The notes under the pieces were generated by a model. It ran no database searches, was not told the DNA's origin, and was given only the letters and a program-made list of their open reading frames with translations. From Amphibalanus amphitrite (Eukaryota; Arthropoda; Thecostraca; Balanomorpha; Balanidae), in the NCBI RefSeq assembly GCF_019059575.1, contig NW_024881987.1, forward strand, positions 372,001 to 436,000: a stretch of DNA of 64,000 nucleotides, written 5' to 3'. Both the position numbers and the translations under genes were made by a program. This document shows, one piece after another, positions 1-64,000 of the stretch (positions are counted from its first letter, which is position 1; each line of letters starts with the position of its first letter).

Positions 1-112
1 CCATACCACTACCCCTACCACTACCCCTACCACTACCCCTACCACTACCCCTACTACTACCCTTACACTACCCCTACCACTACCCCTACCCCTACTCCTA
101 CCAACACCGCTG
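1..112. repeat. Minisatellite of CCCTACCACTAC
   Basis: A 12-bp unit, CCCTACCACTAC, is repeated with slight decay to about position 110. It leads directly into the dispersed repeat at 97-820. The other copy of that repeat at 14.7 kb is also preceded by a short CTACCCCTACC stretch, so the minisatellite may belong to the element rather than being telomeric. Confidence 0.85.
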
Positions 113-820
113 GGTCATGTCAGGTCACAGAATAATTCGTGCCATTCCATTGCCCTTACTCGATTTTGTCGGAAATGGCGCTTTGTGGCAAATGTGGCGC
201 ATTGCGGCAAATGCGGCGCATCTGTACCTGTTGTTTGAGCATGCATCTTGACACCAAATTACACCCATATCGGACTATATTTGACAAAACTGTGCGAGTT
301 GCGGCGAAAATGACGCCCTGAGATAATTGTGGCGCATTGCGGCAAACGCGGTGCATTTGTAAACTCGTATCACAAACTGTTGCCATTCAACGAAAATCTA
401 CACAATCTCTCGCCACTATTTATTCAAATTAAAACTTGCCCATCCGCCAATGCGAGGTACTCGCCGCCGATCGGCATGCATTTAGTCCCCAAAGTTTGTC
501 GACCCCGGCTCTCAATGAAGATCTACGAACCGATCAAAATTTCATTGGCGTTCTTCCAGCGCGCCCCACGCGCGAACCGTGCACCCCAGCGAGTCGGAAC
601 CTAGAAAAGGCGCTGACCCGGTCTGTCACCTATAAGGTGTGCAAATTTCAACCCCCTACGATATACCGTCTGCCCTGTAGGCGAGTGGAATTGAACCCAC
701 TACCCATCCAGGATGATGTGCCTGGATATATTGCAGACGGTGCGAACTGCAATATATTGGGGAGACCAAGTGCGGACAGACAGACAGACAGATGGATCCT
801 GTTCAAATAGTAATATAGAT
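97..820 (+). repeat. Dispersed repeat, copy 1 (ends CAAATAGTAATATAGAT)
   Basis: About 700 bp match 14742-15478 closely across the whole length, including the blocks starting GCGCTTTGTGGC, GATCGGCATGCATTTAG and GATCTACGAACCGATC. The right end is a GACAGACAGACAGA run followed by TTCAAATAGTAATATAGAT. The same terminal motif ends a third copy near 14025. A fixed 3' terminus after a short simple repeat is typical of retroposed or short interspersed repeats, but no coding sequence or clear target duplication was found, so the class is left open. The reading frames inside it are not taken as genes. Confidence 0.8.
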
Positions 821-1075
821 GTGTTGTATATGTGTTGGCAAACCCGGCGAATTACCAATACCTAATTCATAACGATTCTTCACAAATCATCACCCAAAGT
901 TCCTTCTTCATTGCATGATGTCGCTTTTTTCTACAGTCCAAAACATACACCCTTAACGTGTCGGTTGAAAATACCTATCATCGTTTAATAGCCGAATTTA
1001 TCCCGGAAGGCACTCACTGATGCCATGTACCGCTCCCAATGCGTGCTTGGATCGTAAATGAGTACCGCTACTCAC

Positions 1076-4000
1076 ATTGGGTCCGATGGAGTCCTCCGGG
1101 AAGTGGGCCAGCTGGTTGTGCGACAGGTCCAGCTCCTCCAGCTTGGTCAGGTTGCCCAGCACGTCTGCGGAACATCGGACAGATGGTATGCTAGTGAGTC
1201 GGTGACGGAATGACGCATTATCCAGAAGATCGTGTTTTCTACAGCGTGCTATTCATTGAAGATTGAAGGTCTTCAGTTCTTTTAGACGTATTTTATGGAC
1301 ACAAACTCAGGTTTACCTCAGGTTAAAACTCAGGTTTTAGTTTTGGTATGAATCAAATGAAGTGAATAACTATTATCTTTCGATTTGGCAAAAGCGGGCG
1401 GACGCACATCATGCCTCATTACTTTCCTCTAAAAATTATTCCAATTATATGCTTCGGACAGAATTCTTAGAGTATGCTCACATTGTCTGGTCTCGATGAG
1501 CGAGTTGTTGGCTAGGTTCAGCTTCTTCAGGTCCTTGAGGCCGGTGCTGAAGTCCCTGCCGATGACGGCCAGCTTGTTGGAGGAGAGGTCGAGCTCCTCG
1601 AGTCGGTAGGGGATCCACTTGCTGTAGGGGAACGTCTTCACGTGGATCTGGGAGACGTGGTTGTGCGACAGGTTCACCTGCAACAGCGGCGGAAATGTGG
1701 CGTGTCGTTGGGTCATTCATAGGGCCACTTTGATAGGTTTTCAGTCATAAATGGCAGGCTATACATTATACACTGAGCAAGTCGTGCTAATTTTGTATTA
1801 GGAGAATGTATGCCAAATAGTTGCGAGACTTGGCGTGGATAAGAGTAACACTCGATAAAACTTGCACCCGCTAAAGCAATCCTTACATCATCGCATCGAG
1901 GCATAGTTAGCAGTTAGCACTTAGGCCAGCTTTACATCATCGCAAACTTTTCTCTTCTCTGCCTGCCAGCTCGGCGAACCAGGCAGTCTTACCTTTCTCA
2001 GCGAGAGACAGTCGTCGAACAGGCCGTGTGTCTGGTTATTCATCACCGACAGTCGGTTGTGGGACAGATCGATTTTGTTCAGGGCCACCAGACCTGTTGG
2101 AAAACACCGGGGCATAGAAAGTCAGTGATTGGGCTCGGCAGTGACTGTACGAGACTTAGATGTGATAGGAATGGATGCATTTTTCGCAATGTATTATATG
2201 CTATTGACTTTATTTGCACTTATTCTAGTGATGACAAAGAATATATTTGGTCTAAAAAATATTGGTGGCCAAAATAAATCGATTTTTTATCAATGTTGGC
2301 GTCAATACAATATGTAATCGTAAGCTTTGCGGACATGCATTGGCTGTACGATTTCCATCAGTCGGGCTGCATTTTAACGCTCATTCATGCTCTGATGCAA
2401 ATGTCTGTTCGTGCTCCCTTCTCTCTCAATACTCTTTTATCCGCATGGCTCACCTTTGAACGCCTCGTTGGGGATGAACTCGATGTCGTTCTCGGCCAGG
2501 GTCAGGTTGATCAGCTGCGCGTTGCCCTCGAAGGCGCGCTGAGCCACGTCGCGCAGGCCGTTCCGGCGCATTGTGAGCTCGAACAGCACCAGCAGCTTGC
2601 CGAGCGCGCCGCGGCCCATGGTCGTGATCCTGTTGTCGTCCAGGTAGAGATGCTGCAGCGTCGTCATGTCGGACAGCGCCTGCCACGGCGGAAGCGTCAT
2701 GGAGTTGTTGCGCAGGTGCAGCAGGCGGACGGTGCGCAGGTTCTCAAAGGCGCCGCCCTCCAGGTTGTCGGCCAGCAGGTTACTATCGAGGTCCAGCTCG
2801 ATGAGGGAGTTCATGGTCGGCCAGCTGCGTCCCGGCCGGATGGAAGCGATCCGGTTGTGGGACAGGTACAACACTGACAGCGACTGCGGGATGCCGACCA
2901 CGCTCTCCAGGTGGTTGTGGTCGAGCCGGAGCTCCCGGAGCGAGCTGAGGCCCTGGAACGCGCTGCGGGTGGTGGTGCGCAGCCGGTTGTGGCTGAGGTT
3001 GACGTCCAGTAGTGAGGGCATAGTGCCGATCGAGGAGGCCCGCAGCTCCTCCAGCATGTTGTGACTGAGGTCGAGGTGGCGCAGCGAGAAGAGCGTCGTA
3101 AACACGCCGCCGCCGATCTTGGCGATCTGGTTGTGGCTCACGTCGATCGTGTGCAGCTCGTACAAATCGGGGAACGTCCGCTTCGGGATCTCCACGATGC
3201 TGTTGTAGGACATGTTGAGGACCCGAATGAGTTTGAACTTGTCGAACGGGGCGGACATGTTGGTGAGGTAGTTGAACTCGAGGCGCAGCTCGGTGAGGTC
3301 GGAGTTGTCGTCGAAGGCCTTCTCGTTGAGTTCGGTGAGGTTGTTGTGACTCAGGTCGAGGAACGTCATGTTGTTGCAGTTGATAAAGGCGTCGTCGGCA
3401 ATCTGAGACAGCTGGTTGTGGCTAATGTTCACCGTGGTGAGGTACAAATCCTTGAATGTGTTCTTCTCAATCTCAGTGATTTCATTCTCTTGAGCATTGA
3501 GAATCTCGAGGTACTCTAGCTCCCAGAACATTTGATAATCGATCTTCTTGATATGGTTGCGCGCGATGTCTATGGTTCCGACTTTGTTCAGCACTTTGAA
3601 TGCACCTCTGCCGATGCGTTTGATGTTATTGTCGTTGAAGAACAGCCGACGCATGGAGCGCATTGTTCTGAACTCATTAGAGTCGATCTTCGGGATTTTG
3701 TTGTGACTCATGTCCAGATAACCCAGGGCTCCGTTCCTTGAGAAGGTCGCCCTTCCCATATCGGTGATGGCGTTATTTGACATGTTGCACCAAATCATTT
3801 GACGGATGTCCCTGAAGAATTTCGAGTTGAGCTTGTTGAAATTGTTGTAGGCAAGGTCCAGATTGTTGAGTCGCAAATTGAATTTGAACGCGTTTGGCGG
3901 CACCGACGTTAGATTGTTATACGCCAGCGATATTTTCTTCAGTCTCCTCAGTCCAGCGAAGGCCTTCTGGTGGAAGGAGCTGATCTGTGACTTTCTCAGC

Positions 4001-4524
4001 GTCAGGTCGGTCAGCTTGACCATGTCCTTGAAGGCGTCCTCGGGGATGTAGGTGATGTCTGACCCGACGATCTCCAGCACAGACGTGTTGGTCAGCACGG
4101 AGAGCGCCTCCACGGGCACCTCTGTCAGCCGCGTGTCCCACATGGTCAGGTTGAGCAGCGTGTTGTTGATGCCCAGGAATGTGTCGGCGCCGATGTTCCG
4201 TATCGGCGTGTGCTCGATGTGCAGCGATCGCGCCGACACCGAGTGGAAGAGGCTGCCGTGCAGCCGGCTGATGCTGCAGCGGGAGAGCGTCAGCGAGTCG
4301 AGCGGCACGCGCACGTTGCGCAGCGCGGCCGACAGCTGCGCCAGGTTGGAGTTGTCGCAGCGCAGGTGGATGCCCAGGTCGCCGCCGGCCGTACACACGC
4401 ACGGGTAGTGCAGGATGGCGCGCTGCGGACACGTGAAGCGGGGCGGCGGCGGCTCCCACTTGGCGGCGGCCGGCACCGCGGCCAGCGCCGCCAGCAGCAG
4501 CGCGGCCAGGCAGCGGTACAGCAT
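1076..4524 (-). CDS. Secreted leucine-rich-repeat protein, artichoke/chaoptin-like (3' end off window)
   Basis: Exons in transcript order are 4524-2454, 2093-1993, 1677-1482 and 1164-1076. Every junction is GT-AG and the reading frame is kept, giving 819 codons before the left edge. The start is the ATG at 4524, in context GCCATG, opening a signal peptide (MLYRCLAALLLAALAAV, cleavage near AAA-KW). A Cys-containing N-cap follows, with CPQRAILHYPCVC near residues 33-45. More than 25 LRRs of about 24 residues follow, many with the cores LDLSHN, VNLSHN or LYLSHN, and there are many N-X-S/T sites. Family knowledge: such proteins are extracellular or membrane-tethered matrix and adhesion molecules in arthropods; artichoke is needed for cilium-bearing sense organs in flies. 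The layout resembles artichoke more than chaoptin, but that rests on recall. Two longer in-frame upstream ATGs (4662, 4569) lie in the predicted intron and are rejected. The C-terminus is outside the window. Confidence 0.88.
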
Positions 4525-4670
4525 GGCGACGGCTGAGGACGGGCGGGGGAGGGAGTCAAGGGAGGGCATAGCGCGGCCAGGCAGCGGTACAGCATCGTAA
4601 CAGCTGGGGACAGGCGGGAAGGGAGTCAACGGAGAGCATGACATGACCAGGCAGCGGCACACTATGGTGA
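4500..4670. repeat. 71-bp tandem repeat over the first coding exon's 3' splice site
   Basis: The block GGCCAGGCAGCGGTACAGCAT recurs at about 4504, 4575 and, degraded, 4647 (spacings 71 and 70 bp). On the minus strand each unit holds a pyrimidine tract, an AG (TCCTCAG, TCCCCAG, TCCTCAG) and the start of the signal peptide. Only the copy at 4524-4533 keeps an ATG that runs in frame into the LRR exon. The copy at 4595 has an ATG but is out of frame, since 71 is not a multiple of three. The third copy has lost its ATG. Confidence 0.85.
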
Positions 4671-5348
4671 ATGCTGAGGATAAGGGAAGGGGTTCAGCAG
4701 AAGGTACGACATACCTAACTGGCTGGATGAGCGTTGCTTGAGGACTGAGAGGAAGGGAGAAAACAGGACGGGAAAGTTCGTCATAGAGTTTTAACCAACA
4801 ATGACACCTTCTACGCCATGGCTAGAACGGTAAGAGGAGGAAAGACTGAACCCATTATCTTATCTTCCCTCTAAGAGTAAAAAGGCATAGCTACTGGCAA
4901 GTAGCTGATACAGTTACTGCAACATTTGCAGTCGTAGTTTGCGATGTGCGATGCGCACACAATAGTAAAAGTTAAGTTTTAAAGGATTTAAATTAGGTAT
5001 GCCAGCAGAAAGCATATTAAAGCCGCTTGACTTTCTGTGACACATTTAACTATAAAATTTCACTTCCGCCGGATGAAAGCATGCATTGTTTTCACTAAAC
5101 GGACGGTATGACGTCTGTTCTTAACACTAGGCTTAAAAAAGATCCATCCTAAGTTATCCTAACACCATATGCTAGTTGATAACAATGGACCAGAAGTGCC
5201 CATCTCCGCACCAAATTGTAGCAAGGTCACTGACGCTTTCAGGCAGAGAGAAATCAAGGTCAGCTGAGATTTCCCCTCTCCCCATCATATATCCGAAGTC
5301 CCCATGCTTTCCCCCACGGACACCAACAAGAGCTGTCACTGTCTCACC
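4532..5348 (-). other. Predicted 5' UTR intron of the LRR gene
   Basis: On the minus strand CACAG|GTGAGAC (exon end 5348) is a strong donor and TCCTCAG|CCGTCGCCATG (exon start 4532) a strong acceptor just before the signal-peptide start. Inference: a non-coding leader exon lies just right of 5348, and the 4533-5347 intron separates it from the coding exon. No coding signal was seen in the intron beyond the tandem repeat at its end. Confidence 0.5.
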
Positions 5349-5665
5349 TGTGTCCAGTCCAGCTGTGTTCAGGTCCCCTCACACGCACACGCACATTCAG
5401 CGGTATCGGTGTGTCGCGGTGTCGCTGCCGTGCTCTCGGCGGTCTCTGTCGATCTCGGCGGCTGTGCCGGGTGAAAGTGGCCCCGCCCGCGGCCGGCGCT
5501 GTGCCGCCAGGAGGCGCTACGGCGCCGGTCGTGCCGCTGCGCCGTGCCGAGCCGGGCACAGAGCAGAGGTCCAAGGTGAACGGGCCGGCTCCGGCGAGAT
5601 GCCCGGTCCCGATGGACGGCCACTCCCTCCAGCGGCACCCAGCGCTGGGATGCTATACTTCGGAC
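5349..5665 (-). promoter_or_regulatory. GC-rich putative leader exon and promoter of the LRR gene
   Basis: A CpG-rich block ends on the minus strand at a good donor (5348). Open frames occur on both strands here but none has protein-like composition. I infer a non-coding first exon and core promoter for the LRR gene. No TATA box or clear initiator could be singled out, so the transcription start is not placed. Confidence 0.35.
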
Positions 5666-6018
5666 ACAGCTCTGTAGGGGTTGAGCACTCCGGAATGCGA
5701 AAAAAGTTGGTCGCTGCTAGGGTGATATGCCGTTCTTTTTTGTGCTGAGGCGTTTTTTCGTCAATGGGCATGAACTATGAAGTTCCATTATTATGCTTCA
5801 ATACTTATATGCGATATGTGCATACATCTTATCCCTCATACCTCCTGCAACATCTTATCTACACCCACATTCTTCTATCTGCCAATAATCGGTGCCTGCA
5901 GCCTCTTACAAACTTCTGATCACCTCCTCCGTATCAGCGAGGCCTCAGACTTCCCGGGACCAATAACGCTGGCCAGTCCGGCGGCCATTCCAGCCGAGCC
6001 GGTCGGTGTACCACCCCA

Positions 6019-6262
6019 GTGACGTCACTAAAATGACCTCGCCGGACGCGGACCCGCCCTGTGACGCAACCTGACGTGACCCGGCCTTTGTGACGCTGCT
6101 CCGTATTGTAACGTCACCCACAGTCAGACGGAACCTGACGTGACCCCATCTTTGTGACATTGCTCCGTATTGTAACGTCACCCACAGTCAGACGGAACCT
6201 GACGTGACCCAACCTCTGCAGTTTGCACCACTCTGCCGCGGCTCTATCGTCGGTATGACGTC
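6019..6262. promoter_or_regulatory. CRE-motif cluster on a 64-bp tandem repeat
   Basis: Palindromic TGACGTCA occurs near 6020 and 6254. Between them a 64-bp unit starting CCTGACGTGACC is repeated at 6070, 6134 and 6198 (the last partial). Each unit holds TGACGTGA and the inverted form TAACGTCA. TGACGTCA is the known CREB/ATF target. The cluster lies between the divergent LRR and ZP genes; a regulatory role is inference. Confidence 0.5.
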
Positions 6263-6759
6263 ATCCAATGATGTCACCCGCCTGTCTCGGCGCCGGTGAC
6301 TTGCCACTGTGTGCCGTCCTTTGTCCGTCTCGGCCCAGAGATGGTATCGGATGCGGGGAATCTGGCGGGTCGTCCGCCTCTCTGACCTCCCCTCCCACGC
6401 TCTCCCTCACCTGTCTCCCACACTCTGCCTCGTCTGTGACGTCCCATCCGTGACAGCTGCTGCACCTAGTCAAGGAGCTCTTTGTCTGTCCTGCGGGTCA
6501 CCGGGATTGCCTAATGTGTTTGCACATGCCTGCGAAATCCATCTTTGCTCTATCAGGTGTCTTGCTCTCTGCTTGGTTCGAAGACGACAGACGAAAATAA
6601 TTATCTATCCCGACAATCAATTGTGTAAGTCAGACATTACACCTATTTGTCAAAAACTCTACGATATATTCTATCATGTCTAACAAGTTCAGCAATTAGC
6701 GTAATAAATAGTTTCAAACCACTTACCACTAGAACGAAGGTAGCTGTCATGTTTCGAAA

Positions 6760-7085
6760 CGGATTTAGCCAAGGAGACTGCAACTTTGCAACCGACAGTA
6801 ACCAAGTTGGCACCTTTGCTGTCCCGCAACACATGGAAGCTGCGACGCTACATTAGCATGTATCTCGATACTGTATCGCAACACAAAAAGACTGCAATGA
6901 AACAATGGTCTCTATACAGACATACTGCACCGCAATATAGAGAGACTTCAACGCTGTACTGGCTTCGGCCTTCGACAGACAGGCTGTGCCGCAACACACA
7001 AAGATTTCAACGCGGAGTTGGCCTGTAACACTGCTAAAGTATCCGTGACGCATAGAAACTTCAACGTCGCAGTGGCATATATCAG
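6760..7085. repeat. Degenerate repeats of about 70 bp
   Basis: Phrases such as CCGCAACACA, CCGCAATATAGAGA and ACTTCAACG return at loose intervals, suggesting an old tandem repeat. Nothing coding was recognised here. The flanks 6270-6760 and 7090-8900 show only unremarkable intergenic sequence. Confidence 0.4.
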
Positions 7086-8984
7086 TGGATTGGCGACTGC
7101 AACGCTGAGCACTAAGTGCATTCCGATTATTATGCCTAGGATAAACATTAAGCAGGGAACTTGAAACAGCAAGCAGATGCTTGCATTCAAGAGTCAGCTA
7201 CTGATCGGAAACGCCATGTTTGCAGCGCGATGCATGACAAGGTAAGACGGAAACACAAATTCTCGACGTGTGCAATCTCGACAATGTGCCAGTTGTGCGA
7301 ATTTCCGGCCCGTAGTGCCCATCGGTAAGTATCGTTAAGAGCGGCAAATACTATGAAACTCGTCTAGACATATTGGAACAAAGAACGGGTGAGCACTGGC
7401 ACTGGCACTGGCACAGCACAGGCTAAGTTTTTTATTATCGGTGGTCTGGTCCGCTGCCCAGGCTGATTAAGTTCAATGCACATTTTACATGAAGTGAGAG
7501 TCGCGTGTTTTTGCCACGCTAACTATTTTTTTTTGCCTGGATGCATGCTGATCAGCTAAAGTACGTTTCCATCCGCAAACTGTGTTCTATTGCGGCTGGC
7601 CGAATATCTTGTTCTTGGTTTTCTGTGTGAAGACGGCTAACTCACGGAGATCTCGGGCTGCCGACGAGGCCGTCTTGATTGTTGAGGGAACTGCGCCCTG
7701 CCTGCTGCTGAATCTGCACGTTTCCCGGTCTTTCCACGAATATTTTTTTTTCAGACTAGTGCAGGATAGCTGTCCCAACGTCTTCAGTGAACCTTGTCCA
7801 TGACAAAATTGGCCAATTCGGCTTGTATTCCCGTTATAGTAGGTAGTTACAGGTAGCTGTTATAGTTGAGGTAGCTACAGGTAATGAATCCTTCCAAGTT
7901 CCAACAGTCAGCGCCAGACCAAAATCAAATGATTTAGCATCAAAGCACCTATCTTATTGATGTTCAGATTAAATCAGCATGTTATGCATAGAGCTGAAAC
8001 AGATTTTTCATAACATATCCTTTGCCGACGACAAGATATTATGTAATCTAGAACACATTTGATCCACATCAACAAAACCATGCGTATTTGTCAACGGGAG
8101 CTATGGGAGCTATCGGTTCTAACATAATTATCCTGATTCCGTTCCCGTGTCTGTGTCCCAGTAACCCAGCCGACAGGACTCCGGGTAATCGGTCCTTCCG
8201 CTGTCCGTCTCCGTCATACATAATGCCGTAGCCGAGCTCCCTGGTGCGTGACGTCGCGCTCTGACCATAGTCCACACCTCGGCGGCGCGAGCGAGCCGCC
8301 GTGCGCTCCCAGCGGCCGTGACGGTGACGGGACGGCCCGTTACCGCCCCCGATAGTGGTCGAGCCGCCGCTCCGGCAATATTTGTGTTAGCGGGAACCGC
8401 TCCCGCTGTGATAGACGCGCGGTGGGAGCGCGCATCGGACCGACCGCGTCCCAGACTGAGCCGGGCGTTCATTCATATAAATTTACGGAGAACCGGATGT
8501 CTGAATACACACAGTCGGACTCATTAGACTCAGAGTGGGACGCAGTCTCACATCAGACTGACAGATTGACATACTGCAGACAGACATAGTAACTAACAAA
8601 CGCACGGACAAATTCAGCTGGAGCTTGAAAGCGCAGCAAACCCAAATAAGGGTTTATAAGCTACCACTCATTACGACACTCATCTAAAGGCGAATCGGCT
8701 ATCCATACGCACTTCAGAACCCAACTAGCCAACTTGGACTGGCGCTATAGGCATTAGAGATTCTGCAATATCATGCCAATGACATTTCACGTCTCTGGTA
8801 AACCAGCTTTTGGTCTAGTAATACCCCCAGTCTCGACCGTGACCTGTGGGACAGTCACCCATTGACCCCTGTGATGACATTGGGCGTGGCGTGCCCGCTC
8901 GTTCGAGTGTGTCTCTAACAGTGTCAGGGTCGGGTCAGCGCCGCCCACGACACCACCGACGGCCGACACCACCGTGACCGATTG

Positions 8985-9165
8985 GTGTCGGCGGTGGTGA
9001 CGCCCGCTGGTGCTCAGACGGCGGCGGGTGGTCGGTTGGGAGTGGTTGCCTCCGCTGACCGGGTGGTGCTGGTGCCGGTGGTGACGCCCGCTGGTGCTTG
9101 GACCGCGGTTGGGTGGGGTATCGTTATACCGCCGCTGACCGGCAGTGTCGGTTTCGACGGCCACG
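8985..9165. repeat. 84-bp tandem duplication upstream of the ZP gene
   Basis: GTGGTGACGCCCGCTGGTGCT appears near 8994 and again near 9078, followed in both cases by related GC-rich sequence. It lies about 400 bp upstream of the ZP start codon, in the GC-rich putative promoter zone. Confidence 0.6.
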
Positions 9166-9535
9166 GACGGGGTAACGGGTCTCTGTGCGTCGGCCGGCTC
9201 GCTGCGGTGGTGTGCGCCGACCGGCGGGGTTCGACTACACCGCGATCACCGCCGTCCCTCCCACCCACCATCTGTTGTGCCGAGCCGAGCCGGTGCGGTT
9301 CTCAGCCGGTACCATTGCCGCCCACTCAAATCTCGGCTGAGACGGCGACACCGCGGCGGCGGCGGCGACGGCGGCCGGCGCATGCGCGCTGGACAGTCTT
9401 CTGCTGTGGCCGGGTGGCCGGTCAGTCGGCTCGGTGCAGCGCGCGCGAGGGCATGGGAGCCGCCCAGTAGCCGAGCGAGCGACTCAGACAGTGAGCAGTG
9501 TCACCGTCCCGTCCGCCGCCGCCCGCTCTGCCACC

Positions 9536-12500
9536 ATGGTGTCGCCAGCGCCGCTGCTGCTGCTGCTGCTCGCTGCAGTAGCCACTCACGGAAAAGGTAG
9601 GCCCGCTGCCGACCCGGGGGCACCTGGCACTTTCACCTTGGGTGACCCCGGCCCGCTGCAGTTGCACAGGCCCCAGACGGAGGGACGTTGCAGCGGGGAC
9701 TGCGTGCGGGCGCCGCCGGACGCCTCAGGGTGATTATTATGCATGGCCAACGGACAAAGGGGCAGCGCGGGCCGAGGGCCGAGGGTTGGGTGCCTCCGCC
9801 GCGCTGGCTGACACACGGAGGGGCCCCTCTGACTGGCAAACGTATAGGGGCTTTGCAGTTTGCATGGCTTTGCAGTTGGTGTGCATACGTTGGCTTTACA
9901 CACTTAGGGACCTACCAAGCTTTACGTTGGGTACTACGCTAGCTATACACGAAGGGGCCTCCATACCATTGCCGCCCACCAAACCCACCAAGGTGGTTGG
10001 ATAGAGTCTGCCTGACACCTGAAGAAGGGATGTAAGGGAGCCTTCTTAAGAAAACAGAATGCCTGCCGAAAGGTCGGTTTGAATTTTGAAAGAGGCGTCA
10101 AAGAAAGGAAAAAGTTGATTGATTGCTATTGCGGAGAGCAGAAGGGAGATGTTCTATTATAGGAGCCCTTTATAGGATACCTCTGTATCCCCCCTTCCCC
10201 CCCCAGGTGAACACCGCAGCTCAGAGGTTTTTAATCTAAGTACAGATCGCTTATGTCTAATAACTTTCCTTATCGATGTTAAATGCTTATGGTTGCGGTC
10301 CCTTAACAGTTAGCCCGTTTAGTGCCGGGAAAGGTGACTGATTTCTTGCCTTTTTTAATGTTCCAGCGCAGCTTTTCGAACTTGAAACAGCGTAATAGAT
10401 GTACGGCGTACATCTATTCCTGACACTTGTTATGGAGATCTTAACTATCGTCCGACTTCTCTAAAGTACCTAGTCTCTATCCTCTTCCCTCACCTTGTTT
10501 TCATTTTAGTATTTTGCACCTTGAAATTATGATTCGTTTTAACCAATCGCTATGCCTCGAACATATGACGTTCGGTTTGGTCTCTCATTTGGTCTCTGGT
10601 CTCCCGTACGTTTGGTCTCTCAAAGCAAGAAAGGAATGGTTGAAGGTGTTTTTTTTTCTCTCTAGATGTGAAACCCATTTGGCTGAAAATTATTTTCATC
10701 AAGGTATTTGGTAGACTTGAATGTGCCAACCCACTCACAGGTATCAAAAGCATGTAGTTACTTTGCACCGCTGCCTAGCTGTGTGTACAACTGAATGTCA
10801 TTGCGCGCCATTCAGCGTAAATTACAACAAAAACGGCTCGTCACATGTCCATAACACTATACGTGTAGCTGGGACCGGAAGCCCAAAACGCCGCCAATCA
10901 CATAACTGGCGCCGTTTACGACAGTCATCTCGGCGTCAATCTTCTGAGTCGGTCACTAATTCTGACCGCCACTGTAACGGTTTGACGGTGTCGGAGCCGG
11001 CAGCGTGCTCTGCGGGCAGCGGCGGCGGCGGATGCCGGTTCCCAGGTCTGTGGGACGCCTGCTCTGGGCGGCTGCGCACCCTGCACGTTCACACGGTCCG
11101 GCCAGGCAGCCGCGAGCTGCTCCTCCGACGCAGATGCGGACGAGGTTCTGCTCGACCGAGCGCGACGCGGACTGTGCCGGTCAGCTGCTGCTGGATGCTG
11201 TCCATGGAGGTCCGGTTAGATCGCTACTATAACAGGTGCTGGACTCAGTGCATGCGCGACTTGGTAGCTCCTGAAAACAGGTGTTCAGTCTTCGTGCAGT
11301 CTGGGATGGCTACATAAGGCAGGTGCTAAGTCCACCCCAAACTATGTCAAGGACATCCCGCAGCGCATTGCCTGTAAGCCGTTACATGTGCTGGCGAATC
11401 GTGATTGACAACTGACAGACGAGTTGTCCATCGACACCTAAAAAGGAAACAGTTCGACGCTCCAATCTCAGCGGTTCTCTCAAAATGCAACTCGAGTCTA
11501 TAGTGCAATTTTAGAGTGCTAACTATAAGTATAAGTCTCCACCACTCCTTCACCGGACTGTGGGGAGACTCATGTTGGATTCATTTCGAATAACTCGTCC
11601 ATTTCCTCCTCGCATTCCTGCGCCAGCCACCCGACCTGAACCGTCCCCTCATTAGGACACGTATCACTGACCGGCACGCGCCGCGACCCACGACACGTGG
11701 CGCCGGCACCGTGTCGTTTTTGTCCGTGCCGCGGCTCGGTCGACCGACACTCAGACAGGGAGGGAGGGAGAGGGATAGAGAGGGAGTAGGAGAGGGCCTG
11801 TCCGACTGCCTGGCGCCGCTGCAGACCCCACTGCAGCCGTGAGAGCCGGCGCATGGGCCGTCAGTTCGTGTCTGACCCGGGCTGCTCGCCAGCCAGAGGC
11901 GGCGTCCGGCTCTGGAGGCCGGCCGGCCGGCGGCAGAGGGGCGCTGCCGCCGCAATCTGTCAGTCGGCGCCTACTCTCGGTATGTGGAGACGCCCACAGA
12001 CCGAAGTGGGGTCTGTCTGAGCTCGGTTAGCAGCGGACGGTGGACAATGGACGTTGCCGCTGATCTGCAGTCCGAGATACACCTCGGCCGGACAGCGAAC
12101 AGTGGGATACGCCGGGCTGGACAACGGACAGCGGACAGTAGACACTGGACATTGTCCAACCATCCCCGCCGAGTCGCAGTCCGAGATACGCGCCGGCCGG
12201 ACAATGGGCACTGTCCAGTGTCCAGTGCCCGGTCCAGCCGCCCCCCGCCGAGCGGCAGTCCGAGATACGCGCCGGCCGGACAGCGTCACAATGGCTTCCT
12301 GCTCATCGGGTGACGGCGTCCACAGCGGCGACCAGCGTGTTTCCGGCCCCACCATCGGCTCCTCTCGATAACAAAGAGCGCCGGGCGGTGTGGGCGGCGC
12401 AGGGCGCTCTTTGTGCCGCAGATGTGCCGTACCCGGCGCGGCTCGGAAAGCCGGGCCTGGTTAACGGTGAGCCGGCCGATACGGCGCGGCTCTGCGCCGG

Positions 12501-15500
12501 ATTTGGTGCCGGTCGCGCCGCCACCGCCGCCCTGGCCGGCCTGCAACCGGTCCGACCGGGCCACCGAGGAATTTTCTGCCCACGGCCGGTGAAAGCCGCG
12601 GCTTCGAGGTGCGGTCTGGCGTCTGCACTGCACGAGCCGTCTGCTAAATAAGCCCCCTGGCTGAACATGCTCGACTCGATGCTGACTAGAGGCATAAAGC
12701 ATGCCAAAGCAATAGTCCTGACCAAGGCCGTATATGTAGGGTCCTGACCAGATAATCATTCATCATACCCAAGCTGAACCTTTTCTCCTTAGTTTGGCGA
12801 TATTCCAAAGTTTTCGTTGTGCGGTGCACGGTTGGGCTTCTATGTAGGTGGATATGTTTCGTCATACGTAATCCGCTTTTCTCTTTGTCCGATACTAATT
12901 GGGTCGTTAACCATACATAACCATCCAGTGTAAGATCCAGGTCATACTAACTACGGCTATGTAGAACTGTCAGTATTGAATAGTTAATAACTAGGGTTAC
13001 CCGCGTGCTCTGCAACGCGAAGGGGGGATTTTTTGACCCGTGGGTATTGGGTTGGTCTGTGTCGATTTGGTTGGTAGATATCCATTTCGTTCGATTGCTT
13101 TTTGACGGCCAAGCATTTTGTAAGAAAACAAAAAGATACATCGCATCGAGGTGCCCGTGTCGTATTATCATGCGTTCTACTTTAGAATGATTAGAAAACT
13201 GGCGTGAAGTCTTTTGAGGGCCATCGATGAATTTCGCTAAAAATGACAATGGAATGGTTTGGAACATTTACATTTTTAAGGATACTGTTGCTAATCATGC
13301 AAAAATGAAGAGTGAATATTGGACAGAATTGAATGCTCTATCCAATGGTACCATATTCAATTGCCAAAGGTATCAGGTTATGCGGCAAACCCCGTGTGAT
13401 TAATAAAGTGGCACAAAATTGACAAACACCATTTTCTCCTGTGATTTGCACCACCTTGATTTGGATCAATCGGCTTTTCACAATTTTTATATAAGAGGCG
13501 GTACCTTTCTCTTGCAAATAGGCGTTGATTCAACTCGCTCCATTTAACGGTCACCTAAAAATAAAATCCATTCCAAAATCCGTCAAAAATCGCAATTTTT
13601 CAACAAAAGTACCAACATGGGTGCACGTGGCGCGTGCCATCCCCTGCACCGCACACCATTCAATAGCCCGTTCAATTCTGTACACGATGCTGTTTTCCCC
13701 GTGCCGGTCGGACCCCTGGTCACCAAGATATTGCACGGGGACTGGACCCGTGTCGCCCAAAATTAGCCGTTTTCGCCCGATTTCGCACGCCGATTTATAC
13801 ATGTAAAGTCTATGACGCGAATTTGCACTTTTTGAGCACGCGCCACGCGCTCCCTATCAATCCAATCGAGCTGAGACCCCTCAAAGGCACGTCGCGCATC
13901 CTTGATCTATAAGTTGTGCAAGTTTCACCGCGCTAGGTGCAACGGTCTGGCCTGTAGTCCACGCAAAGCACCACCAAGTCGGGACCTCGGTAACGGACAG
14001 ACCCTCCTCAAATAGTAATATAGACAAGCGGCTGCGCCACTTGCTTTGCTGCGTGGTGAGCAAATGCGAAAGCAAATTGAAAAAAACGCCCGTCCGCCGA
14101 CGAACGCAAACATCGCACAAACAAAAATAAAAAAACGACCGCCTCCAACCGCGAACAACACCGCAAACGCCGCAAAAAATGAAAACCGCCCGCATCCCGC
14201 GCCCGCCCGCCGCCAACCGCAAACGCCGCAAAAAAAATTAAAACCGCCCGCATCGCGCGCCCGCCCGCCACCAAACGCAAACGCCGCAACAAATGAAAAC
14301 CGCCCGCATCGCGCGCCCGCCCGCCACCAAACGCAAACGCCGCAAAAAATGAAAACCGCCCGCATCCCGCGCCCGCCCGCCGCCAACCGCAAACGCCGCA
14401 AAAAAATTAAAACCGCCCGCATCGCGCGCCCGCCCGCCACCAAACGCAAACGCCGCAACAAATGAAAACCGCCCGCATCGCGCGCCCGCCCGCCACCAAA
14501 CGCAAACGCCGCAAAAATGAAAACCGCCCGCATCCCGCGCACGCCCGCCGCCAACCGCAAACGCCGCAAAAAAACGCCCGCATCGCGCGCCCGCCCGCCA
14601 CCAAACGCAAACGCCGCAACAAATGAAAACCGCCCGCATCGCGCGCCCGCCCGCCGCCAACCGCAAATGCTGTAAAACTGAAAACCGCCCGCATCGCGCG
14701 ACCGCCCTCCGCCAACCGCAAACGCCGCAAAAAAACGCCCGTACCTCTACCCCTACCAACACCACTGTGTCACGTCAGGTCACGGACTAAGTTAATATAA
14801 TAATAAGTACTAAAAATAAGACTTGAAGTGTTCCCAGCCCTGCTCCTATTCGTGCCATTCCATTACGCTTAATCGTATTTGTCGGAAATGGCGCTTTGTG
14901 GCGTATGTGGCGCATTGTGACAAACGCGGCGCATTTTCACCCGGCGATTTACCATGCATCTTGGCACCAAATTGCACCCATATCGGACTACATTTGACAA
15001 AACTGTGCGATTTGCGGCAAAAATGACGCCCTGAGATAATTGTGGCGCGTTCCGGCAAACGCGGTGCATTTGTATACTCGTATCACAAACTGTTTCCATT
15101 GAACGAAAATCAACACGTTCTCTCGCCACTTTTCATTCAAATTAATAACTTGCCGATCCTTCAATGCGAGGCACCCGCCACCGATCGGCATGCATTTAGT
15201 CCACAAAGTTTGTCGACCCCGGCTCTCAATGAAGATCTACGAACCGATCAAAATTTCATTGGCGTTCTTCCGGCGCGCCCCACGCGCGAACCGTGCACCC
15301 CAGCGAGTCGGAACCTAGAAAAGGCACTGACCCGCTCTGTCACCTGTAAGGTGTGCAAATTTCAACCCCCTACGATATACCGTCTGCCCTGTAGGCCGGC
15401 TAAATTGAACCCACTACACGGCGTGGCGGACAGACAAACAAACAAACAGATGGATCCTGTTCAAATAGTAGTATAGATGGTGGGTACCTAACGACAATCT

Positions 15501-18500
15501 CGTCTAAATGGGTCAGATACGCGGTCCAACAACAGTTTGGTCATTATGACAATTATAAACAGCCTTCCGTTTGTCTTCAGGTGTCTGAATGACTGGCTTG
15601 GTTCGTTAAGCTGCAAAGCTGATCCGTCGTGAAGCTACGAAGTTGACCGGTCACCCCTCTCTGTGGAAGCACCATGAGAGACCGGTTGTGAAGTTGGATG
15701 ACTTGTCGCCTCCCTCTGCATCCCATGCCATATAAGCTGACCCATGCACTCAGCTGGCCCTTATGCGCTGCCGCCGTGCATAGTTGACCTGTTGGCTGCC
15801 GCCTCCTTCCTTCCTGCACACTCAGCCATGGCCCTTATACCTGGAACTGTGCACAGCTGACTCGTTGATTGTCCTTCCCGAACACTCAGCCCTGACTACC
15901 ATGCCTGGAACTATGCACTGCTGACCTGTTGACTGCCGCCTCCTCTCCCTCCCTTCCAGTGCACCGGGGCTGGTAAACCGGTCAGTGGTCACTCAGTTCG
16001 TCGTGCCGGTGCGGTATACTTACCCAAGGGCTGCGAATGGTCTCCATCGAGCGCAGACAACAGTCTCGGCTCATTGAGCTAAAGGCACGGCCACACACAG
16101 ACACACAAACACGCCACCAATAGGGAAGGAGGACATTCAAACGGCGGCTGTGTCTCTGTGTGTGTGTGGGAACTGCCCTTGGCGGCCGTCGGACGACATC
16201 GAGGACGAACGGCCGCTCCGTTCCGGTCGACGGCAGACGGCCGTATCAAACAAGGAAAATACCGGCCTCTGTGAGATTTACACTGCGTGCTGTCGTCGTT
16301 ACCCGGCTTATAGCTGTGGCTGGTTTTACTGTGAGGTATGGTTCGTCTTTACCCGGCTTAGCTGTGGCTGATTTTGCTGTGAGGTATGGTTCGTCTTTAC
16401 CCGGCTTAGCTGTGGCTGATTTTGCTGTAAGGTAAGGCGGGTGTAGCGATTTTAATAAAATAGCTTTCCCGCGGATCGTGGCCTAGCGATAAGAAAAGGA
16501 TAGATATTAATTGCAGTCATCCCGATCACCTGAGGTTAATCAGGTTATGATCACGAAGTTGGACTCGTCAGTTCCTGTAATTGGGGCGATTTCCTCTTCA
16601 ACCGTAAACAAGGTCATTTCCAACTGTCACGAAGAACGTTTGTGATTTAACGTTTGTGAGCTCCTCATGCCTCGGCCTCGGCCCATTGTTGTTCAACATC
16701 GTGAGCAACAGCATCGGCTGTTACATTCCATCCAGCGTCAACGGCTTCCGCATCTTGGCCGTTCGCTATGCAGACGACACCCAGGTTGCGATAACTGGCC
16801 CTCGTAGCCGGCTTCCAGAACTGAAGCTTGCTCCGGAGAACGTGTTGGACACGCTGTGCACATGGTTTCTCCAGCACGGTATGATGGTCAATGCCAGCAA
16901 AACAGAGCTCCTCATGTGCGGTGACCGTCGCCAGCTGGCTCGGATCGACGAGCCTCCTCAGATCGAGTTTATGGGTCAGGTCCTTGCGCTATCGCGAACT
17001 GTCAAAAACCTTGGTGTGGTCATGGACCCCGAGCTCACCTGGGAAGCGCACATCAACACCATCATCAACCGCTGCTTCGGCATTCTTATCGGTCTCATGC
17101 ACATCAGACACATTGTTCCACATTCTATTTTACCTCGGCTTGTCGACTCTCTCGTTTTGTCCCATGTGCGGTACTGTGCTCCTGTATATGGTAGCGCCAA
17201 TCGCACGACCATAGCCAGATTACAGAAAGTTTTTAACTTCTCAGCCAGAGTTATCTCCGGGCGGCGAAAATTTGATCATGTTTCTGATGTGCTAGACGAA
17301 CTTGCATGGCTGCGTGTACCCGAGTTTTTAGCGCATGTGGACATGTCACTGATGCATGGCATTCTTAAGTCGGGGAAGCCTGATGTACTGCGCTCTTATA
17401 TATCCTATAACCATGAGCACGTGTGTCGAGACACCAGACAGTCGCACCTTTTAGCCGTATATCGTGCGAAAAACAACCATGGCAAAGGTCGATTTGTGCA
17501 CCGAGCCACCTCCCTGTACAATCGAATGGCGCTGCAAAACGGCTTGGCTGGTCTGAGTGTGGCAACGTTTAAGGCCAAGATGAAGGACTTACTGTGCCAG
17601 AGTAACGCAGTCGGGTAGGTCTATGCCGTGATAGTGTACTTTGTCACTGCTATGCCGTCATTGTACCTCTCAATTTATCTGGTGTCAATCAATCAATCAA
17701 TCAATTTTATTTAACATCCCATCATATAGGGACAAAGCATATTGGCATGATACAATACAAGGTGTCTCACACAGTTACACAATACACATCATATTCATGT
17801 GACACAAAGACGTACAAACAGCTGTTCCATGCAGCCTGTTCAGCGCAAACCAGTAACCCCGCAAACTTTAACAGGAGTGCTACGATGACACTCGTTGGGG
17901 TAAGACGAGCATATGGATCATGGCCCAGGCGTCGCCATTGTTCTGGGCCAGTAGCCAGCGCAGTGAGTCGGCAATACCATCCACTCGTCTGGGAGCGCTA
18001 ATCAGGTCTCGTGACACATGCCCCCCAGCAACTCTCAATAGTGTTTCATAGTTCATCCCACACAGTGAGAGCATGTGACTTACAAGTGAGCCTGGGCAGT
18101 GCAAACGGGCCGAATTGAGCGCAGTGTGAGCCAAATCACTTAACAAAACACGACGAAGGCGTGTTTGTATGTGTGTTTGTGGTGTGTGTATGTGTGTTTT
18201 TTTCATACCTATGCATATTGTCATGACGATGATCGGAGAATAGCCCTATTTTAGCGGAACGATCTGATGAAGTGCAATAAATAAATAAATAAATAGCAAC
18301 AGCAGCCGTTCTAAATGTCACGGGAACCATCCGAAACTATCATTCAAACTTTCCGTCCCTGAATCCCTCTCCGACTACAATCAGCTTCTTGTCAGCCAGC
18401 ACTATTCTCCCAGGATCTGTCTCTCCCGTGAGCCGTCGGCCGCGGCACCCACAGACGAGCTGCTCTCGCCGGGACCTTGGGCCGAGAGCGTGGTGACGGT

Positions 18501-21500
18501 GACCGGCGGAGACGGGGTCGCCCTTCGACCCAAGGCCGCGGAGGCGCGGACCCGCGACCCGCGCCCGAGGCGGCATATCATTGGTCACGTCATCAGTTCA
18601 CACAGGGCGAGTCGTCATGACCGGTGGCGTGGGATGTAGCATATTCACGGGCTAGTTAGAGGCCGTAAGACGTCAAACTAGGAGCTAAGACCATGCGGGA
18701 GCAGATGGCATAGTCACTACGGAGTGACACGTTCAGTTCCTGGTGTTAACAAACTCCGTGGTGTTTCCGCGTCTTACAGTAGCACCCACGAAATGCCACT
18801 AATGACCGGTAGTTTTACACCCCTCGTCTGTATTCTGTCGGCCCTTCTGTCGTCGTTACGACAGCCCGCATGGTTCGGCCGAGCGGTAGAAAGTACCGGG
18901 GGGCAGTGGCGTATCCAGGATCTTGAAAAGGGGGAGGCCAAACCTGCTCAAGGGGCCCCACCCTTACCTAAGGGGCCCCATTAGTAGCGTACTTAACCTA
19001 CGCCCAGGTGCGGTTCTTTGCCACTTTCGCCATGTGAGGGAGGTTTTTTAGGCACACTCGGCAATCTAAAAAAAAAAAACTATTAAAACGTGAAAAAGCC
19101 ATCGACATCTTTAGCTCTGTAGTGTACCTACAATTTATTTCAGCAGTAGGCATATCCTACAGTTTTTTTTTTTGCTTTGGTCGTCGCTGGGGTCACTAAA
19201 GAATAAAGATTATCAAAAGCAAAATGTTTTTTTTAATTTTTTTTTTTACGATTGTAACATTTCTCAAAGGGCAGATGTCAATCTATTAGTGTCTTGCGCT
19301 GGTTGAGGGCTGATACCCTAACCTTTAGAAGGGCCCGCCTCGGGTTGAGCTCTGATCTAGATTGATGGCTTTATGTCGCCCACATTGGCCTCACTCAACC
19401 TCTGAAGGCTAATTCTGGCCTCTGAAAGCCCCACATCGGCAACAAAATGAACCACGCTGGCCTTCGGGCCCATAATGGCCTCAGGACCATGCTATGGCTG
19501 CTCACAGGGCCCCCGCGGGCTCTTGGGAGTCTTTGATTCAGCCAGCGCGGACCCTCTGTCGCCCATTGGTACCGCAGGGCCTCTCGGGCCTGAAGGGACC
19601 CTAAACCCTATAACGGACACCTGCCCCCTCGCCCTTGGCTATACCATTGAATTATCCAAGTGATAAGGGGCCGTTCAGGTAATCAGCGGCCTCTCAGGTG
19701 ACCAGGGGCTTTTCAATTGACCAGGGGCCCACCATGCGACCAGGGGGCCCTCTGATAACCAGAGGCCGGCTATACCAGGGGCTCCATGGGTAACTAAAGG
19801 CCTTCATGTGACTGCAGGGGCCCTTCATATAACCAGGCATTCCCCGGGTAAACATGGGCCCCTCAGGTGACCAGGGTTTCTTCAGATCACTGGCCAGGGA
19901 TCACCCAGGGCATCAGGGCCCCTCAGGTAGCTAGGGGCCCTTCAGATAACCAGGGGCCCCTCAGGTAACCCGGAGACCCTCTGATAACCAGGGCCCCTCA
20001 TATCCCCAGAGACCCCTCTGGTAACCAGGGGCCGCTCAGATAACCAGGGGCTCGTAGGCAATCACGAGCCCCTTCGGTAATCAAGGACCCCACAGCTAAC
20101 CAAGGGCCCCTCAGGTAGTCAGGGGCCCCTCAGATAACCAGGGCCCCTTAGGTAACCAGACACCCCCTTAATCAGGGACCCCTCACGTAACCAGGAGTCC
20201 TTCAGATAACCAAGGGCCCTGTAACCAAGGGCCCTGTAACCCTTCAGGTAACCTGAGCGTGAGCCCCTCAGTTAACCAGGGGCCCTCAGATCACCGGGGG
20301 CCCCTCAGATAACCAGGGGCCCTCAGATAATCAGGGGCCCCTCAGGTGACCAGGGGGACCCTCAGGTAACCAGGGGCCCTTCAGGGCCCCCGTGTCCCCC
20401 TTGTGTACGTCACTGCACTCAAGTGACCCAAAGGACCCACTTGCATGCTTGATCCCAAAGGGGGAGGCCATGGCCTCTTGGCCTCCCCCTGGATACGCCA
20501 CTGCCGGGGGGCCCTCGGTCCAACATCTGACCACCCGACGGTGGCTGTCTGTGACTGCCGAGTGTCCATAGTGAGTGTCCGTGTAATGAGTGTCCGGGGT
20601 GGGTGCACAGAGTGTCCGGTCACATGGCGGCGGAACGGGGAGGGCACTGGGGCGCCGTGCCCCCTTTGATTTTGACATTTTAACATTAGCCCTATGGGTG
20701 TTGCATGGAAAGAATGGGACCAAAAGTCGGCAGTGCCCCCCTCCCCCTTAACTGAAAGTGTTCCGTCGCTTCTGTCCGGTCATGGGGAGCCTGACGGTGG
20801 CACCCTAATTGCTGGCGAGTTCGGCCGCCCCGCTGGGCCCCTCTGTCGGTTAGAGTCTACCCGAGACGGACGGGACAGCGGCGAGTGGCTGCATTGTGCG
20901 CCCGAGCACCCTTTCATAGGAGATGACTGGCAATCAACCAATTACACGGCTACCGGCGGCTGGTTAACAGCCCTGGTTACCGTAATTACATGGCGAGTTT
21001 AAACGACTGAACACGCCGAAGCACCGCCCTAAAGGTAACGACTCTCGAGAAGGGTTACGATTTCTTCCAGAGAAATTTGATTGGGATTGCTAACGAATGG
21101 ACACTACATTTCGAAGAGCGACTTCGGATGGGTATAGAAGATCTCAATGGTAATGCTTGAAAGCAGCTTCCGCTATGATTGGTGAAAAGGAACCAGGGCC
21201 TCGTCTAACATGCTAACTGGGGGGGGGGCAATTGCCTCCCCAGTGGAGCGGATTGCCCCCCCAGTGGCCAACATTTGCCCCCCCAGTCAAAACGTTAACT
21301 TCTCACAAAATTACCTTCTCCGCAATACGTTTTTGTTAGGAATCTTATATGGATTTAACGAGAAACATTAAATGATTTGTTCAGTAACTGTTCAGTGTTC
21401 ACTGTTCATGGCTACGGGAAAAGATAGGGTTTTGTGATTTTCAGAGCTGTGCCCTGTTTCACGGCACGCCGCTTCACTCCGCTTCAGCGCGCTTCACTGA

Positions 21501-24500
21501 AGCGGCGAGTTAAACGGAACCTCCGATGCTAAGGTAAGACGTCATCACTAAACGCCAGCACGCTGTATTATATTGCTTGCAGCAGGTATTGTTTCGCATT
21601 GAAATCAGAAATATGGCTGTTGCATTTCATGTTTGTATTCCGCGACATATATCAATGCGAAGCAATACTGCAAGCAATATAATACAACACGCTGTTGTTT
21701 TGTGATGAGGTCATACCTTAGCATCGGAGGTTCCGTTTACCTCACCGCTTCAGTGAAGCGCGCTGAAGCGAAGTGAAGGGGCGTGCCGTGAAACAGGGCC
21801 CAGAGAGCGCCGAGTAGCAAACCATAAAATGGCAGCTGGCCAGCAACCCAGCTCGTGTTTGCCTCCCCCCCCCCACAAACATACAAACTCAATGAAACGC
21901 CCAACACGGATAGTACCTATGTTTATCACTGTCTGGTGGGTCAATGTGAAGGGGTAGCACACTAATGTTAACCCTCGCCGGTATTGGCGTTTTTCCAGTC
22001 GCGAACGTATAAGGGGGGGGGGAGTCCGTTGGACCCCCTTGCCGTTTCGCCCCTGATCGAGCTAGAACTTCGCGGAACAAACGACCGTGTTGCCCGTGAC
22101 GAGAGGAAAACGATGATACCCAATTTCAAGATCCTTAGTCATCAGTTGACCTTCCAGGTCAGGTCAATGACCCAAAAGTCGGGGAAATCGGGACCTGTTA
22201 GAACGTCGTAAAGGGTGGCTGTTATGGTTTTTTTCGGGGTGCTGATCACGAATACCATGTTAGTTATGATAATAGATAATGTCTCCATGCATTAAGGCCA
22301 GGTCGGGTCAAATCAGGTCAGATCAACCAGTAGGGATTTTGCCGGGTATTCGTAGTAGGTGGCAAACACCTCTGACAGCTTCGTAACATGTTGCGAAGGC
22401 ACCAAAACTTCTTCGTAATTGTTCAAATGGCTGCTAAATTCAAAATCAGCTCCAAAAACTAGTCTAAAAGCGTGTTAAACTCGAAAAAGTGAACCGAGTT
22501 CATCAAAGGTCAATGAACTGACCTGACCTTTCGGAGACCTTGACACCCACCCTTGTGCATGGGAGCAACATCATATTCCATGTTTAAACGCTTGAAACCA
22601 CGAAAAGACTGCAAACGCTCGGCTAATGCGAGCCCACAGTGTATATAAATATTGCGAGCCGACGTAGGCCGAATTGCGATTCCGGATAAACCTGGTCTCG
22701 AAAAGTAACTCACAGGTCAAAGGTCATTTGGGGCAGGGTCATGAAAGTTTCAGAGTTGGTGTGAAATTGATAAACGCGAGGGTACTGAAAGTTGTGTCGC
22801 GATCGGTCGCTTTTTGCGCGACTTATTTGCGAAAAACCGAGAGGAGTCCGTTCGACCCTCCCCCCCCCCCCCGCACCCTTCTGCTATGCATACGGGCGAG
22901 GGTTACGGTATGGCGCAGATCGCCTATTTTGGTTTTTGTTTTGTTTTCTTTTGTTAAAAAAATCATGTTCTCAGGGCTGTGACGAAAAACAAGTGGCCTA
23001 AATCCGGTGAGAAAACAGGATTTGGGGGTACCCTAGGTTTGGCTCCTTCAGTCTCTGCCCCCCCCAGTGAAAATTCCTTAGACGATTCCCTGAAAGGAAC
23101 TGTTCCAGTCCTGAGTCAAGGTCCATTATTCTTTTCTCACTGTCGATATGTTTTTAATTCCTCTTGAGATAAGACGGATAATAATGATTCCGTGTGGATG
23201 CTAAAGGCTGAAGTGCAGAATCTGTACACACCGTTTTCCTATCTCCAGCAAAGCTTACCTATGTTTTTTTCGTCCATTCAGTTACGTTCACCGTTCTCTC
23301 TACCGACTGTCTTTTTAGCTCAGCCGGCATTCGGGACTATTGCATTCAATACGCGATCCACCACGGGTAGTGGAACGTCCTCGCCACCACGCTCAGTACC
23401 CGTGGGCTGTATCCCGCATAGTTGATGAATACAATGATCCAGTGTATCTGATTGATTGCCTACAATCTACATATTAATGAGTGAACCACAAAGAAGTCGC
23501 AATCGGTCTACCACTTACGAGTCTACCACCTACGACTTTGTACAATCAGTGAAGTCAGTGAACCATGGTGAATATTTATTTTTTAATTATGATCAACGAT
23601 ACAATTATGACACACGTGACGCAGCACGCCTTGTGGGGGCAGCGTTGACTGAAATTCAAGCGGGCGACGCTGCTGACTTATCTCTGACGGGCATACCAGA
23701 ATCTTGGGCGTCCTGTCATCCCTTTCATGCTTTCATCTGCGGCCGATATCTGAGAACCGCGAGAGGTAGCAATGCGGGGGACTGGCACGCAGGCAAACGC
23801 AAACACAAACAAGGCACTATCAACATACCAATTAGCGGCGACTGGCTCACGAGTTCCAAAGTTCATTAGGTGCATTCCAATATTCATCCAGCGTAAGCTG
23901 GTTACTGAGCACTAACGTTTTTTTCATTCATTCTCTTTCTGACAAAACGTATGACACATTTTTATTCAGAAAATCTGCATATTTTCCCCACTTCTAGAGA
24001 GCTAGAGCGGCATTGTCGAGGCCTGTGTGTCGGGGGCATTTGACTTTTCTCCGGTGTCACTCGCCGGCCCTCCCCTGCTCCACTGACCCCTCCCCTCTCC
24101 ATCTCTCTCCCCTCCCCCCACTAACCCCTCCCCCTCTGTTACAGCGCGGTACCGAATCGACTGCGAGCGGGAACATATGTACGCCATCGTGGACGTCACA
24201 CCGAGCATGAAACAGCTCTACCTTCACCGGCTCAAACATTTTCCAGGTATGTGCCAGCTGGGTGTCATAGTGGTGCATTAGAGCAGGCATTGTTTGCACC
24301 GACCGGATACATGTAAAAAGAGGAAAAGGTTACGACTGTAATCGTGCTCTGTTTCATTTTTCAGAACATTGTACTGTTTTGTTCCGCGCGAAGCACTAAC
24401 TCAACTCATGTCGCTCACAGGCTGTGAACCGGATATGAGAAACGAAAAGGCGATATTCCACATCAATTTGGCAAACACCAACGATTTCAGCGCCTGTGGA

Positions 24501-27500
24501 GTTACCAAGATCGTCAACACTAAGACGGTAAGTGGGTGCTGATAGTTCCCTATACATTGTTCTATGAGCATATTTACACAAGTACACACTCTGTGCTCAT
24601 TTTTCAGCTAACATATCTCATCTTTGGTAATCAGCTCACACGACCGCATTCGATTCTCAATACGCCAGTCTTTGATGCAATTGCGTTGGATAATTGCTTT
24701 AGTTTTCAAACTCATTTTACATACTTCAATACCTATGTCAATCTGTCGTATGTCGCGTCAGCAATCTTTTACAGTTGCTTTGAATCAAGCGTGCCTAAAT
24801 ATTACATAGACATATTGTGAAAGTGGCCTTTTTTAACTCTTCCTTTGTCCACAGTAGGCATTGTCTTGCTTTTGTGATTTCTATGAATGGAAACCTCCTC
24901 CTCATGTTCCATTTCTGACGCGGAAGGAGCAAAAAGCCCGTCATCATGGCCTGTTTCGGGCTGCCACCGGCGCGACTTTTTCCCAGCCCATTTCGCCGCC
25001 ACCCAACTCTCAGTTCACCCCGTGACACACGTTTCTCTGTCGGTTTACCCAGCGACACCCCCTCACTCCCTGTGACCCCACCCCTCGTCTTCGCAGGGCC
25101 AGAGGATGTACTCCCACCAGGTGGTGATTGAACACGAATCGGGAATGAAGGAGGCTCTGCGCCTGCACTGCGCGTACAACGGTAACGGCACCGTCCAGCA
25201 CGAGGCACACAACATCGTCCGGCGGTCCCCGCAGGGAGACGGCTGGCCCAGCGGCTTCCAAGAGCCCGAGTGAGTGTGAAATGGCATAAGCAGAACTATT
25301 TTATTATTATTTCACCTCACCCGGCACCACAAAGAAGAAGGCGGAAGAGTAGTGGTTAAACACATCGACAATCGGCACATAGAGCCCATAATTGACGCTT
25401 GAAATGCATACAGTGTAGTTCACAGTGAACCGCACAGTTGCGCTGTCTTTTGGAGCTCTATCTCATCGGCACACGTTTTATCCACCATATGGCAGTAGGT
25501 AATCGACATAATTGACATCAATGTGCATTATTGTCACTTGCACGGGCCGATCACTAGGCGATTACCGTCATTTAGGAGGGCGGCTAAAACTCTGTATTGC
25601 CCTCAAAATAAAAGCTGTCGGGCCAATAATGGTCATTATCCGCCCGACAGGTCATTAGCGCCCGACAGCTCAAATATGTTCAAATATATATTCTCATATG
25701 AATACCACAAATTATTTTAATGAAAATTGCGGTTATTGCAACTGAAAGAAGTAGGCGGTTCTGTACAAACAGTTTTTGATTTATATTTTATTTACAATAC
25801 TTGTCATAGACCGATGCACGACCGATTGCACATTTGATGCGTTTTCGCTATGTAATCGTACGGCGTACCTATCCTTACGCGTGAAAGTTCACATTGATAA
25901 CGCAAGACCCGTTGAACGTTGCATTCGGGAGCAGTGACGACAGAGCTGTTCTCGCCGTTACCAGTTGCTGGCTTTGACGGACTTCCGATGGGTCAGGCAC
26001 CCGATGTTCCTGTTCGTTCATGTTCAACCAGTCATCCACTTCCATCCCACCGATGGTCAGATTAAAGTTGGGCTTTTCTTCGCACAACCGTCGTGAGGTA
26101 GCAGGCCCTCCGTTCTGTATCACCGTGGCGCTGCACCCTGGGACTACACTTGCGGCTGTGTCGGACTGCCTGGTCATCGTTTGTGCCAATATCTCAGAGC
26201 AACGCCTTTTTTGAGGAACTGACATGTCGTCAATGTAATGTGAAAGGCTTGCGGTCCTTTTGTGTTTTGTTACTTTAACGATATCTTCAGCTGCCACTCC
26301 AGCTTGATGCAATGTCGTGACGGTGGTGGCACGAACGCTATGACATGTATAGCGTTGTGATAGCTTAGCGCTATCAGCTATCCTCTGCATGATTGTTGAC
26401 AGGCTGTTCTTCCCCATTGCTTCGTTTCTGAACCAACATTCATCTTGCGTCCATGCTCTCTTTGGTGTTTGGAACAGCCTATCACTATTATGATTGATCT
26501 TTTGCTGGTACATCTTGAAAACTTCTACACCAGGCCCGTACATCCTCTGATCAGAAAAGTCTACATCTCCCTGCTTGCTTCCACCCTGATGGTTTTTTGT
26601 TGCTTCAGTTTTCGAAATAGTGACATATTCCTTTCCGTCTGGGTCTTCTCTGATGACGAAATGATCTTTCCTCATCTGAGCCCAACCTTCTCGACCTCTT
26701 CTCCCGAAGAAAAAGCAGAGATAGAACCATGTAGCCTGCAGGAGGATGGTTGGATTTGACGCGAAATCCGAGAGGTAGTCACCCAAGCGCTTCATATCGT
26801 CCTCTGTGATAGCAGCCTTATGCTGAGGCTTGGGGTTGCCTGCCTTTACGTACAGTTTGCAGCGAGCGTCAAAAATGTTGTTTGCTGCAATAAACTCTCT
26901 ATCGGTTATGATGTTGATCGGTCTGCTATGTGGAGCGCTGGTCAGGCAGCGATGGATGGCCGCACGAATGCAGGTCAGTGTACTGGGCGTTAGAGTTTCC
27001 CCCGCTTTCTTCGCCTTCACTTCAGCGTAGAACCTTCTTAGTAAACTACACAGTTCTTCATGAGTAACTGTTCCAAAATCGCATGCATGGTCTCTCAATG
27101 CAAGCCATTCATTAAATTTCTTCATCCCATACTGAGTGGCCTTCGATGTGTTGTCAGGTACAACACTTCTTTCCAGCTCTAACGCTCCGTTATTTCGCTA
27201 TCCATCTGGCGTTTCCACGCGCAAAGGAGACAGAGCCAGGGCTGCGGAGTCGATGAATTTTCGGCGACTCCGACTCCGACTCCGACTCCGGCTTTCAAAA
27301 ACCAGCTCCGACTCCGACTCCGACTCCGGGCAGAATTGTCGACTCCGACCGACTCCAACTCCCGACTCCGACTCCGCAGGCCTAGCAGGGCTGCGGAGTC
27401 GACAGATTTTCGGTGACTCCGACTCCGACTCCGGCTCGGGTTTCTAAAATCGACTCCGACTCCGACTCCGACTCCGGTCACAACTGTCGACTCCGACCGA

Positions 27501-30500
27501 CTCCGACTCCGACTCCGACTCCGACTCCGCAGCCCTGGACAGAGCTATTATTACCTCAGAAGCTAAACCGAAAATGATGCACCGTTCGCTCTGACCTGCC
27601 TTATATACTCTAGTCGTGAGTGCTCGCCCTAAATTCCCGAAAAGTCACGTGCTTAACAATAACCAGTATTTTACATTCTCGCGCACTACGAACTTGCTGA
27701 CCGACCTCCAGAAGATTTGACTACAGCAAGCTATTGAGAAAAAGGTTAATTATGAACTAGATAAGTGACAATAATACAAATAACGTGACTTTTGTCGGGC
27801 GATATGAGTTTTGAACGGCCCTTCACCATTATCAGAAGCCCTTCATGATACTTAGCGTCCCTCGCTACGCTCGGGCCGCTCAGCATCATGTCGGGCTTCT
27901 GATAATGGTGTCGGGCCGTTCAAAACTCATATCGCCCTCCAAAGTCACGTTATTGTACTATTATTGCGGCCTACGGCGCCTAAATACCCGGAAAATGTGC
28001 AATTCCCTCAGTGAATTGTCTCAATGGCTGACAATTCGCGGCTTCCTAGTGCCATAAAGTACAGGAATGCCATTTTTCACAGCATGCACATTACACCAGC
28101 AAATCACATAAGGCAAAATCGGCAGCCTCATTTACCGCATCAACGCATGTGAAATCCGCGGTGACATGTTATCGCTGCCATTCTTTGTGACTTGCCACCG
28201 TGTCTATTCCCTGAGCCGTGTCAGCACTGCAGTTCCTTGTCGACTAAAACGTGAATGTGCGGCGCCCGCGGCTGTGTCTGAGAGTCACCGCAGCACCGCG
28301 ACCTCTTCACCCGTGGAGCCCCTCCCCACCGCAAACACCTCGTGTGGGCTGTATTGTGGGGAGGTCGGAAGGTCGCGGCCTCTGACCCCGGAAAGGTCAT
28401 CAACAGGAAGACCGCTATACGCTCCAACCACAGAGGAACGAGGTGGTGGCCCGCAGCACGCGCCCCGCCGCGACAACAGCCGAAAAACGGACCGCCACTT
28501 ACCCGATCGGCGCGGCAGATAGGAGGCCGTCTTCAATAGCGTCTCTGTCCCGCTGGTGGCCACGAACACTGGCGTTATCACCCGCTGACAGCACTATCAG
28601 CTGGTGGTCTGTATTCCCACAGCACCGGGGCGGGAGAAGACACGGCGGTGACACAACCCGGCGGACACAGTGTCGGGCCGGCGTGACATCTGTGTCACGC
28701 CGAGCCGTCACGCTGCTCTCACGGCTGGGAGCTGGCCGCGTGACGACCATTGTCGGGTGACGTGACGTCACCGCCGGCTGCAGCGTGGTCGGGTGTTACC
28801 GGCGGGACCGGCCGGTGCTGGCTGCTGTACGGTGGAAGGTTTCGGCACGGAACGAAGGATAAAGCCGAGTCTCTTTAGACGTTGACGCAATCCACTTTTG
28901 GTAGTTTCGGTGGGTTGCGCAACGCCTATGGAGGACTACAGGTGACTAGGAGACCGGAGCCACTATCGGTGGACAACTACACTAGCGCACCATAAACAAA
29001 TGAGAGACCGATGAATATTGAGTCATCGCTCCTTAGAGGTTGTCCCTAGTAGAGTCTCTAGCATGACCGCGCACTATCTAGAGGACTAGCTAGTGCATTG
29101 ACAGCTAGTGTAGTATCGACACATCAAGCCTTAGTTGTGAGCAAACGTGACACAGTCACCGCTGTCGCCACCTCCCTCCGCTTACACTGCCGTCCCCTCC
29201 CACAAGGTAAACACTAAACACAGACGTCCGCTGCGAGTCCTACGGTACTTGCTCGGTCGGCGGCGCTCGCTGCTGCTCCGGGACCGCTGTGTCAATCCAG
29301 TGGGTCAGCGGGACGGCGTGTATGTTCCATACTGGCCCAAGCTTCTTCACCTGGCTTCAGAAGCAGAGCACTGGCGCCTGGCTGTGTTGGGTCTGTTAGA
29401 TATTATTGCCAGAGGCTATTGATTTGCTATGGTATCGCTACTGTCTTCTGGCTGTAGTGGTATGTGTTTCCAGTTTCCACCGGCGGACCATAGGAATGAC
29501 TTAACCCTCGCATGTGTAGGGGGGGGGGGGGGTCGGATGGACCCCCCCATGGTTTTTCGCGAATAACTCGCGTAAAAAGCGGCCGATTGCAACGAAACTT
29601 TCAGTACCCTCGCATTGATCAATTTTACACCTACCCTGAAAATTTCATGACCCTGACCCAAATGACCTTTGACCTGTGACCTCTTTTCCGAGACCATGTT
29701 TGGCCGGAATCGCGATTTCGCGTATGTCGGCTCGCACTAGCCGCGTGTTTGCAAGCTTTTCGTGGTTTCAAACGTTCAAACATGTGATTTGATGTTACTC
29801 CCGTGTGTGTCAAGGTCAGGTCAGGTCATTGACCTTTGGTGACCTCGGGTGACCTCGGGTCACTTTTTCGAGTTTTACATGTTTCTAGGCTAGTTTTTGG
29901 AGCTGAATTCGAATTTAGCAACCATTTGAACATTTACGAAGTAGTTTTGGTGACTTCGTAACATGTTACGAAGCTGTCAGAGGCCGTTGACACGTACTAC
30001 GAATACCCGTCACGACGCCTACTGGTTGACCTGACCTGACCTGACCCGACCTGGTCTAAATGCTTCAAGACATCATCTGTGATCAAAACTAACACGATAT
30101 TCGTGATCAGCACCCCGAAAAACCCCTTAGCAGCCACACTTTACGACTTTCTAACAGGTCCCGATTTTCCCGACTTTGGGTCATTGACCTGACCTGGAAG
30201 GTCAACCAATGACCTAGGACCTTAAAATTGGGTATCATCGGCTTCCTCTCGTCACGGGCAACACGCTCGTTTTTTCCGCGAAGCTCTAGCTCGATCAGGG
30301 GCCAAACGGCAAGGGGGGGGGGTCCAACCGACCCCCCCCCCCCCCCTACACATTAGAAGCTGGCAAACGCCGCACACATGCGAGGGTTAAAACTGTGTCA
30401 CAGTTGTCTGCACTACCCACAGCCATGTCTATTGTATAGGTCACCTGACCTGTCTTACACCAGTCTGTCTTCACAATAATCCAACTGTCTGCTCTGTCCT

Positions 30501-33500
30501 CTGAATGCAGTGCTCCCATCAGTCATGTCATATACCGCTAACCGAACTGTCTGTCCTGCCCTTCAATTGCGACGCTCCCCGCAGGATCCTGGAGATCACT
30601 TAAGAGATACTTTACTGTCCTGTCTGTCCCCTGACTGTAGTGTCATCCCCCACAGGATCCTGGAGATCACGGATGACACTCTACCGTCTCTCCTGCCCCC
30701 TGACTGTAGTATCCATTCACAGGATCCTGGAGATCACGGAGGAGATCACGGCCACGGCGCCGGAGCCGGTACTGGGAGTGGTGGTCCGCCAGGACGGTCA
30801 GGAGATCGATACTTCACTGAACGTGCGGCCCGGCGCGCCGCTCGACATGGAGATCTCGCTGGACAACAAATCCTCCAGCACGTACGGCATCATCGTCAGT
30901 GACATGATCGTCAGCGATACCAGGAAGCAGGAGGAGCTGCTGCTCACCAACGGGTGGGTGTGCGGGAGGGAGAGAGAGATAGAGAGCGAGAGAGAGAGAG
31001 AGAGAGGGGGGGAGATGGAGAGGAGGAGCTCCTGCTCACCAACGGGTGGGTGTGGAGAGGGGAGGGGAGGGGAGGAGCTGCTGCTCACCAACGGGTGGGT
31101 GTGTGGTAGCGATAAGGGAGATGAGAGGAAGGGGAAGGAGAGAGGACGAGAGGAATTGGCCTAAGAAGGGTGTGGGTCGATGGGGTGGAAAATGACGGAG
31201 GGAGAGATAGATGACGGAGGGCAGAAGCTGAGGAGCTGCCGCTCACCAACGGGTGGGTGTTGGGAATAGAGGAGGGAGATGAGAGGAAGGGGAAGGAGAG
31301 AGGACGAGAGGAATTGGCCTAAGAAGGGTGTGGGTCGATGGGGTGGAAAATGACGGAGGGAGAGAATCATAGAAGAGACGGAGGAGGGACGTGAGGTGAG
31401 GGCTGAACTGGAATGCCTAGGGTAAGATGACTTGCTGTTACGTGTTTCGTTTTCAAAGTTCACCATTAATCTCCATCCATTTCTCATGATCATTATTTGT
31501 CGCCATTGTCGACCCTAATAACCATATTATTGTACTCCCTTCAATTGAAGTTCTGAGCTATATTTGGTTGTCCGTCGAAGGCTCATCATGACTCAGTTAA
31601 TGATCTTACTATTGTACGGGAGTCTTAATTAATTCCTGAGACAACAGGACAGGAGTGTAAATCATACCGATAGACAACTTTATTGCTGGGTGCTCATATT
31701 CTTTTGTGTGAAACCACATTGTGAAACGCATAATAGTTCGGTTGTAGTTGACTTTTAAATCTCATTTCAGATGTTCCGTGGATCCGTACCTGTTTGGGAA
31801 CTTTGCCACCGAGACTGGCGACAAGCTCAAGGCCAACTTCCGGGCGTTCAAGTTCCCTGAGACCAACTACGTGCTCTTCAAGGGCATCCTGAATGTGTGC
31901 ATCGACGTCTGTGAAGGGGTGAGTTCCGGCTGCTGTCGGCGGGCCTGACGGGTCACGGCGACTCTCACGCAGACTCACAGACATCCGTGCACAGTGCACT
32001 TACAGTGGGCAGGGAGCGGTGGCCTGGTAACTTTCAACAGTTCCATCACCGAAAAGCACAGTCATTTAATATGGAAACATAGTGGGAACTGGGAGCATCT
32101 ATTTGTTGATAGCGAAATAGCCGTGAACCGCCAATCTCAGCTATTTTTATATTTGCAGGTCTTAATCACGTTATCAACTAAAGCACTTCATCGTCACTCA
32201 ATTTCCAACTCAGGTTTGGAATTTTTGGCAGTCATAGCGGATTTTTTCTTTTCATTTATTCTTACCTCGACGCCCTTAATCGAAGTACCGCTCAAAAGAA
32301 ATGCCAGTTATTCATCAGAAGTCCCGTAAATCGTACGCTGGTGGTTGACCCTACTTACCGGTTTTATTCTGTTTTGTTTATGCATTTCATTGCAGTTTTT
32401 TTTTTGCCCTTCCCCTAGATCGTGCCCTGTTATCGCCGGGACATGGAGAAATGAATTGTACCGCACGGTAGATTTTGGTGCAGAGCAGTGCAGCCACTAT
32501 GGGTGCGCTGATTTACAGCCGGAAGAAGCAAAAAAGCAAGGCAGTATGGAGACTGCAACAGGACACAAACAGCTAACACCAGATGGGCGCGAAGCAGACA
32601 TCGAACAGGATTAGGGTAAATGTCATATTAGGCTATCCAGACTACTCGCTCATTGTCACCATAGTTTACGGTCATCATTTATGCTATTTTCCGCGCTCTG
32701 CACAGCCGTGACCGGTCAGCACGGCTGTTCCCGAGCTCCTCACCAGGTGGTATTCAGGTCATTTGTGAGCCCTCTGCCTGCTTCCCTCCCCCTCCCCCAG
32801 CACCGTCATTGGCCGGTGCCAATCTCAGTCACTCTCTGGGAATGCTGATTGCTGGGCCAAACCACCTGTCTAGCGGCTCTCCCTCGCTCTGTCCCGGCGC
32901 GGCGGGGCGGTCACGACTGCCCACGATCCACCTATCCGACCTTGGCAGACCAGACCGAGCCGATATACTAGGGCGGGGGCGGCGGCGGGGGCGGCGCCCT
33001 CCGTCAGCGCCGCCCGGGCGGCTGGCGTGCCGCTGGTGGGCGGCCGTGGGCGGCGCAGCCCTTATGGAGCGGCCCCGGCGGCCCACGAACGACCCACGGC
33101 GGCACGGCACCGCCAGCCCCGCTCACAGGGAGCGGCACGGGTTCCTGGAGTAGCACAATCACGGGCTGGGGAAGGATACAGGGATGCAATTGCAAACTAT
33201 AGGGAAATCCAAGCAGCCACACTCACGGACCAAATGCAACTTCTTCTGGGTAATGGGTTCCTTAGTGAGGATGAGTTTATGCTGTAGGATGGCCCTCGGG
33301 AATAAATTATGAGCTAGACTGATCTTAATTAAACGATTTCTTACGATTCAAATTGGACTGGAGTAGTGGCTTTGAGCTAGAGTTTTGCGTTACGATTGTC
33401 TGCATTTTTAACCCTCGCCCTGGCAGGGGGGTCGATGCGACCCCCCTAAGGTTTTTCGAAGATAGCGTAAAAACGGCGGCGCGCAGCGCCGCCAAATTTG

Positions 33501-36500
33501 GCACAGCCTATGGAGCAACCTTTTTACATATGACCTGAAAATTTCAGGTCCGGGTGACCTTGGGTCAGGTCACCAGGTCAGAAAAACCGGTACAAGGTCA
33601 TGGTCAAATTTCAATTTTCTTTTTGCACCTGTCCAACTCACAGTTTTGGACTGATTTCCTTCAAACTTGCAGGATGTGCTAAGCTCACCGAGTTGTATAA
33701 CATATAGTTCGGGTTTTTTGAGGTCACTGACCTGAGGTCAGTTAGAGGTCATTACGTCGTAATGTTAAGCCTATGGGAAAATACTAAATTCGGAAAATAC
33801 TGGAGATATCCGCTTTGTTCTATCACTTTTGTGCTTTGAAACCACAGTAATTAACAGCAGGTCACTTGGTGCTGCTTTGTTTGGTGTACTTATCCATGGG
33901 TCAGGTCAAATGAGGTCAACTGAGGTCAAATGACGTTTTTGCCAATAACTTGGCACATAATGACGCTAGAGCTTAAAAAATGGTATCATTGTGTTCCTGG
34001 TGATCAGCCAAATCGAATGATATGCGATATGATGCAATTTGGTAAACTTGAACTTAATTTGTTAATTTAAGTTTACTTAAAATTTAAGAAAAACTTTAAG
34101 TACACTTAATCAAGCTAAAAAGTATATCATTCGACGCGCCTTGACGAGCTGAGTTCACTGGTGCTTTTCTTTTTGCTCTATCTTAATTAGATCAAAAGTT
34201 ATAAGCGAAAAACTTTTGACCTGTTTTTAGCGAAATTTTTACATTTATACCCCCCAAAACCCCCCTAAATATTGACCTAGAGCAACCAAATTTGCACAGG
34301 GGCGAGAACTCCAAGGGGCCCACCTACCTACCGAATTTGGTGTTTCTAGGTGCCATAGGAGCCAATCGCGAGGGGGGGGTCGCATCGACCCCCCCCCCCT
34401 GCCAGGCCGTGTTATGAAAAATGCCCTGCCAGGGCGAGGGTTAAACGGAGTGTGGCACATTCTCCAGTGTGGCCTTGGCCAGCTTTGGCCCGATGAACCA
34501 GAGCAGAGACCTTCCTGTTCCAGTGAACTAAGGTGAACCGCAGACCTGTTTCGTCCAGTAACTTCAGGCATTGTCCTTGTGTAATAAATCGGAGACCTGG
34601 CTGGTCTAGTCAGCTGGTGTATTTATTGTCCAATGAACCGCAGACTGGTATTGCGGGACAAGAATGTGTCTGTCGAAAAGGAGCCGGTCCTGTAGACTGT
34701 AGTCAGACCTGTGAGCCAATCGCGGAACTACGTGTGCTGCTTCGCGATTATGAAACGGTACATAGTTGACTGATCGCATCATCAAGCGACTATGTGAGCC
34801 TACAGGTCAACCCACAGATTGACAGGTCAGAAGACTGCTGTTTGTTTCTAACAGACAAAACAACAATAGCGGGACCTATGGACCTGCGACTCAATTTAAC
34901 CAGTCGTCGTCAAACAAGTAGCTCTGGAAAGAAGGCTATTACTGCCATACTCGTTAGGAAACAGCACAATAAAACAACCCTAGATCATAATTGTCCCTGT
35001 CACATTGAGAGCTTAGACAATGCAATTCATTACGCAACCGACATAGGAAAATCTGGCCTGTTCTGTAACATCTTTGAGCGATTGCTGGCAGCGCCTCCAT
35101 TGTAAGTACATAATTAAACCGAATGCTAGCATTTTTGCACACAAATGTCGTTGGAGCTGAAATGTTAACTACCTTTCTGTCAATTATGTAATGGCTCATG
35201 TCATGACATTAGCTTGGTGTGATCGGGTTCTCGGCTTAACCGCCTCTACAAATAACGCTGTTATCCATGGGGTGCGCATAACTAACCTGTTGAGAGAATC
35301 ACGGTCTGCAAACTACGTATACTGGCACTTGACGGAGCAAAAGCCCGGCTGACGTCAGCTGGTCAGTGACGACACATTAGCGGTAGGTCAGAGGTCGTTG
35401 GTCAGGTAACTAGAAACCGCTACTCTGCTGCCTTAATCAATAAATCTTAATTAAAGATCAGACATCAGCGCTTGTTGGGAATATCGGTTTCCTATAGATC
35501 GGCGGGCAGTTATCTGTATTTCGCTCCTCACGATTGCGGAATCTCTGCCCCCAATGTGCATAGGTCCGTGGGCGGCGGTCGCTCCCAGTTTGGTGAGCTC
35601 GCGTTGGGCGGACAGGCTCTGGCACCGATCGGGGTTCGTCCGTGCTGGGGCGGCACAGTAAAAATGGCCCCGATAGACCGGATTCGTAAGGAGTGGAGGA
35701 ACACCGGAGTGTGGCCAACGGGGAACGCTGCACGATGCGCAGTTCACAGTCTCACAGTCAATGCACAGTCACAATTGTTACCCATTCCCCAAAAAGTGAG
35801 TGACAATTACCGACTCCCCAAAGGCTGCGTTTATTATCCAGCGCAGAAGGCGATTACGTTCAGATGTGTCGCAGCCGAAGTAAATTCAGCGTGCAACGGA
35901 TATTTGAGTTACGGAAGGCGTTGGTGGGATGTGCCTCCTGTAAATAATGATCTTACCCGACCCGTCCTTCGTTCTCGGCTGCAGTGCAGTAACTTTGAGG
36001 TAGGTTGCTGGGTGTAACACCAACAGTGACCTTACCTGACCCGTTCGTCCACAAATGCAGTGCAGTAAGGTAGAATATTGGTACGGTCGAAGTTGGCAAC
36101 CTGACCTGACCTTTCCCCTCCCCACAGGTCCAGTGCAGTAACGGAGAGCTGGGGTACGGCCGGTGGCAGTGACCTGACCTGACCTGGCCTGACCTGTCCA
36201 GTGACCTAACCTGCCCCTTCCCTCGCCCCCAGGTTCAGTGCAGTAACGGAGAGCTGGGTTACGGCCGGCGACGGCGTCGCGCCGTCACTCCTAGCAGCGA
36301 CCCGAACCAGGTGTTCCAGGTGGAGATGAGTACCATCCTCAACGTGCAGTTCGAGGACGCCGAGACCAACGTCAAGGCCGGTAAGACGCCGCCACCGGGC
36401 GGGGTCAGCTTTCACGGAACTTTATTTTTACTCTTGCACAAGGACTCTTGTGCTTTCTCTTGTGCTTACTCTTGTGCTTATGACGTCTCAGCACCGGCTG

Positions 36501-37165
36501 TCTTTATTATATATGTCACAGGCAATGAATGGAATCGGGCATTCTTCTGTGCTCCCCTTTCACGTTTAAGATTGCTTGTGTCGTGGTAACAATAAGTAGC
36601 TAAACTTAACAAGCCGTCTTAATGAGTCCTGGCGCCATTTTACTTGCGTTTTCTGATATTCGTGTAGGGTTTTGTTTGTCGCCAGCTTTTAGGGAAGAAC
36701 ACGTTTGATCACCGTGTCATTAGCGGCTGGGCATTTTTATAGTGTTGCATCATCTGTCCGCGTGTCTCGTCTGTGTGCTGTACTGGCCCACCTATCCCGC
36801 CTGTGTGCTGTGCTAGTCCACTATCTTGTCCACTATCCTTTGTGCCGTGCTGTCCCGCCTATCCCGCCTGTGTGCAGTGTCGGCTCGCCTATCCCGCCTA
36901 TGTGCCATGCTGTTCTGCCTGTCTCGCCTGTCTGTGTGCCGTGCCGGCCGGCAGACGAGGCCGGCATGACATCTGTCTGCAGTCCACGTCTCTGCCCGCA
37001 GGTTTCATTGACGCCGAAGAGCCCTTCTCAATCGGCTACGTCGACCCCCTGACCTACTTCGCCGGCCGGCGCGGCGAACGGGGCGTCATCTATAGCTCAG
37101 CGCCGGCCACAGTAGTACCAGCAACGGCCGCCGCCTTCCTGGTGGCGCTGCTTGTAGCTCTGTAG
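9536..37165 (+). CDS. Zona pellucida (ZP) domain protein, 377 residues, eight exons
   Basis: Exons: 9536-9596, 24145-24246, 24421-24527, 25097-25269, 30723-30953, 31771-31918, 36233-36380, 37002-37165 (stop TAG). All introns are GT-AG, phases agree, and 1,134 nt join without a break. The start GCCACCATGG is a near-perfect initiation context. Residues 1-19 are a signal peptide rich in Leu. ZP-N carries Cys27, 56, 80 and 115, the canonical four, with IDCEREHMY and LKHFPGCEPD. ZP-C carries Cys226, 268, 272 and 277, with LDMEISLDNKSS and NGCSVDPYLFGNF. RRRRR at 286-290 matches the furin-type site that releases ZP proteins for polymerisation. The tail SSAP followed by a hydrophobic stretch ending at the last residue resembles a GPI-anchor signal. 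Family knowledge: arthropod ZP proteins build apical extracellular matrix and cuticle. It looks like the insect cuticle ZP group (neyo/nyobe/trynity kind) but lacks an obvious PAN domain; the orthologue is not assigned. Confidence 0.93.
10960..11260 (+). other. GC-rich exon-like block in ZP intron 1, unresolved
   Basis: A GC-rich island follows TTCCCAG near 11045 and stays open for about 190 nt in more than one frame, ending at TATAACAG|GTGCTGG. Composition resembles the coding exons, so a skipped or alternative exon is possible. No recognisable domain appears in any frame, and the eight-exon ZP model needs no insert here. Confidence 0.2.
11570..12660. repeat. GC-rich stretch with 77-109 bp degenerate tandem repeats
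   Basis: The phrase GCAGTCCGAGATAC followed by CGGCCGGACA recurs at about 12067, 12176 and 12252, with short mirror sequences of CACTGTCCAGTG type between. The rest is GC-rich with overlapping open frames on both strands and no protein-like content. It is part of ZP intron 1. Confidence 0.55.
13565..14025 (+). repeat. Dispersed repeat, copy 3 (3' part)
   Basis: It ends in the same CAAATAGTAATATAGA terminus as the copies at 820 and 15478 and has a comparable body, but is more diverged. It abuts the 58-bp minisatellite that follows. Confidence 0.5.
14070..14745. repeat. Minisatellite of about 58 bp, roughly ten units
   Basis: AAAACCGCCCGCATC recurs at about 14179, 14238, 14296, 14354, 14409, 14465, 14520 and onward, each followed by GCGCCCGCCCGCC and CAAACGCCGCAA. 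The unit varies between two subtypes (CATCCCGCGC with GCCAACC; CATCGCGCGC with ACCAAAC). Long open frames on both strands are a by-product of the repeat. Confidence 0.9.
14742..15478 (+). repeat. Dispersed repeat, copy 2
   Basis: A full-length partner of 97-820, sharing the CACCACTGTGTCACGTCAGGTCAC start, the middle and the ACAGATGGATCCTGTTCAAA end. It has about 60 extra bases near 14790-14850 that copy 1 lacks. Confidence 0.8.
15715..15960. repeat. Degenerate tandem repeat of about 75 bp
   Basis: Blocks like TGACCTGTTGGCTGCCGCC, CACTCAGCC and CCTGGAACTGTGCA return about three times. No gene was recognised in 15480-16290. Confidence 0.6.
16290..16437. repeat. 49-bp tandem repeat, three units
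   Basis: ACCCGGCTTAGCTGTGGCTG recurs at 16301, 16351 and 16399 (spacing 50 and 48), each followed by a GTGAGGTATGG or GTAAGGTAAGG that resembles a 5' splice site. No exon was found that would use these sites. Confidence 0.8.
16640..17710 (+). mobile_element. 5'-truncated LINE with reverse transcriptase C-terminal half
   Basis: An open frame of about 320 residues (to the stop at 17618) starts inside the reverse transcriptase palm. Seen in order: LGPLLFNIVSNS (motif B region), RYADDTQ (catalytic YADD), KTELLMCG, KNLGVVMDPELTWEAHI, and the C-terminal ISGRRKFDHVSDVLDELAWLRV stretch. This layout is that of CR1/L2/jockey-group non-LTR elements. There is no ATG at the front, the N-terminal endonuclease is absent and the B motif is altered, so it is a dead 5'-truncated copy. 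The 3' end is a short UTR and an (ATCA)n tail at about 17690-17706, as CR1/L2 elements have. It sits in ZP intron 1. Confidence 0.9.
17693..18300 (-). mobile_element. Probable LINE 3' fragments abutting the first LINE
   Basis: Read on the minus strand, the sequence ends in GGGATGTTAAATAAAATTGA and then (TTGA)n at 17693-17705. This is a LINE-type 3' end, so two LINE tails meet head to head on one shared microsatellite. A 114-residue minus frame (18224-17880) has no domain I recognise. Near 18270-18295 the plus strand ends in GTGCAATAAATAAATAAATA, a second tail-like run, so another fragment may be layered on top. Confidence 0.45.
18904..20503. mobile_element. Non-autonomous hAT-like DNA transposon, complete, 1,600 bp
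   Basis: The ends are inverted: CAGTGGCGTATCCAGGAT at left and CTGGATACGCCACTG at right. They are flanked by an identical 8-bp duplication, CCGGGGGG, at 18896-18903 and 20504-20511. Ends starting CAGTGGCG and an 8-bp duplication are hAT hallmarks. No transposase frame is present, so it must have been moved in trans. The core (about 19660-20400) is a decayed minisatellite. Confidence 0.88.
19660..20400. repeat. Minisatellite inside the hAT-like element
   Basis: Dozens of decayed units of the form CCCCTCAGATAACCAGGGG, about 18-30 bp each, fill the core of the transposon. The unit is roughly palindromic at its GGGGCCCC centre. Confidence 0.85.
21451..21799. mobile_element. Foldback element of about 350 bp
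   Basis: The left arm starts GCCCTGTTTCACGGCACGCC and the right arm ends in its reverse complement. Pairing runs through CGCTTCAGTGAAGCG, GGAACCTCCGATGCTAAGGT and TATTGCTTGCAG to a short loop near 21625. Arms of about 160 bp with no coding space are typical of foldback or MITE elements. No exact target duplication was confirmed. Confidence 0.8.
21972..22902. mobile_element. TTAA-flanked element A (931 bp)
   Basis: The inverted ends are CCCTCGCC and GGCGAGGG. The left flank is TTAA and the right flank TTAC, a probable one-base decay of the duplication. Just inside each end lies a G-run, GTCCGTTGGAC or GTCCGTTCGAC, then a C-run. It matches element B in inverted orientation. There is no coding frame. 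TTAA targets and CCY ends fit piggyBac-type transposition. Confidence 0.8.
22990..24140. other. ZP intron 1, no feature recognised
   Basis: Unique-looking intron sequence. An open frame at 23456-23869 (137 residues) has no recognisable domain, signal peptide or conserved-looking context and is not called as a gene. The last 100 bp form the pyrimidine-rich approach to the exon 2 acceptor. Confidence 0.5.
25612..25655. repeat. Short palindrome CTGTCGGGC...GCCCGACAG
   Basis: CTGTCGGGCCAATAATGG pairs with CATTATCCGCCCGACAG to make a hairpin of about 35 bp. GTCGGGC is also found in the arms of the foldback at 27.77-27.97 kb on the other side of the Crypton. Confidence 0.55.
25875..27180 (-). mobile_element. 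Crypton tyrosine-recombinase gene (about 416 residues)
   Basis: One long minus frame from the ATG at 27125 to 25875 encodes a Crypton-type tyrosine recombinase of the kind related to KIAA1958/ZMYM/QRICH1 C-terminal domains. Visible parts: N-terminal core-binding segment (MKKFNEWLALRDH), first catalytic Arg in FFFGRRGREGW, Lys in SKTEATKNHQGG, the HSVRATTV box (H-x-x-R), then TKHKRTASLSHYID with a His and the likely nucleophile Tyr. The frame stays open upstream of the ATG (SVVPDNTSKATQYG) back to a stop at about 27190, so a 5' exon or longer N-terminus is likely. It is antisense in ZP intron 4. Cryptons insert by recombination and leave no inverted repeats, so the ends are not placed. It looks intact across the catalytic core. 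Confidence 0.88.
27237..27537. repeat. GACTCC hexamer repeat bounded by inverted ends, two units
   Basis: Two units, about 27237-27382 and 27386-27537, each start CAGGGCTGCGGAGTCG and end CGACTCCGCAGCCCTG (slightly decayed in unit 1). Both are filled with (GACTCC)n runs broken by a TTTTCGG spacer and a CAAAAACC- or CTAAAAT-type spacer. The inverted ends suggest a minisatellite-carrying mobile unit rather than a plain microsatellite. Confidence 0.8.
27769..27970. mobile_element. Foldback element of about 200 bp, nearly all palindromic
   Basis: Left-arm blocks AATAACGTGACTTT, GGGCGATATGAGTTTTGAAC and CATTATCAGAAGCCC recur in reverse complement on the right. The centre (AGCGTCCCTCGCTACGCTCG) can also pair. 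It would fold into one long hairpin. No target duplication was confirmed. Confidence 0.85.
28150..28870. other. GC-rich part of ZP intron 4, no gene recognised
   Basis: Overlapping open frames on both strands reflect high GC. No splice-bounded coding block, domain or repeat was identified between the foldback at 27.97 kb and element B at 29.5 kb. Confidence 0.4.
29505..30386. mobile_element. TTAA-flanked element B (882 bp)
   Basis: The ends are CCCTCGCATG and CATGCGAGGG, with TTAA on both sides (29501-29504, 30387-30390). G-run/C-run hairpins lie at about 29519-29548 and 30315-30348. It is homologous to element A in the opposite direction. The interior is dense in TGACCT motifs, including a perfect AGGTCATTGACCT at 29823-29835. 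Non-coding. Confidence 0.88.
30490..30745. repeat. 67-71 bp tandem repeat over the ZP exon 5 acceptor
   Basis: CAG|GATCCTGGAGATCAC recurs with exon-side starts at 30585, 30656 and 30723, and an older copy of the upstream part lies near 30490-30515. Each carries a pyrimidine tract and an AG, so two decoy acceptors precede the real one. Use of the 30656 site would shift the frame (67 nt). Use of the 30585 site keeps frame but meets a stop at once. Confidence 0.9.
30925..31375. repeat. Tandem duplications of the ZP exon 5 donor
   Basis: GAGCTGCTGCTCACCAACGG|GTGGGTGTG recurs with CTCACC at 30943, 31035, 31084 and 31242. The first is the true donor (exon end 30953). The third copy (end 31094) lies 141 nt downstream with no stop between, so it is a frame-keeping alternative. 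A 158-bp block (GGAAGGGGAAGGAGAGAGGA and onward) is also doubled at about 31130 and 31290. Confidence 0.9.
31919..33400. other. ZP intron 6, first part, no gene recognised
   Basis: AT-rich sequence, then a GC-rich island at about 32870-33130 with open frames on both strands. No splice-bounded exon or known domain was seen. Confidence 0.4.
33412..34440. mobile_element. TTAA-flanked element C (1,029 bp)
   Basis: The ends are CCCTCGCCCTGGCAGG and CCTGCCAGGGCGAGGG, flanked by TTAA at 33408-33411 and 34441-34444. Both end hairpins carry the same variable core, GTCGATGCGAC (33430-33440 and its complement near 34379-34389). A perfect AGGTCACTGACCT lies at 33721-33733. Non-coding. Confidence 0.9.
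34445..35945. other. ZP intron 6, middle part, no gene recognised
   Basis: The phrase GAACCGCAGACCTG or GAACCGCAGACTGG recurs loosely near 34535-34650. An open frame at 35472-36017 has no recognisable content and ends inside the repeat before exon 7. Confidence 0.4.
35950..36275. repeat. Tandem repeat over the ZP exon 7 acceptor, four units
   Basis: CAGTGCAGTAA recurs at 35982, 36058, 36131 and 36236 (spacings 76, 73 and 105), each preceded by a TGACCTGACC-type pyrimidine run and an AG. The last is the real acceptor (exon start 36233). The copy at 36128 is a near-perfect decoy: it reads VQCSNGELGYGRWQ and then stops, ending the protein before the furin site. Confidence 0.9.
36420..36480. repeat. 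CTCTTGTGCTTA short repeat
   Basis: Four or five units of about 12 bp (CTCTTGTGCTTA) lie in ZP intron 7, shortly after the exon 7 donor. Confidence 0.6.
36760..36960. repeat. Degenerate repeat of TGTGCTGTGC and CCTATCCCGCC in ZP intron 7
   Basis: Phrases CCTATCCCGCCTGTGTGC recur five or six times just before the exon 8 acceptor at 37001, supplying a pyrimidine-rich approach. Confidence 0.65.
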
Positions 37166-38253
37166 GCGGCCGCGTTTCAAGCTGGATGCGTTGACTGGGA
37201 TTGTCCGTGGCATTTCGCCACTAGAATGTTCGCCTTCAACATCCGAGTGAGTCCATCTGGGCGCAGCTTTAAGTTATTTTTAGTTCATCGAACCATAAAT
37301 CAATAGTCTTCCATAAGGATCTGGTCTCTCGCTTATTCCGATGGAAGCTAACATCGTTATTGTAGGAACCTGTTCGGTTATTCAACCCATTGCATTTTGG
37401 CATGATTTTCTACCAGTCTGCCGGGTATCAGACGCATACGTCCAAATCGTCAGCTGGGTTAGTTCCGTTTCTGAAGTGCTGTGCTAATGCAGGCGAAATT
37501 CTAGCTAGCGTCGGAGCATAACGACTAGTGGAAGCTCTCGACTGGCCATAGTGTAAGCATCACTCACACCGACTCAGTAAGAGCAATAACCGTGCCTTGT
37601 GTGGCTGCCGACCCTTCGGCAGCTGCCCTGGAGTGAGTGTCTTACTGACAGTTAACAGAGCGTCACAGCGGCGACATGGAAAATGTGATATAGCGCGTAG
37701 ATTGCTGACCTCAGCGGGATTTTCGTAAGCCGGCCGTCTCGGTTTATTAGCAAAGCACATGAATGACGCGAGTCCGACTGGCCGCTGCGGCGCGGCGGCC
37801 GGCTGTCACTCAGCTGGCTCATTACTGGCGCGGCTAATCCGAACGATGGCGAATGTGGCGCGGTCAATCCGAGCGGAGGCGAACGCGGCGCGGCGAGCGG
37901 CCCCGGACGTCACGTGACCGGTTCAAGTGCTGTTGTTGCCGCGAACCGCGCCTGGCGCCGGCCGGCCGCCCTCACACGCACAGACACACACACAGAGGCG
38001 CACTGGACCGTCGCCGTCGCTTCCCCGCGGTGCGGGCGGCGGAACGGCCGGCCTGTTGTGTGGTGCGCGTGTGTGCCGTGCCGCCCGGAGGCCCGCGGGT
38101 CGCGGGCAGGCGGCGTCCCCGACACGCGTGTGACGTGCATGAACTAAACGGACTGGAGCAGTGATGAGAATGGTCATTACTACGTTGTGTATGTAATGTA
38201 TGCCCTGTGTATCTAATGCATTATGTACCATTGAAGGCTTACTAACAAATAAA
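37166..38253 (+). other. Probable 3' UTR and downstream flank of the ZP gene
   Basis: AATAAA at 38248-38253 is the first clear polyadenylation signal seen after the stop, about 1.1 kb away. The stretch 37770-38150 is strongly GC- and CpG-rich and could instead be the promoter of another gene. No coding exon was recognised. Confidence 0.35.
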
Positions 38254-38282
38254 TACAACCATAAACACTATACGATTTTTAA

Positions 38283-39141
38283 AGGTAGTGTGCCACCTTT
38301 GAAAGATTTCCCATTTTATTTTTCCTAGGATAAGAAGCTTCTGTTTTTACCTAATATCGCAAAAAAATCAAAAATGGGCCTGGAATAGTGCCTTTTTCGC
38401 CTAAAAGTTTATCGGTTTTTAGATATGTATAACAACTGTAGTGGGCTCACCTGCAAACAGGCGTCGGGCAACAATCGCGAATGCGGCGCACTTGTGACAA
38501 TAAGCAAAGGTCATTATAGTGTTACGACCATACGACGTACGGGAATGAGTTATCAGCTGTCTAATCGTAGACAACACAATGTCGAGCCTTAAACTGTAAG
38601 CCCGTATTGGTATTGTTTCTTTTATTTGGCTGTCGAACATTATTTATGGTTTGAAATATGATTTTATGTAAAATAATTGATATGAAAAAGCCGTCTTATA
38701 AGTTATGACCCCATTTCACCACACGCAAGTGGCAGAAATGACAATGATCAGCTGACGCATTTTTCTTGGCCGAAGTCAGAGCGCGCGGCCCGACGCACCA
38801 CGCGTATTTGGAAATTCCGACCTCGACGAGCATCACAAGCCACCTAACAGGCGTGTTCGAAACCGCAGGAGATGATGATGAACGGGTTTATCGAAACTTG
38901 ATTGGATGAGCATATCGGTAATAGCGATTTCAGTGTGTGCATTTATTGTTCATAGTGGTGTGAAATGTGGTTGGGGTACGACCGACAACCCGTCGGGGCG
39001 AATTTCGCACTGGGGTACTCAAAATTTGAAGAATTTAAGACGTTTCCATGAGTTTTGAAGGTATGGATAAGTTCTAAAAATCCGGTTCTCCTTATCTGGG
39101 CCATTAACTCCATACGGTCCAAGAAAGCTGGCACACTACCT
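38283..39141. mobile_element. TTAA-flanked element of a second family (859 bp)
   Basis: The ends are AGGTAGTGTGCCA and TGGCACACTACCT, flanked by TTAA at 38279-38282 and 39142-39145. It lacks the G-run/C-run hairpins of the main TTAA family. No long coding frame. Either a TTAA or a shorter TA duplication can be read from the ends. Confidence 0.75.
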
Positions 39142-40906
39142 TTAATGCACTGGTAACGACGAAAAATCAATATGACGGAAAAAAAATCAAAACTGGCGCA
39201 TTCAAAGAAATATTTATCGTAGAACAGCATTGCGAAAGTAGTCCGTATGCCGCCCGCATATGCCTTCAACGATTACATATAGGAAATAGGTAACATCATT
39301 ATCGGCTTTATAGATACCGGAGCACCTATTCCCACCTCGATTTTCACTCACAATAGCTTTGTAGGGTTATCTGTATTGCGTCTTGAAAAAAAAATCTTGC
39401 ATTATTGGTGTTTTAGCTACCATGGCGTATATTTAGCTAGAAGTGTGAAATTAGGACAATAATCCTGAGAAGCGAGTCAACGCCATATGAATAAAGAACC
39501 GCTATTTTGTAAAACAAACACGGTGGCAGAATAATTGAATTTCTCGCCGTCTTTATGACGCTGAATCTGTGAGACGGCATCTTTTCATATTCATCTGAGG
39601 CACCGACTCCCACATAAAACTAAGCAGTAGACTGCATAAGAAGGACGGTGGTCATACAGCCACTAGGTAGGTAGGGGAGAGAGGTCATATTGCGCCACCT
39701 TAACCCGCGCCCGGCTGGGGGTCCTGGATTTCCACGCCCTGCTGGGGGGGGGGTGTTTGAACACCCCCCCCCCCCTTCTAACTCGGCTCCTGGGCCACGT
39801 AGCGATACGCGGAAGGCGGCGTTCGAAAGAGCGTCAAAAATAATGAGGAAATTACTTCGGTTAATTTTTTGGTCAGGTCAAAGGTCAGGTCACCAGAGGT
39901 CATTGAAGGCAAAATTTCGCCGATTTCCGGGTCGAATGTCGAAAATTTCCAAGAAGCCAACGCATAACTCGGGAACCAATAGAGCTACAGCGCCGCGGAA
40001 AAGCGCATTCGATAGCCCTATTAACGCCCTTTCTGAGTAATTCTCTCAGATTTGACCTAACGTCAACGGTTTTGCCTGCAGGGGGCAAAAACTGCAAAAA
40101 TAGCCGATTTTTTTTCGGAAACAGTTTTTCTGCAATAACTTTTGACCCAAGCCTTTTACGAGCTTACTTTTACCGGCATCGTGTTCCTCTCGTCAAGACG
40201 CATCGAATGAACTATAACTTGACCTTGAAAGGTCAACTTGAAAATTTGACCTCAGATCAAGGTCATGACCTGACCGGAAAGGGTCATGTTGCATATCAGT
40301 CGATCCGTATCGTCGAGCTGAACACATCTAAGGCGTTTTCATCGCTCTAGCATGCCTCTATCAAAAGTTATTTGCGAAAAACTGTTAGATACCATTTGTG
40401 GCCTAAAATGACCTCAGGGCATAAACAGGGGTCACGGACACCATTTTCATGTTCAGTGTGTCTAAACCACTTGTAATTCGGTGTTTGGGAGTGTTTATAA
40501 TGCATTTCAATTTTCTCCCATTGACTTATAATGGGGAGGTCGCAAAATTGACCTGACCTTAGGTCATCGATATCAAAATTCTGAGATATAGGGGAAGCCG
40601 GGGGAAGCCCGGGCGCGGGGGAAGCCCGGCCACCCCGTTTCCGGCTAAATTATTCACAATAAAATTCTCAACTGTTTGTCCTTTCAGCGTGGCAGCTAAG
40701 GTGACGCCAGAAAAAAAGTTAAGGCTGACAAAAATTGCATATTGTTAAATTTATAGCGCAAAAATGATATTTTAAGGGTTTTTAGCTAAAAAGTGAGATA
40801 TGTTTCACTGTTAATGTTATACCATACAGTACTAATATTTATACGAATGTTATGTAAGGACCGTTTAAGTGTTTGTAGTGAGGGGTGACTAGGCAGGCTG
40901 GCTTAA

Positions 40907-41894
40907 CCCTATTCCTGGCGGGCTCCGCCGGGACAAGAAACTGGCGGGGGGGGGCCGATTCGGCCCCCCCCTGAGATCTCGAGAACGAAGCAAGATAGCG
41001 ACAAGCGGTAAACGGCATCGGATACGCACGGCCAAGATCTACAATTTTTACTAAGGTCATTTTCAGGTCAGGTCAAAGATGACGTCACAGGGGTCGAAAA
41101 AGTCAAAATGGCGGCACTAGATATGGAGAGAGTTTTTCTCGAATAACTTTCGAATTAGTCAAGATAGGAACAAACTAAGGGCATCATCGTGATCCTCTCG
41201 TCAATCCGCATCGAATGATATATATGTTGACCTCGAAAGGTCAAGGTCAAAGGTTGACCTCAGGTCACGTGACCTCGAGGTCATCATGTATATCATTCGA
41301 TGCGTCTTGACGAGCTGAACACAATGAGACCATCCACGCGTCTGTATCTTGTTCCTGTACGGAGTTATTGGCCAAAAACCTTTGGTGACCTTTGATGACG
41401 TCACATGACCTCACAGCTGCCCAACAGCAAAACAGACCTCAAGGTAGTGAAGGTTGATCGTATATGAAGTCATGTATGGTATATGGGGCCATTCCGACCC
41501 GTTTTAGTGGTAAAAACAGGGAGTTGATTTTTCCCCCATTGACTTATAATGGGGAGGTCGCGAAATTGACCTGACCTTAGGTCACCGATATCAAAATTCC
41601 GAGATATACAAATTGCACATACTGGTACCCTAACTAAACCCTGAAGAGAAGAAATTGATCGGTCAAAAACTCTAGCTCTGGCGTGATTGCAAACTTTTCT
41701 GAGGTAGCGTCACCAAACCGCCTCTGGTGACCTGACCTGAGGTCAGATCAACTCAGAATTTTCAGACATGTTGCGTAGAAGCCTTTTAGGAAAAGTCAGA
41801 AAATTTGAGCTTCCTAGCTCAACGCGTTTGGGAGATATAACCAAAAAACCTCAGGGGGGGGGCTCCTGAGGCCCCCCCCCCGCCAGGAATAGGG
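40907..41894. mobile_element. TTAA-flanked element E (988 bp)
   Basis: The ends are CCCTATTCCTGGCGGG and its complement, flanked by TTAA at 40903-40906 and 41895-41898. It is an inverted copy of element I with the same length and near-identical sequence, so both are recent. The left hairpin core is CCGATTCGG, the right CTCCTGAG. Confidence 0.9.
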
Positions 41895-42271
41895 TTAAGT
41901 ATGACATTTTTTTTCGAATATCGCTGTTCTAAAATAAAAATTGGCACATTGGGGTAACCCCGGGCGAGTGGCCAAGCTTACCCCCAACCGAGAGCAATGC
42001 CACTAAACCACTGTTTTCCATGAGATAATAGGTACTGAGCAGGTTTGGTTTACACCTAGATCAAAGATAAATTTCGAAAATAAACATGTTATCATAGACA
42101 AAGCCAGTCATGTCACTTAAGGTCAACTAGGGTCAAACTACGTTTTTGCAGATAACGCGACAGACAATGAAGCTACAGCTTCAAGAATGGTGTCGTTGTG
42201 TTCTTCTTCATCAGCCGAGTCGAATGATATGCAATATGATGCATTTAGGTAAATAAAAAAATAAGTTTTAA

Positions 42272-43301
42272 CCCTCGCCGGCCGAGGGGGGGGGGCGGGT
42301 GCCGCCCCCCCCTAGGGTTTTTTCGCGATAGCTCCGAACACGCTGGCGATAGAGAGCTGAAACTTGGCATACCTGACCTTTGATCCAAGCCGCATCTTTT
42401 GACACCAACCGCATTTTTGGGTCAGGTCAGGTCACTGACCTATGACGTCATAAGTGAACCTCTGCACGGTCTTCAGATGTCGCAACTTCGCAACGCCCTC
42501 ACTGCCAGAGGAGATGTCACAGGGAAATGAAACTTGCAGGATCTAGTATCCATTATGAGTCTCACAACTTGTATATCTCGGATTTTTCCTAAAGGTCATA
42601 TGAGGTCAGGTCATTTTCGTGACCTCACCATTATAAGTCAATGGGAAAAAATTCAAACTGCTATTCTGGCGCCGGGAACGATCTCCAACTATCTCAAGCA
42701 CACAGAATCGTGATTTGATGCGCTCCTTGCAAGGTTAGATGCGTCACTTTTGCAATGTTGACCTTCCGTGACGTCATTTATGACGTCATCAAGGTCATAT
42801 TAGTTTTTCGTCAATAACTCCCGATCAAATTGAGCTAGCGAGTCGGGAAAGCCACCAATGGACTCAGGAAGACCTGCCGAATCGAATGATATGCGACATG
42901 ACCTCTTTCGACCAACTTCGTGACCTGGGGGTGCTGACCTGACCTTGACCTGAGGTCAACACCCCAAGTTGACCTGACCCGGACAAAAAGTATATCATTC
43001 GACGCGCCTGATCAAGGCGAACACGATGCTGCCAAAATCGCGGCTCTGCGGCCGTTTTTTGCGAAGTTATTCACCAAAAACTGAACCGTACCCTGGGCAC
43101 TTGACCTGACCTCAGAGGTCACCGGTTGACCTAGGACCTTAAAATCGGGTACCAATCTCTGCGTCTCGTAACGGCGCACACGCTCGTTTTTTCCGCGACG
43201 CGCTAGCTCCACCAGGGGCGAAACGGCGAGGGGGGGGTCGTACCCGCCCCCCCCCCCTCGGCCGGCGCGTATGTAGAAAACCAATACTGGTCCGGCGAGG
43301 G
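42272..43301. mobile_element. TTAA-flanked element F (1,030 bp)
   Basis: The ends are CCCTCGCCGG and CCGGCGAGGG, flanked by TTAA at 42268-42271 and 43302-43305. A G-run/C-run hairpin with core CGGGTGCCG lies at the left, and one with GGGTCGTACCC at the right. A perfect AGGTCACTGACCT lies at 42429-42441. It lies inside P. Confidence 0.88.
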
Positions 43302-44295
43302 TTAAGGAATTTTGAAATGCACATTTTTTGTCAATTTTGCATCACGATTTTCATCGACCTGTACTGTATATGTAGTAGACGCTAGCTAAAATACCAGTAG
43401 TGACATAAACTCTAAGATGTCCAGAGCTAATCAGTTTCACTTTCCGTTAATATTTGGAAAACACATAATGGTTTCATCAACTCGTTGTAAAGCGCTGGGG
43501 AGGTGGCCGGCGTTACCCCTATGCCGGGCTTACCCCAGAAAAATCAACACTTTTTTAAAACTCGATTTTCTCAACCTTATACTTATTCCACGAAACCGAA
43601 TTTTTGGGAAAACACGGCCAATGAACTTAGCTAGCTAGCAGGATATCAACATTTTATACAGCACGTATGGTATGTAATAAAAATGAAAAAGAGCTTACTA
43701 TGCCGGGCTTCCCCCGGCTTCCCCTACATTTTGTACATGCTATTGCTCTTAGCAATCGCTGAAAGTTTCAAAGCGATCGGTCATTCGGTGTAGCTATGAC
43801 AGACATTGAAACTTTTTATGAGGTGAGTTCACTTCAAGTGACCTGGTGACCTGACCTTGAATGACCTTGGTCTGAAATTTTCACAACATGTGTAGAATTG
43901 ATGTATGATAAGGTGTACCAAAAACGGCGGCGCTCCGCGCCGCCGTTTTTGAGATATTCGCGAAAAACCACAAGGGGGGTGTTCAAACACCCCCCCCCCC
44001 AGCAGGGCGCGGGTTAATTAAGGATATCGGCCTATTGCGGCTAAAGTTGACCAGCTGTCATGCTTGATGATATCTCAAATTGTACCTCAGTTATTTTGGC
44101 ATCAAATTACAACTCCTAATTTGTATCACACCCATAAAAATTAACAAGAGAAAAGTTTTCCGACACACCTGCAAAGGGCGCATTTACGGACTACCCCATC
44201 AAAAAGCGCCCATGCCTCCCATGTAAAAGCGCCCTATTAAAAACAACGGTTTGCCACCTAACTAAGTAGCCTATTTGAACGTGTCAGCCCATTAA

Positions 44296-45471
44296 CACTC
44301 GCCCCGTTGGGGGGGGGCCATTTTGGCCCCCCCCCTGTGGTTTTTCCTGAATAGCAAGAAAACGGCGGCGCGCAGCGCCGCCAAATTTTCAGTACCTTCC
44401 CGGGCATCAATTTGACACCTTCACACCAAATTTCAAGTCTTAGGTCACCTTAGGTCAGGAGTTATTGAGGTCAAACTGAGGTCATGTTCGAGCAAAAATG
44501 AGCAAAAAACATGCAATCTTGAAACGCTCACCAAATCTACAGTTATCAAGCAATTTCACAGTTCTTTATATGGTCTAGTAGACAAAAAGCGGCGCTACAA
44601 AACTGCTATCTCGGATTTTCAAAATTTTTGGTTTTTGACCCAAAAAAATTCAAAAAATTGATTTTTTTAGAAAAACTTTGGAAAAATCCAAAATTTTTCC
44701 GAATTTCGAAAAAACCGGAATATATGTGATAGTCCCAGCGCTCTTCTATATACATACCAAATTTCAGATCGATATCTCGTTTTTTGGCCAAGTTATAGCG
44801 AAAAAACTGTTCAAAAATGATGACGTCAAATTTTTGAACTCAATTTTTAGCAATTCTAGACCTCTTACGGCAAAACAAAGACCACCATTGAACTCCCCGT
44901 GACGAGCTGCATCGATTCGATACCCATTTTATGCAAAAATATTAACTTTGAAATTTGACCTAATTTGACCTGACCTTGACCTGACCTTGACCTGACCTTG
45001 ACCAAAACGTGATCTAAGCTGGCCCCAAAGGCTGCCTGACCCATATAATCGCATTTGTCATGTAAAATGGACCATAAAACATGTATCACACGACACTTTC
45101 ATATTGTGACCCCCCCGTGACCTGACCTCTGTGACCTGACCTGGTATCAGTGACCTCAAATAGCAAAATATGTGTTTGAAGAACATTTCCCCATCGATGA
45201 TATTCAATGAAATGCATTTTACTCGATTTTACAACGCATTTCTTGAAGTGCCTGTAAACGGTGAAAATTGGACCTTTGACCTGACCTGTGACGTCATCGG
45301 TTTGACCTAGGTCAATAAAATTGGGTCACAAGGTAGTTCCCCGTTGGGGCTATCCAACGCCGTTTACCGCTTGTCGCTATGTTGCGTGGTTCTCGAGATC
45401 TTAGGGGGGGGCCAAAATGGCCCCCCCCCCCAACCGGGCGCGTTGCTCGGCAGAGCCCAACGGGGCGCGGG
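44296..45471. mobile_element. TTAA-flanked element H (1,176 bp)
   Basis: The ends are CACTCGCCCCGTTGGG and CCCAACGGGGCGCGGG, flanked by TTAA at 44292-44295 and 45472-45475. Hairpins at 44309-44335 and 45404-45431 share the core CCATTTTGG. The body is closely related to J and more distantly to K. Confidence 0.88.
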
Positions 45472-45706
45472 TTAACCATTTATGCTGTGAAGGCTAAGGT
45501 AAAGTTAAGGTGAGCGCTCTAATAATCAAAGTGTTCAATGAAATGTGTCCCAACCACCAGATGCTGTTTCTCTGGGTTGAAGAATAGGGCGCAAATAGGG
45601 TTTGCGCAATTACGAATGGAACACATTTTTCATGAGCTTCAAATATGGCGAGGACAGCGAAGCCACGGTGGTAATAAACTTTCAAAACTACCATTAAACG
45701 AGCAAT

Positions 45707-46143
45707 TTACATATATAAAAATCAAAATGTCCGTATGTATGTATGTATGTAACGCGTCAGTCACGCTTGGCGGGCTATTGCTCCGGAACGGTGCGGGCTA
45801 CGGGGGTGAAATTTTGGGCGCAAGTCGGACGCGTGCATCTGTTTGTTGTATTAAATTTTGGTGGGGGTGCGCTCGGCGGTTTGCACGCGGCGGGCGCATC
45901 TTTGCGGGAATTTGGCCGCGGCCGGCGCCGGGCAGAGAGCACGTGCAGTAGGCTCAGTTTCTTCGCTTTCAAAACTGAGGGAAATCAGAGCCGGAAGGTC
46001 ACTGACCTTTGGCAATGAATACCGGAACAGGGCACCGCCGGCCAAGAGGAGACGCCAAATTTATTCTGGCCATAACTCGGCCGCTACTGGGCCAATTTTA
46101 ATGAAAATTGATTTATTACGCTGCACGTAATGCTGTCCCTCTG
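45707..46143 (+). repeat. GTATGTATG-headed repeat, copy 1
   Basis: It starts with ACATATATAAAAATCAAAAT, a (GTAT)n run and GTAACGCGTCAGTCACGCTT, and ends near TTATTACGCTGCACGTAATG. This is the first of five related copies of about 440-480 bp in tandem. It has a perfect AGGTCACTGACCT at 45996-46008. The class is unknown; no coding content is accepted. Confidence 0.85.
45996..46008. promoter_or_regulatory. Perfect AGGTCA-C-TGACCT inverted repeat (IR1)
   Basis: It matches the idealised ecdysone-receptor/USP target with 1-bp spacing. Equivalent perfect sites are at 29823-29835, 33721-33733, 42429-42441, 47422-47434, 47869-47881, 48325-48337 and 48800-48812. The motif is seen directly; receptor binding is inference. 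Confidence 0.6.
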
Positions 46144-46144
46144 G

Positions 46145-47574
46145 TTCACATATATAAAAATCAAAATGTCCGTATGTATGTATGTAACGCGTCAGTCACG
46201 CTTTAACCCTATTCCTGGCGGGGGGGGGCCTCAGGAGCCCCCCCCCCTGAGGTTTTTTGGTTATTTCTCCCAAACGCGTTGAGCTAGGAAGCTCAAATTT
46301 TCTGACTTTTCCTATAAGGCTTCTACGCAACATGTCTGAAAATTTTGAGTTGATCTGACCTCAGGTCAGGTCACCAGAGGCGGTTTGGTGACCCTACCTC
46401 AGAAAAGTTTGCAATCACGCCAGAGCTAGAGTTTTTGACCGATCAATTTCTTCTCTTCAGGCTTTAGTTAGGGTACCAGTATGTGCAATTTGTATATCTC
46501 GGAATTTTGATATCGGTGACCTAAGGTCAGGTCAGTTTCGCGACCTCCCCATTATAAGTCAATGGGGGAAAAATCAACTCCCTGTTTTTACCACTAAAAC
46601 GGGTCGGAATGGCCCAATATACCATACATGACTTCATATACGACCAACCTTCACTACCTTGAGGTCTGTTTTGCTGTTGGGCAGCTGTGAGGTCATGTGA
46701 CGTCATCAAAGGTCACCAAAGGTTTTTGGCCAATAACTCCGTACAGGAACAAGATACAGACGCGTGGATGGTCTCATTGTGTTCAGCTCGTCAAGACGCA
46801 TCGAATGATATACATGATGACCTCGAGGTCACGTGACCTGAGGTCAACCTTTGACCTTGACCTTTCGAGGTCAACATATATATCATTCGATGCGGATTGA
46901 CGAGAGGATCACGATGATGCCCTTAGTTTGTTCCTATCTTGACTAATTCGAAAGTTATTTGAGAAAAACTCTCTCCGTATCTAGCGCCGCCATTTTGACT
47001 TTTTCGACCCCTGTGACGTCATCTTTGACCTGACCTGAAAATGACCTTAGTAAAAATTGTAGACCTTGTCCATGCGTATCCGATGCCGTTTACCGCTTGT
47101 CGCTATCTTGCTTCGTTCTCGAGATCTCAGGGGGGGCCGAATCGGCCCCCCCCCCGCCAGTTTCTTGTCCCGGCGGAGCCCGCCAGGAATAGGGTTAAGG
47201 GCTATTGCTCCGGAACGGTGCGGGCTACGGGGGTGAAATTTTGGACTTAAGTCAGACGCGTGCATCTGTTTGTTGTATTAAATTTTGGAAGAGGTGCGCT
47301 CGGCGGTTTGCACGTGGCGGGCGCATCTTTGCGGGATTTTGGCCGCGGCCGGCTTCGAGCAGACGGCACGTGCCGTAGGCTCAGATTGTTCGCTGCGAGA
47401 ATGAGGGAAATCAGAGCCGGAAGGTCACTGACCTTTGCCAATGAATACCGGAACAGAGCACCGCCGGCCAGGAGGAGACGCCAAATTTATTCTGGCCATA
47501 ACTCGGCCGCTACTGGGCCGATTTTAAAGAAAATTAATTTATTACGCTGCGCGTAATGCTGGACACCTAGTCAC
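46145..47574 (+). repeat. GTATGTATG-headed repeat, copy 2, split by element I
   Basis: The head (46145-46206) and body (47195-47574) are separated by element I at a TTAA. The perfect inverted AGGTCA site lies at 47422-47434. Confidence 0.85.
46207..47194. mobile_element. TTAA-flanked element I (988 bp), inserted in repeat copy 2
   Basis: An inverted twin of E. TTAA is at 46203-46206 and 47195-47198. The neighbouring repeat copy 3 keeps the unoccupied site CACGCTTTAAGGGCTATT at 47635-47651. This shows directly that the element entered a single TTAA and left it on both sides. Confidence 0.95.
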
Positions 47575-48016
47575 TTATATAAAAATCAAAACGTCTGTAC
47601 GTTTGTATGTATGTATGTATGTAACGCGTCAGTCACGCTTTAAGGGCTATTGCTCCGGAACGGTGCGGGCTACGGGGGTGAAATTTTGTACTTAAGTCGG
47701 ACGCGTGCATCTGTTTGTCGTATTAAATTTTGGTGGGGGTGCGCTCAGCGGTTTGCACGTGGCGGGCGCATCTTTGCGGCATTTTGGGCCGCGGCCGGCG
47801 ACGATCAGACGGCACGCGCCTTAGGCTCAGTTTCTTCGCTTTCAAAACTGAGGGAAATCAGAGCCGGAAGGTCACTGACCTTTGGCAATGAATACCGGAA
47901 CAGAGCACCGCCGGCCAGGAGGAGACGCCAAATTTATTCTGGCCATAACTCGGCCGCTACTGGGCCGATTTTAATGAAAATAGATTTATTACGCTGCGCG
48001 TAATGCTCGGCACCTA
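47575..48016 (+). repeat. GTATGTATG-headed repeat, copy 3 (holds the empty TTAA site)
   Basis: Full-length copy with the intact TTAA at 47640-47643 that is occupied in copy 2. The inverted AGGTCA pair lies at 47869-47881. Confidence 0.85.
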
Positions 48017-48049
48017 GTTTACATATATAAAAATCAAAACGTCTGTACG

Positions 48050-48080
<31 letters not shown>

Positions 48081-48499
48081 CGCGTCAGTCACGCTTGGCG
48101 GGCTATTGCTCCGGAACGGTGCGGGCTACGGGGGTGAAATTTTGGACATAAGTCAGACGCGTGCATCTGTTTGTCGTATTAAATTTTGGTGGGGGTGTGT
48201 GCGGTGGTTTGCACGTGGCGGGCGCATCTTTGCGGGATTTTGGGCCGCGGCCGGCGCCGATCAGAGAGCACGCGCCTTAGGCTCAGTTTCTTCGCTTTCA
48301 AAACTGAGCGAAATCAGAGCCGGCAGGTCACTGACCTTTGGCAATGAATACCGGAACAGAGCACCGCCGGCCAAGAGGAGACGCCAAATTTATTCTGGCC
48401 ATAACTCGGCCGCTACTCGGCCGATTTTAATGAAACTTGATTTATTACGCTGCGCGTAATGCTGTCCCTCTTTACGCTGCGCGTAATGCTGTCCCTCTA
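48017..48499 (+). repeat. GTATGTATG-headed repeat, copy 4
   Basis: Same layout, with the last piece (TACGCTGCGCGTAATGCTG) doubled at the 3' end. The inverted AGGTCA pair lies at 48325-48337. Confidence 0.85.
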
Positions 48500-48955
48500 G
48501 TTTACATATATAAAAATCAAAACGTCTGTACGTATGTATGTATGTATGTATGTAACGCGTCAGTCACGCTTGGCGGGCTATTGCTCCGGAACGGTGCGGG
48601 CTACGGGGGTGAAATTTTGGACTTAAGTCGGACGCGTGCATCTGTTTATCGTGTTAAATTTTGGTGGGGGTGGGTTCGGTAGTTTGCACGTGGCGGGTGC
48701 ATCTTTGCCGCATTTTGGGCCGCGGCCGGCGCCGAGCAGACGGCACGCGCCTTAGGCTCAGTTTCTTCGCTTGCCAAACTGAGCAAAATCAGAGCCGGAA
48801 GGTCATTGACCTTTGACAATGAATACCGGAACAGATCACCGCCGGCCAGGAGGAGACGCCAAATTTATTCTGGCAATATAACTCGGCCGCTACTGGGCCG
48901 ATTTTAATGAAAATTGATTCATTACGCTGCGCGTAATGCTGGACACCTAGTTAAC
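48500..48955 (+). repeat. GTATGTATG-headed repeat, copy 5
   Basis: Last of the cluster, ending near GGACACCTAGTTAAC. The inverted AGGTCA pair lies at 48800-48812, with T rather than C as spacer. Confidence 0.85.
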
Positions 48956-49201
48956 AATTATTTTTAGTTGAATCACTTCACATCTCTAAGATAAACCATG
49001 ACACTAGCAAAGGTCGAAATAGACTGTTTCGCGTAAGAAAATAGAGGAAATCACAAAAAAATGGTCTGCGAGAAAGCTGAGACACCTCACCTGCCCCCGT
49101 GGACCGGAATAAGAGCGAGTTATTGGTGGTGAAGTAAATGCATACATTTGAGTATTCATTCGAATCGAATTTTGGACAGGAGGAAGGTGTGGCGCATTTA
49201 A

Positions 49202-50365
49202 CCCGCGCCCCGTAGGGGGGGGGGCCGAAACGGCCCCCCCTGTCCTTTTCGGTCGATATCTCCTAAACGGCTGGAGATATCGCCACCAAACTTTCAGGAC
49301 CCCTCCGGGCATCAATTTTACACATTGTGACTAAAAATTTTCCAGAGGCTATGATAGGTTGGCCACAAATGACGTCAGAGTGACGTCATGTTCTGTCATT
49401 TTCGACCGAAAAAAGACCTTCGCGAGAAGACCTGTCAGGACTACAGCTTTGAAGATACAGAAAAATGATCAAGACATAAAAGGTGTAGAACTGACAAGGC
49501 TACAAAACTGCTATCTCGAATTTTTGAAATTTTTGAGTTTTGACCCCCAAAAATCAAAAAAGCATTTTTTGGATATATTCGCCAAAAAATCCAAAAAGTT
49601 TTTTGAGTTTCGAAAAAAACGGAATATATGTGATAGTGCCTACCGTCTTCTATCTACATACCAAACTTCAGATCGATACCTCGTTTTTTGGCCAAGTTAT
49701 AGCGAAAAAACTTCAAAAATGATGACGTCAAATTTTCAAACTCAATTTTTGGCAATTCTAGAACTCGTAGAGCAAAACAAAGACCACCATTAGACTCCCC
49801 GTGACGAGCTGCATCGAATCGATACCCATTTTATGCAAAAATATCAACTTTAAAATTTGACCTAATTTGACCTGACCTTGACCTGACCTTCACCAAAACG
49901 TGACCTAGGCTGGCCCCAAAGGCTGCCTAATCCACATAATCGCATTTGTCATGTAAAATGGACCATAAAACATGTATCACACGACACATTCATATTGTGA
50001 CCCCCGGTGACCTGACCTCGCTGTGACCTGACCTGGTATCAGTGACCTCAGATAGCAAAGTATGTGTTTGACGAACAATGCACCATCGATGGTTTTCAAT
50101 AAATTACCAATTTATTCGCTTTCACAGCACATTTCTTGAATTGCCTGTGAACGGTGAAATTCTGACCTTTGACCTGACCTGTGACGTCATCGGTTTGACC
50201 TAGGTCAATGAAATTTGGTCACAAGGTAGTTCCCGGGTGGGGCTATCGAACGCCGTTTGAATTTTGAAAATCGGCCGGTAACTTTCCGAGATCTTAGGGG
50301 GGGGGCCGAAACGGCCCCCCCCCCTACGGGTGGTAGGGTCCGCCGGTAGCCCTACGGGGCGCGGG
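49202..50365. mobile_element. TTAA-flanked element J (1,164 bp)
   Basis: The ends are CCCGCGCCCCGTAGGG and CCCTACGGGGCGCGGG, flanked by TTAA at 49198-49201 and 50366-50369. Hairpins at 49215-49240 and 50297-50324 both carry CCGAAACGG. It is related to H. It lies just inside the right end of Q. Confidence 0.9.
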
Positions 50366-50400
50366 TTAAGAACATGGCGCAATATGACCTCTCTCCCCTA

Positions 50401-51540
50401 CTGCGTTTTGTGATGAAATTCCGCTACGCTAGCGAAGGGATTCTCATTCATTTGGTATGAATGTCGAGTTGTGCGGTGTCATGGCCGAAATTACGAATCA
50501 ATCGCGACAATCCTTGCCTATCACTACTTCCTTCCAATGCCGGGTAGCATTTCACACGCCAATGTGGTTGTCTCAGCTGTTTTATTTATTATTTCGATAA
50601 CACACAGTCAGCCTCGTGTGCATATTTACATCGATTCGTTCCTATTGTTTCTAAATATTACGAAAATATTCGCACGCTTTGTATCACCTTGTCATGGTCT
50701 GCAACGAATTACGGGAAATATTCGAAGTAAGGACTGCGAGCCCGTTCCACTGAATTCTGATCGTCGTCCTGTGAATGAAGCTATTGGCGTCCCACACTGC
50801 AAACAAACGTCATCCTACATAGCTCCTGAACACTTTTCGCCTCCCACGCGCTGCACATTGTCCCGACATGGACTAATCCGAGTCCGGGAGAACTAGGTCG
50901 ATCGCGTCCGTTCAGGTCTGACTGGATCAAACCACGTCAGACTGAGGAGACTGACCGGACCGGACTGGGTTTACGAGCTCAGCGCAGGCCTGACTGGCCG
51001 AAATTAATAATGTCACGGCTATTTACACAAGGTTTGTGCCTTGGCCAGAAAATACCACTTGTTACATACCGACCGCGCATGATTATTATCTGGCACGCAG
51101 ACGTTATGTTATGGAGATCGCGGTGACTATATGATGGAGATCACCGCCGCCTCGGCCGATCAATAGCACCAATCCACCCACTGACCGGCCCACACACAGG
51201 CTGGTCAGTGGCGCTTTTCTCCTCCCGGCGAGAGCCCGCGCCGTTTGTCATCAGGCCTGGCACTTGGGCCGCGCTATGCTCTTACGTTCTCGATAAACAC
51301 TCGCTCCCCGGATGACGTCGTCGCGAAAGGCACCAGATGCAGGATTGTCCCACTTCTCGTTTCCAAAGCCAGCACCTGACGACAATCGAAACATGCAAGA
51401 TTGCATTTTTGTAGTAGGTAGCTAAGCAACAAACACTAAAAGATGACAGGATCTCATGAGTTCAAATTAACGCATTGAATTACAAAAATGGCATTTTGCA
51501 CTCCGTTTACATTGCACACGCATTTATAACAATGACTTGC
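50401..51540. other. Unique-looking flank, no gene recognised
   Basis: No repeat family was recognised. An open frame at 50471-50896 has no identifiable domain. A possible downstream exon of the candidate secreted-peptide gene may lie on the minus strand near 51286-51376, bounded by CAG and GTAAGA, but this is weak. Confidence 0.35.
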
Positions 51541-51577
51541 GATGGGTATAGGTTCGTCCCCAATGACTCCTCCTTAC

Positions 51578-51705
51578 CTCATCATCTCCGACCGGCATCT
51601 GCTGGGTCCTTCTGACGCGCGGCATCACCTTCATCGTTCCCGTGTCAGTGAAGAACTGGGCGTCGATTCGGGCCAGCTGAACCAGCAGCAGGCACAGGAT
51701 CAGTA
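51578..51705 (-). CDS. Candidate internal exon of a small secreted or neuropeptide-like protein
   Basis: On the minus strand a 128-nt block starts after a pyrimidine-rich TTCCGTTCCAG and ends at GATGATGAG|GTAAGG. It is open in one phase and gives 42 residues: a hydrophobic core LILCLLLVQLARIDAQ, which looks like the end of a signal peptide, then FFTDTGTMKVMPRVRR and TQQMPVGDDE. The RR pair is a prohormone-convertase-type site. FF followed later by K-x-M-P-R-V recalls the K-x-x-P-R-h ends of ecdysis-triggering hormones, but the Gly needed for amidation is absent. The start codon would be on an upstream exon that I could not place. It could also be a chance open block. Confidence 0.35.
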
Positions 51706-51990
51706 CTGGAACGGAACCAGACCGAACATCAGCAGACAGTGGATCAGCACGTTGGAACGAAGGCCGACCGAATTTCAGTCACTCGGAACACCCGCAGACA
51801 TAAGACTAACGTTCGAACGAAAGCCCACCAAAAAGAGCATGAACATGGATCAGCATTGGAAGAGAAACAGACCGAAAACTGGCAGGCATAGGGCCAACAC
51901 TGAAACGGAAACAGACTGAAAACTAGTAGGCATGTGACTGAACGGAAACATACAGAAATGAAGCAGACCCACAATAAGCGGCGTCGCGGG
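51690..51990. repeat. Degenerate repeats with GGAACGAAGGCC- and GAAACAGAC-like phrases
   Basis: Phrases such as AACGAAAGCCCACC, GAAACAGACCGAAAAC and GGAAACAGACTGAAAAC return at roughly 40-60 bp. This appears to be an old tandem repeat next to the candidate exon. Confidence 0.4.
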
Positions 51991-52242
51991 CACGGGCTTC
52001 ATTCAGGTAATTGGACTTTGGATAAAGAGCAGATCGATGAGCATGAGGTGGTGACTTACACAAAATGATAATGAAGCATTGCCGTTAAGTGGTATTGCTC
52101 TCTAAATCCACTTAATTTACTCATGTTAACGAGAGCGAATTCATGTTTGTCGCTGGTAGGCGTGACAATGCTAGATATAAATAATCCTCTCAATCAATCG
52201 CCCTAAGCGGATTAGTCAACAAAGCACATTTACCGATATTTA

Positions 52243-53357
52243 ACCCGCGCCCCACGGGAGAGGGCTATTCATAGCCCCCCTCCCGTTTTTCTGCAATAAC
52301 CTTTAAACCGCTTGACATATTGCCGCCAAACTTTCAGTACCTTCGGCTGCATCAATTTGACACCTTGTGTCAAAATTTGAACTTCGTATCTATCATAGGT
52401 CATCCGGAAATGACGTCAGAGTGACGTCATGTTCGGCCGATTTCGACGCAAAACATTGAACCACGGGAATCACTCCCAAGAGCTCAGTTTTTTAGCTAGA
52501 TCCGATTTATTTGCATAAGAGGACTCAAAATAGACTGCGCTATCAAACTGCTATCTCAAATTTTCAAAATTTTTCAACATTTTGAAAATTATATATATAT
52601 TAAAATTCAAAAATTGTAGTTTTATTTTTTTCAAAAAAAAATTTACATAAAAAAACGGAATAAATATGATAGAAAACATGTTTATAACTTACTCTAGCAA
52701 GTTTTAGCTAGGTATCCTCAAAAATGGCCAAGCTATACGCATCATAGCAAAAATTTCACAGTTTCAAATTTTCAAATCAATCTTTATATACGAATTTGAT
52801 GTCGTACACCAGTATAAATAGCACCATCGTGTTCCTGAGCTCAAACTGCATCCGTGATCCGATAGACATGTTTTTTGTTGAAAAAATTCAACTTCAAAAT
52901 TTGACCTTTTTTTACCTGAAATTGGGACCTGACCTGAACTATATTCAGATGAAAATGGCCTCAAAAGACACAGGCGACACCGAATTCGAAATCTATGGCC
53001 CAAATGGAACATAAAACATGTGTCACGTGACCGACTTATGACATAAGATTTCCGTGAACTATGATGACCTGACCCTGACCTGAAAATCAAAGTACAGGTT
53101 TGGTACCCTCAGGGTATCTAAAGCATCTGTTCACGAGTGTGTAAACCAAAAATCAGCCTGATCTGACTTATAAGACGGCAGCCAGAGCCCAAAATATGAA
53201 CAAGCCAAACATCGATAATTTTTACTTTGACCTGACCTGTGACGTCATCGGTGACCTCGAGGTCCATAGAATTAGGTTTCGCTCGACAGTTTTTCCGGGG
53301 CTATCAGACGCCGTTTGAATTTTGACAACCAGCCCAGTAGTTTCGGAGTCAGCTATA
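52243..53357. mobile_element. TTAA-flanked element K, right end lost
   Basis: It starts CCCGCGCCCCACGGG after TTAA (52239-52242) with a hairpin whose core is CTATTCATAG (52257-52284). The body is related to H and J. Near 53357 it is interrupted by element L. The expected GGGCGCGGG-TTAA terminus is not found after L, so the right end was deleted or replaced by the following hAT-like and array sequence. Confidence 0.8.
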
Positions 53358-54335
53358 GGGTAAGGTGCCTAATTAGCGACCCTTTCCGATTTGCGACCTA
53401 CCTCCCTACAGAAAAACTGGCAAGAGAAAACGGGGTAAAAACATCGTCAAAAGGTCAGCCAAACTTTGGTTATCAAATTAAATTACTTTCCGGTCGTCGA
53501 TGTTTCTTGTGGGACGTTTCAGGTGAGTTTAAATAAAAATGACTAGTTTCTTATCCAAAATGTGTGTGTTTGGGCCCTCTCTGATGAAAAGCGATGCACA
53601 TTAGGATGATGCACCCTTTTTATTCTGAATCGACATTCCTTTTTCAATGGATTGCCATTTTCCCATAGTGAATCGCTCAACTGTGCACAGCATGGCGGTT
53701 AAAAATGTGTCGCATCTCATATTTGCTATTTGCGCCTGACATGGTCGCAAACAGCTCAAGAAGGGAAAGAAAGGGGAAAAGAGAGAAATGAAAATGAGGT
53801 GTTGCTGAAGCTTGCAATGTGTGGCAGGGGATGCCAAATGTCGTCACCGACTGCGGGGGTGCCGAATTCAGCGCGGACCTCGAATATCCTACGAGATAGA
53901 CCGCAAAATTTGGGTTTCCGCCTTCTTTTCGCCTTCGGTGCATTACGTGATCAGTTTTTACTTACGCAAATGTGTTGGATAAACGTCCCTGTTCGAGTGA
54001 TTGAGTGCTTTGCGTAGTAGGTTACCTTTTTGAGATCATATTTTATCTTTTCAGGCGTCGCATTTTTTGCCATTTTTAATATGGGGAAACCCATAGACTT
54101 ATTAGCGACCCTCCCCGGTCGCTAATCGGGAAGAGTTCCCTATTAGTGTTTTTTGCAATGGTTTGCCAAAATGCTCACTACAAATAAGTTAGTGAATATT
54201 GGGGCAGAAAATGACTATATTTTAATAGAAAAATGAACGATCTCTCCGAAAATCAAGCCAGTAATACAGTGGCACCCACAGAGCGTGAGCAATGACGGTT
54301 CAAATTAAGGGGGTCGCTAATTAGGCACCTTACCC
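53358..54335. mobile_element. TA-flanked element L (978 bp) inside K
   Basis: The inverted ends GGGTAAGGTGCCTAATTAGC and their complement are flanked by TA (53356-53357, 54336-54337). The GGG(T/G)(A/G) start and TA target match the style of P and Q. No transposase frame. Confidence 0.85.
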
Positions 54336-54349
54336 TACTATAGCTCAGC

Positions 54350-54422
54350 CAGTGGCGTAGACAGGGGGGGCCATGGGGGCCATGGCCCCCCCTTTCCGCC
54401 CAGCCGCCCAAATGGCGCCCCA
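54350..54422 (+). mobile_element. hAT-like left end without a partner
   Basis: CAGTGGCGTAGACAGGGG resembles the left end of the 18904 hAT-like element. The matching CGCCACTG right end was not found before the window edge. The tandem array begins directly afterwards, so the array may be cargo of a broken hAT-like element. Confidence 0.4.
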
Positions 54423-57400
54423 ACAAGATATCTTGGCTCGCTCCGCGTCGCTTTGGCCATAAAAAGATTCGGGAGAAAATTTGGGATCGAATGGTGTTTT
54501 TCCGGTGACGATCGGACGTCTAGAAGCTTCGATATTGGCGAAAAACTTGCTGAACTTGCAAAAGTACTTGGTACTTGCTTGGTACTTGCCAAAGTACTCG
54601 GTACTTGCTAAAGTACTTGGTACTTGCTTGGTATTTGCATAAGTACTCGGTATTTGCCAAAGTACTTGGTACTTGCTTGGTATTTCCATAAGTACTTGGT
54701 ACTTGCTTGGTACTTGTAAAAGTACTTGGTACTTGCTTGGTACTTGCGAAAGTACTTGGTACTTGCACTCGCCCCCCCCCGTTCCCCCGACTCTACTCCC
54801 ACACCTACCCCCTCGGGATAATTCCGGGTTCGTCGGGTAGGAAAACTTGCCACTCTACTCCCCCCCCCCACAGAGCCATTTGGTATCGATCGGTGTTGAT
54901 CCCGTGTCAATCGGTCGTCAATAAGCCGAGATATGCACGGCGAATTATTTCAATCGGCGTCGATCAGAATCTTCAGAACGGAGGGACCCACACTCATTTC
55001 TGGCCGTATCTCACTTTTCCGAGATGTACGTCAAACTACCTATTTGAAACTACATATTCTACAGCCGAATCTTCAAACTGGGGGTACCTCAGACCGTGGG
55101 AACGACTCGGCTCAGCACTGCCGCACGCGCATTCAGCGGCGGCTTGTCGATTTTTCGAGTGTCGGCTGCCGATCTCCCGAGAGCCGGCCACCTGTCAGCC
55201 GCCGCTCGGCTCTGTGTTAAGCATATGGGGACGGCGAATTTCTCCCGGAGGGAAGCACCTCGCTCACAAAAGCACGTGAATCAGCCGCATTCCTGGTCAT
55301 CGTCTAATGCTGAAGAGATATGTGTGCACGCAGATATCTCGCAAGCCCTAACAGGAAAAGCTCGCTGCGAAAACTGAGCGTTTCAAAAAACCCGCAATCC
55401 TACTCAAATGGTATATTATACAAGATATCTTGGCTCGCTCCGCGTCGCGTTGGCCATAAAATGATTAAGGAGAAAATTTGGGATCGAATGGTGTTTTTTC
55501 CGGTGACAATCGGACGTCTAGAAGCTTCGATATCGGCGAAAAACTTGCTGAACTTTCAAAAGTACTTGGTACTTGCTTGGTACTTGCCAAAGTACTCGGT
55601 ACTTGCCAAAGTACTTGGTACTTGCTTGGTATTTGCATAAGTACTCGGTATTTGCTAAAGTACTTGGTACTTGCTTGGTACTTGTAAAAGTACTTGGTAC
55701 TTGCTTGGTACTTGCGAAAGTACTTGGTACTTGCACTCGCCCCCCCCCCGTTCCCCCGACTCTACTCGCACCCCTACCCCCTCGGGATAATTCCGGGTTC
55801 GTCGGGTAGGAAAACTTGCCACTCTATCCCCCCCCCCCCCAGAGCCATTTGGTATCGATCGGTGTTTGTCCCGTGTCAATCGGTCGTCAATAAGCCGAGA
55901 TATGCATGCACGGCGAATTATTTCAATCGGCGCCGATCAGAATCTTCAGGACGGAGGAACCCACACTCATTCCTGGCCGTATCTCACTTTTCCGAGATCT
56001 ACGTCAAACTACGTATTTAAAACTACATATTCTACAGCCGAATCTTCCAACTGGGGGTACCTCACTCACAATCGCACGTGAATTCAGCCGCATTCCATGT
56101 CACGCGCAATGCTGAAGAGATATGTGTGCACGCAGATATCTCGCAAGCCCTAAGAGAAAAAGCTCGCTGCAAAAACTGAGCAATTCAAAAAACCCGAAAT
56201 CCTAGTCAAATAGATAATTAAACAAGATATCTTGGCTCGCTCCGCGTCGCGTTGGCCATAAAAAGATGTAGGAGAAAATTTGGGATCGAATGGTGTTTTT
56301 CCGGTGACGATCGGACGTCTAGAAGCTTCGATATTGGGGAAAAACTTGGTGAACTTGCAAAAGTACTTGGTACTTGCTTGGTACTTGCCAAAGTACTCGG
56401 TACTTGCCAAAGTACTTGGTACTTGCTTGGTATTTGCATAAGTACTCGGTATTTGCCAAAGTACTTGGTACTTGCTTGGTATTTGCAAAAGTACTTGGTA
56501 CTTGCTTGGTACTTGTAAAAGTACTTGGTACTTGCGAAAGTACTTGGTACTTGCTTGGTACTTGTACTCGCCCCCCCCCCTTGTTCCCCCGACTCTACTC
56601 CCACCCCTACCTCCTCGGGATAATTCCGGGTTCGTCGGGTAGGAAAACTTGCCACTCTATCCCCCCCCCCCCCAGAGCCATTTGGTATCGATCGGTGTTT
56701 GTCCCGTGTCAATCGGTCGTCAATAAGCCGAGATACGCACCGCGAATTATTTCAATCGGCGCCGATCAGAATCTTCAGGACGGAGGTACCCACACTCATT
56801 CCTGGCCGTATCTCACTTTTCCGAGATTTACGTCAAACTACGTATTTAAAACTACATATTCTACAGCCGAATCTTCCAACTGGGGGTACCTCACTCACAA
56901 TCGCACGTGAATTCAGCCGCATTCCATGTCACGCGCAATGCTGAAGAGATATGTGTGCACGCAGATATCTCGCAAGCCCTAAGAGAAAAAGCTCGCTGCA
57001 AAAACTCAGCGCTTCAAAAAACCCGAAATCCTAGTCAAATAGTATACTATACAAGATATCTTGGCTCGCTCCGCGTCGCTTTGGCCATAAAAAGATTCGG
57101 GAGAAAATTTGGGATCGAATGGTGTTTTTCCGGTGACGACCGGACGTCTAGAAGCTTCGATATTGGCGAAAAACTTGCTGAACTTGCAAAAGTACTTGGT
57201 ACTTGCTTGGTACTTGCCAAAGTACTCGGTACTTGCCAAAGTACTTGGTACTTGCTTGGTATTTGCATAAGTACTCGGTATTTGCCAAAGTACTTGGTAC
57301 TTGCTTGGTATTTCCATAAGTACTTGGTACTTGCTTGGTACTTGTAAAAGTACTTGGTACTTGCTTGGTACTTGCGAAAGTACTTGGTACTTGCACTCGC

Positions 57401-60400
57401 CCCCCCCGTTCCCCCGACTCTACTCCCACACCTACCCCCTCGGGATAATTCCGGGTTCGTCGGGTAGGAAAACTTGCCACTCTACTCCCCCCCCCCCCCA
57501 CAGAGCCATTTGGTATCGATCGGTGTTGATCCCGTGTCAATCGGTCGTCAATAAGCCGAGATATGCACGGCGAATTATTTCAATCGGCGTCGATCAGAAT
57601 CTTCAGAACGGAGGGACCCACACTCATTTCTGGCCGTATCTCACTTTTCCGAGATGTACGTCAAACTACGTATTTAAAACTACATATTCTACAGCCGAAT
57701 CTTCAAACTGGGGGTACCTCAGACCGTGGGAACGACTCGGCTCAGCACTGCCGCACGCGCATTCAGCGGCGGCTTGTCGATTTTTCGAGTGTCGGCTGCC
57801 GATCTCCCGAGAGCCGGCCACCTGTCAGCCGCCGCTCGGCTCTATGTTAAGCATATGGGGACGGCGAATTTCTCCCGGAGGGAAGCACCTCGCTCACAAA
57901 AGCACGTGAATTCAGCCGCATTCCATGTCTGTTGCAATGCTGAAGAGATATGTGTTTCCGCGGGTATCTCGCAAGCCCTAAGAGAAAAAGCTCGCTGCAA
58001 AAACTGAGCGTTTCAAATAACGCCAAATCCTAGTCAAATAGTATACTATACAAGATATCTTGGCTCGCTCCGCGTCGCTTTGGCCATAAAAAGATTCGGG
58101 AGAAAAATTGGGATCGAATGGTGTTTTCCCGGTGACGATCGGACGTCTAGAAGCTTCGATATTGGCGAAAAACTTGCTGAACTTGCAAAAGTACTTGGTA
58201 CATGCTTGGTACTTGCCAAAGTACTCGGTACTTGCCAAAGTACTTGGTACTTGCTTGGTATTTGCATAAGTACTCGGTATTTGCCAAAGTACTTGGTACT
58301 TGCTTGGTATTTCCATAAGTACTTGGTACTTGCTTGGTACTTGTAAAAGTACTTGGTACTTGCTTGGTACTTGCGAAAGTACTTGGTACTTGCACTCGCC
58401 CCCCTCCCCCGTTCCCCCGACTCTACTCCCACACCTACCCCGTCGGGATAATTCCGGGTTCGTCGGGTAGGAAAACTTGCCACTCTACTCCCCCCCTCCC
58501 CACAGAGCCATTTGGTATCGATCGGTGTTTATCCCGTGTCAATCGGTCGTCAATAAGCCGAGATATGCACGGCGAATTATTTCAATCGGCGTCGATCAGA
58601 ATCTTCAGAACGAAGGGACCCACACTCATTTCTGGCCGTATCTCACTTTTCCGAGATGTACGTCAAACTACGTATTTAAAACTACATATTCTACAGCCGA
58701 ATCTTCAAACTGGGGGTACCTCAGACCGTGGGAACGACTCGGCTCAGCACTGCCGCACGCGCATTCAGCGGCGGCTTGTCGATTTTTCGAGTGTCGGCTG
58801 CCGATCTCCCGAGAGCCGGCCACCTGTCAGCCGCCGCTCGGCTCTGTGTTAAGCATATGGGGACGGCGAATTTCTCCCGGAGGGAAGCACCTCGCTCACA
58901 AAAGCACGTGAATTCAGCCGCATTCCATGTCACGCGCAATGCTGAAGAGATATGTGTGCACGCAGCTATCTCGCAGGCCCTAAGAGAAAAAGCTCGCTGC
59001 AAAAACTGAGCGTTTCAAAAAACCCGAAATCCTAGTCAAATAGTATACTATACAAGATATCTTGGCTCGCTCCGCGTCGCTTTGGCAATCAAAGTATGAG
59101 GGAGAAAATTTGGGATCGATGGGTGTTTTTCCGGTGACGATCGGACGTCTAGAAGCTTCGATATTGGCGAAAAACTTGCTGAACTTGCAAAAGTACTTGG
59201 TACTTGCTTGGTACTTGCCAAAGTACTCGGTACTTGCCAAAGTACTTGGTACTTGCTTGGTATTTGCATAAGTACTCGGTATTTGCCAAAGTACTTGGTA
59301 CTTGCTTGGTATTTCCATAAGTACTTGGTACTTGCTTGGTACTTGTAAAAGTACTTGGTACTTGCTTGGTACTTGCGAAAGTACTTGGTACTTGCACTCG
59401 CCCCCCCCGTTCCCCCGACTCTACTCCCACACCTACCCCCTCGGGATAATTCCGGGTTCGTCGGGTAGGAAAACTTGCCACTCTACTCCCCCCCCCCCCC
59501 CCACAGAGCCATTTGGTATCGATCGGTGTTTATCCCGTGTCAATCGGTCGTCAATAAGCCGAGATATGCACGACGAATTATTTCAATCGGCGTCGATCAG
59601 AATCTTCAGAACGGAGGGACCCACACTCATTTCTGGCCGTATCTCACTTTTCCGAGATGTACGTCAAACTACGTATTTAAAACTACATATTCTACAGCCG
59701 AATCTTCAAACTGGGGGTACCTCAGACCGTGGGAACGACTCGGCTCAGCACTGCCGCACGCGCATTCAGCGGCGGGTTGTCGATTTTTCGAGTGTCGGCT
59801 GCCGATCTCCCGAGAGCCGGCCACCTGTCAGCCGCCGCTCGGCTCTGTGTTAAGCATATGGTGACGGCGAATTTCTCCGGAATGGAGGGACCGCCATCGA
59901 GTTTGTCACGTGAATTCAGCCGCATTCCATGTCACGCGCAATGCTGAAGAGATATGTGTGCACGCAGCTATCTCGCAAGCCCTAAGAGAAAAAGCTCGCT
60001 GCAAAAACTGAGCATTTCAAAAAACCCGAAATCCTACTCAAATAGTATACTATACAAGATATCTTGGCTCGCTCCGCGTCGCTTTGGCCATAAAAAGATT
60101 CGGGAGAAAATTTGGGATCGAATGGTGTTTTTCCGGTGACGATCGGACGTCTAGAAGCTTCGATATTGGCGAAAAACTTGCTGAACTTGCAAAAGTACTT
60201 AGTACTTGCCAAAGTACTCGGTACTTGCCAAAGTACTTGGTACTTGCATAAGTACTCGGTATCTGCCAAAGTACTTGGTACTTGCTTGGTATTTGCATAA
60301 GTACTTGGTACTTGCTTGGTACTTGTAAAAGTACTTGGTACTTGCTTGGTACTTGCGAAAGTACTTGGTACTTGCACTCACCCCCCCCGTTCCCCCGACT

Positions 60401-60857
60401 CTACTCCAACCCCTACCCCCTCGGGATAATTCCGGGTTCGTCGGGTAGGAAAACTTGCCACTCTATCCCCCCCCCCCCCGAGCCATTTGGTATCGATCGG
60501 TGTTTGTCTCGTGTCAATCGGTCGTCAATAAGCCGAGATATGCACGGCGAATTATTTGAATCGGCGCCGATCAGAATCTTCAGGACGGAAGTACCCACAC
60601 TCATTCCTGGCCGTATCTCACTTTTCCGAGATCTACGTCAAACTACGTATTTAAAACTACATATTCTACAGCCGAATCTTCCAACTGGGGGTACCTCACT
60701 CACAATCGCACGTGAATTCAGCCGCATTCCATGTCACGCGCAATGCTGAAGAGATATGTGTGCACGCAGATATCTCGTAAGCCCTAAGAGAAAAAGCTCG
60801 CTGCAAAAACTGAGCGTTTCAAAAAACCCGAAATCCTACTCAAATGGATATTTAAAT
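54423..60857. repeat. Tandem array of seven units of 0.8-1.0 kb, two size classes
   Basis: Units start at ACAAGATATCTTGGCTCGCT: 54423, 55420, 56222, 57050, 58050, 59052 and 60054 (spacings about 997, 802, 828, 1000, 1002, 1002 and a last of about 803). Long units hold an extra block of roughly 200 bp (GACCGTGGGAACGACTCGGC to GGAAGCACCTCGCTCAC) that short units lack, giving the order long, short, short, long, long, long, short. The sixth unit has a variant junction (GGAATGGAGGGACCGCC). Every unit holds an inner minisatellite, then a C-run, a second C-run, and a conserved tail. Many open frames arise in both strands from the repeat; none is called as a gene. Confidence 0.92.
54550..54770. repeat. 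Inner minisatellite AAGTACTTGGTACTTGC (first of seven blocks)
   Basis: Units of about 17-29 bp built from AGTACTTGGTACTTGCTTGG and AGTACTCGGTACTTGCC. The same block returns in each array unit (for example 55560-55735, 56360-56565, 57185-57393, 58190-58395, 59190-59397 and 60190-60377). The order of variants is largely kept, so whole units were duplicated after the minisatellite formed. Confidence 0.9.
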
Positions 60858-60949
60858 TAGCGCCGACTAGGCTGATGCCGTTTTACAGAGAGAACATGAA
60901 TTAAAAAGTGATGTGCAGGCAGGGATCGAACTCAATATCTCTTTGGGGG

Positions 60950-61990
60950 TGCCTGGACACCTAAATAATCTCCAGGGCACCCCCAAATACGACCTTAGCC
61001 CCCAAATGTTGAAGGGCGCCCCTCCGGAAACCAGAATATTCCGAACCCCCAGGGTCGATGGCGCCCCTGACGAGCCGCTGGCACCCACCTAAACGGAACA
61101 GTCGCCCCATTAAAGCTTGATGGCGCCCCTCTAGAGCACCCGGCGCCCCTCTGAAGTTCACAGCTGCCCCAATCGACCCACCCAAGATCGATCCCTGAAA
61201 CCACTGGCGCCCCTCTAAAGCACCCGCATTCTTCTCAAGATCACAGTCGCCCTATCCGAGATCAATAGCGCCCTCAAGAGCCACTAGCGCCCCACCCCCT
61301 TGAGACTGAAGTCGTCCCGCTTGAGACTTAAGTCGCCCCATTGGCCATTCAAGCCCAATGACGCCCCTCCAGAGCGTCCGGCCCGCTTCTGAAGATCACG
61401 CCCATCTAAACGAAGGTTACAGCTGCCCCATCTTAAGATCGATGGCAGCCCTCTGAAACCAATGGCGCCCTTCTAGACTACCCGGCACCCCTCTGAAAAT
61501 CACATTCGCCCCATCCGAGACAACGCCCCTGGAGACTACAGTCGGCCCACCCAAGCTCACGCCCCTCCAGAGCCTCCCTGCGGCGCCCTGCTGAAGGCAA
61601 CAGTGGCCCCATCCATGCCCAATGGCGCCCTTCAACGCCGTTCTAAAGATCACAGTCGCCCCATCAATCCTAGGTCGCTGGCGCCCCTCAAGAGCCACTG
61701 GCGCCCACCTGAACCGGGGCTTCAGTCGGCCCATCCTTAATCAATGGCGCCCCTCTGAAACCACTGATACTCCTCTGAAAATCCCAGTCGGACCATCCGA
61801 GATCAATGGCGCCCCTCCAGAGCGTCCGACGCCCTACTGAAGGCAGCAGTGACCCCATCCAAGCATTGCACCCCTCTAGAGCACCCGGTGCCCTTCTGAA
61901 GATCACATTCGCCCTATCCGAGGTCGTTGACGCCCTCCAGTAGTCACTGACGCGAAACTGCATGGGATACTTCGGTCGCCCCCCCCCCCC
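60950..61990. repeat. GC-rich minisatellite, TGGCGCCCCTC units
   Basis: Dozens of decayed units of about 28-35 bp, with cores GGCGCCCCTCTGAA, AGCACCCGGCGCCC and AGATCACAGTCGCCCCATCC. It ends in a C-run at about 61979-61992. No gene. Confidence 0.85.
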
Positions 61991-61992
61991 CC

Positions 61993-62295
61993 GAAACCAC
62001 TGACACTAGGCAATTATTTGACAATGGGGCTTTCTCATCGACACCAAGGGCCCTTTTCAAGATGCAGCAGCTAGGCGGCGCCGAGCTGGGCTTGGATGTG
62101 CCAAGCGTTCCTTATTAGGCATCCTTGTAAGTGCCACCCTCGTTGCGATACCGCCCCTCAATGCGACGCTGCCCCTTCACCGTACAATGCCATCCCTCAA
62201 TGCAAGTGGCGCCCCTCAGCGCTGTGCCGCCCATTATTGCCATGCCGACAGCGCCTAGCAGTGCGGTGCCGCCCCCAGCGTAAGCGCTTTTTTTA
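61993..62295. other. Spacer, no gene recognised
   Basis: It contains a few short GCCGCCCCTCAATGCGAC-like phrases, probably a decayed minisatellite similar to the preceding one. Confidence 0.4.
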
Positions 62296-63082
62296 TTGAA
62301 CCTGCTGGGAGTGTTTGAACACCCACTTCTAACTCAGCTTGTGGGCCATGTCGAGACACGCAGTAGGCGGCGTTCGAAAGAGTGTCAAAAACTATTACAA
62401 AACTACTTAGATCATTTTAAGGTTAGGTCGAACTGGTCGAAGGTCTGGTCAGGTCACCAGCGACAGCCGAAAATCAAATTTCGCCGATGTTGACATTTTT
62501 CGACAAAGCGGCGCATAAGTCAGGATTCAGAAAGAAATTGAACTACAGCGCCGCAGCAAAGCGCATATTCGATAGCTCTTTTTTATGCTCTCTCTTATTG
62601 ATTATCACTCAGATTTGACCTAAGGTAAACGTTTTAGCCTCAAAATATGCGTTTTCGCGGAGGACGTTTATCTGTAATACTTTTGGCTCAGACCTGCACG
62701 AGATTAGTTCAACCAGCATCGTGTTCCATTTTTCGAGACAGACGAGTCAAATGAACTAGAATTTGACATTAAAAGGGCATTTGAGAATTTGACCTAAGGT
62801 AAAGGTCATAACCTAACCGGTAAAGGTCATATTGCATATTAGTCGATCCATATTTTCGAGAAGGAAAATAATTATATAGGGTGTTTCATTGCTCTACCAT
62901 ATCTCTATCAAAAGTTATTGTCCAAAATCTACTGGAGACCTTTCATGACCTGAGATGACCTCAGTAACATAAAAGTGGTCACATCACGAGTGACATTTAC
63001 CGATTAAATGTGTCATATTTACCTGCATCCCGATGGTTGATGTTGTTTTCGTTCAGAAGAAGAGCATTTCAATTGTCTCCCA
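62296..63082. mobile_element. Element M, relative of G, interrupted by N
   Basis: It is related to the left half of G (for example GTTTGAACACCC, TTCGAAAGAG, TCGATAGC and AAGGTCATATTGCATATTAG). It has lost its G-run/C-run stretch and TTAA end. It breaks off at CCCATTAA, where N begins. Confidence 0.75.
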
Positions 63083-63086
63083 TTAA

Positions 63087-64000
63087 TCCGCGCCGTGCTG
63101 GAGGGGGGGGGCGGGGTTACGCCCCCTTAGGTTTTTTTCTTGCGAACATCTAAAAAACGGCGTCGCGCAGCGCCTGTGCTGTCTTTGGTACACCTGTTCA
63201 TACATCTTTTCTACACAGCTTGTTAAATTTCAGATGAGGGTCGTTCAAGGTCAGGTCACTAGGGCACGTCAAGTGACCTTACCTCAAAAAAGTTAAAAGA
63301 CCCGCTATAGCTACACCGACTGAACGATCACTTTTGAAACTTTTAGAGATTGATAAGACTAACAATATGCATAAAATGTTCATCTCGGACTTTTTATTTC
63401 TGTGACCAAAGGTCAGGTCAATTTTGGGACCTCAAGTCAGTGGGAGAAAAATGAAATGCGCCTCTTTTTGGACGAATGTCGTTTAAAACCCCCTTAAACA
63501 TCGGTTCATAGGTAAACATAGCACACTGAATCGTAAAAATGCACATGTGTCCTTTTATTCGCCCTTGAGGTCATCTCAGGTCATAAACGGTCACCTATTT
63601 TATCACCATAAACGTTTTTTTTTTGGCTTCAACTTTTGATAGAGACGTGCTAGAGCGGTGAAAACACGTCAGATGTGGTCAGCTCGACGATACGGATCGA
63701 CTGATCTGCAGAATGACCCTTTCTGGTCAGGTCATGACCTTGACCTGCGGTCAAATTTTTTAAAATAACCTTTCAAGGTCAACGTATAGTTCATTCGACG
63801 CGTCTCGACGAGAGGAACAAGAGGCAGGCCAAATAAATATCGTCACTGTCTTGAACCAAATGTTATTGCAGACAAACGCTTTTCATAAAAACTGTTATTT
63901 TTGGAATTTTTGCCCTCTGGAGGCTAAACCATTGACCTGAGATCAAATCCGAGAGCAATATTCAGAAAAGCCTGTAAAAGGGCTATCGAATGCGCTTTTC
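63087..64000. mobile_element. Element N of the TTAA family, runs off the right edge
   Basis: It starts TCCGCGCCGTGCTGG after TTAA (63083-63086), with a G-run/C-run hairpin near 63102-63127. From about 63600 it matches G in the opposite direction. It entered M at a TTAA. The right end is outside the window. Confidence 0.8.

Follow-up and report, generated by a model that had tools for sequence, protein, structure and literature searches.

The closest described systems are piggyBac and piggyBat. piggyBac of Trichoplusia ni lies in TTAA, has CCC tips and carries one short and one long end. The palindrome of its LE35 sequence (bp 17-33) is described as the binding site of a dimer of C-terminal cysteine-rich domains, with the minor groove centred near bp 25, and the two C-terminal domains hold this palindrome as duplex DNA (PMC7351741). 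Our script placed the axis of LE35 at base 25, with 7/9 pairs complementary and hence an imperfect palindrome, and that of RE63 at base 53, with copies of a box at 7 and 34, 27 bp apart. Both sequences were confirmed in print.

For piggyBat of Myotis lucifugus, the published account places a box at bp 11-16, followed after a 3 bp gap by an imperfect palindrome that is bound by two C-terminal domains and whose sequence is unrelated to that of piggyBac (PMC11707139), and a bend is described near bp 25 (PMC13405395). One piggyBat end has three box-palindrome units, whereas such a palindrome is described as missing from the other (PMC11707139). The terminal motif of the piggyBac superfamily is given as CC[C/T]T, and the same source describes CMITE of Acropora corals, TTAA MITE families linked to piggyBac in which interiors are more conserved between families than terminal repeats (PMC2872659). 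CMITE is the nearest precedent for shared interiors combined with differing ends among the systems compared here, although its elements are only about 100 bp long and the consulted sections of that report mention no variable palindrome (PMC2872659).

Eleven related TTAA elements in Amphibalanus amphitrite

We analysed a 64 kb stretch of DNA from Amphibalanus amphitrite (the window; G+C 50.1%), which contains 11 related TTAA elements between positions 21968 and 64000. Both ends are present in nine of them (A, B, C, E, F, G, H, I and J), K has one end, and N has one end and is cut by the window edge. Without nested inserts, the elements measure about 0.9-1.2 kb. Their positions, together with the two ends of C as worked examples, are as follows.

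Element A, 21968-22906, minus strand: long end at 21968 (+), aberrant second end at 22906 (-).
Element B, 29501-30390, plus strand: short end at 29501 and long end at 30390, cores TCGGATGGA and TCGGTTGGA.
Element C, 33408-34444, plus strand: short end at 33408 with its axis at base 25, long end at 34444 with its axis at base 57.
Short end of C, 33412-33446, plus strand: 8-nt tip, 6-nt box and G6-TCGATGCGA-C6 palindrome centred on base 25.
Long end of C, 34372-34440, minus strand: tip and box, spacer, second box and G11-TCGATGCGA-C8 palindrome centred on base 57.
Element G, 39700-44017, minus strand: long end at 39700, short end at 44017, core TGTTTGAACA at both ends.
TA-flanked insert in G, about 40591-43725: hosts E and F, ends AGGGGAAGCCGGGGGAAGCCCGG.
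Element E, 40903-41898, minus strand: long-end core CCGATTCGG, short-end core CCTCAGGAG.
Element F, 42268-43305, plus strand: short-end core CGGGTGCCG, long-end core CGGGTACGA, the latter poorly paired.
Element H, 44292-45475, plus strand: core CCATTTTGG at both ends, box CCCGTT, inner long-end copy CCGGTT.
Element I, 46203-47198, plus strand: 97-98% copy of E in the opposite orientation, with a separate TTAA.
Element J, 49198-50369, plus strand: cores read inward CCGAAACGG (short end) and CCGTTTCGG (long end), flipped relative to each other.
Element K, 52240-53348, plus strand: short end only, core CTATTCATAG between GGGAGAGGG and CCCCCCTCCC.
Element N, 63083-64000, plus strand: short end with a weak palindrome, CGGGGTTACG, continuing past the window edge.

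The label "short" for the second end of A follows from its homology with the short side of B. These two elements are alignable except at the aberrant A end, with 80% identity over 916 columns once the first 37 nt of that end are left aside. H and J can be aligned end to end with 78% identity (911/1167), and N is 73-78% identical to parts of G, the TA-flanked insert of G being absent from N. No long end of K was recognisable where its homology to J ends.

Every TTAACCC string in the window (17/17) is the end of a TTAA element and carries a G-run, a core and a C-run; adding the short end of A, the short end of H and N gave a total of 20 ends from the 11 elements. The flank is TTAA at 19/20 ends, the exception being the short end of A (GTAA), and the tip is CCC at 18/20, the others being CAC (short end of H) and TCC (N). 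Tips start with CCCT in 12/20 cases, CCCG in 6/20, CACT in 1/20 and TCCG in 1/20, and 12/20 strictly match the superfamily motif CC[C/T]T.

Kolobok resembles these elements in its TTAA target site duplications, and Sola3 likewise makes TTAA duplications. Kolobok was set aside, as its termini are given as 5'-RR and YY-3' (PMC9587614) and the tips here start with CC (18/20), CA (1) or TC (1), not RR.

A DDE transposase of the piggyBac type, which in piggyBac and piggyBat has a C-terminal zinc domain, was not found in the ORFs scanned (18 of the 93 listed). Stop-free pieces from eight elements (8 of 86 listed were scanned) likewise gave none, with one weak, unrelated Pfam match; the elements look non-autonomous. 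One pattern scan each of viral and genome contigs (viral, bacterial and archaeal collections) returned no match to further copies. In the window, no tRNA was found and there was no Rfam match at gathering scores. The scanned ORFs include a 416-aa Crypton-like tyrosine recombinase (25875-27125, minus strand; DUF3504 and Phage_integrase), as well as a protein with leucine-rich repeats and part of a reverse transcriptase, a content that by itself would make a eukaryotic origin very probable. Seven arrays of ACTTGCAAAAGTACTTGGT-like repeats, roughly 0.8-1 kb apart, lie at 54554-60375. The commonest 6-mer in the TTAA elements is AGGTCA/TGACCT, a nuclear-receptor half-site motif, with 172 occurrences in 12,615 bp versus 53 in the 51,385 bp elsewhere. 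Its density is 6.9-18.1 per kb in each of nine stretches, and it often occurs as the overlapping tandem AGGTCAGGTCA and as TGACCTNAGGTCA.

A short end, a long end and a repeated box

A G-run, a core of 9-11 nt and a C-run are found in this order at 19/20 ends, the misfit being the short end of A, where the G-run is displaced. The earlier note had described about 11 elements with TTAA flanks and ends of this kind, and our count agrees with it. Read inward from TTAA, a short end consists of an 8-nt tip (e.g. CCCTCGCC, CCCGCGCC or CCCTATTC), a box of about 6 nt, the G-run, the core and the C-run. A long end begins with tip and box, followed by a spacer and then by a second copy of the box with the palindrome. 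In 8/9 complete elements a short end and a long end can be clearly told apart, A being aberrant. This asymmetry had been missed in the earlier note.

Ten short ends (excluding that of A, which has no clear axis) have the palindrome axis at bases 25-33, and 9 long ends have it at bases 53-60, the best axis of F reaching 62 by another measurement. Because the G-run ranges in length from 6 to 15 across ends, the distance from tip to axis is variable, and much of the spread in axis has this source. Measured instead at the start of the palindromic G-run, the difference between long and short ends is 26, 27, 26, 30, 27, 27, 28 and 26 bp in B, C, E, F, G, H, J and I, respectively, so that the offset is 26-30 bp in 8/8 elements measured; the box next to the palindrome on the long end is a second copy lying 26-30 bp deeper. 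The three copies of the box within an element agree with one another: in seven elements (B, C, E, F, G, H and J), no other of the 5,040 pairings was as good as the true one in any of the three comparisons. The box is CTGGCA in 3/3 copies of C and CCCGTA in 3/3 copies of J, while B has TGTGTA, with TGTGTG at the long tip, and F has GGCCGA, with GGACCA at the long tip. By eye, the long-end spacer seemed to hold a further palindrome, but the test gave no more than chance (30 vs 30.1). Just inside the short end of C, at 33475-33493, there is a second palindrome, rich in G+C (GGCGGCGCGCAGCGCCGCC); with counterparts in G and H and an imperfect one in N, it is common to several elements.

This plan fits that of piggyBac in target site, asymmetry, axis (25 and 53 in piggyBac), box offset (27-28 bp there, 26-30 bp here) and, less strictly, most tips. 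The palindrome and box sequences are different from those of piggyBac, and the elements are further unlike it in that their G-run/C-run arms vary in length, their cores differ among sister elements and a partial scan revealed no transposase. With piggyBat they share a box followed by an imperfect palindrome near bp 25, and they differ from it in the distribution of palindromes over the two ends. The earlier note knew of no named family with such a barcode-like hairpin; in the titles and abstract openings searched, no variable palindromes changing in step are described for TTAA elements, which leaves that statement uncontradicted, although the anatomy of the ends is that of piggyBac.

Covarying cores and their agreement between ends

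Palindromy was assessed on 11 cores, one per family end, F being represented by its better end and B, C, G, H and J by a single end each; both ends of I (a copy of E) and the short end of A were omitted, and the 11-nt core of the long end of A was hand-trimmed to 9. Complementary bases occupied 33/44 nested pairs, compared with a mean of 16.0 when 3' halves were swapped, and 0/200,000 swaps reached 33; this and the following palindromy and pairing counts overstate independence because the copies are related and all come from one 42 kb stretch. Results were similar for all 17 usable ends (49/68 pairs vs 26.3 expected; 0/200,000 shuffles) and for the 14 distinct cores (39/56 vs 21.6 expected; 0/200,000 shuffles). 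From the outside in, 11, 10, 8 and 4 of 11 pairs were complementary, the innermost being near chance. The outermost pair is biased because the G and C runs were trimmed; without it, 22/33 pairs remained complementary in the 11 cores (vs 10.1, p about 1e-5) and 26/42 in the 14 distinct cores (vs 14.4, p about 5e-5). The covariation reported earlier, in which both arms of the stem have changed together, is real. The accompanying description of differing cores as nearly all palindromic applies to most of them, but B, N and the long end of F are poor palindromes and the innermost pair contributes little beyond chance.

Left and right cores were compared in eight elements (A, B, C, E, F, G, H and J; the core of the short end of A was picked by eye). 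Their summed distance was 17, against a mean of 43.0, and 4/40,320 pairings were as good; with flips allowed, the distance fell to 10 against a mean of 39.0 and the true pairing was the best (1/40,320). The two cores of one element thus match more often than those of different elements, a check that the earlier note had proposed. The same core had been reported at both ends of C, G, H and J, and this is correct for C, G and H. The cores of J are the same word on the plus strand and hence, read inward, opposite-strand versions of each other (CCGAAACGG and CCGTTTCGG) with AAA versus TTT at the centre. A is likewise flipped: apart from a single difference, the core of its short end is the reverse complement of that at the long end. 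In E and its copy I the two cores are unrelated, which is the clearest case against a strict matching of ends; such agreement need not be compulsory, since one end of piggyBat is without the palindrome.

Outside box and palindrome, the ends of one element do not resemble each other. The 60 nt inside the palindromes show no match between left and right in seven elements (0.30-0.55; shuffled mean 0.33, 95% at 0.58). Between elements, the same 60 nt match on the short side (mean 0.68), and on the long side have a mean of 0.53, with values of 0.83-0.93 among A, B and F, 0.83 for E and H, and background for the others. The sister elements H and J have changed in step: an identical change in the final base of the box separates them in 3/3 copies, with one more difference in the inner copy of H, and at core pair 3 both ends read A-T in H but G-C in J.

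Candidate dimer sites and competing accounts

We consider it likely that the elements belong to the piggyBac superfamily as non-autonomous members, with the palindrome serving as a duplex site for a dimer of the transposase C-terminal domain and the cores marking lineages with different specificity. Since the axis and the box offset follow piggyBac, whose palindrome binds a C-terminal dimer, a dimer site specific to each family is the best reading of the "hairpin". The palindrome would be contacted as duplex DNA by a two-fold dimer of the C-terminal domain, and the box beside it would be read by the transposase core domain, so that box and palindrome together would form the address that the transposase reads. 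A short end would then comprise tip, box and palindrome, and a long end tip and box with a further box and palindrome about 27 bp deeper. Because a symmetric dimer needs a symmetric site, both arms would have to change together as the recognised sequence drifts, and because one transposase must hold both ends, box and palindrome would tend to change together at both of them. Different cores would correspond to lineages served by transposases of different specificity. Position, symmetry, the duplicated box, left/right agreement and the in-step change of H and J are observations; we infer that the sites are bound by a transposase of the piggyBac type and that its specificity is set by the cores. 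Weighing against this reading are the tips that depart from CC[C/T]T, the variable distance between tip and axis, the unrelated cores of E and I, the poor palindromes of B, N and the long end of F, the aberrant second end of A, and the negative outcome for a transposase in the ORFs and pieces scanned.

The earlier note had proposed selection for a hairpin; the fold would be a DNA cruciform or an RNA stem. Single-strand DNA folding was performed for 6/20 ends, all short and hand-chosen, and 6/6 folded better than nearly all shuffles (z -2.3 to -5.8; 0 to 4 of 200 folded equally well); a tight loop would, in addition, leave open the innermost pair, which is near chance (4/11). The open centre cannot, however, separate a hairpin from a duplex site, because the piggyBac palindrome is itself imperfect (7/9 pairs). 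Position and box duplication match the piggyBac plan, in which the palindrome is described as bound in duplex form (PMC7351741), and selection for a fold is unnecessary because the palindromes of both piggyBac and piggyBat at that place are described as binding as duplex (PMC7351741, PMC11707139). The covariation and the left/right agreement behind this proposal are real, but they do not require the fold, and we regard selection for it as very unlikely. Conversion between the inverted ends, with one end copied onto the other as in the second idea of the earlier note, would make their agreement a product of copying rather than of shared recognition. In its favour, only box and palindrome agree, and in C, G and H this agreement includes the centre, which is not palindromic. 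Converted tracts might nevertheless extend into neighbouring DNA, yet the inner flanks do not match left to right, and copying alone does not make cores palindromic; this account appears unlikely.

The covariation might also arise by template switching during replication, in which one arm is copied onto the other and the loop inverted, so that pairing is kept by mutation and not by selection. Template switching has been described to homogenise arms and invert spacers (PMC8604942) and to be capable of making compensatory changes in one event (PMC8794818). The G-run/C-run arms look apt for it, and the core flips between the ends of A and J are its expected trace. It acts at one end at a time, however, and therefore leaves unexplained the cores shared by both ends in C, G and H and, up to a flip, in J; nor does it predict that ends separated by about 1 kb should agree, and neither the in-step box and core differences between H and J nor the set distances from palindrome to tip are accounted for. 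We think it unlikely that mutation of this kind replaces selection here. Combined with recognition of a dimer site, template switching probably contributes part of the covariation: at G/C-armed hairpins it would supply some of the arm changes and core flips, and recognition would keep them.

If the dimer-site reading is right, the elements would constitute a natural covariation experiment on a transposase dimer site that changes in sequence yet stays usable, and they could help to read the specificity of piggyBac C-terminal domains from sequence. The MITE families of this locus have a common interior and differ in the part that a transposase would read. A further possibility, which we hold to be less likely than not, is that a piggyBac-type lineage within one genome has split into at least nine end addresses, each a box with a palindromic core. 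As in H versus J, up to five sites of an element, namely three boxes and two palindromes, would then change in step while the interiors stay recognisably shared; in this way, MITE families may gain separate, perhaps non-cross-reacting, transposase partners.
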